From: Coriolopsis trogii
Taxonomy: Eukaryota; Basidiomycota; Agaricomycetes; Polyporales; Polyporaceae
Length of the DNA: 64,000 bases
Direction of reading: 5' to 3'
Assembly: GCA_020543525.1 (NCBI GenBank)
Contig: JAHYIO010000005.1
Span: 806,001 to 870,000 of the forward strand
In this document: positions 1-64,000 of the stretch, piece after piece
How the letters are laid out: every line of letters starts with the position of its first letter
Position numbering within the stretch: the first letter of the stretch is position 1
Position numbers and translations under genes: made by a program
Notes under the pieces: model-generated
What the model was told of the DNA's origin: nothing
Databases searched by the model: none
The model's input: the letters and a program-made list of their open reading frames with translations, nothing else

Positions 1-84
1 TGATCCTACCAAAGTCATGTACACTCTATACTCCTGTACTGCCCGCACACGTACTAGATGAAAATAACTGCTACGTTCATCTCT

Positions 85-871
85 TTAGAGCACACATCTA
101 GCGTAAACGCGGCACATCCAGACATAGTTGAAAATCGCATGAGGAGCACTTACCTGAGTTGGCCCCTTCAAATCAGCGGGATGCCAGTCCATCGGTCCTC
201 TACGCCTGGGCTTAGATGATGACCCTCGATGGCGAGTCGCCGCGTTCCGTGATGCGCAGCTCAACGCCCTAACCAGATATTCGACGAACCGAGAGCTAGA
301 AGAGACACATGCCAGGCGGGAAACAGTCGATCCGTGCGATGGGGCATCTTGGGTGACATGCGGCGAAGTGTGCGGAACGATACGAGCCGTGCACGATTTC
401 GCCGAAGAGTCATGGAACGTCGACAACAATATTGGATCCATATCACCGGGAGGTACACCGAGAGCAGCTCCAGCGACGCAGAAAGCTGATCTTCCTGACG
501 ACGTATAGAGATGTTCTGCGGATATGTCGCCACTATTTCGCGCCAAAGTCGTCCTTTGCTCGTGAGGGGTGAACATGCGCGATGGCTGGGATGACTTTCA
601 ACGGGAGCTCCTTTCTCGACTTCTTCGTAGACGGCTCCTGAAGACCCAGACCGACGGTGCCCGTACTGCCCGGGACGCCTACCCCGCCCATGACTGCCCG
701 AAGATTGGCATTGCTTTCTGCGGGTCTGATGAACGGCTCAGTCAGCCAGCGCCGTCGGCCGCCGTCGTTCCCCCGGTACCACATCTGGCACGCAAGCCAC
801 TGTCGTTCACATGCATGGCAGATATACCCTTCTTCCAGTTGGGTCAGACAGCAGCGGTTGCAAGACGACAC
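85..871 (-). CDS. Unrecognised possible gene, partial model
   Basis: Two overlapping minus-strand reading frames may be exons of one gene. The upstream part (about 871-533) begins with a Cys-rich stretch, SCNRCC followed by CHAC and a W-Y-R-G run, which resembles a small zinc-binding head. The downstream frame (576-85) is 163 codons long and contains a good donor (GTAAGT) near 155. The frames change around 533-580 without a clean intron, so this is either a missed splice site or a frameshift. I do not recognise a family. The ATG is unclear. It lies at the window edge, next to a repeat and a pseudogene, which favours a decaying gene. Confidence 0.3.
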
Positions 872-2230
872 AGAAGGAACCGGAGAGAGGGAGCCGACAC
901 TAGAAGATGTTAGTATCGTGCCCTGTCCGGTGGTCGTCGCCTGAACATACTTCGCGAGCGTGATAAGTGAACGAGGCTGATATATCGGCGACTACCAAAT
1001 GCAAGTGGGCAAGGTGAGGACGATTGACGGTGTTGCTGCTGAGCGACGACGAGTGTGGTGTGGTTCAGAACCACCGCTTGACGTGATATGAACCAGTGGT
1101 GCAGGATCCAGGGTCTTGCGAAGCACGCGATCCTGTGGCGTCGAGCAAACCTTCATATTTCTAAGGACAGTTCTGTATCATGTGAAAGGTGCAGACAAGG
1201 TACAGACGACTCACCTGACAGGAACTCCTCAACTCGACGCCCGAATCCTCGCCAATGGTCAGAAGGGATGAGCCGGGACTCGGTTCATTGACACCAGAGG
1301 ACAGGGAGGCAACGGAGTGGTATTGAGGAATTGAGGAAACGTCAATTTTGACCGAGCATAGCTGCCGCGCACTCCAACTCTCAGCGCAAGTCAGATATGC
1401 CGCACGGCATCTTACCTGCCCAAAGTCTTCGGGCTCGCCCTCTGTATCCTCTCCCTGTGGGATCTACTCGACACTTCAGCAATGTTGAAGGGGTGGGATA
1501 ACCTGGTACACGCCAAGAGAAATGGGAGTCAGTGTCGCATTGCCAAAGTAACGCAAGACCCCTCTCATCGATGTTTGGGTGAGTAAAGTTGGGCTATTGA
1601 ATAGAGCGATGTGTGTATACCGCGTTCGGCATGACAAGGACGCACTGGCATATGCGCCTTCCATCCCGAGTCCTCTGTAACACAGCGTTCACAAGCTGCT
1701 TATCAAGCCGCCTTCCCACTATGACTGAGCTGCAAGCCGCAGTGCATACGAAATATCTTCCATATAGCCTGATAGGAGGTGATGTCCCATTAGTTTAGGA
1801 GATAAATCTTAACTCGGCCCTCGTTTTCACGACGTGGGGAGATACCCTGCCTGTTTCGAGACCCTTGCACGGCCTTGCGAGGCGTGTTCGTCCACAAGTA
1901 ACCCGATACTAGTATGGAAAGGAGCAGAGCGCCGACGTACCTTGCTCCTACGCAATAACTTCGGAGGTCTGGGAAGAAGTGCAAGCTGCGCTTGTGTCAC
2001 TGTCTCACCGTCCTGAAGCGTGTCCGCGAGGACAGATCCTTGGTCCTGGCAATAAACATACCACGCACCTTTGGACACACACCAGTCTCGGCAACTGTTA
2101 GTTGTTCAACGGAGGATTGACTTCTCCTGTGGAGGTATCTCGGGATAGCTCGCGACTTGCAGCGCGCTTGAGTTTTCTACGTGTAGGACCCCACACCTGA
2201 TGATGGACGGCGAGGGAACTCACCGGACGT
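872..2230. other. No supported gene
   Basis: Only short, overlapping frames in both strands. A minus-strand frame at 2078-1827 (starting GAWYVYCQDQG) reads rather like an exon and ends near a GTACG donor, but nothing in the window supports it. Confidence 0.4.
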
Positions 2231-3025
2231 CTGTTAGTATAGGTGAGCCACGGATGGTAAGAGAGCAATTTACCGTAGTGACGCCTGAGCAAGGTAGCAC
2301 AAGAACTCCACTAAAAGGGATGGCCAGCGCCCAAAAGGAAATGTGTGAAGGTTTCGACGAGGTGAGCAGAGATACGCGGGAGTGGCGACGGCCTCACGAT
2401 TGTTGGGTGTATTCGTCGGCTTCGGCGTCTAACCCGAATGGGGTGTCCTAGGGTAATCGAATGGCACGTCAAGAGGCGCAAGTAAGATCGGACAGGTTAG
2501 ATATGTTTTTGGACATGGTGCGAGGAGATAAGTAGAACTCAGCTTGGAAAATATGCGGACGAATCGTCAGTAGACGACGGGGACCGCATCAAACGAGCAC
2601 TTAACGCAGTGAACAGACACATGCATGAGCGACGACGTTGGAGTCGGTTCATTGTCCCTCTCAAAGTGAAAAGCACGGGTGCCTGGAAGGAGCGAGAATG
2701 TTTCCAAAAGCTTCGGAAGCGTATGAGATATGATGTGACCGTGTCCGCGGGCGATGCAAGGAGAATGCGGTAGTCAATGACTGAACAATGGGAGCGGAGA
2801 ATGGTACAGGTGACAAAGAGCGAGAAGAAACCATGGAGCCAAAAGCCCAGAAGCGTGGGTCACGATGATGGGCAGAATCGCGCCCTGTCGCGCATGCGCC
2901 GCGGAACACCCTTGGTACGTCCTACCCGCGATGAATGCTCGAGGTGGTATGCCCGATACATTCTACGTGGTGCTGAATGCTGTAAAATGGCGCAAAGAAT
3001 AGACGTTAATGGGCTTAATATAACG
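2231..3025 (-). repeat. Dispersed repeat copy A (inverted relative to 49.1-53.3 kb)
   Basis: Read on the minus strand, the part at 3025-2839 matches 49101-49275 and the part at 2837-2231 matches 52781-53320. Copy A therefore joins two pieces that lie 3.5 kb apart at the other locus. The junction is in TTTGGC|TCCATGG with a shared GC, as expected for a small-microhomology deletion. Relative to 52.9 kb, copy A carries about 66 extra bases near 2650-2720. The 3011-3025 end still includes a short EF-2-like stretch (RYVEPI in the other copy), so copy A descends from an EF-2 pseudogene locus. It abuts the TOM1-type pseudogene directly. Confidence 0.85.
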
Positions 3026-4330
3026 GCCCCGACGAAATCCTCATGTACTGAAAGAGGAGCCCGACGCCGTTGCGCTTGACGAACAAATCTGCGATGTTAG
3101 AGTCACAGGTCAAGAGAACAACCAGCTTCAAGACAGATATCAGCTCGTCCTTCGGTAGCGTCGGCACCGCTGGGAGACGCATATAGAACTCGAACAACGA
3201 GTTACGTGCCTCGGCATACCGCGACCTTGAGCAATTGCCTCGCGAACGATCAGGTCCTTCTCTCTTGGCAGTGTGGAGAGTCGCCGATGACAAGCAGCGA
3301 CTCAATGACGAGGAGCTGGGCCGGAAGCCAGTCTGGGATTGTGGGGTGATCGTCCCCATCAGGGTTGGAAAGGAGGAGAGATAGGAGCACGTTCATCAGG
3401 TCTTTGGCCTCTTCGTCTTGCATTTGCGCTGCTTGCGACCTAGGTTCGCCTAACATGAGAGCTAGAAGATGGCAACGAACAGCAGGCGGCTGCTCCTGCA
3501 CATCATATGCAGCTGGCGAGAACGCCTGGATGTCGTCGATGTGTGCCTTGACCGCTTGAGTGCGATACTCGCTGGTCGGGCCGACGAAGACCTCCTGCAT
3601 GTCGAAGACTAAAGTAGGATCATGATGTTTGTCGACCAGCCCAAGCTCGGCGACCGATGCCGTCCTCCAGCGGTTCTCGAGCCGTCTTCAACTCTTTCAC
3701 CCATTCGTCGGCACTCTTGCCGGGAGTAGAAGGAGGTTCCTTGACAATAGGCGCAACTGTCCGATGCAGCTGGAACCTCCGCCGGCAGTTGGGCAGCATC
3801 GCCAAGGCTTGACCTTCAGCTTGGCCCTCAACTTGGCCTTCAGCGGGAGCAGGAGCAGTTGCCACGCCCTCAGCAGGAGCAGGCTGCACCTCAGGTGCAG
3901 ACTCTGGATCGGGCGGGAAGGAATTCGGCGGAGCGAGGAGCAGCTCCGTCGATGCGTTGACGTAAATAGGAGTACGGACGAGTGTACGCTTAGCAGCCGA
4001 TTGAGGGAAGCCCACGTCCATGAGCTGCCGGATGCGGTTCTCGTCGGTGCCGGCGAGCTGAGACATGCGCGGGATGCCAGATGCGCCGCCACCGAGCATC
4101 GATGCTGACAACTGCACGTCCTTGATATCCTCGTTCTCAGTGTTCAACGGCTCCATGACAATATGCACGACGGACGTGACGCCGATGGGTGCGGATGGGA
4201 GCCAGGAGGTTTCCCAGATGGAATGAATGAGAGGAAGCGCAGCTCGACGCATCCGTACCAAGAAGTTGTGCGGCTCGAAGTAGTCGGGCTCCGTGTCCTT
4301 TTTGTCTGTAGTGATGGCAAGCGGCATCTG
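3026..4330 (-). pseudogene. Fragment of a TOM1/HUWE1-type HECT E3 ubiquitin ligase
   Basis: The minus strand encodes an internal piece of the giant HECT E3 family. It starts near DKKDTEPDYF and PLIHSIWE, continues through a UBA-like helix bundle (DENRIRQLMDVGFP, about 4050-3960), an Ala/Pro/Glu-rich linker, then AVKAHIDDIQAFSPAAYDVQ and NSLFEFYMRL..PKDELISVL. Family members exceed 3,000 residues and end in a HECT domain; here both the N-terminal armadillo region and the HECT domain are absent. Reading-frame breaks lie near 3640 and near 3260, where homologous sequence continues in another frame. It stops abruptly at repeat A. This is a truncated relic, not a working ligase. Assignment is from remembered family sequence, not a search. 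Confidence 0.8.
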
Positions 4331-5577
4331 TGATGACTCGAAGAGGGGACGGGAAGAGACACTACTCGCGGGAAAGGCTACAGAACGCGTCAAGACCACC
4401 TACGCCCAACAGAAGACACGGTCGACGGGAGGAGGCCTTGGAAGATTGAACACCAATGATGACAAGACAAGAGCAAGAGGTGACGGACTCACGAGACTAT
4501 AATTACTGTAGATAGCACGAAGTGAGTGACACTGGTGGACAATGGCCGCCCGGTCTTGAACGATAGCATGATTGTCTGTTGGCACAGTGAAGAACCCATA
4601 GTGCGCGACAAAACTACACACCGTTGTACCAGATGTGATGGTCAGTCTCTCCGAGCCATCTGCGCTAAGATGCTAATTGGGAACTCAATGCTCACCGATA
4701 TGTTACTGATTCCGAGTCCTTCGATGCCAGCAGATGCCAATGCGAATTTCATTCAGAAACTCATAACGGCAACAAAGTCTATCCTAGTCCAGCTATGCCG
4801 AAGCGGGCATGTTTCTTATTGACTAGCGTATCTTCAACGCTGAGGCGAAAGGGCAATGCGAGGGTACCACGAGGATTGTCGGAGTGGAATTCGCGAGAAA
4901 AGTTGCGCATATGCGAGTGAAGGTCTTGCGCGGCAGCAACGGCCTTCCCCATCATGCCAGATGTCGCGTGGACTGTGTCAGTTCGTGCGCGTGAAGGTGT
5001 AGACTGTCCAAAGACGCACTCTGCGGTACCCCAGGATTGTTGTGTACCAGAGCTAGTGTGCGTGAGGTCTCTCTGCAAGTTGGCAACGCACTGAGTGAGA
5101 GTAGTACCGAGGGAGTACACGCAAATGGAATCAGTGGACAATGAGTATACTCCTCGCGTCGAAACCGGGAAACACTCAACTCTGGACCTTACAAGTATTC
5201 AGTATTCCTCCTGTCCGCCTCTCGGCCTCGGTGGATATGTCGTCCGAGTGGCGGCTACAGAGAAAGAATAGACAGTGTATCGGGGGTGAGCAGCGCGCCG
5301 CGACAGTCGAATGGGAGGAGCAAGATGATAGAGAACTCGAACCATAGTCGTGGACTTCGAGGACGAATAGACCGGCATCTATAGATTGTGGTGGTGCGCG
5401 CGCATTCGTGACTTATCACACAACGTGTTCAGAAATGGTAATCGCGATATTCCGGATCCCCCGGCGCTTGGTACATGGACTAGTAGTGCGCATCCTCCCC
5501 GCCCGCCCCATTGCCTCAAACTACTCCAGACCAATATGACTTGTGTTCAAGATGCTCTAGTAAAAATATGAAGCTCG
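4331..5577. other. No supported gene
   Basis: Short frames only. Some of 4400-4620 may be further upstream TOM1-like relic, but I cannot recognise it. The right end is the insertion point of the copia element. Confidence 0.4.
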
Positions 5578-5582
5578 TTCCG
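5578..5582. repeat. Target-site duplication, left copy (TTCCG)
   Basis: Five bases TTCCG directly precede the 5' LTR and are repeated directly after the 3' LTR at 12086-12090. Five bp is the usual duplication for Ty1/copia integrases, so both element ends are intact. Confidence 0.95.
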
Positions 5583-6149
5583 TGTTGACATTCTGGATTT
5601 ACGGCTCTACCGGTCCGGAGTTGTGCACACAACCTTTGTATGGTCATGTTTACCTATGTTTAGATAGCGCTTACTATAGGCTGTGTTTCTACTTACCATA
5701 TACGGTTTTCTCTACGAAACTACTGTACATTCCCATGACCATATGGTTCCCTTGTCTTCCTGTGCGTTCTACAATGCACCAGAACATTCTAGACCTTATG
5801 TCTTACTCAGAATACTCTCGGCTCTTACTCATACGCCGAGTACGGACTCTTACTCATCGCTCTATGGTTAACATGTGACTGCTTCATTCGCTTACTCATG
5901 CACTCCTCTCTCCAGTATATAAGGCAGTCTGTTTGCCCCTCTGCTCTTCAGTCGTTCACTCACTGACTGAAGAGTAAGTCTCACTCATTACTTATGCTCT
6001 ACTACACTTTACTTACTAGTACTTGTAGTCTCTCTTTGTGTGACTTACAGGTACTAAACTATGCAATATAGTCGTTCACTCACTGACTGAAGATCTCTCT
6101 TTGTGTGACTTACAGGTCGCTCCAAGCCTTCCAGGTTCAGAGTTCATCA
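5583..6149 (+). repeat. 5' LTR of copia element
   Basis: 567 bp, TGTTGACA at the start and TTCATCA at the end. It contains a TATATAA box and two internal copies of a motif around CACTCACTGACTGAAGA. The only difference seen from the 3' LTR is A at 5781 versus G at 11717. Confidence 0.97.
5916..5922 (+). promoter_or_regulatory. TATA box of the LTR promoter
   Basis: TATATAA followed by AAGGCAG, about two-thirds into the LTR; the likely start of the genomic transcript lies 25-35 bp downstream. An identical copy is in the 3' LTR at 11852-11858. Confidence 0.6.
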
Positions 6150-6166
6150 GGTTATGAGCCCTGCGC
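6150..6166 (+). promoter_or_regulatory. Primer-binding site for a half initiator-tRNA
   Basis: GGTTATGAGCCCTGCGC follows the LTR without a gap. It is the exact complement of the anticodon stem-loop region of fungal initiator tRNA-Met (GCGCAGGGCTCATAACC), not of a tRNA 3' end. That is the half-tRNA priming mode of Hemivirus-type copia elements such as Drosophila copia. The tRNA sequence is from memory. Confidence 0.85.
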
Positions 6167-7202
6167 TCTAATCGGTTGCTTCTCTGTCGACACCTCTGCG
6201 CGCAACTCTTTGTACGTCGACTCTCTGCCCGTGCATCCCACTTTCCTACTCTCTTGACTGTGCCCGCCGACACTGCTGCCAGGGGGACATTTCTGCGCTC
6301 GTGACGCAGCCCTGAGCGCTTCGTAGTCAGTCTCTAGTCTACTATCGTTGTAACACCTGTTGTGCTCTCGAGGCACCTGGGTGATTCAGGCATCCCTCAG
6401 CCAGGCCACGCACTTGCGCCCGCCAGCTGTTGTACCCGGGGTGGTTAGCACCTTTGGACCGGAGGACAACCGTTCGGACCCTCCTTACGATACCTTTTTG
6501 CCTCGGTAGTTACTATAGCGTTTCTTGGGCACAGTTGGCGACTTCTACCCGGATTGTCGGTAATTTCGGCTTACTGGCTCTCTGGTTCACCTCAAAAGGT
6601 GCCCCTGTCCACCTTCCTCGCACGTGGCACGTCAATCATCGCGTATACTTTGAACCACCGTTCTGGAGCCGACTCTTCCAGCATCTCCTCATTCCTCTGA
6701 GTCTGAAGTCGAGGACATCGTTGATACTTCGACAGAAGCATCCTCTGACAGCTCAGGCAACGAGGAATCCTGCGAGGATCTTCCACACGTTTGGGACTCT
6801 GACGAACAAGTCGACGCCCACCTTCAAAGCGACGGTTGGTACAATTGTGCCGTGAGCCCCTGTCCTCATCGGTACAACAACGTTGCTTTACCGGAAGATC
6901 CCACATCGTTCGCTTGGCAACCTATCTCTCCCTACCAAGCAGACGAGGAGTTTCTTGCTGGAGTCAACACAGCTCTTCCAGTCGCATCCGATACACCCTA
7001 CGACACACCACTTGTCGTAGCGCTTCCTCTCGCCTCTAACACCCCATACGACATCCCTCTCGTCGCATCTCCGCATCTCTCTCCAATCGAAACTCTTCCT
7101 CCTCCTCTCGTCACTGCGCTTCCATCTGTTGCGCCTATATCCTTCACTCTAGACTTCGACGACGAGGATTATCTCCACTCTTCTCAGTACCTGCTTTCAA
7201 TC
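6167..7202 (+). other. Copia leader and possible upstream gag extension
   Basis: The gag-pol frame is open from 6654 but has no ATG before 7203. The stretch 6654-7202 would encode an acidic Ser/Asp/Glu-rich part and then Pro-rich repeats (TPYDTPLV, TPYDIPLV). It may be joined to an upstream ATG by a leader intron, or be untranslated leader. A separate 141-codon frame at 6430-6855 is probably chance. Confidence 0.5.
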
Positions 7203-10200
7203 ATGGGAGACGTCAAGATCGACTCGATCCCTATCCTTTCTTCGGCGAACCAGTACAATGACTGGGCTGCAAAGCTCAAGGGGTACTTCATCTTCATGGG
7301 CTGTTGGGAGATTGTCGAAGGCACCAAGACTGAGCCCTCTCCTGCCGGTACTACTGCCACTGCGGCAGAGTTAGTCGCCATAGAGGCATGGCAGAAGCTC
7401 AATGGGCAGGCTCGCGGCATGATGTATATGCGGGTCTCACCGAACTTCCACTACGTCCTCGATGCGAAGGTTCTGGGTCAAGGTGGTGCTGCTCCTCGTA
7501 CCATGACAGCCGCTGAGACCTGGGCCGCCATCAAGACGAAGTTTGGCACGCCCAACAGTGCTCACGTCTGGGGCATGTTCGAGTCGCTCGTTGCAGAGCC
7601 TCGCATGAACGATTCGAAGCCTCTCCAGGACCAGATGATGAAGATCATCAACCGCCTTCGCGACATTGATAGCAACGGCGTCAAGCTCAGCGAGACCATG
7701 CAGGCTCTCCTGTTGCTGTCGAAGGTCCCCGAGTCCTACCAGTCCATGGTTTCTGCGCTAATGGCTATTACGGACATTGACAAGATCACCCTCGACGACA
7801 TCCAGTCGAAGACCTTGGCCGAGGAGTCATTGCGCAAGAACGGACAGTCCGCCAACAAGGTCTCCCAGACCAAGCCGAAGCCTAAGGGTCCTTGCTCCTT
7901 CTGTGGCGGTAGTTCTCACCACGAGTCCAACTGCTACAAGAAGCACCCAGACAAGCGTCCCAAGGGCAAGAAGAAGGAGAAGGAGAGGGATAAGGACAAG
8001 GACAAGGGGAAGAACAAGGACACTACTTCTCATAGCCATGCACATGTCGTCTCTGAGTCTGTATCTGCTGTAAACGTACTTTCGGGTCCCTCGAACATCG
8101 CTGCTTCTTTCTATGATGAGGCTATGGCCTCGGACAGCTCGAAGTGGACCATGTGGCTTATGGACTCAGGAGCCTCTCAACATATCACCGGCGACATGTC
8201 TGACTTTTCTACCTACCAGCCTTTCGAGACCACTGTTCCCTTTGGAACGGCTGCGTCAGGTGAAAGTAGTGTTATCCATGCGCTTGGATCGGGAACGGTT
8301 GAAGGGATCGCGTACATCGATAATCAGAGCATCCCAGTCACCTTCAACAACGTCTACTACATCCCGCATGTGGAAGGTCGTCTTTTCTCGACGGGCTCCA
8401 TCGAGCGCAATGGTTATTCCTTGTTCCAAGGCGAAGGTTGCATGTGTATCTTTGACAAGCTACCTGATGGTGCTGTCAAACATGGTTCGATGATTCGTAT
8501 CATGGGTCGAAAGATCCTTGAGGCGAGGTACAACCCGAATAGCAACACGTACTGGACGCTCCTCGAACTCCGTAATGGTCAGCGTGTCCACCTCAATGTC
8601 CGTCGCTTCAAGACCTGGCATCGTCGCTTTGGTCATGCGGGCAAGGACGTGGTACGTCATCTTCCTAAGAACACCAAGGGAGTTGATGCCGTTGATCCTG
8701 CGGATGAAGAGCCATGTGACGGATGTGCCTTTGGCAAATCCACTCGCGCCCCCTTTCCACCTTCTGAGAAGCGTGCGACTGAAGTTCTCGAGCTCATCCA
8801 TACAGATCTCGATGGACCGATGCGTACTCAGGCTATCGGAGGATGGAAGTATTTTGCCAGTTTCATTGACGATTACTCTGGTCTTGCTCGCGCCTATTAC
8901 CTTAAGCACAAGTCGGATGCTATCAAAGCATTCCTCGACTATAAGGCATGGGCTGAGACTCAGACCGGTAAAAAGATCAAGAAAGTCCGCTCTGATCGAG
9001 GGGGGGAATACACGTCTAGCGAGTTCAGCGAGCTTCTTCGTTCGCATGACATCGAGCACCAGAAGACAGTTGCGGGTTCACCTCAACAGAATGGACGTGC
9101 TGAACGCTGGAACCGTACCATCACCGAGAAGGCTTTGTGTATGTTACATCAGGCTGGACTTAGTCACGGTTTCTGGCAACTTGCCATCGATGCAGCCGTT
9201 CATATCTACAATCGTCAACCTATGTGACGACACAAATGGCAATGCCCTATCACGTTGTGGGACGGTACCATACCGGACGTTTCCTACTTCCGCGTGTTTG
9301 GGTGCAAAGCCTTTGTGCATGTGCAGAAGGCGAAGCGCGAAGGGAAGCTCGACAAGAAGGCAGTCGAGATGATCTTCGTGGGGTATGAGCAGGGTTCCAA
9401 GGGGTATCGTTTTTGGAATCCGGCCACCCGTTCTATCGTCGTGTCCCGCGATGTGACATTCGATGAAGAGTCTTTCCCTGCACGAAAACTTCCTGGCAAT
9501 CAACCTGTCGCCCCCAGTGATAATCCGTTTGTGAATGACCAGTCGGATGAGTCCTCGAACGACGACTCTGACTTGGTCGATCCCAACGACATCCTGGACA
9601 TTCCCCTTCCCATTCCGCTTGATGTCCCACCACCGCTTGATCACTCTGTAGACGATGATGCGCCTGAAGCACCTGCTCCGGCTAATGCCCCTGATCGTCC
9701 TCCAACACCACCACCTGTTCCTGCTCCTCATCCTCCTCACCGTCGTGGTCGTAACAGACCAGTGGGAGATAATCAGCCTAGCATTGCTCGTGACCGTCCT
9801 CGTCATGACAAAGCAGGCATTCCCCACCCGAGTAGGACTCAGGACAACATCTATGGTGACGAGAACCCGGTTCATGTTGACGCTCGGACAGATCCGGATG
9901 GAGATCAGTGGGAGGCAGAGACTTTTCTCGCTTTTCTCGCTGCTGCTCAGTCGAAAGCTGGTATTCCTCAATCCCACAAGGAGGCCATGCGATCGCCTGA
10001 TGCTCCTGAGTGGTGCGAAGCTGAGAAGTCGGAGTATGACTCGCTCATCGAGAACAGGACCTGGGTACTTGTTCCTCGTCCTAAAGGTCGACACGTCGTC
10101 TCAAACCGCTGGGTTTATGACATTAAACATGATGGGCGGTATAAAGCTCGTCTTGTTGCTCGCGGTTTTACTCAAGTATGGGGTGAGGACTATCACGAGA

Positions 10201-11507
10201 CGTTCTCTCCGGTTGCGCGGTTCGAGTCTATCCGGTATCTTCTTGCGCATGCTGCGCTTGAGGACTGGGACATCAAATCTATGGATGTCAAGACCGCGTT
10301 TCTGAATGGCGATCTCGAAGAGGAGATCTACATGGAACAGCCCGAAGGCTGGGTCGTTCCTGGGAAGGAAGACCACGTCTGTCTGCTCAAAAAGGCTATC
10401 TATGGTCTTAAACAGGCGTCGCGTCAATGGAATGCGAAGATTCATCAGTCGCTTCTTGACTTGGGATTCCAACGGACTTATTCTGATGCCGGGATCTACG
10501 TATATCGGCGACAAGGGGGGGAACACGTAACGATTGTCGTACTCTATGTCGACGATCTACTTCTCATCGGCGATCAGTCTAGTCACATCAAGCACGTCAA
10601 GCGCTCTCTCTCTAAGCAGTACAAGATGACGGACTTGGGACCAGTCAAGCGCTTCCTTGGTCTTCGCATCACTCGAGATCGTTCTACTCGAACACTCGAC
10701 ATCGACCAGGAAGAGTATATCCAGTCTGTCCTTGAGCGTTTCCAGATGGCTGACTGTAAACCGTCGCGTACTCCTCTCCCTGCTGGTGCTGTTTTGGTGA
10801 AAACCGATCAGCCCGCTTCCGATTCATTCAGGCAACGCTACCAGAGTGTTATTGGCAGTCTTTTGTACGCCATGCTCGGGACGCGCCCTGATATTGCTTT
10901 CGCTGTCACACGGTTATCCAAGTACAATGCCAATCCCTCTGAAGCGCACATGAACTATGCCAAGTATGTCCTGCGTTACCTTCAGGGAACAAAGGCGTAC
11001 CGGCTGCGCTACAAGGGAGCGTCTAATGACGGTCTGATTTCGTACTCAGATTCGGACTGGGCGGAAGACCGTGATGATCGGCACTCAACCTCTGGCTTTG
11101 TCTTCTTGATGGCAGGTGGTGCTGTATCGTGGGCATCGAGGCGTCAGCCTACCATTTCGCTCTCCTCGACCGAGGCGGAATATAAAGCGGCCTCCGACAC
11201 TTGTCGTCAGTTGGCATGGCTGAGGACCTTCGGCGATGAACTCGGAGATGACGTGACTGATCCGACGCCTTTGTGTCTCGACAACCAAGGCTCGATCTTC
11301 TTGTCTGTCAATCCAGTCATTGACCGTCGTACCAAGCACATAGAGATCCGTTATCACTTCATTCGTGAACAGGTCGAGATGGGATCTGTCGAGATCTACT
11401 ATGTCGCTTCTGAGGACCAATTGGCCGACCCCCTCACGAAGAACGTGCCTTACTCCAATCAGGCCAAATTCGTTGAGGAGATAGGTCTTGTGTCCGTTGC
11501 ATCTTGA
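7203..11507 (+). pseudogene. Copia gag-pol polyprotein with one in-frame stop
   Basis: Single long frame of about 1,434 codons broken by TGA at 9225-9227. Start chosen at the first ATG (MGDVKIDSIP). Domains in order: gag capsid-like region (QYNDWAAKLKGYF), CCHC zinc knuckle (CSFCGGSSHHESNC, about 7889), aspartic protease (WLMDSGASQHITGD, about 8155), integrase HHCC head (WHRRFGH..CDGC) and DDE core (HTDLDG, RSDRGGEY, NGRAERWNR), then reverse transcriptase (WVYDIKHDGRYKARLVARG; YVDDLLLIG at about 10547) and RNase H (SDSDWAEDRDDRHSTSGF). After the stop, the same frame resumes with the integrase C-terminal GKPD-like part (DGTIPDVSYFRVFG). The stop context fits CGA to TGA, a CpG transition, so the element is newly disabled or needs readthrough. 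Confidence 0.95.
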
Positions 11508-11510
11508 ACG

Positions 11511-11518
11511 AGTGGGAG
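11511..11518 (+). other. Polypurine tract
   Basis: AGTGGGAG abuts the TG of the 3' LTR, three bases after the pol stop; position and composition fit the plus-strand primer of copia elements. Confidence 0.7.
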
Positions 11519-12085
11519 TGTTGACATTCTGGATTTACGGCTCTACCGGTCCGGAGTTGTGCACACAACCTTTGTATGGTCATGTTTACCTATGTTTAGA
11601 TAGCGCTTACTATAGGCTGTGTTTCTACTTACCATATACGGTTTTCTCTACGAAACTACTGTACATTCCCATGACCATATGGTTCCCTTGTCTTCCTGTG
11701 CGTTCTACAATGCACCGGAACATTCTAGACCTTATGTCTTACTCAGAATACTCTCGGCTCTTACTCATACGCCGAGTACGGACTCTTACTCATCGCTCTA
11801 TGGTTAACATGTGACTGCTTCATTCGCTTACTCATGCACTCCTCTCTCCAGTATATAAGGCAGTCTGTTTGCCCCTCTGCTCTTCAGTCGTTCACTCACT
11901 GACTGAAGAGTAAGTCTCACTCATTACTTATGCTCTACTACACTTTACTTACTAGTACTTGTAGTCTCTCTTTGTGTGACTTACAGGTACTAAACTATGC
12001 AATATAGTCGTTCACTCACTGACTGAAGATCTCTCTTTGTGTGACTTACAGGTCGCTCCAAGCCTTCCAGGTTCAGAGTTCATCA
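11519..12085 (+). repeat. 3' LTR of copia element
   Basis: 567 bp, offset 5,936 bp from the 5' LTR, one mismatch seen at 11717. Ends CATCA and is followed by the TTCCG duplication. Confidence 0.97.
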
Positions 12086-12090
12086 TTCCG
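12086..12090. repeat. Target-site duplication, right copy (TTCCG)
   Basis: Matches 5578-5582. Confidence 0.95.
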
Positions 12091-12115
12091 CATGTCCTAG
12101 TGAATGTCACTCACC

Positions 12116-12535
12116 TCAGTCTTCAGTCATCACATGCTCGTACTCCCACTCCATATAATCGTCTTCGCTTTCTGGTTCCTCCCCCATATCGACATCCTCG
12201 TCTCCGGCTCTCCCAGATTCCTCTTCTGGGTCGTCGACGGCCATCTCATTCTCCACAACCCACATTGGGTCATCGTCGTTCGTCCCCGAATGGGCGACGT
12301 TCGCCCCGCCCGCTGTGTTTGCCCCGCCCGCTGTGTTTGCCCCGCCCGCTGTGTGTGCCCCACCCGCTGTGTTTGCCCCGCCCGCTGTGTGTGCCCCGCC
12401 TGCTGTGTTTGCCCCGCCCGCTGTGTGTGCCCCGCCCGCTGTACTCGCCCCACCCGCTGAGTTCGCCCCTGCGGGGTTCGGGCCGAGTAGAGCCGTGATG
12501 TGATTGGTCGCGGTAATCGTAGGCGGGGCTTGCAT
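12116..12535 (-). CDS. Acidic protein with Ala-Xaa-Thr-Ala-Gly-Gly repeats
   Basis: From the ATG at 12535 the frame encodes about 139 residues. Nine hexapeptide units (ANSAGG, ASTAGG, AHTAGG, ANTAGG and so on) are followed by a strongly acidic tail (NDDDPMWVVENE, EPESEDDYMEWEYE). The frame stays open upstream to 12751 and reads like exon sequence, so the true start may be upstream or beyond an intron. I recognise no family; such acidic tails occur in nuclear proteins. The copia element sits about 30 bp past its stop and probably disrupts the 3' UTR. Confidence 0.5.
   Translation of the reverse strand: MQAPPTITATNHITALLGPNPAGANSAGGASTAGGAHTAGGANTAGGAHTAGGANTAGGAHTAGGANTAGGANTAGGANVAHSGTNDDDPMWVVENEMAVDDPEEESGRAGDEDVDMGEEPESEDDYMEWEYEHVMTED
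12300..12462 (-). repeat. 18-bp tandem repeat, about 9 units, coding
   Basis: Units around CCCCGCCCGCTGTGTTTG on the plus strand. Length is a multiple of three, so unit number can change without breaking the minus-strand frame. Alternation of TTTG and TGTG variants gives the alternating Asn/His at position 2. Confidence 0.9.
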
Positions 12536-12957
12536 GATGTCTAGTCGTCGCGCTGATTGGCTTGCCGACGTTGTCGCGGAGTGGGTAGGTAGCAGTGCAA
12601 GTAAGGACGGCTGGTGGTGAGGGATGAGCGACGCGTGAATGTCCAGCTGCAGGCGCGCGTTCACTTCTGCAGCTGCTACCGCAGTGTACTTACCCACCGT
12701 CCGGGCCCTTGCTTCGCACTGACTTCGCACTGACTTCCCGACCTTACTCAATCCTTCCTCCTCGTGATTGATCCTATAGACTGGAATCTGGTAAATTAGA
12801 CTTTGCGGGGGTGGCTGTGTTGATCGCGCGAGGAGTATCCGATCTGCTAGCGACTATTAGCGCCCTTTACTGTCAGTCACGAATACTATACATACGCGTA
12901 TTAGCTACAAAGGGGCACTGGCAATTGGGGGAGGTGATAGGAGTGATATGCGACATA

Positions 12958-13380
12958 CCATTCCATACACAGTATACTGGTGCTACCATATACCATATAT
13001 GGATGCACAGATTGCACATTCTGCCCATGTTGCCCACCGTGAAAACGGGACTTTGCCCGTCGTGATAGTATCACGGCGGACAAAGGTTGGGGTGCAGGAA
13101 TGAGGAATTACCTGGTCTTCCATATATGGAATGTACTGGTGCTACTACATACCATATATGGACGGACAGGATATCATTTCGCCCCCCACGCAAACGCGAC
13201 TTTGCCCGTCGTGTAACGGTGGGCCTCGGTTGGAGGGAAGGAATGGGAGGGAAACGTTACCTAGCTTTCCATATATGTTTTGTGGTGCTATAACTTGCCG
13301 TATATGGACAGACACTCATGCAGTGACGAGCCTTCGCGGGGGTGGGATGCAAGCCAGGGGGCGAACTAGAACATACCAGT
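12958..13380. repeat. Three degenerate copies of a ~150-bp unit with CCATATATGG palindromes
   Basis: Each unit holds CCATATATGG-like palindromes flanking a TGGTGCTA core. Palindromes are at 12993, 13120, 13152, 13269 (CCATATATGT) and 13298 (CCGTATATGG). Units 1 and 2 also share GACTTTGCCCGTCGTG at about 13041 and 13199. CC(A/T)6GG is the consensus bound by MADS-box (SRF/Mcm1-type) proteins, so these could be binding sites, or stem-loop DNA of a decayed element. No gene seen. Confidence 0.7.
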
Positions 13381-15773
13381 CTATGGCACTCTGCTATGCG
13401 GAGCGCATCAGACAGGGACAACGTGAGATGCTGCACTCGCGCTACAGATATCATATCACACTCACCTAACACATCTACAGTGTTGTTCGACTCCAGGTGT
13501 TGGTATTGGCGAGGTGACCCCCCGTCAGCGATTGGGCGGGGCAGGGCCACAATGTCGGCGTGAATATGGCATGAATGGGCTTAACGGCCCATGGCTACCA
13601 CAGAAGCAAAAGGCACCAGGGTAGATGTACTGGCTGTCAAGCATAGGATTGTGATCCCGTACGCCTTCGGGGTCAATAACAACAGCGGCCGGAGCCCGGC
13701 CATGTATTGAACAGACTCCAAGAGATGACCTGACGTTGTTGGTGAACAAATTTTCATGCCAGGGCGAGGTTGAGCCAGTTGTTGGCCCTTATACAAGCCA
13801 AGAGGGTGTTCCGATCGCAGGCGGATAGGATAAGGACGAGAACGTCGTAGTCCAGTAGTCGCAGCGACATAGCAGTGCCAGACGATCCAGCCGTCTGATA
13901 ACATTAGCATACACCAGCTACCAAAGCCCTAGTACTCACAGTCGTTGCACAGTGATACATCTAGATGTGGCAAGATGTAGCCTGGTGATGGACGGTGAAC
14001 ATGTAGGAATGAAGGATGCGGTCGAGTCCTGTACGGATACTCGGCAGCGACTGTGTCTGCTGCCAGGCTTCAGCCGTTCACTTGCATAGGTTACGTCTTC
14101 CGTCGCGAAGTCCGCAAGCCCAAGCGTGAGATCGTCAATACTATATGGCAGATTTCCGTGAGCATCTGTAAGATGGAGTAACTTTGACACATACTAGTTG
14201 CAGTCATCACCACCGATGGCATAGGAACCGTTATCCCTGAGCGTGCGTCTGCACTGTGCAGTTTGCTGGGCTATTATAAAGGTGAGCAGTTTTCTCCCCT
14301 GGCCTCCGCGTAACACGACACGTCACGAAAACGCCCCTCATCAGATCTCAATTCCAAGTTCAAATCTGCGTCAAGGCCGATAGGAGATCTTCAGAGCAGA
14401 TCCATACTTTGCTAAAACGGATATGGAGAGAGGTCTTACCGGAAGACTCACAATCCTCAGCTGCGACCATCTGCCACCGCTGCCATTGCCGCCAACACCT
14501 CGCCGTTGTGGTTGTGGCGCTGGCACCTGAAATTGTTGAGGCGCTCATAGTGCAGCGTGTGGAAGGAAGCAAGGGGAACAAGTAGTTTGCTTATATATCG
14601 CAATGAATATCGACAACCAGACCAAACTCTAGTACTACAAAACAGTATCTGGGTGCATTGAGTAAGCATTGTGCGTCGAAGTGCAGTCTCGACATGACAA
14701 GAAAGAGACTCACATCAATCATACTCGTCGATGAGCGGTTCCCATTCTTGCACAAAATGTGCCAAGGAATGGTGCATGGAAAGCGATCTTGGCCTCGTGC
14801 GATTTGATGTACTGTTAGATCGGGATTCTCGGAGATGACAGTGCGCCGTCGTCGCTATCGCACTGCCACGCACATTGAAACCCTGCTGCCGCCGCAGCAC
14901 ATTGAAACCCTGCTGCCGCCGCAAGGATTCGTATGGAAGGGCACAGGAGTAAATGTCACAGACTGGGGAAAGCAGCAAGGGGCGCACATCTCCGAACCTC
15001 TGAGCGATCCGAAGTTGTGCTTTCAAGTTCCTGTCGAGGACCTTCGGAGGGTAAGCAGCCCCGATACGATACGAATGAGTTTCCAGCTGACTTTGACCTC
15101 GTCGCGTCTTTGGACCAAAACTGCAGGTGAAATGGCGACATGTGGCTGTACGACTGTTTTTGTTGTGCTAGTCGTCGCCGGTATCGATGCCTGCTGCCAC
15201 CGAGAATCCAGAGCCAAGTCGGCCGACACAGCATATGTTAGGTGAATCGTAAATCTGGAATGATAGATCCCGAATGTGAGAGACCGAAAAGAGGGGGCAA
15301 GGCTTCGAGCTTTGGCTATCCGGGATTGTGCTGTCGAAGTCTTGTGGCTCGCCGAACAGCAATCCCACGTAAGCTCTTGCGTTCAAAGGATTTGCTACCA
15401 CAGGGGCCTGAATGAGGATGCAGTGCGAGGACTCACTGTGTGTGATGCCATTCGCGTAGTCACCGTGCACGAAACTATCCTCGGATTGAATGTCATGTGG
15501 GGTCAGCTTGCACAATCAGCCTGGGGTCACATACCGTCTATTGACAACGCAAGATATTCTCGATGCATACCATACGGAGTCGATGGTAGTAAGATGTGAA
15601 GGGCAGCGGAGTCGTGCAAACTCGCAATCCCAGCATCACCGTGTGACACTGCCACGCAATCCGCCTGTCACGTGATCCCCAGATTGCACCCATCTCAACA
15701 AGCGCGGTATAAAATCGCACAACCCACGATATCACATTTCCTACTGCCAAAACACCTCGTCGCATCAATCTAG
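13381..15773. other. No confident gene; possible gene relics on the minus strand
   Basis: Minus-strand 13910-13860 reads LMLSDGWIVWHCYV, close to the DAVVIYRCYVVWHS segment of the 7-TM gene at 55.5 kb, but the rest cannot be assembled. A frame at 14190-13936 and another at 15515-15168 read like exons but lack partners. Confidence 0.35.
14871..14924. repeat. Two tandem copies of a 27-bp unit
   Basis: CACATTGAAACCCTGCTGCC plus GCCGCAG, repeated once with one change at the last base. Confidence 0.9.
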
Positions 15774-16876
15774 CTACTCTAGCAGTCCCGCAGCATCCAA
15801 CTTCTCGGCGATGGCCTCGCGTCTAGCTCCAATCGCCAAGCCATACTCCTCCAAGACGTCAACATTCAATCCTATCAACACGTGTGCAAGGTCTACGTCT
15901 TCATGAGCACCCCGAAAGCGGTCACCTTCAGCCCAGGGTGCGCTCATGTACTCCCACAAGATGTCCCTCAAGGTCTCCATCCTCACCATGAGAAGCTTAA
16001 GCGAACATATGCCCTGCGACAGCTGCGCGAGTGCCGCGCAGAGGTCAACAACCTTGACTCTCTGGCACTGGAGCTCCTTGTCCGAGTCGGAGGCGAGCCT
16101 CTCGAAGAGGTTGAGGAGTTCCGTGGCGGTCGCTATAACGCGTTCCATCTCCGCACTGATGAAGCGCGAGGAGTCTTGAGTGGACGCCGAAGACATGGCC
16201 ACGACGGGCTCGAAGGACAAGACAACCCGTCCGATCACAGGTGGAACGTGCGTGGCGAAGGAGGTTCCCACCATAACAGTACGGTATATAGCTGTGAGCC
16301 TATATATATGTACACATCAGCTATCGACCCGTACGCACGATACAGAACATACCTCGTCGCGGTAAGCTTGATGTGAGTGAGAAGGCGGTACAGTTCCAAC
16401 GACATGGAGCGGGACTTCTGGCTTATCGCCATCAGGAGTGCCACCTCTCCATAACCGTGCTTTTTGGGGGCGCTGTCTTCAGCGAGAAGGATGTATGCGT
16501 CGGCAGCCAGAGCAACGTCGGCGGCATCTGCAACCGCTAGGAAGAACATGGACGGTTCCATGGACCGCGAGAGGTCGGAAAGCTGTGCGATGTAGTAGCC
16601 TTGATGGGTGATGAGATTGAGGAGGGTGCTATTGACTGGGTGGGACGGGGCGCAGACAAAAGAGATGGTGGAAAGTGGCCAGGAAAGACAGACGGTTGCG
16701 AGGATCGCCTCCTCGATACTTCCAATTGAGGCCTGCACATGGGCGTCGGACATGTCGAGATGTAGATTGTTGACAGAGGACAGGAATGCCGGATACGGCG
16801 AGACGGCGTACAACAAAGGCAGAACAATGGTGTGGCATAGCACGACGAGGATGACTTCAGGCACGTATCGTTGCAT
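15774..16876 (-). CDS. Orphan family F4, left copy: protein with two N-terminal hydrophobic segments
   Basis: Two exons, 16876-16353 (524 nt) and 16299-15774 (526 nt), join to 349 residues across a 53-bp intron (GTATGT..TATAG). Residues about 8-27 (VILVVLCHTIVLPLLYAV) and about 55-72 (ILATVCLSWPLSTISFV) are hydrophobic, so it is probably membrane-anchored. The remainder is helical and ends AEKLDAAGLLE. The paralogue at 46344-47444 has the same intron position and a second exon of exactly 526 nt. Shared blocks include SPYPAFLSSVNNLHLD, CLSWPLSTI, DYILLAED-like, LSFEPVVAMSS and the C-terminal AVAE-like helix. A 5' UTR intron seems to precede the ATG in both genes. Function unknown; I know no named family. 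Confidence 0.85.
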
Positions 16877-18818
16877 CTGGGGACACTAATGAGAACGTTG
16901 ATACAGGGATATGCTGCCGCCTTACCTTGAGAGTGTGATTCTAGAAGAGGGTGCAGGAGAGAGCAGGACGAAAGGATGAGAGTGCAGACACGCCGTCCAG
17001 TGGCACATAAATATCGGCGGCTATCGTGTAGATGTCTTCGGAGGCCTCATGTTCGATCGAGATCTAATGGTGTCGCGGCCTGGGCAAGGCAAGGCTGAGT
17101 GATAATAAGCATTGAGGGAGATGATTATCGAGGCTATATAGACGAAGGATCAAGAGAGAATTGAAGAGAAGAGAGTTACTTTGCCGGCCGTGGGCGCGGA
17201 TTCAACGTCGAATGGCGGCTATGGTGAGGTAGACATACAAACTCAGCATTCAATATTCCGAATTTGAATCAAGAAGCCATACACTGCGCCACAAGTTAGT
17301 GGATTCATGACTAGCAGGACAACGAATGGGGAGCGAGGAAACGTACGTGCCTGTCGTCGGCTCTCTTGGAGATGTAAATCGACCCCCTATAGATGAAGTA
17401 AATATGAACTCAGCGGCGCTTTGAGCAGGCGACGCGAAAGTGTCCCCCAATAACCTGCATACGTATCCGACAACAATGCGCTCACCATATACTGGCCCCT
17501 GCCGACCGAATTCTCCCGTATCCACGCAGATGCCCACAGGGTAGTGGCTCTTCCAGGCTCAGGTCCGGTTACGGCTCTGGGAAGTTCCCTGCTATCCTTT
17601 GTTGAGTGGCAGGGGGCACCTTCGCTGAGGGGCACTAGCGAATGGCCATAGCCAGCAAAAAGCGAGGACTGGGTCTGAGTCGTCTGACGGATACCACCAC
17701 CGCCGCTCAGCGCTCAGCGCTCAGCGTCGAGCGCCCACAAATGAGCCGATTGCCAATATGGGAGATCGCCCCCGCGTGCAGTCTGCCCCGTCATCCATCA
17801 AGTCCTACGACGCCAACCCTCCTGACGCATACAACATTCGCTAGGTACACCAATTAAGACTGTATTCGGGGACTTGCCGACGCCTAGTATTCTCATCCAA
17901 GCACTGATGCATCACTCCCCGCTTTGGGGGAACGTCCAAGCTCTGAAAAAGATGCTAATTGAGGTGGAGAAGAATCTGAAAGTCCTTCAGGATGCTCATT
18001 CCTACATTTAGAAGGAGGTGACATAACTCGAAGTTCGATGCATCCTGACGGGCGAATACCATCGGCTTATGGAGCGGAGCCCCACTATCAAGGCGGCACC
18101 GGCATGCTCGAGGCCGGCAACGTACACGGTCCAAGGGATCAAGTGAAACCACGTCGCTTCAAGAGTATGCTGACTGTTTGCTATCTGTATGCTCTCTTCG
18201 CCCGTTGTTTGCGTGGAGGTCAGAGCCGAATACCGCCGCCGCTACACGACTATCCAGAGCTATGTCCCATGCGGCCGTGCATTCTCTCTAAATACCTTTC
18301 GATAATCCTGCGGGAGCAGACATACAGGATTGAATATCCTACCCATGCGAGCTATTCAAAAGCCAATGCCTTCGTGCTTGACAAGCGGTAAGAATAGTGA
18401 GAGCGAGGAAGGAAAATAATTGGACCCGAAGGAGTGTGGCTGTAGGCTACCGTGATCAACACGTGGCTTAAGGAGTGTACGGACAGAGAGCGCCGGGAGT
18501 ATAAACGTACAGGGGGAATGATACTACGGTACACATAAATGGCAGGAGACAGGGGGGAAGGCGAGTGGGCTGAATGGAGCCCGTAGAACATGTCATATCA
18601 ATGACATAACGGCATACAGCAGCCGATCGAGAAGATGCATAGGGGGGACGGACAAGGAATGAGAACATATGAAGGAGAGACATATTGGGATAGAGGAGGT
18701 TGCAAGCGGAGTGCATGAGCGAAAACTAGACATAGCTGGAAGGAGATGCTTCGGTAAGAGAGGACGGGAGGGCAAACGTTCGTTCGCGCGCACGCATGTT
18801 CAAGCCGCCGGTTGAGAT
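16877..18818. other. No supported gene
   Basis: Contains the leader of the F4 gene (about 16877-16990). A minus-strand open stretch at 17635-17250 has donor and acceptor signals but no ATG. Short GCTCAGC repeats at 17705-17732. Confidence 0.4.
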
Positions 18819-21590
18819 CTAGAAGCAATCGTGAGCAAGGTTGCAAGCCTGAGGGAGGTGGACGTACGCGTAGTTCTGGATTTCCGCCGAATGGTTGAAG
18901 TCGTAGGTGTCGTCCATCCTGGCGCGGAGAATGTCCCGGTGGTAAGGTGTCAACGAGTTCAACCACTGCTTGTCGTAAGCGTTCCAAGGGAGACCGCGAA
19001 CAGGAGGACGATGCATCGACACAACTGAGGACGGAGACCGAGCGTGAGGTTGCGCGCCGCTCATGCTGCCAAGGCGGGCGATACCGTACACCCTGTCGAA
19101 CAAACGTAACCAGGGAGCCAGAATCGGGTTCCTCCACGGCTTCCGCAAGATGCGGTAATGCAAAGTACCGTTGGGTTCGTGATCGGACTCGTCTGAGCTC
19201 ATACCGTGGGGACCGAGAGATTGTAAAATGGGGATATGAACTGTCAGTTCCGGGAACAAGGCAGCCGCTGCGAGATGTCAATGCCAAAGCTGGAACAGGG
19301 TCAGCCGGGTCGAGTAGAAGGGGACCAAGTAGACGTACGTTGCGCTGGCATTCGGACCGGTTTGCAGACTTCCTACGTCGCTCCACAGCTGCCGCACCTT
19401 CCGTAGATTGCTGGTAATCACGGCACAGGTACCTCAGGTGACTCTGGAAGACCTTCCGGAGCTGCTCCTCATCCACAGTAGGGTGGAGGGTCAAGTAGTG
19501 AGTGACAAACAGTTCAACAACTGCAGCATTCCAGGGGGAAGAAACACTGCCGGACAGGTCAACGCGGAAGTCCTCGATCGTGCATGGGGGTCCCGTCAAT
19601 GGGTCGTAGTCCTCTACATCAGCGTCGGCCGCGATGGCTGCATCGGGAATGGGATCCTTGGACGACTTCTGCCCCATGAGATCCCTCAGAGCCTTCCTGA
19701 CCTCCGCCTATCATACGACGTACAACTCATCAGCCAGATCGACTATAAAGAAACAGTTGTAGAACTTACAAGGAAGGCATTCAGAACTGGGTCGCGAGAG
19801 GCAGGGAGCGCCGTCGGCTCGGGATCGCGAGCATGCCTCCGCCAAAGCCTGGCCGTGGTGGCAGCATCGGGCGTTCCCGGACTAGCATTGCCTTTCTGAG
19901 GCGTGGAATAAGCCTCCGGCGTCTCATTCGCTTTGGCTGCAGCGAAACCGCGCGCCTGCATGGTTGAGAAGAACTGGGTCTGCTCGCCCACCAGAGAGAC
20001 AAGCCTGCCCATGCTGTTGTTCAATTGACGGAGGGAGAGCTGAATGTCTGCTAGTTCCGCTTGAGTCACAAACGACTAGAGGGCGTCATCTTAGTAATGA
20101 GAGCCCAACAGCGTGCGAGAATAGCTCACCGATGGAGTGGGTGTAGTAACACGACCTGCATGCTTGTTTCGCGGGAGTGGTGGGTGCCGGCTGCCGGCGG
20201 GGGGAGTAGACTCGTCATCCATCTCCGATACGCCGGGAGTCTCCTCGCGGCGAGGAGCCGCTGGCGTCTCCCGTTCTTTACCCTTTCTGGAGCTCTGCGG
20301 TTCAATATCCTCCATCTGGTCATCCGAGCTTGGTTCATCGTTACGACGTTGGGGCTTCTTAAGTGGATGTACACCCTTACGAGGAGCGCGAGGGTTTGAT
20401 CCGTTACCTTGGCCGCTCGTCAGCGCAGCGGTCGCGTAGGCCCGACCCCTCGCATCCGCGTCGGGACCCACAGCCCGCTGAGAAGCCTCGTCCTCCTCCT
20501 CTTCAATCTCGTCCATGAGCTGCCGGCGTGAATCGCGTCCTGCAGAGCGAGAAGTCGACGGACGTTTTCCCAACGTACTGGTTACTCCAACGCTTCCTTG
20601 ACCTGCGGTTGTTTGTCAGTCAGCGGTCGCCGAGATGGACTCATCAAGACACGCACCGGGGGGCGCTGAGATAGCCCTTTGATTGACAATGCCGTTGGTG
20701 ACGGGACCAACAGACGACAAACCACTGAGGGTCAACGTATTGCTAGTGCGTCTGTTGAACAGGGAAAAATCGGGGTACATGGCAGCGAAACCAGGCTGGT
20801 CAGGACCTTCTGGCCCAAGAGGCGGATCATCGCGAGCATTTCTCTTGCGCTTAAATTGAGTCGGGATGTCCTTGCCCTGCATGTCATGGTCGGCGTCTTC
20901 GCCGTCCGTCTCCGGCTGGGCCCTCTTCGTACGGGTAAAGAAACTATGTGACTAGATCGGTACTGTGCTCATGCACCGAAGAGAAATGCGCGCATACCTT
21001 CCGGGCATAGAGTACCTTGCTGCGAGGCCCTCGAAGTACTCATGCATGGCTACCAATATGCAAGAAAATCAATATCATGTCAAAGGGGAACGCTGATTCT
21101 ACGCACATCGATCGTCTGGACCAAAGGTGATAGTGGGTCCGGATGGACCGGCGCTGATGGTGAGTGTGCCAGTACCGTGGAGTCCGCCTGATCCAGCGGT
21201 GACAGTCCCTGCGCCGTCGGAGAAACCGCTTTCACCATTGACGGGACCGCCAGACCCAGGACCGACGCCGACGGTGTTTGCGCCCTGTGAGGGACCGCCT
21301 GCACCATCGACGGAACCGCTAGACCCTGCGCCGTTGAAGCGTCTGTCTGGGTTTGCGAGGCTGCCTGTGCCTGCGCGACTAATCAGCATCGTCAGGAGTG
21401 CACAAGTGAAAAATCACCACTGACCAGGACTACCGGGAGGTGTTGTGGAAGCTCCCGTTACCACATTCATCAGGCGACGGGTAAGCCTATCTAAGGATGG
21501 ATCATTCAAGCTGTGCTCGTCCCTCAATACTTGATACTCACTATTGAGTATCGCGTGCGCATTCTGCGTCGCGTTATTGCCGTCGGTCAT
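18819..21590 (-). CDS. Multi-exon protein with C-terminal GMSSDESDHE domain
   Basis: Start ATG at 21590 (MTDGNNATQNAH). Exons then encode a Gly/Ser-rich segment, a nuclear-type basic and acidic linker (KRAQPETDGED, FKRKRNARDD, RRQLMDEIEEEEDE), a helical part (QAELADIQLSLRQLNNSMGRL), LHPTVDEEQLRKVFQSHLRY, and after an intron at about 19310-19260 the C-terminal block GMSSDESDHE..RILRKPWR..WLRLFDRVYG..GLPWNAYDKQWL..YDFNHSAE. I recall this last block from many multi-copy hypothetical proteins of agaricomycetes; its function is not known and a mobile-element link is possible. Estimated length about 700 residues. It has no mirror partner on the right side, so it may have inserted later. Confidence 0.75.
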
Positions 21591-22226
21591 GACTGCGCGA
21601 GAAAGGTTGAGTGAGGAGGTGTTGTGGTGTGGAGGCTCGTAGGAGTTTTGGTGTTGAGCTTTCGGCAGCAACTACTCAGGCTTTATGGTCCTAGAGCAGA
21701 CAACGGCAGAGTATTTTCCACGCCTCTCAGTCCTCGAGTCGCTCCCCATGCTCGATTATGAACAAAGGAGTAGGAGGGACAGACTAATCGAGGCCGACAT
21801 CGGAGCAGTACAAAGCTGCCTGAACAGAGAAGTCGTGCGGCACAGGCACAATGCAGGATTCAGGTGAATGGTATCGAGGTGGTGAAGGGACATTGACGGG
21901 TTGCGAAGTGAAGGGAGGTGCGTCATTCATGACTTTGGGGGCAGGCGACCACAATGCATCCGATAGATGGGCGCCAGTGGTCGCAGCACCAATTTCGAAT
22001 TTGGGCCTGCCATGGTGATGGGCGCCACACGGGTGTCCGGGAGCGAATGTATCTCAACCCAGAGGAGGCAGCTACACGACGACAAGAATACATTGCAAGA
22101 AACGGACGGTACACGCTGATCTACGATATGTTCAGAGAAGAAGTCCTGCCCATATGTTGGCCTCCAGAAACCCTCTCCCAGTATCATGCTGGGGCTAGCA
22201 AAAGGCCGGTCTCAGCGATGAAACGT

Positions 22227-23576
22227 TCAGCAGTCTCGATGATTGGCCCCGACGCCTTGCAGCGCAACGTCAACCAACATGTCGTTGTGGTGAGTCGTGT
22301 CAACGCTCACCTCAATGATGACATGGCTAAGCTTCGTCAGCGCTTCGTATTCTGCGAAGGCCACGTACATCGAGTCGAGCGAAATTTCCTCGTGGTTGGC
22401 ACCGGCTTGACAAACGCAAATGGCGCTCGGAGTCCCAAGCGCGTATTCGAGCAAGGCCTAGAGTAATCATAAAGATGAGTCGAGGTTGTCAAGAAGACCT
22501 CTGATGTGTCCTACCCTCATCAAGCCCAACGCATTGTCATGGTCAGCCTTTTGGGCTTCGATGAGCCGGAGAGCAGAATCGAGTTGCGCTGCCGTGGCTT
22601 CGCAATCTTCCACCCGCACGCGCTGATCTGGGGAGGCAAACCAGCTTGTCGCAAGGTTGTCGCCAGATGCGAGGGCCTCGTCGACGAGGGTGACGCGTTC
22701 TTCAGAGTGTCGCCGAAGACGTTCAACGACAGGAGCGATTTGACGCTCAAAATTCTGCGCAGGAATGCGTCGATCGCGGATCAAACGCAAGCACTTCTTC
22801 AGGTCCTCCTTTGCAACGATGTCAGTGGAGGCTGCTGTTGAGCATCAAAGAGTCTCACCTCATCCGCCAGGATGTAGAAGCATTTTTTGTACTGACTGAA
22901 CCCCTCCCTGATCCTGTTGACGTCATTCAACAGCTTGTCCTTGACACGTCCAAGCTCAGGCTTGTGCTCGCGGAGGAAGATGACATCCGGAATCGTTAGG
23001 GCATTGCTCATGATAAGCCTAGCCTCCATGTCGCAGAACTAGGGAATGGTGAGTGCTAACAGCGAGTACAAGGCAGGAATCTAGGCGTACTTGATCATAT
23101 AGGGTTTGGACCTTGTTAACGTTCTTCACAGCCCGAACGATGAGGGAGAGCAGCAAGCCGGTGGCACAACGCGAAGCAACTCCGGGAGGCTGTATCTTTC
23201 CGCCGGGGCCACTACTAGTACTATCTTCTGCATGCCCCACGCCTCCCGGACGGCCATAGAACATTCGTAAGTCGTGCGAAAACAGGCGCAGCTTCGAACG
23301 CAGCTCATCGACGTGGGCATGGTTGTGGCCAGCAAGTCGGGCTGCGAGGATGGACGACCACATCTCCATGTCTTCTGGGAGGTTAAACGTCTCACGAAGC
23401 CTACATGGAGACAGGTTGTCATTGCCAGTTGCGTTACTCAGGACATGCGGGTAACGACCAAGCGGATCTCGAACTTACGCTGTAATCGTCGCCTCAACAT
23501 TCTCGGCCGTGGCACGAAGGGCGTCTTCTTTGGCCATGATGCGGTCCATCGCCTCTTCCGGGGTGAGATAGGACAT
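22227..23576 (-). CDS. Orphan family F3, left copy: helical/coiled-coil protein
   Basis: Five exons: 23576-23479 (98 nt), 23400-23091 (310), 23038-22859 (180), 22808-22515 (294), 22457-22227 (231 if unspliced), about 370 residues. It starts MSYLTPEEAMDRIMAKEDAL and continues LRETFNLPEDMEMWSSIL; most of it is charged amphipathic helix, with no membrane segment or signal peptide. The paralogue at 37200-38663 shares exons of 98, 180 and 294 nt at the same phases, plus matching blocks such as LRETF/LREEY, DMEARL/DMRYQA and EEISLDSMY/EELTLDRME. Intact here. It lies tail-side of F2 on the same strand, 343 bp away. Function unknown. Confidence 0.85.
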
Positions 23577-23918
23577 GGCAGTGGGGTGAACTTGATGAAA
23601 AGAAGGAAAAGGATGAGCAGGAGGGTAAATTCGGTCGTTCAGCTACGTTAGAATGGTACTAGAAAGGAGGCAAGACGAGGCATCAAGCCGCTTGCCAATG
23701 ATATAGGAATGTGCCACTCGCCGGACCCTTCTCGACCGTGACACTTGCCACGAGGCCCCTAGAGAGTCCTCCCTGCAATCAACATCTAGATATAGCTCGA
23801 CATCCGCAAAGATGTATCATGTATCAATCGGTAAGAATGCGCTTCGAGGCCTGCTATCCCATTGTCTCACCGGGCCCGAAGGGTGATTTATCATTATAAA
23901 CATCGACAAAACTGTAGA

Positions 23919-24869
23919 CTACTCGATGCAATGTACAAGGATAGCATGAAAGTCAACAAATGTCAGACAGAACCATATGAGGATTATCGCGAGGACCATG
24001 AAGGCAAGAAATACGAGGGCCGCCGCGATGTGATGACAAGCGTTCACGAAGTAGTCACCCGCGTGAAACATGAAGGCATCGAAGTCGTTCACATCCGCAA
24101 GCTCTGAATTATAGCCGAGTAGTCCGTCGGCGAGGGCTAGGACACTCTGTAATGAGAGCGCGGGAGAGGGAATAGGAGCGGCCTGTGGTATGAGTGATAG
24201 TGAGTTGAGGGAGCCGCAATGGAGGTAATCCCCATGCCCTACCTGCTCATTGAGGCCACCAACGAAGACAACGAAGCACTGTGGGTTCTCCAAGCATTCG
24301 CGTTCAATGTACCCTGACCGAAGCGTCCATACATCAGATGGTGACACATCAATATGAGAACATTGGCTCACACGCAAGGGCCTTCATGTAAAGGGCACGC
24401 AAAACTTTAGCACTGACGACAATCTCGCCAGACTCCGGTCGACGGCGGTCATCCTGCGGGAGTGTGGGTCAGCATAGCGAGACCGTGATAGTGGGCCCAC
24501 GTACCAATGCGAGAGAAACCTGAAGCCCTAGCACTCGCACCACATATGATGCGGTTGTGGTGACGTGGATACGTGAAGTGGAATCCAAACGCGGGCCATC
24601 AATCTGAGGGTAGCCACCGACACCAGTAGAGCGCGCAACGTAGCTTTCCTTCTGCGAGCATGGTGAGCTTGAAGCCATGGTAGAAAGAGGGTAGTGAAAG
24701 AAAGACTTACCGCCGACATGAGCGCAATATCTGGACGGTCAGAACCAGTAGAGGATGAGCCAAGCCCAGTCGAGATGATCGCCTCGTCTTGAACGTCTTC
24801 TCCTGCGGATACGACTTTTGGAGTGTTGTGCATACTGTCAGAATGATTCGAGGGCGACATGTCAGCCAT
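23919..24869 (-). CDS. Orphan family F2, left copy: C-terminally membrane-anchored protein
   Basis: Five exons: 24869-24711 (159 nt), 24651-24505 (147), 24453-24372 (82), 24313-24243 (71), 24182-23919 (264), 240 residues, introns 51-60 bp. It begins MADMSPSNHSDSMHN; the first 28 codons are identical to the right copy because they lie in the inverted repeat. After that the two diverge, although exon phases match and exon 4 is 71 nt in both. A Trp codon is split by intron 3 in both. Near the C-terminus ALVFLAFMVLAIILIWFCL is a clear membrane segment, so it is likely a tail-anchored or single-pass protein. Transcribed divergently from F1 across a 1.19-kb promoter. Function unknown. Confidence 0.85.
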
Positions 24870-26064
24870 GGTATGATACAGGAGGCCTAGGAAAGAGAGA
24901 GCGTTGTGTGATGTGAGTAGTTTTCTGTCAGTCGCGCACGCGAGGAATGGGCGGGAACGGGGAAGACGGTCTACGGAAAAGGGTTCACACAGCACACGCA
25001 GCGAGTCAACGAGTGGCACATCCCCAATCGGCGGGAGATCTCATAGGAGAACACGCGTACGGTGCGTCTTTTGCCCCCGAGTGGCACATCCCCCCGATTG
25101 ACATGCATACTCAGCACAACATCAACTTCGAAGCCGCACCATGCCTAGATCATGCGGAAACGTTTGCGGACTCGCGCAGTATAGCAACGCCTGAGGTCTA
25201 GTGAGGACTCATTTGTACATGCACGATTGCGCTGTCGGCTGGTTGTTGGCCTCAAAATCGAAGTCAGGAAAGTCTGGCATTCAGCCTTGAAACGAACTGA
25301 ACGGTCGGTGAGTTGTGATGGTCATGAACGCGGCGTGTGGGAACAAAGGAGACAATATTTGGACAAATCTAGGTGCAAGGCTATGGGATGGCCGCCTCGT
25401 GGCGCCGCTGCTATCACTGACTGTCCAGATGACGCTCCGCCCTCCACCGGCGGCGTAATACACGGTCCATGTGCTAGTCCTAGTATGTCCTATGACGACC
25501 AGAAAGTTGGGAGGGGACTTACTGGGAGCATGGCGTGTCGCCAGACGTGAAGCCTCCGGCGCGCACATACGTGCGCAACTAGTGTGGCCACTCCATGGAC
25601 AGTAGACGGACAGATAGAATGATCTCTAGGTCTAGCCAGCCTAAGATTCCAGCGCAGACTGCAAGGTGACACGAATAGAGGCTGATTAGAGGAGCTCTAA
25701 CAGAGGCTGGCGGCAAGCACCAGAGACATGCCCGTCGCAATCGACGTGGTGTTTTCTAATTTGTGTGGCGAGGACGTCTGTCCTATCACGTGACCCGTAA
25801 GCTAGCCTCCCTGACCTTAACCCCGAGCTCAATGTCTCTCGTCCATCGACACGCTCCTCCTCTCTCAATACCACAATCCCTCCTCTTCTTTGTTACTCTC
25901 TGAAGATCGCATGGAGTCTACCTAGCACGTGGCGTCTCGGACGCAGTGATAACAATGCGCGATCCCTGACTTCCCTCCCCCTACGCCTGCCCATCATCGT
26001 TCCGTCTCGTCCCCTCCTGTACGCGTACCGCGACTTGTCTCTGTCCTGCTCCCCCCGCCATTAT
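24784..26064 (+). repeat. 1,281-bp inverted repeat, copy 1
   Basis: Matches 35891-34611 on the opposite strand. Positions pair so that the two coordinates sum to 60,675 throughout, so there is no length change. One mismatch seen: C at 25463 versus T on the corresponding strand (35212 A), in a CpG. It covers the first 86 coding bases of F2, the whole divergent promoter, and the A and T of the F1 start codon. Confidence 0.97.
24870..26062. promoter_or_regulatory. Shared divergent promoter of F2 (left) and F1 (right)
   Basis: 1.19 kb between two start codons in opposite directions, wholly inside the inverted repeat. Contains two GGATGTGCCACTCG-type motifs on the minus strand (about 25012-25025 and 25081-25094) in a repeated ~60-bp context, which are candidate regulatory sites. 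No clear TATA box near either ATG. Confidence 0.6.
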
Positions 26065-26933
26065 GCCTCCCCAGACTCTTCCTCGTGTCCAGGAGATCCT
26101 CAGTGACCTTGTCAGGCAGGGTCAATCCTTGATGACATACACTATCCTGATCACGAAAGGTGCGTCAAGCCTTCTTTGTCGACTATCGCGTCTCATTCGA
26201 GGTTTAGTTCGCGCCAGAAGACTGCGCAGTACCGAGTTTGCCTACTCCCGCTTTCGCCAGGACCTGCGTGATTCGGTTTTGACTCTGGTGTGGGGATGTC
26301 CCTGGCGTGTTACCGCCTCCTACTTACAATTGTGTAGCTGCAGGCTGAGTATATCACCCTCGATGGCTCGCAAGTGCCGTCGGTTTTGTCTCTGACTCCA
26401 GCTGGCAAGGCTTTGTGTGTACATCTCAAGGCCCTTTTTCTCCTATCATGCTGACTGGCATGCAGCTTTGCAACGCTGGCTGTCCCTCAATGTCACCGAA
26501 CGAGATGCACCCGCGAGTCCTCCCCTACACCGTCGCCGAAGTCCCGGGTGAGTGGGCTATTTTTCTTTCTTTCTTCACTTCTTACGTGTGCATTTCAGAC
26601 TCTCGAGGAGTACGAATTTCTCGCCTCCATCTTGCTCTCCATCCGGGACACCGTCATGACATATAGGAAGAATCCCTCGATCATTCCTGTTGACTCGCTC
26701 CCTCACGAAGTACGATTTTCTGTGTCTGAACAAAGTCATGCGATGCGATACCCCACCCCCTATAGATTTCTCAATGTGTTGATGAAGCAGACGACATGAT
26801 TACTGAGGCACGTCTTGTACTTCTCTTTAGCGATGTTATATTTTAACCCTTAGCCGTGTCTCTCACACAGAATTTCACTCTGACGGGTCGCCTGAACGAC
26901 CTGAACTTCGAGTTGGACAATTTGGTGGCCTAG
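26063..26933 (+). CDS. Orphan family F1, left copy: small helical protein, possibly broken
   Basis: ATG at 26063 opens MPPQTLPRVQEILSDLVRQG. Later exons read AEYITLDGSQVPSVLSLTPAG, TLEEYEFLASILLSIRDTV and NFTLTGRLNDLNFELDNLVA, ending near 26933. These align with the right copy at 33692-34549, with introns at matching places (after ILITK / QVALL and after SLPHE / DLPVI). The first splice leaves the frame one base out and the third exon has two possible frames, so this copy may be a pseudogene or my splice choices are wrong. No membrane segment. The gene begins exactly where the inverted repeat ends. Confidence 0.6.
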
Positions 26934-27221
26934 ACTTACAGCCTTGACGTAGACGACTAATTTTTTCTGGTTCCGTTTTGGTTCGATAATCGATTTGATG
27001 GCTTTCCGCATACTTCGGAGTGCAGCGCTTCCCAGAGCTGGGCACGATGGTCATATGGCGCTGGAAGGAGAACGCCGTCCCATTAGTGACGTAGACCGTT
27101 CTAGATCGAAGCGCGCCCGGAGCCGCGTGTTTGGCAATGTGCCACTCGTAGCCCGCCTGACAGTCGCTTGAGCGGCAAAGACTTCCTTCCCCGCGACTTT
27201 GTCCCTACTTTGAACTCCATA

Positions 27222-29143
27222 ATGACTGGCTCTCACTATTCTGCGTACATCCAGGTCGAACAGCTCACGAACGGTCACAGCGACACCATTAACTCCTTAT
27301 CGTTCTCCCCGGGAGGTACACATCTGGCGAGTGGAGGCGACGACTTCGCGATGTGCATCTGGAGCGTCGTGAAAGGGAAGTTATTGTACAGACTGCTGTT
27401 CGACGAAGCTGTTGACTGCGTCCTTTGGCATCCTGTGCATGCAGAGACAGTCATATTCGGCTTATCGAATGGGTATTTGGGCCAAGTGTATGGGTTCTCA
27501 TTGGTATGCTTTGCTCTCAAAGGAAACCTCGCGTCACGATCAAGCCTCTCTTTTGCAGCATAGCAATTGTCGGCATGATATACATCTCGGAGCAAGAAGT
27601 ACCGTCTACTGTCTGGACTACGATGTGAATACATCATGTCTAGCCATAGGGATGGGTGAGGAAGTACATGTCACGCGAGAAGTTGCACCGAGTTGAGTCT
27701 GATATGGGGGATCGAGAGTCGTAATTGCACCACTAACGTCGTCCTTGCCAGATTCCTACGATGGCGATGTAGTACTCTACGGAGTACCCGAGCCGGAGGC
27801 TACTAACAGTCTCAGGGATTCTCGCCTTCGCGCGGTGTCTGTCAAGTTCATTAAGAAGGGCACGAATTTGGTCGTGTCATATGTGGGCCATGGCATCATG
27901 TACCTTTTTCACGAGCTCTACATAGTCGCCAATGCTAACTCACTGGCTCAGATGTTGGGATACGTCTACCCGCGACAAGCTTTGGCATATCCAGATGCCA
28001 TCCCAAACTCCCAATATGTTGAGTATCTGCTGGTGTCAAATATCGCGGTTGGAGCGCGCGCTGATATCTGTGCTCAGCGGCGGTGCAGCTATTAGCCCAT
28101 ATCAGCGGCTTATCGCCGTATACAATGTCGTTGACGGACTAGACCTCTACGTAACAGGACGGAGGCAGCAACCGCGTCAAAAGTTCGCATTCCCCCAGCG
28201 TCCACAGTCCTCCCACCATCTACAGGTCGAATTCATCCATAACGGTCACGCTGTGTTCTGTGGTGCTACCAATGGTAGAGTTATGCTGTGGGAGGTTGGT
28301 ACAGGAGATGCTCTCCAGGAGCTGTCTCATAACGGTGCGTCTTTGACGTGCTGACTGCAATATAAGGATGCCAATACTGTTGTCAGATGACATCATTCAG
28401 GCTGTGAGCGTAAGTGGCTACATGATACAATACCTATCGCTACTTGATATACGCCCAAATGTAGGCGATCACGCGTGCGAAATACTCTTACATTGCTACT
28501 GGATCAGCTGGTAAAGGGCAAGCGACATACATCAAGATCTGGCGAGCGAAGATTGGTGTGTCACTTCGGAAGAGCTCTATAGTTCATTTTGTCTGACGTT
28601 CATGTGAAGCTAACGAGCAGGGAGGCCCAGAGGTCCCCGATGCTGTAGCAGGCCTTGTGCGAGCGGTCACAGTGAGTGCAATTGTAACCCCTCGCGGCAG
28701 ACGTACTGACAGTGGCTATCCTCGCTGACACAGGGCGGACGGGACTTCACGTCGCAAAGTATATCTCAAGCAGTTAAGGACGTCATCATCGTCTTCATAT
28801 TGTGCGCTTTGGTCATTTGGGCTTATCGAGGAGTTCCGTGGAAAGACGTCTGGCATGTATGCCTCACGATTGGCTTGGTCTCGGTGAGTCTGCAGATACT
28901 TGTCATGCTAGCGTGCTTGTTGATGCAAGGTCATAGATGGAGCGCCTGGCTGAAGCCGTGCACACGACCGTTCGCGTTACTGCAGAGAGCTGGGCGATCA
29001 CTACCGAGTACACAATGACCCAGGGAGCGGCTCTGGCAGCCAAGGTCTCATTCGCTTTGCGACGAGCTCTACTTGCATTCCTCTTCCCGGACGGCGCAGG
29101 AGGCGTGGCTGACGTTCCGCAGCCGATGAACAGGGAGTTTTGA
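27222..29143 (+). CDS. WD40-repeat protein with C-terminal membrane segment
   Basis: Several exons from an ATG at 27222 (MTGSHYSAYIQVEQLTNGHS; an upstream exon is possible). WD40-type blades are visible: GHSDTINSLSFSPGGTHLAS..DFAMCIW, VYCLDYDVNTSCLAIGM, AVSVKFIKKGTNLVVSYV..CWDTSTRDKLW, VEFIHNGHAVFCGATNGRVMLWE, YSYIATGSAGKG..IKIW. These are followed by DVIIVFILCALVIWAY and HVCLTIGLVS, one or two hydrophobic segments, then an Ala-rich helix ending MNREF. WD40 propellers are protein-interaction platforms; the tail would put this one on a membrane. First intron 27504-27558. It lies in the spacer of the mirror arrangement and has no mirror partner. Confidence 0.8.
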
Positions 29144-31077
29144 TCATGGTAGCCATGTCCAATGCGCCTTGTATGTAGTTTGGAGAGATTCGCAGTATGC
29201 AGCCTCCACGCACCGCAATGAAGCCGAATGGACTTGCTTCCTGATGCACCTCTACTTAGCCCATCTGCGGTGGACAGTCCGGATTTTTGCGGAGGCAGGC
29301 ACTATTGTGGTTGTTGTACTTAACGCCATGGATAGTCAAACAGCAGGAAAGACGTGCGAAGCCTGATCTCCGAATGAATCCGAGAGCGCACGACAGAGAG
29401 GCAATTCTACATCCTCACGGAACGCCCTTCCCTCTCGACCGCTCACTGCACCACGAGAATTGGATTGTCTCCCGTAGGCAGACCTTACGGACGTTGTTGA
29501 CGGGCGGGTTGATGGTCCAGTAAGAGAATGTACCTGTATGCGACCCTACCCCTTGTACTGAGGCTAGAAAGCGCCCGTTGACCATGCCGCGGGACTTTTG
29601 ATCGCACACCTCACTTTTTGTCCGCCTGCCCCGACTGTTGTAGGATGCTGAGGCACTCAGCCAGTTTTCCTACCATCGCATTGTGTTGAGTGGATTGATT
29701 AGGGACTGTCTTAAGTACTGAGAGAGCGCTGCGATGGCATAGGTGACGGACAACACCGGAGCGGGATGATTCCTGATATGGAATGATACGGGCGAGTATG
29801 ACTTCTCGGCGCTCGCACGTCGCGATTGCCTTTTATAGTGCACCATAGCCAACCAATGCTTATTTCAGTCTCTCCTGACCTATATGACATGCTCTCTCAA
29901 ATCATGGGTGGTATAAGAACGAGGCGAAAGATACATCCACAGACTGCAGGACTTGAGGTACTATATATGTAGTGAGGCCACCAGGACACGCCAGCCTGCG
30001 AACAAGAAGCAACATCGCGCCCAAACTCGTACGGACCCAAGATCACATTGCTGCCTCCGTCATCGAGGGCTATGAACAGCGTCAACGGTCAGACTGCTAG
30101 AGAGTACTCACATTCGAAGCTCAGAAAGGCCACATTGTCTCGCTGATACACCCTCACTAAAGTGCAGGGTCGGGGATCTGGGACGAGTTGAGGGCGCTCT
30201 GAACATCATTGCAATTGGAGAGCTGCTGCAGCCATTCTTCGGCATCCTCTGCGCCGTCTCGGCGTCTGTGCCGGTGCCCTCGATGGAGGATGGATGAGAT
30301 GGCCGGATTTGTGTTGAGTCGCCAAGGTAGACGTGCGATAAACAGAACATGTCGCGCTACAAAGGCATGATTGTCCACATTATACATGCAGACGAGGTCG
30401 CTCAATTCTTGCTGCACGACACGACACGGAGGGCGCTTCACAAGTCGAGTTCAGACTCAGCAGCACAGCCACAATGTGCGGGTGCTGCGCTCGCGTCGCG
30501 TCGACCCGCCCGCTCAACTGCACTGTGTCCATTCCTCTTTCCCAGTACTGAGACCGTGATCGACAATTTGGCATGCCGCGCCATCTCTCCATCAGGTATA
30601 CGTGTGCAGATGGCGAAGCAGCCAGTGTAGCGGAGTCTCTCCTCACGCGCACCAGACTCATCTCTTGTGGGAAACCCTTCCTCAGTCCTCACCGAGGGAT
30701 CTGCCCTGTTAGCACGAGCAAAGCTGTCTCAATACACTTCGGGAGCTCTACGAGCAGAGATTAGAGGCGACACACGACATTCGTGAAGTCGAGGTAACAA
30801 ATAGCTTGTCCACGCACTCTCCCGCTCGGCTGTGCCATAGCTCTGCCACATCACGACCCACACGGTTGGGGACTTGTTGACTATCTGCTCAGTGACTCGA
30901 GCTCGCGCAGGTATACACGAGTAAGTCCATACGTGTCAACTCTAATCACATATGTGCCCATTGTTTGACTCAATTCTTTGCGCTTCCCAGTGTCGACTCC
31001 ATACCGACAGTGAGCCATTGTTCGACTCATTCGCCAACAACTGACACCCAGCATTGTTACGTGTGCTGTGCAGAGAC
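29144..31077. other. No supported gene
   Basis: Short frames on both strands, no usable exon chain. The axis of the inverted repeat (about 30,338) lies here, with no obvious hairpin. Confidence 0.4.
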
Positions 31078-31548
31078 ATGCCCCCCGCCGGGGGCTTCAA
31101 CCTGCCGCTCCGCGGACCGAGTGGCCTTGTTATTCTCGGCGGTGTGACGGCGGTCTGCGCCTATGGCTTCTATCGGGTTGGAAAAGGGAATCTTGGGAAG
31201 AGGTACGTGGAAGTTTGTCATCGTTTGGATGGACGGGTAGAGGTCAGGCGGCCGTTAAACGGGGGGAGTTGAGGGCCCGCCCAACGGGGAACGTGGCCTT
31301 CTGTTGGATCCAACTGCGCGAACCGGTCCCTTATAAGTGACAAATCTGGCCCGAATGTTGCGCTGGCTTCGTAAAGAGCGTCGAGCTGATGCGACATTGC
31401 TTTGTAGGGAACTTCAGAGGGAGGAGGGAGAAGGTCTGGTCGCGTATTCACTTGGTCCCTCTCCTTCTCGCGGAGGGCGACCGTGAGGCGTATCGACGTC
31501 AGCAAGCTGCGCTCGCTCGCGAGAAGGCGATCACGCAGGATGTGCCGG
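31078..31548 (+). pseudogene. Relic of NADH dehydrogenase subunit NDUFA13 (GRIM-19)
   Basis: Exon 1 (31078-31202) reads MPPAGGF then NLPLRGPSGLVILGGVTAVC and YGFYRVGKGNL, the conserved start and membrane segment of the complex I accessory subunit NDUFA13/GRIM-19. The usual seven-residue YKR-type stretch between GGF and NLP is missing. An intron-like 205 bp follows, then exon 2 from 31408 with REKVWSRIHLVPLLLAEGD and QAALAREKAITQDVPGW. Exon 2 is out of frame because AGGGAGG is duplicated at 31418-31431 (7 bp). The C-terminal tail is not recognisable. The intron is retained, so this is a DNA-level copy, not a retrocopy. Confidence 0.85.
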
Positions 31549-32124
31549 GCTGGTGTTCTCGAATGGGGTGGAAATCACTCGCAGTATTCTCACTTGTTGT
31601 GGCCTATAGAAGGAACAAATCCGAGAGGAGGAACGACGACAGGGACAGGAGTAGCAGAGGTGCCAGGCGGCAGCGTGATGCGATAGACGCGCTCCCGATC
31701 CCGCGCTTCCATATCAGGAAATCCCCCGCCTTTCCGTTGTGCTTCGTCCAACGGGCGAAAGCCCGCATACTCGCACTCCGGCACCGCAGAAAGACAGCGA
31801 CACGATCTTCCTCTGGTATCACGGCCCCTACAGCGTTGATGAAGTGTTCAAGCCATCCACCTTCCGCCGCGGCGGCGTCCGCTCCCTTGCACCCCCCCTG
31901 ACGCGGTGCAGACGTTCCCACAGACCCTAGTCCGCTCTGTGCGCACCTCTACCCATTGAACCAACCGCCAGACATCCAAGATTCAGGTCTACATCGCGGG
32001 GGGCTTTTTCGGGATGTTGTAGGTGTTACAGGGGAGGGGAAGAAGCAAATATGATTGCGTCAACAATTGATGTTTTCTACGTAGGTACACATGCATGTTA
32101 GGCACAGTGGTGCACGACTGTCAC
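31549..32124. other. No supported gene
   Basis: Downstream of the NDUFA13 relic; only overlapping frames in low-complexity GC-rich sequence. Confidence 0.4.
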
Positions 32125-33371
32125 CTATCTACCAGTGGGAATGGATGACGCATGCAACTTGCCAGCCTCGCGCACCTTCTTCTCCATCCGGCCCTTGTAG
32201 GTGCGAACGGTATCCTTCGTGACCCATGACGGTTCCCCGTTCTTGAGAAAATTCAGGACATATCCGCGAAGGTGCGGGTGAGGGTGCAGGAGCTCCACCG
32301 AAAGCCAAGTTGACGCAGCAGTGAACAACCAAGCTTGTTTCACACCTTGGCCGCTAGTGTGCACATAGAGGTCGCCTGCTTTTGCAAGGGACAACGTCGG
32401 GGGGACATCAAGGAGCTGGTTCGCATTTGAAGCGAACCAGAACGTCTTCTCACCACGAGTCTTCTCACCGCGACTCCGCAAGGAGCGCCAGGCGTAGGTG
32501 ATGTCCAAAGGACCACTAGCATGAGCGTCATGAGCACAGGATTCGAGCAGGAGGCGTGCACTACTCACATGGAGGTCTGAACAGTCTGACACAGGTCGTG
32601 AACAGACTCGTCAAGGCCGCGATGCAGCTGACTACTTGAGCTCCGTCAGCTCATGATTCTTGAGCGAAAGAGATTCGGTACATACGGTCCTGATGAGGCA
32701 TCTGGTGCTCCACTAGGCTTCACTGCACTCACATGAGCAGGCGGTGATAGGTTTGATGTTTGAGGCGCAGGAGCAGGTACCTGACCTGCTAGCCGTACTT
32801 CCGATACAGGAGTCGATGACGGAGCTACGTCTGCAGAATCGCTTGTTGTCGTGGGTGCAGTTGGTAACGCCGAAGGCTGCGATGAGTTAGATGCCTGGCC
32901 AGAACGACTGAGCATAGAACTAGGGACGGCAGCGGCAACGCTCGACACTCACAGTTGCCGTAGTAGAGACGACCACACCGCGTGTGGCCCTTGCACCAGG
33001 ACCCTCCCCAGGAACAATGCCACTATCAGGGTATCACAATTACTGCCTGCATCAACTGCATCATAGAAATAGTACGAACCTCTGTATGATCTTCTGCTGC
33101 TGTCGAAGATGCCGGTGACGCAAGATCACGGATGTCGGCTCCAGGCGCACACCCTCGTCACTGGGTAGGAGAAGAGCGGGGAAGAAGGAGAACTTGACGT
33201 TGAACGTCACCGGCTTCTCGGGTTCGTACATGTTGAGCTAGATGCGTATTGCGACAATAGTTATGTAGTTCACGAGGAGGAAAGCAGGGTTGGAGTGATA
33301 CTGACGTTGAGGTGTTCCTTAAATACTGCGTACGGGCAGGCAGACTTCACATCAGAGAGCAGAGGAGCCAT
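32125..33371 (-). CDS. Unrecognised multi-exon protein
   Basis: ATG at 33371 (MAPLLSDVKSACPYAVFKEH). Exons 33371-33306, 33237-33079, 33022-about 32953, about 32919-32700 and about 32590-32125, with introns of 68 and 56 bp near the start. The middle is Ser/Pro/Thr-rich (SSQPSALPTAPTTTSDSADV). The C-terminal part looks folded: KTFWFASNANQLLDVPP, AGDLYVHTSGQGVKQAWLF, STWLSVELLHPHPHLRGYVL, ending LHASSIPTGR. No membrane segment seen. The third intron is only about 33 bp in the simplest model, so that junction is uncertain. No family recognised; transcribed toward the spacer centre. Confidence 0.6.
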
Positions 33372-33691
33372 GTCCAGAATGCACAATAAGCAAAGAGAGT
33401 GCGGAAAAGCAGGACATAGACAGTGGACGAGGGAGTAATGGGCTGGTTTGTTGTGATACAACGCGAGGGGGGAAATATCACGAAGGATGGTGCAAAGGCT
33501 GAACGCTGCGCGCCGGCAGGCCGATGGGGTCGGGCGTCTATATATGCATACCCATCACTTTCCTTCACAACGGACGCTGAAGCTTGCATCGCGATGGCGA
33601 ACCAAGTGAGGTGCGGTTGACCACGAGAGAGAAGATGTAGAGTCCACTCTTTCATGAACAACACGACGATACAGTGGTACATTACACGTAT

Positions 33692-34549
33692 TTAATTCAG
33701 GCGTGACTGGCGGCGCAATCGCCGCTTACGTTCCTCCTCCATGTAAACCTCAAGCTGCAAAGTTGTATTCTGCCACTGATAGTCAGAGAGATACCAAGAC
33801 GCCATAGTCCAGAATACGCACGACGTTCGTCAGCTCTTCCAAATGTTCGAATGCCTTGGTGACCTATGAAAGTATCTAAGTATTCTCCCAGAATCAGAGT
33901 AGGGAGCCTCACAATGACGGGAAGATCGGCAATGTCTTGAGCATATGTGTTGTCAAAAGAGCGACGACGAAGATGTTCTTGGATGTTGCATAGGATGCGC
34001 CTGAATGCCTGACAATGTCCCTCGATCTAGCACTATAAGTAGGACTTTCTGAGACGTAACATTTCGACAAGCTCATACCTGGGCAATAGTCATACGCGAC
34101 AGCCGAGCATCACCTGGGGTGTACAGGGGGCGCTGGCCGAATTCACGATAGCTAACGAGACGAGGTCGGCACATAGTAATAAGAGACATGAGTACCCATG
34201 ACACATACAACTTCATGCTAGCGTCGGTTAAACGAATGGCAGATGAGGGAATGTCAACGCGGAGACGATGCGCAGAGCTCTGGACAAAGTGAGATGAGAA
34301 TGGGTGGGATCGCGTGAAGAGAGGGAACGCACTTCGCGACGGAGAGCAGCGAGGACGCGGTCGTGATAGCGCGGACCGCATCTCAAACCCTCTCGCTCAA
34401 TGTCCAGCTTAACTACGAGGTCCAATTGTAAGAAAGGATCGGGTAGCGGGCAGCGCACGAACCAAGCAAGGCAACTTGCTGTAGGGATGTGGAGTCTTTG
34501 TGTTCTTTGGTGAGAGCAGAAAGGGCGCGTTGAACACCTGTAGATGGAT
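33692..34549 (-). CDS. Orphan family F1, right copy: start codon lost (ATA)
   Basis: Exons 34549-34463, 34412-34333, 34279-34079, 34020-33913, 33863-33822 and 33776-33692 keep frame and give about 200 residues: GVQRALSALTKEHKDS, LDIEREGLRCGPRYHDRVL, SMKLYVSWVLMSLITMCRP, GHCQAFRRILCNIQEHLRRR, AFEHLEELTNV and a basic end RKRRLRRQSRLN. The equivalent of the left ATG lies at 34610-34612 at the inverted-repeat edge, where the third base is A, giving ATA. No other in-frame ATG is evident between there and 34549, so this copy is either dead or starts elsewhere. Splice positions match the left copy at two introns. Confidence 0.65.
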
Positions 34550-34610
34550 CTAAACAAAGCGCACAGAAGATGAATGAGTTGACATACGCGTGAAGTACGT
34601 TGGGGTAGGT

Positions 34611-35891
34611 ATAATGGCGGGGGGAGCAGGACAGAGACAAGTCGCGGTACGCGTACAGGAGGGGACGAGACGGAACGATGATGGGCAGGCGTAGGGGGAG
34701 GGAAGTCAGGGATCGCGCATTGTTATCACTGCGTCCGAGACGCCGCGTGCTAGGTAGACTCCATGCGATCTTCAGAGAGTAACAAAGAAGAGGAGGGATT
34801 GTGGTATTGAGAGAGGAGGAGCGTGTCGATGGACGAGAGACATTGAGCTCGGGGTTAAGGTCAGGGAGGCTAGCTTACGGGTCACGTGATAGGACAGACG
34901 TCCTCGCCACACAAATTAGAAAACACCACGTCGATTGCGACGGGCATGTCTCTGGTGCTTGCCGCCAGCCTCTGTTAGAGCTCCTCTAATCAGCCTCTAT
35001 TCGTGTCACCTTGCAGTCTGCGCTGGAATCTTAGGCTGGCTAGACCTAGAGATCATTCTATCTGTCCGTCTACTGTCCATGGAGTGGCCACACTAGTTGC
35101 GCACGTATGTGCGCGCCGGAGGCTTCACGTCTGGCGACACGCCATGCTCCCAGTAAGTCCCCTCCCAACTTTCTGGTCGTCATAGGACATACTAGGACTA
35201 GCACATGGACCATGTATTACGCCGCCGGTGGAGGGCGGAGCGTCATCTGGACAGTCAGTGATAGCAGCGGCGCCACGAGGCGGCCATCCCATAGCCTTGC
35301 ACCTAGATTTGTCCAAATATTGTCTCCTTTGTTCCCACACGCCGCGTTCATGACCATCACAACTCACCGACCGTTCAGTTCGTTTCAAGGCTGAATGCCA
35401 GACTTTCCTGACTTCGATTTTGAGGCCAACAACCAGCCGACAGCGCAATCGTGCATGTACAAATGAGTCCTCACTAGACCTCAGGCGTTGCTATACTGCG
35501 CGAGTCCGCAAACGTTTCCGCATGATCTAGGCATGGTGCGGCTTCGAAGTTGATGTTGTGCTGAGTATGCATGTCAATCGGGGGGATGTGCCACTCGGGG
35601 GCAAAAGACGCACCGTACGCGTGTTCTCCTATGAGATCTCCCGCCGATTGGGGATGTGCCACTCGTTGACTCGCTGCGTGTGCTGTGTGAACCCTTTTCC
35701 GTAGACCGTCTTCCCCGTTCCCGCCCATTCCTCGCGTGCGCGACTGACAGAAAACTACTCACATCACACAACGCTCTCTCTTTCCTAGGCCTCCTGTATC
35801 ATACCATGGCTGACATGTCGCCCTCGAATCATTCTGACAGTATGCACAACACTCCAAAAGTCGTATCCGCAGGAGAAGACGTTCAAGACGA
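34611..35891 (-). repeat. 1,281-bp inverted repeat, copy 2
   Basis: Inverted match to 24784-26064 with one mismatch seen (35212). The spacer between copies is 8,546 bp. Confidence 0.97.
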
Positions 35892-36893
35892 CGTGCATGA
35901 CTACCCTCTCGCTCCCGACTCCTCCGGGTTACCCATTGCCCGCCCACCTACTTATCCGTCCAAGCCTATTGTCACACTGAGCTCTGCCGCATGGCTCACG
36001 TCGACGGTTAGCTTCCCACCGACTCGTTACCCATCGTTATTCTCCATTCTCATCTTCTACGTGCAGGTCACATACAGCGACCTCTCCGGCGGATACGATG
36101 CAGTCACCCGTGAGGCAGCGACGAGGCCCATCTCGTGTTCGGACAAATTCATCTATGTCCCTGCGGGCACGGTTCACTTACAAGACAACCCTGAAAGCAT
36201 TGCTGCTCTCGTAGTAAATACGTCTCCCTTTCTTCTCACTACTGTCCTCACCCTTATGATACGTGTCATCGGCTTTTGGAGGCGAGTCTACATTGACTCC
36301 TGAGCTTATCATTAGCCACCGCAAGCTCAGATATCTTTTCCGGGACGCGGTAGCTTGTGCGTACCATGAAACTGCCATCGCTGTTCCTAATCTGATATAC
36401 CATAGGGTATCTCAAGAAATGTGGACTCGACGTCAGTGCTGTTGACTTGGCTGTACACGTCGACATCCTGGACGAGGTGAGTCCTGTGAAAGCGACTGCA
36501 TGTAGTCTTGCTAATTGCACCTGCCAGGCTACTCTCCTCAGCAACCTCCCAGACGGTCTGATTGAGTTCGACGTATTTGCTGATGGTCAGCCTTTTGCTG
36601 CACCTATTCCCAAGCCTGGTTCCGCGACCGCTGCAATCATTATGGCTTCAAGATGGGTCGCCGCTCTCGTTGCGGTCGTCCTAGTTGGGTATGCACTCTT
36701 AGGATTGATTACGCACGCTCTCAGCGTGTCTAACAATGTCAATATGGGCACATGCGACCTCCTTTCGAGACTGGTCTCAATGGGCAGAGATCTTGTCGGC
36801 GCTGTCTGCTGTTCGGTGTTAGAGGAGGTCATTCCGGGCCTCTTGGGCGCCGGGCGCCGGCTTCAGGCTGCACGCAATGTAGTAGAGTTGTAA
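35806..36893 (+). CDS. Orphan family F2, right copy: C-terminally membrane-anchored protein
   Basis: Five exons: 35806-36006 (201 nt), 36067-36210 (144), 36287-36356 (70), 36406-36476 (71), 36528-36893 (366), giving 283 residues. The first 28 residues are identical to the left copy, then the sequence changes completely (DVHDYPLAPDSSGLP). Exon 4 is 71 nt as in the left copy, and the Trp split by intron 3 is kept (W-YLKKCGLDV versus W-YIERECLEN). RWVAALVAVVLVGYALLGLI is a membrane segment, followed by a 70-residue tail longer than on the left. Intact. Function unknown. Confidence 0.85.
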
Positions 36894-37199
36894 ATGGTGG
36901 CTAACATCTAGTCTACGACCGTCCACAATGACAACACATTCTATGACAGTCATTGAGATGGGTGCCTCAATCCATCATTCCTGCGCATATCCCACCGTAT
37001 GACACTACAGTCTTCCTGAGTACCAAGACGTCGCGTGTTCGTTGCTTTCTTTCCGCGTGGCATCTATCCAAGTCGCACAAAGGGCAAGTCAGTGGCTACC
37101 TCGCTCGCGACTCTTTCACAACCACATAGCACAACTATCCGCCCTGCTGTCCCGCTAGGTTCTCACTCCCAGTCTACCGCTCTCATCCAGCTTGAATAC

Positions 37200-38663
37200 A
37201 TGGAGCGCGTTCGCACTGATTTCGCTATCGCTCAAATTCGTAGGCGAGAGAAGGAGGTGCAAAAAGCCTGTCTGGGCGCCGATGAGTTAATGTTGAAGTA
37301 AGTCTGTAGAAATTTACCTCTTGTACGTACAATTGATGCGTGCAGGTTGCGAGAAGAATACACCTTGAAGACCGACGTTTTGTCGTGGCGGTTTGATATT
37401 GCCTCTCAATGCGAGCTTGTGCACAAACACCGTCGCAAATCTCTTCGCCAAGATCTTCGTGCTCTCCAAGACAAACTGTACAACATCTATTCCCCCCATG
37501 AGACACACATGTTTTCTAACGTGGAAACGAAGGCGGACGCATCCATCACCGCCCTCATCGTTCACAGTAAGCTCTCCGATGCCCTGCATAGGACCTCATC
37601 TTGACCTGTCGCAGATGGTCAGCAGAATGCGCGTCCTATAGGTTCTCCGTCCAATGGAACGAATCTGGAGGAACCCTCTGGCGGTCGCTCTCGTAAGACG
37701 ACGGACCTAGTGGACAATGCCAAGAACGCCCTCATGTCTGTGTCTGACTTGTGTGCTGATCTTGAGGACCTGTCACATAAGGTGAGTACCCGAGTCTCCA
37801 ACCCACTCCGACAGCGCCTTACTGTGTTGCCTCACAGATAGATATGAGGTACCAGGCGCGTGTTGGCGAAGGTCCTCTGTCAGTCAACGATCGTGTTCTT
37901 CATCACCGCGTGCTGCCTAGGTTCAAGAAGGATCTGGACAAGGTTCTTGAGTATTGACGTCTTCTGCAGGAGATTATGTTCAACTGGGAACACTACTTCG
38001 CTGCCCTAGCATCGAAGGTAAGCCCCGGCCCGTATGCGGTTGCTTATCGTGCTAAACACCTCCCAGGACGGCATGGCTCAAGTTCTGGAAGAAATCGCGA
38101 AGCAAAAGATCCCGAAGAGCGTGTTCATTGGCATGGCCGAGCCTCTTGCTGAACGTCTGGCACAGCTGTCCAAGAATCGCAACTCTATCATTCTGAGGGC
38201 GACTCAGCTTACCTTCGGTCAAGAGGCTAATCTGCGTGCGACGTACCCGGAGCAAGTTCCCAGGAACGCACTTATTCGGGAGTTAAACAAGTATGAGGCG
38301 CTTATCACTGAGGCCCGCGAGCAGCACGACGAAGTGTCCTTCCTAAAGCATCAATTCGAGGTTGGTACCTAGCATTCGATATTTGAGAATGTCGGCTGAC
38401 CAAGACGACCACAGGTGCTCTCCATGAACGCGAAGTTGCCGGCTGTAATTATCGGACCCGGGGGAGAAGAATTGACCCTGGATCGCATGGAACAGGCGTA
38501 CTACGAGTTTCGGGGCTTGTTTTGCGTGCTGGATGGGACGTTCAAGGTGCGTGGTTACACATATCCGCTGCTCCATCTCATCCCGAGCTTAAGATGGGGG
38601 ACGAAGCTGGCCAAGCGCCTCAAGACGCAGATGCGGGAGACACTTGCTTCCCTTGCCCAGTGA
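37200..38663 (+). pseudogene. Orphan family F3, right copy: coiled-coil protein with one in-frame stop
   Basis: Six exons: 37200-37297 (98 nt), 37346-37566 (221), 37615-37781 (167), 37838-38017 (180), 38067-38360 (294), 38415-38663 (249). Three exon lengths equal those of the left copy, so the model is firm. It starts MERVRTDFAIAQIRRREKE; the left 310-nt exon is here two exons with an extra Ser/Gly-rich insert. TGA at 37955-37957 is codon 40 of the 180-nt exon, opposite Val in the left copy, and is followed by CGT; the change fits CGA to TGA. The gene therefore encodes a truncated product unless the stop is edited or a sequencing error. An ATG further upstream is possible. Confidence 0.8.
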
Positions 38664-39047
38664 GAGTGATTAGAGTGGCGTAGCATTAGCGGAATGTGGT
38701 GTAAGCATAGAGAATCGAGGGCAGTTCGAGGTTCTGTGTGTACTGTCCGGACCCGTCGCACGAGAATGTGCAGCTTGTGCATTATAATTTATATAATGAA
38801 GCGCTCGAGCGTCGGCATCCGCCCCGCCTTGCCGCGTAGTCGATCCGAGTGTGCCACCACTTACCCAGCGCGCTCGCTCGCGGAAATACTTGCCGCATTC
38901 ACCATTTGTGTAGGCTATCGAGTGTCTGCAAACTCGAACCTCTCCTCCTTCCTGCTGTGTTCGGACGAACTCGCGGCAGACAGTCTCGTTCCTAGCCTTG
39001 AGTGCCACAGGCGAGGCCTCACGCTTGTTTTGAGACGCCAGTCAATA
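38664..39047. other. Intergenic; possible left flank of the Plavaka element
   Basis: No gene. Terminal inverted repeats for the neighbouring transposon were looked for here and after 43.6 kb and not found. Confidence 0.4.
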
Positions 39048-42000
39048 TGTCCTCTTCGGTCAGTCCAATCTTGAACAGCTCCTCATGCTCGTCAGTTGAC
39101 GATTGCTGCCTCGCGACTATCCTAGAGGAGTACACCAAATGCAACTGTTTGGCGTCGTAAGCGGTGGGCGAAACTCAACGAGGCCGCAATCGCCGCCTCA
39201 TCGCCCGATTCAGTCGCCGAACTTGAACAATCCTTGACACGTCTTTCGCTCGCCACCGGAGCCACCGATATTTCATTCACTGAGTGTGCAGTCCCTATCG
39301 ATAAAGTACCCCCCCGACCGCTTGCTCGCAATGCACCAGCCGCGACTACATCACACGAACCTCCGTGTTCAGAGGAACGCCGCGAAGCTCAACGCATCAA
39401 TATCCCTGACGAAGCTTCGACTATCATCTCCCAACATGAAGATGTGGTGCATATTCAACTGGCATTTATACGAGCGATGATTGTCTTCACCACTTCCGGT
39501 CAATCGTTGCGCTTCGCTCAAGATCCTATCCCTGATCTGAGTTACCAACGATGGGATGTAGACTCTGGCTCAGCCTGCAATCACGGCAGATATGCCCTGT
39601 TGGCGCGCGATCATCACAACCGCTCATTCCTCGACTACCAAGAGTGGCTGGAAGAGTCACTGTACGTGCTCAAGTCTTTGACGCCGTCCGCCGAGTCAGA
39701 CGTCGAGGCAGTTCGGACCAATCTGATCGTCCAGATTCGAGAAGAGCTCGAGCGTCTTGAGGATCTCAAGGAGATAGAGTGGGAGCGACAGCAATCGCTG
39801 GTCTTGATGGAGGGTACGCAAGGATCTCGAGCGATAGACACGAGTGAGTACTGTTCAGAAGTCGCGTGTAAATACAGATTGAGGCTCACTATCTAAACGA
39901 AGGTCGCCATTTTGAATCTCAGGCAATCACCTAGAACACAACGGTCGTGCCAGTGAACGCATTCTCCCTTGTTTCCGTCGCCGCCAACCTAGTCCTTGGT
40001 TTGTCGCGCAAGGCTACCGCTGTGGTCATGGGCGGCTTGCGAAGTGCTATAGAATTAAGTCTCTTATATGCGCGTGCCTCAGGTCCTCTGCTTCCACAGG
40101 ATCACCACCTTCTTCGCCAGCTCGCGCGCAATCCTCGGACTATTCTGGGCAAGTTTGACCTTGACCCTTGTGTCACCGTCTACAACTGCTATACCAAATG
40201 CTTTGCAATATACGAGATCACGTCCAACCCACCAGACTGTTGCACACATCGCCCGACACCTGAAAGTCAACCATGTGGAGCGGAGCTTTGGCGGAAGAGA
40301 ACCATACGCGGACGCATAATCACGTTCCCTGTTCGAAAATATCTCCATCAATCAATGAAGCACTGGCTCGGGCGTATGCTATCGCGGCACGATATCGAGA
40401 CCTGGCTTCAGCTCCCACGTCATGGTCCAGCTCCCAAAGTCATGACGGATATCTTCGACGGTTTTGCCCTTCGAGCCTTCCTTGGCCCCGACGGTCTTCC
40501 CTTTCTCAAGGCACCCGATGACGAATTGCGCCTGATTTTCAGTCTGTCTGCTGATGGCTTCAATCCGTTTCACATGAAGGAGGCAAAACAGAGCGTCACA
40601 AGTACTGCGATTTACATGGTTTGTATGAATCTCCCGCCCCACCTTCGTTATCTCACAGAGAACATGTATCTCGTCGGTGTTATACCTGGCCCCACGAAAC
40701 CGTCGAAGGACCAGATCAATCACGCACTCTCCCCTCTCGTCGACGAGTTGCTAGAATTCTGGGGCCCGGGTGTGTACTATATGCGCACGGCGCTTTTCCG
40801 CCACGGTCGCCGCGCTCGAGCCGCTATGGTGCCACTCGTCGCAGATCTTCTCGCAGTTCGGCAAATCTCAGGCTTCGCGCAACATGGTCACAAGAAGGTT
40901 CTGTGTACTGTTTGCAACGTCTCTCACGATGACATAGAAACCACCCATTTCGCGAAGTTTACACCACGGGACGTCGACGAGCACCGCAGGACAGCTGCCG
41001 AATGGAAGGACGCACAAACGGTCGAAGAACGTGTGGCGATCACAAACGCTACTGGGATTCGCTACTCCGAGTTATTGCGGTTGGAGTATTGGGATCCTAG
41101 CCTATACCTCGTTGTTGATACCATGCACAACCTCTACCTCGGCCTTCTCCAGCGCCATATCAGAACATACTGGGGTATTAGCACTTCGACTAGCGACGGG
41201 GACGCCTCTGCTAGGGAGGCAACGCCGCCCCCTCCGCGGCCTTCTGATGCGAAGATGCTGAAGGGCGAGCATCGTTTACAATACTCGACGTATGCAGGTC
41301 TCGCGAGGACGTCAAGGAAGGTTTTGTATCATATGTGCTTGGATCGCGATCTTCGTCATGCGGGAACGAAGCGCCAGCTTGCGAGGAATCTCGAGGAATG
41401 GGTAAGTGCTTAATCGATGGTATGCGACCCCCAATCTGATTAAGTTCTTGTAGAGAAAGCAGGAAGGACTACCACTGCCCCGACCCCCTTCACGCCCATT
41501 ATGTGAGTAATGTTGAGTATAGGTATGATAAACATGTCAGGCTCTAATGCGATAACCTTGCAATTGTGTCCAGTGTTCCCAATGCCTGATTATGGTGACC
41601 AATTGACGGAGCAGATCAGTCAAGCAGAGCGATCTCTGCAAAAGGGAAACAAGAGCACCACGATTCAACGACTCCTGAAAGACACGTTGGCCGCCATGTG
41701 TCGAGTCCGAGGTCTGGATGCTAGTGGTACCAAAAGCGCGCTCGCGGATCGCCTGGTGCTTTGGGTGAGGGCCTCGACCTAGGCATTCTACATGTGACTA
41801 ACGGCGCAAACAGCGGGATAACAACTCCATGATCGCCAGTGATACAGACGTTGGCACTGATACTCACACTGACTCAGTAGCGAGGCCGGAGGTGCCAAGT
41901 GAGGTGCGTGGGCTCGGTATCTGTGACTTCGAGCTCACTTGCTCATTTCGCCTTCAGATAGCTGACGTGGACGGAAAGATCAAGAAGGACAACAGAACCA

Positions 42001-43602
42001 ATAGAACTAAGAACAACGTCACCGACTCGGACGAGGAGGAAGACGAGGATGACGACGACGACGAGGATGACGACGACGACGACGACGAGAACGACGAGGA
42101 AGACGAGGAAGACGAGGAAGACGAAGAACACGCGGAAAATCAGGAGGAGACGCGCCACGCGTATGAGGCAATCGGCAAGAACACTCTGGGTGCTTACCTC
42201 GAGGATCGTCAACGGATGGAACTTCCGAGCTGGGTCAACCCACCACCGGTTTCTTTTGGTATGAAGCAACACGGAAAACTCAGCGCAGACCAGTGGAGAA
42301 CTCTCTGTACGATAAATCTACCTATTACTCTGATTCGTACTTGGGGATATCAAGAAGAGCAGCGCGTGAAGATGTTGGCGAACTTCCTCGATCTTGTCGA
42401 GGCAGTCGAGATCATTGGACTCCTGGAGATTGACGAGGAACGCATAGTTCGCGCCGAAGAATTATTGGTCGCGTACTTGGACGCGGTCAAGGAACTTTAC
42501 AAAGGTGCCAAGGTATTCCCCAACCATCATCTTGCACTACATATTGGCCTATTCCTCCGGCTCTTTGGCCCTGTGCACTCTTGGAGATCATTCGTTTTCA
42601 AACGCTTCAACCTCTTCCTGCAATCGCTGAACACGAACATGGCTTTTGGTATGTCCAGCTTGCAGTAGGCTCCTATTCTCGTCTCTGATCAGAGCCTCTA
42701 CCTTGACAGGGGATATCGAGGTTACCTTCATGATGCAAAGCTGTCGAGAGGCCAACTTGCGCCCCTTGTTACGTACACCTATCGTCGAGCAGTACATGGC
42801 GTCCTTCGTGGAGTCTTTGCGCGCTATGGAAAAGGACGACCGCCGCGGGATGCGTCTAGACGCTGTCCTCCGTGGGCCAGGGGTCGAATCGCTTCCTGGA
42901 GAACCTATTCTTGCCTCAACGCACAGGAGATACCTACTGGACGGTCCCATTCATTCCGCGTTGGTGCAACGACTGAACACTGGTCAGTCAGATTCCTATA
43001 TCGAAGATCAGTTCCGTGCATTGTACCCCGAACGCGTCCACCTCTCCGCGGTTGCTATACCGTGCGACGTAATTCCCATCTTGGGCGTCGAGTACAAGTC
43101 TCGAACGCATTCCCAAGGCGATAGTAACATCATCTTCCACCATCCCGCGATAGAGGGCAAGCACCTCGGGCGTATTGAGTGTATGTTCATTCACAAACGG
43201 GAAGAGCTCAGTGGTCCAGTCGAGGAGACGTTCATTGTTGTCAAGCAGCTGCAGGAGCTCGACGAGGAAGATGCGACCTTGGATCCTTACCGCGCTCGCA
43301 GTCAGGTTGGGGGCATCCTGTTCTATGATACTTACCTTCCAGACGTGCTGGTATTGCGCCTCTCTGATGTCGTGAGCCACTTTGCGAAGACACAGATGGA
43401 TCACCTCGTCATCTACCGCATGACACCGGAAGGAGGGAAGGTGAGAGTACACATGAAGAATGCATGCGTTCATGTAAGGCCATTGGACAAGGTAAGCATT
43501 TTGATGACTTGTTCATGTACACAGTTAACAATTGTCTCCCCTCGTGCTAAGCTCCTACGTGATTCCGGCGACCAAAATCCACCGCAACGTGCAGACGAGT
43601 GA
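39048..43602 (+). mobile_element. Plavaka/CACTA-like element: Tnp2-family transposase gene
   Basis: A multi-exon gene of about 1,150 codons with the hallmarks of fungal Tnp2 transposases. N-terminal exon ends at 39843; intron 39844-39953 restores frame to NAFSLVSVAANLVLGLS. Then CVTVYNCYTKC..CCTHRP (zinc-binding head), the core PFHMKEAKQSVTSTAIYMVC, HKKVLCTVCNVSHDD and LYLVVDTMHNLYLGLL. Two SAP-like DNA-binding helices follow (RKVLYHMCLDRDLRHAGTK; LAAMCRVRGLDASGTKSA), an Asp/Glu run (about 42024-42140), then LALHIGLFLRLFGPVHSW and RFNLFLQSLNTN and the usual C-terminus (FYDTYLPDVLVLRLSDVVSHFAKT). No stop or frameshift is required, so the transposase may be active. Protein start is uncertain; TIRs not identified. 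Confidence 0.85.
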
Positions 43603-44491
43603 GAGTCATTGGCGTGAACGACTCGCTTGGAGTTCCCCCCGACAAGAATCCCGGTTGCGTGGGAAGCTCGGCGGGGTGACCGTGCAATCAGCTGGACGTT
43701 GATTGTTGCTCATTCGCTCTCCGTCGTACTCATTCCTTGCTCACGACATATATATGTATAACTTTTCGGTGCTCTCTGCATTGGGTCTCGTGGCTGTTTC
43801 TGTTTCTGACGTCTGAATATCAGTGCTTGTGATCAGTTTCTGCCACATGTGCCAATGCTCGCAATTTTGACGGTATATGTACGGTTGGTAGCCTCGTATT
43901 TGCAGGACACGTAGGGTAGCTCCCAGTGCTTGTTGTGCATGCACAATCAATAGGCGCTCGCTAGATTCCCACAGTGACTGGGCCCTTACAGGGCCACGTA
44001 TACGTATCTAGACCTTCCTTCTCGTCCTGCTTTACACCTATATAATTGCGCGCGTATCCATGTCTGTCCCGAATTTCGCAGCAGGGCAACACTCCAGTCA
44101 CTGACCTCTCGCGCGTTGTGTCGTCAAGTGTCCTCGTCCTGCGAGTCGCGACCGGCGATTACGGGATCTTGAAGTGTCCTCAGAGGTACGTAGGTTGACC
44201 CTTGATTCCTCAGGCACCCTAAGTCACTGCTCTCAGATTCTCCATTGTAACTAGCGCCCTCACATTGTTGAAGTCCGCACGTAGGTCCTCACGAATATGG
44301 TGGTATGTACGTAAAACTTTGCTGCCCCTTCGAAGAAGTTGCGTCTGGTGATTACAGACATAGTGACAACTCACTCTACAGGAAACTAGGCAATGACTTG
44401 GCGAGGTACCGGTGCGATTTAGAGCACCATGCGAGATGTGAGTAAAGAAAGCGACAAGAGACCGAGGGAAGGAGAGACCACGTCTAAGCCG
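43603..44491. other. No supported gene
   Basis: Downstream of the transposase; moderately AT-rich at 43740-43960. The right end of the Plavaka element must lie here or nearby. Confidence 0.4.
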
Positions 44492-44747
44492 TTACTTCCT
44501 GTTCGCCTTCTCCGCTGACTTGGCGAATGGCAACAGTTATCACCATGAAACATCATGCATCGTGGACTTGCCATTGCCATCAGACTTGTCGGTCTTGTCG
44601 ACCGACTCAATGATGACGACGGCGTCCGTCAGTCCCATGTTACGGATGGCAAGACGTTCGAGAGGGGGATACCCGTTGTAGGACTCCACGCACATCGGCT
44701 TGCTCGGAACAAGCTTGGTAATGCAGGCATAGCTAGACCTGACGAAA
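44492..44747 (-). pseudogene. C-terminal fragment of translation elongation factor EF-1alpha
   Basis: The minus strand reads LVPSKPMCVESYNGYPPLER then VDKTDKSDGNGK, and after a probable 49-bp intron SAEKANRK-stop. This is the end of EF-1alpha (family: VPSKPMCVESY..YPPLGRFAVRDM..VDKTDKSGGK..SAEKA). Substitutions in invariant positions (GRFAVRDM is ERLAIRNM here) and the absence of the GTPase domain show it is a relic. Homology starts abruptly at about 44747, where an unrelated gene begins on the other strand at 44802. Confidence 0.88.
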
Positions 44748-44801
44748 AGTAAGTATCCTCTTTCCTCTCCTTCACTTGGACATTCAGGCACAGGCACAGC
44801 A

Positions 44802-45710
44802 TGAACACGCCTCGAGGAGAGCAGACACCATCCAAGTCATCCGAATCTTTGTATCACGCCCCTCGTACTCCCTCGAGTAGGACACCTCATCGTGCGGCAA
44901 CACCTGCCCTTGATCACTCCCACAAGTGCGTTATACGTGTATTTCAGCAGCAATGCGTCATACTCACCTATCATGAGCTTCTACCATACTTTTTGACGAA
45001 CTTGTGTCGGCATCGCTTATTTCTATAGACAAGTCAGAACTCCCAGTGGATTCAGAGCGCAACTCGTACTTCCGTCGACTACCCACTTTGTCCGCTGCCG
45101 CCATCCCGAAAGCTCCCCCCCGAGTCCCTACAGGCGGTCGTCGACATGGTTTGGGAACACTCTTCGCGCTCGTTCAGATGTATTGAATGGGGCACTACAA
45201 GATGTACGCATGGACGAAGAGGTGTTCCTGACTGCTCACCAGTGGTTGCCGGGGCGTCTCGAGTACTCTCCAACCGGTATGTATCCACGTTCCTCGTCGA
45301 AGTGACGGGGAGGGACTGCAGATATCATGACGTCCTCTAAGCAGTTATCAGCGTCACAGCCGTCTCCCCGGACAGTTAGTGGGTCGCGAGTGCGCTGGGA
45401 AACGGCGCCGTCTGCTTTGACCGCATCCGGACGGACACAAGTTGGAAGATTTACAGATGTCGCCATGGCCGATTGCTTACAATTTGTGTTCCAAATAGCC
45501 GGCATCTCGCCGCGGCACACCGTTAAAGCATACTCATCTGGTACGTGCACTATGGCCGCCGATTCGCTCTGCTCTCCGCACGAATCATCATCGTTGACTA
45601 GTCCCCGGCAGCTAGCTGCATCTGGATCATGGGATGAAGGTGCTGGGACTTACCGCGGCCTACTTTTTGCGACTCATCCCTGCGCTCGACTAGTTGGACG
45701 CAGTGCGTAG
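44802..45710 (+). CDS. Unrecognised Ser/Pro-rich protein
   Basis: Starts MNTPRGEQTPSKSSESLYHA. Intron about 44935-45029, then an exon reading KQVRTPSGFRAQLVLPS and DVRMDEEVFLTAHQWLPGRL; intron of about 45 bp at 45280-45323; then SASQPSPRTVSGSRVRW, GRFTDVAMADCLQFVFQIAG and a last exon ending HPCARLVGRSA. The frame passes the C7 run at 45114-45120 without a break. About 260 residues, no membrane segment, Ser/Thr-Pro motifs at the N-terminus. No family recognised; the last exon is weakly supported. Confidence 0.5.
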
Positions 45711-46343
45711 GCGAGTCCTCTCCACTCTATCGATACGCCGGGCTGTCGTGGTAACGTTTTCACCCTTGATGCCAGGGAGTGCCGCGACAGTCCCATCTAC
45801 GAACTCCAACCAATCCGCGAAATCTTGTTTTGGGCAGAACCTATGTGAGCTGTCGGCATACTGGTGCAATCAACTCGAAAGACGTGGTGAGTGCTATTGC
45901 TGACTGGACCCCCACTCCTGCGACACGGACCGCCAGCTAACCCCTCCTCTGGGCCGTTGGACAAGGGTGAAAGCAATACGTTAGGGTGGAAGGTTGCTAC
46001 TAATTACACTAGCGACCGTCAGCATGATTGCCACGCGCTTTCACTCTCGACTCACATGTATCCCGTTATCTTCTTCGAATCTGTAGCACCACTCATCTCT
46101 GTTGCCATTCGAACGGTCAGGATGTCCACTAACTTGAGCCGCGATGAAGTTGTCGATCTCGATTGAACATGAGGCTGTCGGCGAGGCTTTCACAGTAGCC
46201 GCCGGTATATATGTGCCGCGCTCACGGCGCCTGTCTCCTTGTCCTTTCGTCTCGCCTACTCACCTCCCAAGAGTCGTCCGAAAGGTGTGCTGCCTTTGTC
46301 CTTGCCCTATACTGACACTCATCTTTTGCAGAACTGTTCAGTC
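45711..46343. other. Intergenic, includes F4 leader
   Basis: A frame at 45891-46166 could be a further exon of the preceding gene. 46280-46331 is a probable 5' UTR intron of the F4 gene (GTGTGC..TTTTGCAG). Confidence 0.4.
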
Positions 46344-47444
46344 ATGCGATACATAACCGCTGCCATTGCGATTGTGCTCGCCGCGATTGCGTTGCCTTTG
46401 TTCCCCCTGCTCTCACCATATGCGACATTCCTGTCCTCTGTTGACGAACTACACTTGGACCTTGACCATCCTCACATTAAGGAAGCAGAAGCCAGCATGA
46501 AAGCGGCGATCATCGCAGTCTTCTGTCTTCCCTGGCCTCTCTCCACTATCCCCTTTATGTGCATTCCGTCCGTACCCACCAATGGCACCTTTCCCGACGT
46601 CCTCAGTGTCCATCGCACTTACATCGAGGAGTGTTCCGCCGCCGCTCCTTCTCCGGATACGATCGCATCCATCCTTGGAGTCGCCCAGGCCGCCGACTTC
46701 GCCTTAGCCGTCGATGACTATATCCTTCTCGCAGAGGACGGTTCTCTGAGCATCCGCGGCATCGGCGATGTTTTACTCCTTGTGCAGATAACCAAGACGT
46801 CGCGCTTGTTGGCTCTGGAGATGTACCGTCTCATCGCTCACATTGAACTCAGCGTGCAGAGGTATGTCCATCCCCGCTTAGCCGAGGTTATTGACAGCTC
46901 ATGCCTCTTTTGCGACAGGCTCATGCTGATCTATCGCATCTCTGCGATGGCCATGTCAGCTCTGGAACCCGCGCAAACACTGATTGGTCGCTTCACTCTG
47001 TACTTCGAGCCCGTTGTGGCTGTCTCCTCTTCCGCCTCTCAGAGCTCTGCCTACCATGTCGAAACGGCGAGGCAGCGCGTGTATACCACCGCTGTGCACC
47101 TCTCGGCCTTGTTGAGAGCGATCACGGAAGGATCCGATCTGCACACGCAATGCCAGAAAGTCAAATTCATGGATGCATGTACCGGAATCCAGCCGTTGTT
47201 CCAGGCAGAATCCTCCCTCAATTATCTCTTGACGACCATGGAGACCCTTAAGGTTGCGTTGGATTCCGGGGAGACGTACTGGAATCGGTATGCTCATGTC
47301 GGGAGAGCTACCAGGCAGGATCTCACTGCGACCAAGGCAACAATAGGCTTGTCCTTGGACATTCTCGAGGATCGTCTGTTGATGGTCCGCGCTGTGCGCG
47401 AGGCTGTTGCAGAGACGTTGGAAGCGGCGGATTTGTTGGATTAG
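46344..47444 (+). CDS. Orphan family F4, right copy: protein with two N-terminal hydrophobic segments
   Basis: Exons 46344-46861 (518 nt) and 46919-47444 (526 nt), 57-bp intron, 347 residues. Hydrophobic segments are ITAAIAIVLAAIALPLFPLL (about 4-23) and AAIIAVFCLPWPLSTIPFMC (about 52-71). The loop between has SPYATFLSSVDELHLDLDHP, close to the left copy. The C-terminal half is helical and ends AVAETLEAADLLD. ATG chosen by alignment with the left copy at 16876; because the intron is a multiple of three, an unspliced reading also stays open. Appears intact. Orientation is opposite to the left copy. Function unknown. Confidence 0.85.
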   Translation: MRYITAAIAIVLAAIALPLFPLLSPYATFLSSVDELHLDLDHPHIKEAEASMKAAIIAVFCLPWPLSTIPFMCIPSVPTNGTFPDVLSVHRTYIEECSAAAPSPDTIASILGVAQAADFALAVDDYILLAEDGSLSIRGIGDVLLLVQITKTSRLLALEMYRLIAHIELSVQRYVHPRLAEVIDSSCLFCDRLMLIYRISAMAMSALEPAQTLIGRFTLYFEPVVAVSSSASQSSAYHVETARQRVYTTAVHLSALLRAITEGSDLHTQCQKVKFMDACTGIQPLFQAESSLNYLLTTMETLKVALDSGETYWNRYAHVGRATRQDLTATKATIGLSLDILEDRLLMVRAVREAVAETLEAADLLD

Positions 47445-48312
47445 TAACCGATTGATTGTAACACATTTGTACCAGGAGAATGTTGAGTTGGTGTACCGTC
47501 TTGATATCGAGGCGCGGGGCACGTAGAGACGGACGAATAATGGAAATTGGTCGTAGCAAGGGGTCTCCGACGGCGACAGGCCTCCTAAAAAGTACCCGGG
47601 CAAAAAACACGTGATGCTCGGCGCTGTCCCTGCGGACGCGGACATAGGAATCGTGGCTTATTCGCGATCTTATGTCTCGTTCAGTTATGAGTCACGACAG
47701 ATTGTGCTGTTAGACTTCTGAATACCACTCGCCGTTTCGTCGCCCTTCCCAACCTGCTTTGCGGCTACGAAGTATGTACGGACATCGCAGGAGTGGGCCA
47801 CATTCCGGAGGCAACCTTGGGTTGAGCATGCGATTGGTATGTCTCAACTGCACGTCCATACTCACCGTCGCGATACTGATGGGCTGTATGTTTATCTTCT
47901 GACACAGGCATGAGGCGCACGGGGCCTTCCTCGTGAATAGTGAATACTGATAGCTTGTTGGTGAGTGCCAGCTCATCCCGCATTGTTCTGCATGTCTTGT
48001 AGTGAGTATGCTTGCCTGTTATTGTACGGTCCCGCGAACGTGTTAAAACCCGGAATCCTTCAAGTCCTGCTTAGGTTGAGGTATCAGAAAGGGTGTCTCG
48101 CTCATGGCGAGAACATCATCCGCCAATTGAGAGGTGAGTATGTTCCGATTCCGACTAGAGGACAATTGAAGAGTCGGACCGTCCCAGAGGAAACATGTCC
48201 GTTCTCACAACGACTCCCGACGCCACGCTCAAGGGGCCATAGTCGAGGGTGAATCAGGTCAACTCGGTCCAGGCAAAAGAGTGCACTGGCATAATCAGGT
48301 GGGCCTTCTCGT
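47445..48312. other. No confident gene
   Basis: A minus-strand frame from an ATG at 47983 (MRDELALTNKLSVFTIHEEG) with a donor near 47862 could be a small gene or relic. The EF-2 N-terminal GTPase part, expected before 48313, was not recognised. Confidence 0.4.
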
Positions 48313-49125
48313 CATCTACAAGGTCGACCGTGCTCTCATTGAACTTCCGGTTACGAATGAGAACCTTTTCTAGTCGTGCTCTCGTACTGTTCAATCCGTC
48401 AACTTCATCATCTTGCCATCATCTCGACCTAACACCATGCCGCTCCTGGTGACGTCCAGCTTTGCCCCGAATTGGGTACCGTCGCCCTCGGTCCCGGTCT
48501 TCACGGATAGATTTTCGTTCTCCTTCAGCTCGCTGCCCGTTACTCCAGGATGTTTGTTGGAATGTTCGTTGTGGACAAGGATCAGATGTTGAGGCCCCGG
48601 GGTAACCCTCCCGAAGACGAAATGAACGATAGAGTGTCGACGCCGATGGTAAGCCTCTTGAGCATGCCAACACGTTCATTTTTGACACTATCTCAAACAT
48701 CTGAGATGCCATCAGAACTATACGAAGGACGAGGTCTTCAAGATCTGCGAGAAGCTCGACATCAAGCTCGCTTAGGACGAGCGCGACCTCGAGGGTAGTG
48801 TCGTGGATGACTCCCTTTTGCAGATGATCGTCATCCGCCTCTACTCTCTCGCCAGCGCCAGTGGTGTCGTCTCGAGACCCTCTACGAGAGTTCTATGGAC
48901 GAGTCTGCCGTGAGTGTTATCTCAACGATGCCCATCTTCTGCTACATACTTTGTATACGGGTCGCTTCAACGCTTTCGGTCGTGTCTTCTCTGGTCTCGT
49001 CTGTGCTTGTCCCAAGATCCGTATCCAAGGCCCAACTACGTTCCCGGAAAGAAGGACGACCTGTTCGTCAAGTCCATTTAGCATCCCGTGCTCATGATGG
49101 GTCGTTATGTTGAGCCCATTGACAT
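48313..49125 (+). pseudogene. Translation elongation factor EF-2 relic, part 1 (middle of protein)
   Basis: Successive frames give KVDRALIELPVTNE, SRTVQSVNFIIL, GDVQLCPELGTVALGPGLHG, AARYSRM..VDKDQM, DADGKPLEHANTFIFD, KDEVFKICEKLDIKLA-stop-DERDLEG, RLETLYESSMDES, FNAFGRVFSG, KIRIQGP and LMMGRYVEPID. This is the EF-2 order from the G-domain effector part to domain II. There are several frameshifts and in-frame stops (for example TAG after IKLA), so it is long dead. No introns are seen, while the locus continues with EF-2 pieces at 49870 and 52112. Confidence 0.9.
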
Positions 49126-49275
49126 CTATCATTTGCGCCATTCCACAGCATCTCAGCACCATGTAGAATGTATCAGGCATACCACCTCGAGCATTCATCA
49201 CGCATAGGACGTATCAAGGGCGTTCCGTGGCGCGATTCTGCCTATCGTCGTGGCCCACGCTGCTGGGCTTTTGGC
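49101..49275 (+). repeat. Dispersed repeat copy C
   Basis: Inverted match to 2839-3025. It starts inside the EF-2 relic (CGTTATGTTGAGCCC) and continues into non-EF-2 sequence. Confidence 0.8.
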
Positions 49276-49869
49276 CTCGCTCTGGTCAGCCGATGTGCAA
49301 GACGCATCAACTGGAGTAACTCGTGCATCTCAACTTGGCGCACTACGCGTCCAATCTCAGATACACACACCGTAATTGTAAGGCTTTGTCTGCGATCTAC
49401 TGGCGTCTTCTGACTTGTGGGCTGGACAGGCGGGCGGAGACATCAAGAACAGTTCACATCCCGCATGATAGACGGACACGACGCGCTGGAATGTTGGAAG
49501 ATAATCATTCGGCCCGTAATGAAGAGGTCAAGAAGCTCAAGCCCAGCCACATGAATGACTCGAGCGCCGACCCGATGCCCCATTCGGCTCCTAACCTGTT
49601 CGCTCCGTCGACTATACACCGGTTGCACACCGACCACAGTGCGAGTCAGTGAGCTCATTCAAGCGCGTCGCCTGCGAGAAGCTCTTCCAGGGCGACCTGG
49701 TTCAGCGCGTGAAAGGTGAAGCACCGTCCGTCATTGGCCTCGGGAGGTGGAGACCGATATTTACAAGGTGCGTCCTGACCCCCATCATGCTCTTCGTGCT
49801 GCATCGCTCGTCTGCTCTGCACCCCATTCGCGCTCGCGAGCATTGATGTCTATGTGACAGTCCGTTGCC
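49126..49869. other. Unknown insert inside the EF-2 relic
   Basis: About 744 bp replace the roughly 195 codons expected between EPID and the SQNKHN region of EF-2. No reading frame matches EF-2 and nothing else was recognised. Confidence 0.5.
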
Positions 49870-49912
49870 TGTTAAGGCCGGTCGCGCCTTGAAGTTGCAG
49901 AATAAGCACAAT
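49870..49912 (+). pseudogene. EF-2 relic, part 2 (ALKLQNKHN)
   Basis: Short stretch PVKAGRALKLQNKHN corresponds to the TVKAESS..ALSKSQNKHN part of EF-2, directly before the RLY residues found 2.2 kb downstream. Confidence 0.65.
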
Positions 49913-50039
49913 TATTCGTTTCCATCAAGAGTATCCATGTCACAGGCGATGGTTCCCACCCCGCACCTCCTCTCTGACCTCCTCCGCCCGTCATTCGCGC
50001 TCGAGCAGACAACCGTCCAGTGGCAGGGGAAACGAAGGC

Positions 50040-52090
50040 GACGTGGAAGAAAGCAACGACGACGACGACAGCGACGACGAAGGCACTGATATCTTCTATC
50101 CCCCGATCATCCCTCGCTTCTTCTCCCCGTATTTCTCGCGTCTCTGGAGCTCTCCTTGAACCTCAAGCTCTTGCATCCGCTCTCTTGCCCTTGCATCAGG
50201 ACACGAGATCCGCGTCCATGCAAAAGCCTGTGCCGCCCGATGACGACACCGCCTCCGTCTCGCGCACTCCATCCAACTCGTCCATATCATCTGCGGCTTC
50301 TTCGACCAGCGGCGGGGGCGACGAGATCTTCTCGGCTCCCTCGGTGACCACGTCAACACGACCTACGACTGCAGCTGGTTCTGAACGAAGTAGCAAGCCA
50401 CCGTCGGACTCGGTTGAGACCATCACTGTAGCCTCCAGTACGAGATCACGCGCAAAGGCTGCAGGCTCGACCTCATCGTCACGCCTATCCGGAAGCAGGC
50501 CTTAGAGGATGCAAAGAAGTTGACCTACACTGACGGGGACTGGGCCCAAGACTTACGGTGGCTTTCGCCCCCGAAGATGCCGGCTGCACATGCTGCAGGC
50601 CAAAGTCGCAAGCGCTCACGGACACTCCCCCCAGACGTTCAAGTCGGCATCCCGCCACCCGACAGTACCCCCACCGACAGCAGACGACCGCGCCCAGGCG
50701 GCAAGGGAGACCGAAAGGGCAAGCGCAAACGGAATTCATGCGGCCGGATGTCCGTACTGTGGGAGGTAGACGACAGCGAAGAGTGCAGCACCGAAGTTAG
50801 CAGCACAGAAGTCAGTCGTTCGACCACGCCCATACCCGAGACTCCTCCGCACTCCCTGTCTACGTCCCCTCTCGCGAAAGTGGGCACGCTCCCAGGCAAA
50901 CCCGATTTGATAGAGGAGAACACGCCGTCCGAATCGACACAACCGGAAAGTACCCCAGACGCACGTTTGCAAAAGTACGCGCGAGGCCACCGACGTACTC
51001 TGTCAACAGTATCATCCCTTTTCCGGCCTGAGGGCACTGCCTCGTCCAACGCTCATCTCCCTACTCATCCGCTTCCCAATCCGTCGCATCGACATCGACA
51101 AGCGCACCTGCAAATGGCTATTCCGGCCTCACCTTCCTCATGCCGGCTACTCGAACGCGAAAGGGAAGGCGAGCGCGGAAGGGCCATTTCCGCTGCCGTT
51201 CTGCGACGGCTCCTCTGCACTACTGTCCGGCACCGGACCGACCGGCCAATGCGGGAGGGAGCACGTTGACAAACGTCCGAATCGCGCGGCGCGCAGGGAC
51301 ACCGCACAGAGGGAGCAGAGCAAGCTCCTCTATGGTCCGTGGTGCAGGAGCGAGCGGTGAATGCGCGTGGGGGAACGCCCCAATTGACTACGCAGATGAG
51401 TATGTTGTCGCGGAGGAAACAAGGTAGCCGTGCGCGCGCGAGGTTGAGGGACGCGGTGCACACGGTGACGATTCACAACGATGAACTCAGCAAGTGCTCA
51501 AAATTCAGCTTACGTTTCTCGTTCTTGCCACACGCATGCATTGCATCACAACACATGTCGTAGTGGCACGCCCAAAGCCTGAAGTACGAAGAGTAGCATA
51601 CATTCTTCTTTTCCACAGCCCGACAACCCACTCGCCTCTCTTGCACACCTCTTCTCACACCGCCCAACCGCACTCGATAACCTTTCCCACAAAACTCCGC
51701 CCCGGTATGAGACCCGCCTTCCCGCCTCCCACACCTTTGCCGCCTCCCACCGTCCCGCCGTTACCGCTCATGCCAGACTTGTCGTGGACGATGAGGGAGT
51801 CAAGCGTCACCAGACCCACGGCGTGGACTTGAACGAGAACGTGGTTTTCTGGGGCATACGACGGCGGAGCGACGTGCGCCGTGAACGCAACGGGCAGCGG
51901 CAGGGTGCCCTGCAGATGCACAGGCGTCGCGTTTTCCCGCTTTTTGGACTTGAGGTTGAGGGTGAACGAGCGGCCAAGTGAGAATGGGAAAGGTTTGCGC
52001 CGCTTCGCGCCTCCTGGTGCCGTCGCGTGGGACACGGTGGCGGCGACCCCACGGATGACTTCGATGGTGACCATGCTGCTCTGCGCGACG
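50040..52090 (-). pseudogene. Medium-chain dehydrogenase/quinone oxidoreductase-like relic nested in EF-2 relic
   Basis: Minus strand, 5' part: APENHVLVQVHAVGL and GLIPGRSFVGKVIECGW, the GroES-like N-terminal fold of medium-chain dehydrogenases, followed by TGA at 51657-51655, then EEVCKRGEWVVGLW, and in other frames ALAEFIVVNRHRVHRVPQP and IEELALLPLCGVPA. These are the expected consecutive motifs, spread over three frames, so the gene is broken. The 50.0-51.0 kb part should hold its Rossmann half but is not recognisable. It separates EF-2 residues KHN (49912) and LYAK (52112), so it inserted into the EF-2 copy. Plus-strand frames at 50020-51269 are its antisense. Confidence 0.65.
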
Positions 52091-52111
52091 CCTGCGCGCA
52101 CTAGATCGACA

Positions 52112-52740
52112 TGGCTGTACGCGCGAAACCGCAGCCCATTGACGAGTGCCTCACTCTGGCCATCGAATCCGGCAAGATCAACGCGCGCGGGAATCACAGA
52201 GCCCGTGCCCTTGTCCTCGCCGACGAGTTCGGCTGGTACGTCACCGATGCCTGGTGTCCCCCAACATAACTCCCTCGTCGATGTCACCAAGGGTGTGCAG
52301 TACATCAGCGACCCAAGGATTTGTGCGTTCCTGCGTTCCAGTCGGCGACGAAGGAGGGTGTCCGCTGAGGAGAACATGCGTAGTGTCCGTGTGAACATCC
52401 TCGATGTCACGGTAGGTTTATTGACGAATTTCTAGGGTTGAGGATCGCCGGCTAATACCATCTCCATGCTGTGCAATTCACCGTGGTGGAGGACGAATCA
52501 TCCTTACGTGCCGTCGTGTCATCTACGCCGCGTGCGTGCTCGCAGAGCCTTCCCTCCAGGAGTCGATCTATACCTCGGTGCGTATTACGTCTCGAGCTTA
52601 CTGTGATCTCCTGCTGATCAATTTGATTACTCAATACTCGATGTCCAATACCCAGAAAACGTCATTGGTGGTATCTACTCGGTGCTCAACGAGCGCTGTG
52701 GAGCTTCCCTTGCACGTCCGCGCACCTCAGAAGATATACC
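52112..52740 (+). pseudogene. EF-2 relic, part 3 (C-terminal domains IV-V)
   Basis: Reads [93 protein letters not shown] and IGGIYSVLNERCG in three frames, the order of EF-2 domains IV and V including the diphthamide-loop His context (HRGGG). Several frameshifts. Homology ends just before repeat copy B at 52781. Confidence 0.9.
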
Positions 52741-52780
52741 CCCTGTCCCTATGTTGCCCAAACGGAGTCTATCGCGGAGC

Positions 52781-53320
52781 TCCATGGTTTCTTCTCGCTC
52801 CTTGTCACCTGTACCATTCTCCGCTCCCATTGTTCAGTCATCGACTACCGCATACTCCTTGCATCGCCCGCGGACACGGTCACATCATATCTCATACAAT
52901 GAACCGACTCCGACGTCGTCGCTCATGCATGTGTCTGTTCACTGCGTTAAGTGCTCGTTTGATGCGGTCCCCGTCGTCTACTGACGATTCGTCGGCATAT
53001 TTTCCAAGCTGAGTTCTACTTATCTCCTCGCACCATGTCCAAGAACATATCTAACCTGTCCGATCTTACTTGCGCCTCTTGACGTGCCATTCGATTACCC
53101 TAGGACACCCCATTCGGGTTAGACGCCGAAGCCGACGAATACACCCAACAATCGTGAGGCCGTCGCCACTCCCGCGTATCTCTGCTCACCTCGTCGAAAC
53201 CTTCACACATTTCCTTTTGGGCGCTGGCCATCCCTTTTAGTGGAGTTCTTGTGCTACCTTGCTCAGGCGTCACTACGGTATATTGCTCTCTTACCATCCG
53301 TGGCTCACCATTGCTAACAG
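52781..53320 (+). repeat. Dispersed repeat copy B
   Basis: Inverted match to 2837-2231, about 95% identical by eye, lacking a 66-bp segment present in copy A (deletion flanked by AC). Coding status unknown; part reads SSRSLSPVPFSAPIVQS in one frame in both copies. Confidence 0.88.
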
Positions 53321-54652
53321 TATCGTATAGCATCCGTCTCAGACGGCCTCCGCATCCAGGAATGTCGCATCGATGCGCTCTTAGAGGGCCTGGACGAACG
53401 CACCAGCGGTCGCCAATCGTCCTGTACCTCAATGTGCATTATCTACTCGCCCGGGCCTCGATTGTGTCGTCTGCGTTGACTGAGCGTGACATTCGTCTCA
53501 GGTCCGGATTTGTTCCCCCTTATTACTGGCATGCTTACGACCACGTTCGGGTTCTCCATCTTTCTTGGCTGACATCAAGGAATGGAATCGGCCTGCCAGT
53601 GTTGGACGAAGAGCCCGCACCTCATGCATTTCTACCTCGCATACATCAACTACTCATTGCGGCGGATATGAGACTTCGTGTGGGTTCAGTATATACAGAT
53701 TTGGCAATATTTGTGACGCAGTATGGACGATGCACGACATTGCTTTCGGTACGACTTTCGCATCGAGACTCTTGCCACGAATCGGCACACGACATGCATA
53801 CCGAAACGTACCGTGAATGCCGTGTCACAATCGGAGAATATGCAAAATATTCCTCTTTTCGAACATGGGTTGAACATGCTTTGATCATCTTGTAATACTT
53901 ATTCAATGTTCTCATCGCAAACATACTAAGAATGTGTATATATAGCGCAAACTACTTGCACAATGTTCATACGATGTTCATCTAGGGTATATACCAGGAA
54001 TATGTAGGATAATTGCACAATATCAACGTGGAAGACATAGATTACGACCATGGTGTTAATTTGTTGAAATTCCTCGGTATGTTTGCAGTCCAAACAGGGT
54101 GTAAACATGGTTTGAGTATTGGCGGTAAATTGTGCAGAAATGTGCCTAGTATGGTACCGTGTTCTGACCATATTCCCACATGGACTAATTGGTAGACATA
54201 TTACATATTCGCGCCATACTCCTGCCCTTATTATTGTAAGTAAGCATGCAGCAAACAGGCCCTATAATCAAAGAATACTTGCAATGTGAGCATTCAAAGA
54301 ATATCCCTCATTTTTGCCGTTCTTTTCTCAGCATACTCATGGCGCAAAAATTCTGCGCATATAATTTCATTTCCAGGTATGTTCCCACAATGTTTATCCT
54401 GCAAACATTGGGAAATGCCCCTTGTGTCATGTAGCATGATACCCCAGGCTGCGATACGAGCATAGTCACGGGACTTCGAGTTGTGATATCTATGGCACTC
54501 GACGGGTAACCTTCGAGCTTGCTCGACATCCTTCCTCTGGCCGCTGACGAGTTGTGTGTAGTGACTTTCGCAGGGGCCGGCGGAAACAGCTGTAACGTTA
54601 TGGGTGAGGCCCGTAATATGGGTGAGCACGGAGAGTTACCGAGAATTTACTG
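53321..54652. other. No gene; AT-rich island 53,880-54,440
   Basis: The stretch 53880-54440 is visibly richer in A and T than the rest of the window, with many TGCACAAT, TATTAC and ATATTC runs, and has no coding signal. The 214-codon frame at 53251-53895 overlaps repeat B and is not supported. Confidence 0.5.
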
Positions 54653-55359
54653 ATGATGGAGGCGGTCACCGTGGACATGGCTGGGGCTTCACAATCACCG
54701 CCCATACTCGGAAGGCCACACTACTGGTTCACCCTGCTCACATTAGGAGTAGTCACCACTGTGGCAGGCAGGGTGTTCGGACCAGTGCACTCTCTTCTTT
54801 GCTGTAAGTTCTCTGAATCACCGGTACAGGCCGCGTACTGACGCGCTTCTGAACCACGCGTTCATCGCGAACCCGTGTCAACTGTCAGTCCGTTGTGAAC
54901 GTTGTGAACCCTGTCTCAATCACCGACGACTGTGATCCTGTCTAGGAAGGTTTATGAAGTGCAAATACAGCGCCATGTGACCCGATCCCGGTGGCGTGCG
55001 CGACGAAGGATGTGTGTGGCCGGACGCTCGATCGAACGTCCGGTACACCTGGAACGCATTCTCGCTCTCGAATTGGCCTGCACTCGACACGTTTCCCGCT
55101 GTGAGTTCATCTCTTGAATGATGCGGCTGTGACCATCTGACCGCCGAGGCGTCTTCCATGCATCTGAAGATGCCCTCGCCGCACCTTCCCAAATGTTAGA
55201 CTCCGAGTCCTTCAACACGCGCGTCCGACTGTGCCGCATTTCGAATCGTAACATTGTCTCCCCTTCTTCCGCGCTCATTCGCAGAACTGCCACGATTGCA
55301 CAGCCGGTTCTGCCTCATCTACTACGGGCTCACGAATTTCTGCATTACGTTCACTGATG
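54653..55359 (+). CDS. Small single-pass membrane protein, unrecognised
   Basis: Exon 1 54653-about 54805 encodes GRPHYWFTLLTLGVVTTVAG, a membrane segment, and ends at GTAAGT. Exon 2 (about 54945-55099) is highly basic: RHVTRSRWRARRRMCVAGRS. After a 48-bp intron (GTGAGT..GCCGAG) exon 3 (55148-55359) reads HASEDALAAPSQMLDSESFN and ends HEFLHYVH. About 170 residues. The basic segment after the membrane helix predicts a cytoplasmic side. No family recognised; it lies 115 bp upstream of the 7-TM gene on the same strand. Confidence 0.55.
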
Positions 55360-55473
55360 CACAGGTGTCCCGGCTTGGGATCCGGTATATATACTCCGCA
55401 CTTCATAACGATGTGCAGTAGCGCTTTGCCGTGCCCCAATACACGGCCCCCACAGCTAGGTCGGGCAGAAACC

Positions 55474-57014
55474 ATGCCAGAGCTATCATTGCAAGCTGCC
55501 GGCATTTTCTCGACCACGGTCGAGGGTATCCTTTATGGTACGTGGCTTCACAAGCTCGGAGGATCTGGCGCTGAAGAGAGGCTACGGCTCTTGTAGGATT
55601 CGCAGTGTTCATGTTCGTCTTCGCCATGTGGTTCATGCTCCGGGTCAGAAGGCGACGCAACGTCAACTATTACATGGTTTCCGCGGGCTGCTCTCTGATC
55701 GTATTAGCCACTGCGGTATGTGCTGCCTTGCGTAGTGCTCGACCACTGCACGCTGCTCATGTGGGACTCGTAGGAGATGGCAGTCAACATTGCAAGAGTG
55801 TACGAAGGTTTCGTGTCCAGAGGGCCATTCCTGGAAGGTGGTCCGGAGTCCTTCTTCGCGAACGTGGCAGAGCCAACTTTTATCGCTAAGAGCGTTCTGT
55901 ACAACACCCAAACCCTCATTCTCGACGCCGTGGTAGTCAGTATGCGTTCACGTCTCAGAGCACGATCTCGGGAATCTTACAGAGTGCAGATATACAGATG
56001 CTACGTCGTGTGGCACAGCCTACTGATCATTGTCGTTCCCGTGCTTGGTTGGCTCGGGCTTCTTGGTGAGTGTCCTGCATCGTAGGCGGAGGACCAGAAT
56101 TATCATTCAGGTCTCTACCACAGCGGGCTCCATCGGGTTGAACGATGCATTAGCGACCGCCGCTTCTCATAGCGGTGACATTTTCGCCCGTCAAACAGGC
56201 CGGTGGATCACAGCATACTACGCGTTAACACTGGGCACGAACCTCTCCTCCACACGTACGTCGTTGCGGCCCCGTCCAGTCCCTGCCCGACGCTGCCCCT
56301 GACAACTTGAACATGAATGCCACGGGCCCAGACAGTGCTCCTTGCGTTCAGGATCTGGACAGTGACGAGCAGGTCTGCGCAGTACAAGTCAAACAATCTG
56401 CTCTCCCCGGTCCTCCGTGTCATCATCGAAAGCGGCGCGATCTACTCCGTCACGATCACCGCCGCGCTCATCTCCTTCGTGGTCAAGTCGAACGGAGTGT
56501 ACGTGCTGTTGGACATGGTACGCTCCCGCTCCTCCCACCCGCAGCGGACCTCGCTCATCTACTTCTCACTCGTCTCCTTCCCGCGATCCCCCGGCCCTTC
56601 GCTCGCCCGACACCGATGCATCCCCGGCAGATCTCTCCCCTGATCTCCATCGTCTTCAACCTGCTCATCATCCGCGTCGGCATCGCCAACAACCGCAGCC
56701 TCCGAACCGACACGTCGGCGCAGAGCACGCTCCAGCCGTCCGGCACTCAGGCGGCACCCCGCGGCCGCGGGACCCGCATGCGGGGCCCCGCAAGCTCGTA
56801 CGCGATGAAAGACCTCGCGGACGAGATCACGCAGGTCATCGAGAACGACTCGGACTATGTCGGCGACGACTCGGATACCGCGGCGGCGACGTGCTCCGAC
56901 CTCCAGCTCACTGCGCCGGGCTCCAAGACTCGGTCGGTCGCCGGTGCCCGGGACGAGGACGAGGACGAGAGCTTGAGGGGATCTTTCGGGAAGCCCCTGG
57001 ACTGTATCGCGTAG
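55474..57014 (+). CDS. Fungal seven-transmembrane protein
   Basis: Start MPELSLQAAGIFSTTVEGIL is typical of a large 7-TM family of unknown function in agaricomycetes. Exons 55474-55537, 55597-55715, 55774-55935, 55990-about 56065, 56111-about 56256, about 56336-56518 and about 56638-57014. Membrane segments: FAVFMFVFAMWFML, GCSLIVLATA, SVLYNTQTLILDAVVIYRCY, LLIIVVPVLGWLGL, WITAYYALTLGTNL, AIYSVTITAALISFVV and SPLISIVFNLLIIRVGI. The C-terminal tail is hydrophilic with acidic clusters (DSDYVGDDSD; DEDEDES). At the fourth intron the simplest GT-AG pair leaves the frame one base out, so either the donor is at GTGCTT (56039) or the gene has a frameshift. Likely plasma-membrane sensor or receptor-like protein; ligand unknown. 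Confidence 0.8.
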
Positions 57015-57311
57015 TACTGCAGTCTGATTCGGTTGGCCGCGAGGAGCGAGACGACAGGGAGCACGCCGGTAAGAATTCTCGATCTTTGTATTTATATACT
57101 CTCGCAGTCCAACTTGAACCGAGTTGCGACAGCGTGCGGCGAGATCGAACGAGGGAACGCATGCTGTTGGCCTCGATGGGTTGGATGGACTGGATCGCGC
57201 AGATAGCTTGTACCAAACGCACGGACGATCACATCTCTACCAGCCTTTCCACCGTTCTGCATATGTACAATCCCGCGCTTTGTAACGACATCCCCAACTG
57301 CTCCTTCAGCA

Positions 57312-58632
57312 TCAGTTCAAGTCCCCGTTCGCTGGCATGTCAACAAGAAAGGCGTCCAAGGCCCGTTCGGGCGCGTCCCAATGCACCTGGATCGTGACCC
57401 ACGACCGATGAGCTTCCCTGTCCGAGCCCTCGCACCCAGACTCACAAAATGGTTCGCGCCTCTCAGCCGGAGACACGTGAAGTTCCGCAGGGGGACCCCC
57501 GCGCCCCTCTCCTTCTCGATCGCCGCGCGCATGTTCCACACGCTCCAGGGCATCTCCCACACCGAGCGGTCGCACCACACATACCGCACCTCGACCTCCG
57601 CCCAGCGGCGTCCGGCATCAGCCGCCACGCGCTCGCCGCCGGGCAACCGCAGCGCCTTCTCGCGCAGGTCGGCAAAGAGGCCCGTCTGCATGCCCCCGAG
57701 GAGGAGGAGCATGTCCGAGCCGCCGGGGTCGCCGGGCTTGGGAAAGAATATGTCCGCCCGTTCGTCGTCGGTGAGCGTGGCGAGCGTCGGGGGCGGGGAC
57801 GCGAGCGGGGTCCGCCGCTCGAGCTTGTCGGGATCGTTCACATCTCCGTCGCCGTGCGCGTAGTAGCCGCTGACCCATGCCGCAAAGGCGCGCGTCTTCT
57901 CGGGCCCGGGGATGGAGTCGTCCGTGAGTGGATTGTACGGGTTGGGGATGAGCGGGAAGCCGAGGGTGTGGTAGGGCGTGTCTGCGGATGGTGGACATGG
58001 GGTCAGCTCTGGCCTCTCGCCCAGGCGGTGAAAGTAGGTCTTACCATGGAAGATGACGCGACGCACGTATTGGCTCAGAGTCTGTGCCGCAGGACTCGTG
58101 TTGGTCCCGGAAGCAACGTGCGCGAGAAAGGCGGTTGCTAGCGACGTCCCGAACGACCAGCCGACGAGGACGAGCCCACCCGTCATTGTCTCCGCCTCCT
58201 CCGCAGGGGTGGGGAGAGGTATCGCAGCGTCGTGGACGAAGCGCGAGACGACGTCGGCGAGCTCCTGCGCGCGGGCGGCCATGAACTCCTGTAAAGGTCC
58301 CAGGGCCGGATCAGCAGCTTGAGCTTGGGCATTGAGTGGCGCGAGCTCGGCGTCGCTGTACGGTGTCGCTCCGGGGTAATCGCGCCGGTTGAGAAGGACG
58401 ATGCGGGCGTTGCGCCCTGGCGCGAGCGGGAGGAGTTTCCTGAAGATGCCTGGAGCAGCGTCACCACCGAGCGCTGCGGCCAGTCGGGTGCGGGTCTGTG
58501 GTCGGACTCACCTGAATGCAGCGTCAAGCCGTGGAAGAGGACGAGGGTCGTGTAGTTCTTGCTGCCCGGGGGAGGCCCCGAGTCAGCAAGGATGTGCAGT
58601 TTTCCCTCGGCGGCGGGCGCGGCTGCAGCCAT
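57312..58632 (-). CDS. Alpha/beta-hydrolase fold protein
   Basis: Four exons: 58632-58511, 58449-58045, 57981-57446, 57386-57312, with introns of 61, 63 and 59 bp, giving about 378 residues. It starts MAAAAPAAEGKLHILADSGP; TTLVLFHGLTLHSG carries the HG oxyanion motif, GLVLVGWSFGTSLA the nucleophile elbow (Gly-Trp-Ser-Phe-Gly), and RLRGANHFV the catalytic His; an acid follows the strand around VRYVWCDRS. No signal peptide, so likely cytosolic. Substrate cannot be told. GC-rich third codon positions distinguish it from the decayed region on its left; it appears intact. Confidence 0.9.
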
Positions 58633-59217
58633 GGTGGTCAGGGGAGAAAGCTAGGTGAAAGCTGCGAGTTGATAGCTTGGGGGCGGCGGAGATTGAAGCA
58701 TCGTATCACAGACAAGGACCAGTCCGGACTTCAAACCTTGAGGGGTTTGACTATCAGAACTGCAGATGCGAAGCCTCCGCTGACAGCCTCCCACACCCGT
58801 CCTAGCACCGGACAGCAGGTGCATGATCTTTGGGATGCCCGCCCGGTTCCTTCATCACGGCCGCGTCAAGAGTATTCACCACGGCGTCGGAGGCAAGCAC
58901 TGCAGGCGTCCATGTCTAGTTACGACCGACGCCATATCGCACCAAGTGCACGACTGTGTCAAGGCAGATCGGAGACCTGGCACTGCCTTGTCGCATTACG
59001 CTGACTTGCCCAGACCTCCTGTGCCACACGGACTGAGCGCGCTCTGCTGTGACTATGCCAGTATGATCACAGATGTACGACCGATTGCATGCTGCTGGTA
59101 CTGTACACGCCGATGACCACATGATACGTATCGTCGCTGCATAGAATACATCAATGCCTTGCGCCGGTCGTACATAGCAGGAAGGGCAACGAACACACTG
59201 CACGCACTAGACACATC
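58633..59217. other. Intergenic, no gene seen
   Basis: Spacer between two minus-strand genes; carries the promoter of the hydrolase gene near 58633-58900. Confidence 0.5.
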
Positions 59218-60647
59218 TCACTGCTCGTCCCCGGGGCTCTTCATCGCAGCCCGCCTCTTCTCGGCCCATTCCCGTGCTCGCGCTCGCCGTGCTGCCTTCA
59301 CATCTGCGGAATCAGACGCTGTCTGGTGATGGTCTTGTCCCTTCGCCTCGTTGTCGACGAGCACATCACCGGTCCCGGTCGCTTCCATCCCACCTGCTTC
59401 CGCCTCTCCTTCCTCGTCGTCGCTGTCCCCATACCCGGTCAAGCCACCCATCACGCCAAGGCCGCCCCCGCTCTTCCCCTTCCCCTCACCCTCCTTCCGC
59501 TTCTTCTCCGCCTCCATCTCGAGCCGCAGCTTCCCCTTCGTCAGCCGCCACGCGCGCGACCACCGACCGCGCAGAAAGGCGAAGCGCCCGTCCGCGCCGT
59601 GGTTCGCGAGGATGCGCATCTCCAGCTGGGCCGGGTTCGGCGAGGTGAGGATGTGCGAGGCCGTACGGCGCATCAGCTCTTGTTGGGTGTCATCAGGCTG
59701 CAGACGGTCATTTAGCGTGGGTGTCGCGCATAAAATGATGCTGGCTGCAAGGAGAGGTGTACGCAGCGCTTCACAGGTACCGTGAACATTGTACATCTCT
59801 GCAACACGACGACGCGAGCGGTATGTGACATCGAGAACGTTCATGGAAACACACCTCTTCGTCGCTCCCGCCCCACTGCTCTTGAGGGTCAGGCTCGTCG
59901 TCAGATCCCCCCTCCGCCTTCAGAGCCTGTAGGCGAGCCTCGCGGTCGCGGTCGATAACACGCCGTCGTTTCTCCCGTCGGTAGTCCTCCGTTTCTGCCG
60001 CCGAGAAGAAGAACGTGTCCTCTGCGTCCGACGGGAGATCGGACCATCCGCTAGGGGAGCGAGGTTCGTCGGGAGAGGTCATTTGAGATGTATTGGGCAA
60101 TGACTCCAGTAGCAATCGTGCATCGTATCTGCAAACAGCACATGAGCGACCGCAACGCACACGCAGAAACAGGAGCGGGGAGAGATCTCGTACAAATCGC
60201 ACACATCTCGAACTGGCGTACACCCAGTCCGTTGGCATCAAAAGGTCAAGGGCAGGCACATTTGCAACGAACGTCTGGTCAAGACAACACTCAGCTGGCA
60301 GCGTACCTGTCCACCCAGATGCCCTCTTCCACTTCTTCCTCCCGCTCAGTCGTCGTCAACGCACCGCCGAGTCGGATGAGGTCCTCCGAAGACGAGTCAT
60401 CCACCACTTGGGTTGCCCGTCCATTCCAGCGAATGAGCCCATCGCCTACCACCAGCTTCCCCGAATCGGCCCTGGAAACCTCTAACGAGGCGGCTGCACG
60501 CTTCGCGTGTGCACCATGCACGAGATCCGCTTCATGGGCCTGCACAAACAATGCCGTGTCGGGGGCTAAATGCGCATGAGAGTCGAAGTCGTCCAACATG
60601 TGGGTCCCATAGCTTCTATGTTTGCGTTTTCTAGGTCTGAACGACAT
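59218..60647 (-). CDS. SWAP/DRY-EERY-type RNA-processing protein
   Basis: Exons 60647-60307, 60128-59855 and 59697-59218, joined by introns of 178 and 157 bp, long for this region. Start MSFRPRKRKHRSYGTHMLDD. WVDRYDARLLLESLP matches the DRY-EERY domain at the start of suppressor-of-white-apricot splicing regulators; then FFFSAAETEDYRREKRRRVI, and QLEMRILANHGADGRFAFLRG is SURP-like. The C-terminus is Lys/Glu-rich with DSDDEEGE and ends RRAAMKSPGDEQ. About 364 residues. Expected nuclear, acting in alternative splicing. Assigned by motif memory, not search. Confidence 0.75.
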
Positions 60648-61146
60648 GCGGGTCCCAGGAATGCAAAGAAAGTGTAGGGTTATGGTAGCCAACAGGCAAG
60701 CCGTGGTTGGGCGCTCTGATTCTCGACTGATTAACCCTTGCCCGCGGAGTTCCGCGGAAGCTCTGAGACAGAGGAACGAGCAGGTATCGTCCTCTTGTGT
60801 ACTAGGAGAGATAGTCTCAAACTGTCGAAGTTCGAGCTGGCGCTTCAGTATGGCGACGAAACAGGGTGGTAAGGCTATTCAAGGCTGTCCGGTCGATTGT
60901 GTGGCAAGGCGGTCGAGTACTTCGACATCTGCAGAGACGACGTCCGAGTCGATTGTAGTATGCAACAACATGGAATACTGAACAATGAAGTGAGATAGTG
61001 AGACAGGAGCGCAAAAATGCACAGAGCAGCAGTATTGGGGACATGCATTCCGACTCCCGAGAGGGACGACTCTCAGAGGGAGTTCTTGCTCTCTGCCTGA
61101 GTGCTAGACAAACTTGATATCCTTGGCCTCGAGGTCTTTCTCGTGG
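60648..61146. other. Intergenic, no gene seen
   Basis: A 119-codon plus-strand frame crosses this region but has poor coding character. Confidence 0.45.
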
Positions 61147-63860
61147 CTATGCAAGCGTGGTAAGCCAGACTTGCGCAGTGAAGAGATCCGATTGTGAGCA
61201 AATTACGCACCATGCCCACACATGCCATGCCATCCCCTCAGCAACATCCGGCAACGCTAGAATCTTCCGAGTCTGGGCATCCCGTCCTGTCGATTCCTTG
61301 AGCATATATTTGCACACTCTACAGTAGCTGAGGCCGTGACTGTGAGCGGGGCGCTCCCCAAGACGCTCTTCAATGGCGGCGCGGAGCTCGTCGCTGATCG
61401 CCCTTCTCGCGCGCGCCGCGGTAGTGTCCATACCCACGGGAACGAGCTTGACGATGCACTCGCCAGCGAAAATTGGATGTGAGGGCTTGAGGAGGTACCT
61501 GAAGGGCTTGCTGGAGGATCTCCTAAGTATTTCTAGTGTGAGATTACTGGCAAAGTATCATTCGATACCCAAAGAGAGGAAACTCCTTACCGATAACGGA
61601 AGCGTTCTGAATCAAGATCAGCGTGATGGATTACATGGTGGAGCTATAAGGTCGCAATATCAGCGTACAATGCCTCAGTAGTATAGACCACTTGTCATCC
61701 ACGTACAAGTTTCGACCAGTTCAGATTCTCCGGCTGAGGCAATTCTGGGTCACCACAGTCGCACCAGAGACGCCCTTCCCGAACCCACTCGTCGAGGGTG
61801 CCCCGTGGCGTGTCCTCGGGGATCCTGTTTGCCGTCAAGATAGCGCGTCCGTAGCGACTGAAGTCGTTCGATATAGCGACACGGGAACACGGAAACCAGC
61901 TCCGACGCGAATGCCGTTCGCGCCAGTGCTGATGCAGCTCCTCGAATGTCGCGTGCCGCACGGAGCATCCATAGTCGATGCACGCAAAGAAGGCAACATA
62001 CCGGCCGAGAGCATCGTCAGGATCGTCAGGCACGCGATCGACTCCGAATCTGGCCTGCATTTGTGCGACGAGACTCTGCTTGGCACGGAGGAGGTATACA
62101 TCTGCTTCGTGCAGTACATGCGGGAGCACGGGATAGAAGTCGTCGACCTCTATAGACGTGGCCTCGCTGTCGGGCAAGATGAGAGCGCGCACGCTTGGAA
62201 GTTTCTTCAGATCTCCCTCATTCGGCATGAGGGCGCGCCTGCTGGGAGTGAAGTTCGCCTCGAGGTACTCGTTGAAGAGGTCGACGAACGCAGCGAATCG
62301 CAAGTTTATACGCGCGTTATATTCCGCTTGAATCCTCCGCTCCTGTTCGAGCTCGATTTGCGTCTCGAGCTTCGGCCGGAGATTCGCCCAGACTGATGAA
62401 GAAGACCAGAGAGAGATCAATGAGTCAATGGACTGTTTCACGTTTGGAATAAGACGTACTGCGGTCAGTCAAGGGTTTAGGCTGATTGACAAGCTTCGCC
62501 CACTCCTCTTCGTCATCTGCTGGGAACTCGTCCTCCATGTATCCAAGCTCGGCGAGCTTCTCTTTGATCCTTGCGTCATTCTCAGTCATACAACAATCGA
62601 GCTAGTGAAACAGTAGGAGCCGAGGACTGCCGAAAACTCACTGAGCAAAGCGTGTGGCCTTCAGCTGGGCAGTGTCCTTCTGCTTCTCGAGATTCCGATT
62701 GTGAAGCCACGCAATCACGCCAGCCGCGTTCTACAAAGTTCAGTCAATTGCGCACCTCGACACACGCCATACTGAATGCACTCACGATATGACGCGTTTG
62801 CACTGCGTTGCTAAGCTCACGGACTTTCTCTTCGTAGCGTGCTTGGTCCTTGCGCAACTCATTCAGTTGATGGATGGCTCCTCGCGCATCTTCAACAAAG
62901 TAGAGTGCACGGTCAGTGCGGAACTCTGGCTTGCTGTATGCGAGGGCGGAGTTGTAATCTAATGGCCACTAGTCAGTCATAGTGCTCCTAGTTGTCGTCC
63001 CTTGTCGTTGCCTACCGGTCACTCCCACCACGCATGGTATACATGCCAACATGTCCCGTTCCAGGAGATATGAGTAGGACACGAACTTGTACAACCTGCT
63101 CCCGTACACGATGCTGCCACATGGCCATGATGAGATCGTACTTCGCTGAGTGATCGCGCATGGGACGCTCACTTCGCTTTGCGACAAGGCGTACACAGAC
63201 GCATTCCGATCGCGTGATCCACCCATGAGCCTTTGTCGTTTCCACACAGCTTGAGAGCCCATGTCGAAGGTCAGAAAACGATTGCCCATGCGACACTCAA
63301 CGGGGAATACTCACAAAACAAATGCGGTCGAAAAGCAGGGCCGCGTACTTTGGCTCAGCCATGTCATCCGGACACGGCGGCAGCCCTTTATCTACCGCCG
63401 CCAACACCGTCTTCCACACTGATCTGGCGCTCCGCTTCATCAACAGGGTCCTGAAATTCCCGGAAGTACGCGACAACTGTAGCACGTCGAGGGGGTGGAG
63501 ATGCGAGGAAATCTGGGGAAACTGGATTCAGTACAGCAAGATCCATCTTCGTCCAGTCCGAGCGTTACCTCGTAGAAAATGTCCACCGGCATGCTCATGA
63601 GGGCCCCTAGAGCACCATCGACGACACCTTGTTTGGTTCGTTGTTTCTTCGCTTTTCGCGTACGGTGTGTGGGCTCATAGTCCGAATCATCATGTCGCGT
63701 CCGCTTGTCGATGGGGATTGCACTGGTGGCAGCATCATCTTCGGGAGGCTCTATGCAAGGGGGGGGGGGGCTCATCAGCACGGGTCTCCACGCAGGTAGT
63801 GGTAATGCAAGAGCAGAACATCGCACCATCGAACACGATCCCAGGACCATCTCGTTCCAT
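61147..63860 (-). CDS. F-box protein
   Basis: About nine exons. ATG at 63860 (MERDGPGIVFDG); exon 1 ends at 63782, and the following intron holds a 12-base C run on this strand. Next come PPEDDAATSAIPIDKRTRHD and a basic stretch, then the F-box: ALMSMPVDIFYE joined across an intron to ISSHLHPLDVLQLSRTSGNF and RTLLMKRSARSVWKTVL. A CGN..CTPCRK zinc-knuckle-like part follows (about 63250-63165), then coiled coil (ALYFVEDARGAIHQLNELRK), DDFYPVLPHVLHEADV and a C-terminal part with YCRVCKYML and CVICSQSD. F-box proteins link substrates to SCF ubiquitin ligases via Skp1; such fungal families are large. No leucine-rich or WD repeats seen. Middle splice sites near 63.0-63.3 kb are uncertain. Confidence 0.85.
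63759..63770. repeat. 12-base G run
   Basis: On the minus strand it is the pyrimidine tract of the first intron of the F-box gene (C12 TTGCATAG). Mononucleotide runs like this vary in length and are error-prone. Confidence 0.9.
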
Positions 63861-64000
63861 GGCAGCTAATGTGTATCAGAAATACTTGGGAGGTGAGGGT
63901 ACAAAATCAGTCAGCGGATGTGGTCAATCTTCATACTTCCCGAGCAGTAGATATACATATAGGGCAGACACAATGGTCTTGTGTACTAGAGAAAGCAAGG

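Follow-up and report, generated by a model that had tools for sequence, protein, structure and literature searches.

We find that the mirror-image gene cluster in the window (the whole 64,000-nucleotide stretch of Coriolopsis trogii DNA analysed here, on contig C5) is the interior of one giant transposon bounded by terminal inverted repeats (TIRs), and not a chromosomal self-recognition locus. The best explanation, to which we assign a probability of about 0.92, is that this unit, element A, is an EnSpm/CACTA-type DNA transposon of giant size, with a mirrored interior, homogenised promoter islands and a cargo that is moved as a block. A preliminary description of the same DNA had proposed that an ancient inverted duplication gave rise to two arms, which then diverged; we find support for this in the F2, F3 and F4 genes and in the terminal repeats, but not for the chromosomal cluster with inserted transposons in which it was set.

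Boundaries and target duplications of element A

Homology between C5 and contigs C8, C39 and C38 starts and stops at the TIRs, giving element A an extent of C5:801968-860426 (58,459 bp, or 51,951 bp minus a nested copia-like element). The window begins 4,033 bp inward of the left end, and the right end falls at window position 54426, with the part inside the window occupying 1..54426; the cluster limits proposed earlier (2231..53320) are thus not the real ends. The right TIR (54359..54426, minus strand; 68 nt, beginning CACAAGG) is identical to its partner, C5:801968-802035, at 67 of 68 positions, and is followed by the target site duplication TCA (54427..54429), the same three bases that precede the left end. 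A second giant copy, spanning contigs C8 and C39, occupies a non-homologous site, where homology again ends at the terminal repeats and an ATA target duplication is present on both sides. The termini 5'-CAC..GTG-3' bound each of the two giant copies as well as three derivatives of 0.6 kb, the latter with target duplications AGA, AAC and TGC, such that 3-bp duplications match in all five insertions examined (two giant, three 0.6-kb). Two of the derivatives match at all 606 bp and sit in different flanking DNA, so movement was recent. All 11 matches listed for the terminal repeat in the genome are ends of the two giant copies or of the three derivatives, a count in which C38 is a redundant contig beside C39. 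On sequence features, namely the tnp2 domain (see below), the CAC..GTG termini and the 3-bp target duplications, element A is placed in EnSpm/CACTA.

Right subterminal inverted repeats of 119, 425 and 529 nt (52779..53839, minus strand) have left partners at 2721-2839, 2231-2655 and C5:803093-803618 (97, 98 and 95% identical), and the left outer inverted repeats (2231..3029, plus strand) are partners of 49099-49275 and 52779-53320. These outer sequences had been taken for a dispersed repeat, a reading that we reject because every one of the 11 matches listed falls at an end of element A or of the second copy; the 119- and 425-nt repeats are found, among the matches listed, only in element A copies. 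A nested LTR retrotransposon, copia-like by eye (5583..12085, plus strand; 6,503 bp; 568-nt LTRs, 99.8% identical; 5-bp duplication TTCCG), is missing from the second giant copy.

That the unit is an ordinary segmental duplication to another chromosome, with coincidental terminal repeats, is very improbable. Such an origin would fit the presence of only two full copies among the matches listed and of another large duplicated block in the same assembly, but the breakpoints are TIRs in four of four cases, a separate 3-bp duplication marks each site, and the 0.6-kb elements share the ends and have target duplications. The matching duplications at each site also make an assembly artefact, which the preliminary description had itself raised, an unlikely source of the unit.

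Comparison of the two giant copies

Gene content is the same in both giant copies, as far as assembled, and copy 2 (C8/C39) lacks window 43397-45808. Between the copies, 0.1-2.0% of bases differ per kb and no gene is hypervariable, and nothing therefore suggests balanced allelic diversity. Their ~99% identity and shared gene order on C5 and C8 might be expected of alleles of one locus, that is, dikaryon haplotypes of a rapidly evolving recognition cluster, but we find this scarcely credible given that the flanks are unrelated on both sides, that the PF00562 profile is found in three places only in the assembly (as expected for three polymerase subunits, and one test of its single-copy look), and that a hypervariable gene is lacking. 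The flanks farther out from both sites are also unmatched, in a weak test that assumes a fixed offset; the boundary evidence rests on the near-end comparisons and not on these distant samples. The haplotype reading is thus rejected on the unrelated flanks, a self-recognition or mating locus with highly divergent alleles on the non-allelic, little-diverged copies, and a mating-type locus on the non-allelic copies and the lack of a homeodomain match among the models scanned. The self-recognition cluster once suggested is, as a whole, one transposon at two non-homologous sites.

The pN/pS ratio between the copies is 0.35 over 10 of 12 gene models (30 synonymous, 33 nonsynonymous; P 4e-5), a sum that omits the transposase and F4 right, where the copy 2 length differed (F4 right taken from C38), and that includes F1 right despite its wrong frame (9 stops); leaving out F1 right and F2 right as well gives a ratio of 0.31 (25 synonymous, 25 nonsynonymous; P 5e-5). 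As judged from these substitutions, the reading frames of element A are under constraint.

The mirror-image interior

Each half of element A reads inward as TIR-F4-F3-F2-promoter-F1, and the mirrored gene order reported earlier is confirmed. F4 left (15774..16876, minus strand; 351 aa, with an N-terminal hydrophobic anchor) and F4 right (46344..47444, plus strand; 347 aa; gap-free in C39 over the 1,054 nt present) are 41% identical over their full length, with z 82 versus shuffled sequences. F3 left (22307..23576, minus strand; ~300 aa, 3' exons uncertain) and F3 right (37200..38663, plus strand; 346 aa) give z 9, and F2 left (23919..24869, minus strand; 240 aa, with a C-terminal hydrophobic segment) and F2 right (35806..36893, plus strand; 284 aa, the first 28 residues identical to F2 left) give z 6 past the identical N-terminus. 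The same test gives z of at most 3.4 for 41 non-cognate pairs (60 shuffles each, versus 500 for each cognate pair). The claimed homology of F1 left (26063..26933, plus strand; 184 aa) and F1 right (33692..34612, minus strand; 5' end uncertain) holds for position and two exon lengths, but their sequence homology is not significant (z 0.6). The start codon of F1 right is ATA here and ATG in copy 2, where, however, the model reaches a stop soon after.

In our own gene models, built without RNA, exon lengths are equal left and right for F3 exon 1 (98 nt), F2 exons 2 and 4 (147 and 71 nt) and two exons of F1 (80 and 71 nt). Among the equal lengths reported previously, those of 98 nt in F3 and 71 nt in F2 exon 4 are recovered; the 180- and 294-nt exons of F3 are not on both sides (294 nt on the right only), and F4 exon 2 measures 518 versus 526 nt.

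Left/right protein identity falls from 41% to 26%, and the strong divergence of the arms noted before is real for the coding parts of F2, F3 and F4, but does not extend to two promoter islands. The left inner island (24784..26072), which comprises the common divergent promoter, the first F2 codons and the F1 start, and its inverted copy on the right (34603..35891) are 99.7% identical over 1.29 kb (4 substitutions in 1289), from F2 codon ~28 to the F1 start. Within the inner island, grouping is by copy in 34 columns of the alignment (~23 of these are one indel) and by arm in 1; the outer 425-nt repeat groups by arm, with 1 difference between left repeats, 1 between right repeats and 6-8 between left and right. 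This pattern shows that homogenisation of the promoter islands took place separately inside each copy, once the two copies had parted.

Transposase, SSD, WD40 and X32 genes

The transposase gene (39309..43494, plus strand) is of the tnp2 type (PF02992, E 1.4e-16; 60.8 bits versus a cut-off of 28.6, with SAP matches slightly below cut-off), was aligned with P0003 of Trametes versicolor, and has homologues in Trametes, Lentinus, Ganoderma and others. It had been described as a Plavaka gene inserted on the right; we discard a nested insertion because 38-47 kb yields no convincing terminal repeats that belong to this gene: 24 short inverted pairs are listed, none of which resembles the ends of a transposon. 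Element A keeps the motifs DGFNP and ADLLA, and has a lysine where copy 2, a related region (region B, below) and two relatives have a glutamate. We take the two motifs and the conserved glutamate to be the DDE catalytic residues, and the lysine suggests that this copy may not be self-mobile now; copy 2 has retained the glutamate, although the end of its contig is riddled with 1-base gaps. At the position that mirrors the transposase lies the SSD gene (18819..21047, minus strand; SSDESDHE motif), the relatives of which, among the matches listed, are confined to element A copies, region B and one site on C20. A WD40 protein with a C-terminal hydrophobic segment is encoded in the single-copy core (27222..29143, plus strand; Pfam WD40), and X32 (32125..33371, minus strand; 270 aa, no Pfam family) has a C-terminal part that recurs at a few other sites.

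A second duplicated region, region B, measures at least 41.5 kb, its ends lying beyond the stretch compared. Its identity to element A is 45% for the transposase, 35-40% for SSD, 31% for X32 and 31-34% for F4, with two WD40 matches at 30-33%, and the transposase, F4, WD40-membrane, X32 and SSD genes together look like a recurring module. Evidence for an F3-like gene in region B is no more than suggestive (z 8.5 and 3.3; hhalign probability 3.8%, E 0.011). Region B is probably a transposon of the element A kind.

Origin of the element and role of its cargo

The ancestor of element A would have been formed either through an inverted duplication or through the joining of two related elements head to head. 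The second route, a fusion of two diverged giant elements in place of an internal inverted duplication, is a tentative possibility that we rate somewhat below even. The left/right divergence (41% to 26% identity) greatly exceeds that of the copies and comes close to the divergence from region B (F4, 31-34%), and SSD and the transposase share a slot on opposite arms here, yet in region B both are found to one side of F4; however, F4 left and F4 right resemble each other (41%) more than either resembles region B, and no single-arm element is seen. By either route, the coding parts would then have diverged, with the F3-F4 slot retaining SSD in the left arm and the transposase in the right arm, while arm-to-arm gene conversion may keep the divergent promoter equal, recombination stopping where the coding sequences become too different. 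The transposase would act on the ends and move the whole block, which would make the F genes, the WD40-membrane protein, X32 and SSD the cargo of the element.

Searches with the cargo proteins return no informative family or structure match for F2, F3 or F4. A search of 5.8 billion proteins yields no relative of F3 or F4, and 70 of the transposase, many from Polyporales; a PDB sequence search gives one match each for F4 (E 0.96) and F3 (E 0.57), and a defence library searched with F4, F3 and F2 gives one weak match only, of F3 right to a restriction enzyme model (E 0.015). The predicted F4 structure is all-helical, with a pLDDT of 38.7 that is too poor for a structure search. The most likely general role of the cargo is to help the element persist in its host. 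That it is a selfish drive or host-interaction module (e.g., toxin-antidote or counter-silencing), and not a set of passive passengers, is a rather unlikely alternative, one consistent with the constrained frames, the hydrophobic anchors in F2, F4 and the WD40 protein, and the recurrence of part of the module in region B, but set against the uninformative matches and the one, low-confidence structure model.

Viewed more broadly, we find it plausible, at balanced odds, that giant EnSpm elements of a lineage not yet described occur in polypore-type fungi and share a conserved cargo module (F4, the WD40-membrane protein, X32, SSD and perhaps F3), as a cut-and-paste counterpart of Starships. One family would double the module as a mirror image, gene conversion holding its two divergent promoters equal as the proteins drift apart; a single mobile unit would thereby carry a membrane-linked system in two copies, co-regulated and diversified, and this system may be a selfish element. 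The promoter islands, flanked by proteins that are 26-41% identical, are a compact natural example of gene conversion that is largely restricted to regulatory DNA.

Comparison with known systems

Element A shares with EnSpm/CACTA elements, for which CAC..GTG ends and a 3-bp target duplication are described (PMC12730594), its ends, target duplication, tnp2 domain and short derivatives; it differs in being ~52 kb long, with about a dozen genes, a mirror-image interior and a homogenised promoter. A 2019 review terms families of 16-20 kb with 4-5 ORFs significantly enlarged, and treats the size limits of eukaryotic cut-and-paste transposons as under discussion (PMC6431247). Plavaka elements have a related transposase clade in Agaricomycetes and termini given as TGT..ACA (2 bp) or CATCA..TGATG (PMC12730594); we exclude Plavaka membership, since the termini of element A differ and its Pfam Plavaka score is 14.4 bits versus a cut-off of 26.3. 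Like the fungal EnSpm/Plavaka transposons described as carrying TET/JBP among captured non-transposase genes (PMC12730594), element A holds non-transposase genes; in contrast to them, its cargo consists of orphan families in mirror order, with no Pfam match to TET/JBP families among 14 element gene models.

Starships are, like element A, giant fungal elements that move many accessory genes as a unit. They are reported mostly from Pezizomycotina, with eight of 41,942-605,797 bp in the basidiomycete Tremella fuciformis (PMC13066641), and are classified by their tyrosine recombinase (PMC12134995; PMC13066641). Element A instead has a tnp2 transposase, CAC..GTG ends and 3-bp target duplications, and Pfam detects no tyrosine recombinase among its 14 gene models. 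The giant cargo transposons of fungi in the literature found are Starships with tyrosine recombinases, the Tremella report included, and no comparable giant tnp2 element is found in the open-licence literature, a scope that falls short of proof. With its 52 kb, tnp2 transposase, constrained cargo and clean target duplications, element A makes it possible to test whether cut-and-paste movement of gene blocks occurs in mushroom-forming fungi too.

The mirrored cluster is a single transposon

We find that the whole mirrored cluster is one transposon, element A, which occupies C5:801968-860426 on the contig that holds the window (C5) and measures 58,459 bp, or 51,951 bp without its LTR element. 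A search of the 38.8-Mb genome (39 contigs) reveals a second near-identical block of the same content on contig C8 (copy 2), the right part of which carries on in C39 and in the short redundant contig C38. Direct comparison places the left limit of homology at C5:801967 or 801968 versus C8:1095692 or 1095693, and the right limit at window 54426 or 54427 versus C39:8047, with unrelated sequence outside. These limits coincide with terminal inverted repeats flanked by 3-bp target duplications (TCA-CACAAGG...CCTTGTG-TCA on C5; ATA-CACAAGG...CCTTGTG-ATA on C8/C39), and the insertion site of the LTR element is clean and empty in copy 2. A reading of the second block as the other haplotype is rejected on these boundaries and on flanks that are unrelated on direct comparison; the more distant surroundings are also unmatched, a weak test that assumes a fixed offset. 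Of the 11 terminal-repeat matches listed genome-wide, five mark ends of giant copies, with C38 counted as well as C39, and the remaining six are both ends of three ≈0.6-kb elements with target duplications AGA, AAC and TGC, two of which are identical across 606 bp but differ in their flanks.

Several further features were seen in and beside element A. Decayed fragments between the right inverted repeats (48200-52800), with a weak EFG_IV match under the cut-off, resemble elongation factor 2 and look as if they were a captured piece of a host gene; a gene model at 3620-4752, with a weak UBA-like domain under the cut-off, is possibly also a remnant of a captured host gene. Within the transposon, head-to-tail 18-nt repeats directly adjoin the copia-like LTR element on its right side (12267-12487), a stretch of the core (29615-29783) is 77% similar to the left end (C5:802129-802299), and an alpha/beta hydrolase gene occupies the right flank, outside the transposon (59000-63200).

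Mirrored order and a homogenised inner island

Comparison of the window with its own reverse strand shows inverted pairs at 24784-26072/34603-35891, 2231-2655/52896-53320, 2721-2839/52779-52897 and 2896-3029/49099-49233, with weaker inverted pairing inside the orphan gene F4. Our own intron-aware gene models place the orphan families F1-F4 on both sides in mirrored sequence, with left-right identities of 41% (F4), 27% (F3), 26% (F1) and 38% (F2, a figure raised by 28 identical N-terminal residues). Shuffle scores are 82 for F4, 9 for F3, 6 for F2 once its first 28 residues are removed, and 0.6 for F1, against a maximum of 3.4 among 41 non-cognate pairs. Exon lengths shared by the arms (F3, 98; F2, 147 and 71; F1, 80 and 71) add support for the left-right relationship, F1 included; the proposed mirrored order is thus real for F2-F4 and likely extends to F1.

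The strong divergence of paralogues described earlier holds for the coding parts but not for the inner island that carries the divergent F2/F1 promoter, where the two arms of copy 1 differ at 4 of 1289 bases and those of copy 2 at 4 of 1311 bases plus 4 indels. Between copies, the island shows 13-15 differences and a ≈23-base insertion; 34 alignment columns sort the sequences by copy and a single column sorts them by arm. The outer repeat of 425 nt and the subterminal one of 529 nt show the opposite pattern. Arm-to-arm conversion has therefore acted on the promoter island within each copy, after the copies separated, and has spared the outer repeats. The island ends within F2 exon 1 on one side and at the F1 start on the other, where coding divergence begins and would halt the conversion tract.

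Constraint and gene condition

In 10 of 12 gene models, the copies differ by 30 synonymous changes against 33 nonsynonymous ones (pN/pS 0.35, P = 4e-5), or by 25 and 25 without two doubtful models (pN/pS 0.31, P = 5e-5). Taken together, the reading frames are constrained; counts per gene are too small to judge singly. The right F1 may be decaying, since it has an ATA start in copy 1 and an early stop in the copy-2 model. In copy 2, the right F2 contains a gap of one base close to the gene end. The one-base gaps of the copy-2 transposase cluster where the contig stops (C8:1133000-1136347; window 40000-43396), reaching 7-13 per kb there versus 0-3 elsewhere, and the resulting frameshifts are therefore probably sequence errors. 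The copy-1 transposase has a lysine where copy 2, a second duplicated region (region B) and two relatives keep a conserved glutamate.

Region B and the distribution of cargo

Searches with F4 and the WD40 protein led to region B, on C1 near 3.43 Mb and at the ends of C5 and C2, sequences that are ≈96-99.7% identical across at least 41.5 kb of C1. Region B encodes a transposase of the tnp2 type (45% identical to its element A counterpart over the first 340 residues), relatives of SSD (the SSDESDHE-motif gene; 35-40%), X32 (31%) and F4 (31-34%; two exons of 536 and 517 nt, arranged as in element A), possibly an F3-like gene, and two WD40 genes with a C-terminal hydrophobic segment, found by computation in the second and by eye in the first. 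Tandem arrays of ≈67-nt units lie at C1:3451600-3454100 and C2:406000-409300; on C1, the array leads into sequence that matches the window's LTR element at 99% identity.

Among the matches listed, SSD occurs in element A, region B and one further site (C20:2043892-2044282; 66 and 53% identity), which may mark another giant element; X32 has three additional matches, on C34 and C36; and right F3 and right F2 match element A only, save one insignificant F2 match (E 0.34). Neither right F3 nor the F4 alignment (7,999 candidates scored) finds a relative among 5.8 billion proteins in a search that depends on exact word matches and may overlook relatives that evolve quickly; the transposase found relatives in the same set, so this absence does not stem from a lack of fungi. 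Hydrophobic anchors are computed in F2, F4 and the WD40 protein, and structure prediction for F4 gave an unusable model.

Transposase and comparison with known elements

The gene at 39.3-43.5 kb, previously called Plavaka, is of the tnp2 type: it matches PF02992 (Transposase_21) in Pfam above the cut-off (E 1.4e-16), and its Plavaka domain score falls under its own cut-off. Inverted pairs in its surroundings are only short and unlike transposon ends. The closest of the 70 relatives listed (7,990 candidates scored) come from Lentinus, Trametes, Lenzites, Cubamyces and Ganoderma, which suggests, from the relatives of a mobile gene, a host near Polyporaceae. This transposase, or a relative's, would move the whole block, and the mirror would stem either from inverted duplication or from the fusion of two related elements.

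EnSpm elements have CAC..GTG ends and 3-bp duplications, as element A does, and Plavaka ends differ from these (PMC12730594). Element A is of the EnSpm type with an unusual mirrored interior, far beyond the 16-20 kb at which one review calls EnSpm/CACTA families significantly enlarged (PMC6431247); our literature search found no comparable giant mirrored EnSpm element. Giant Starships are reported from the basidiomycete Tremella fuciformis (PMC13066641), but these are of the tyrosine-recombinase kind, whereas element A carries a tnp2 transposase.
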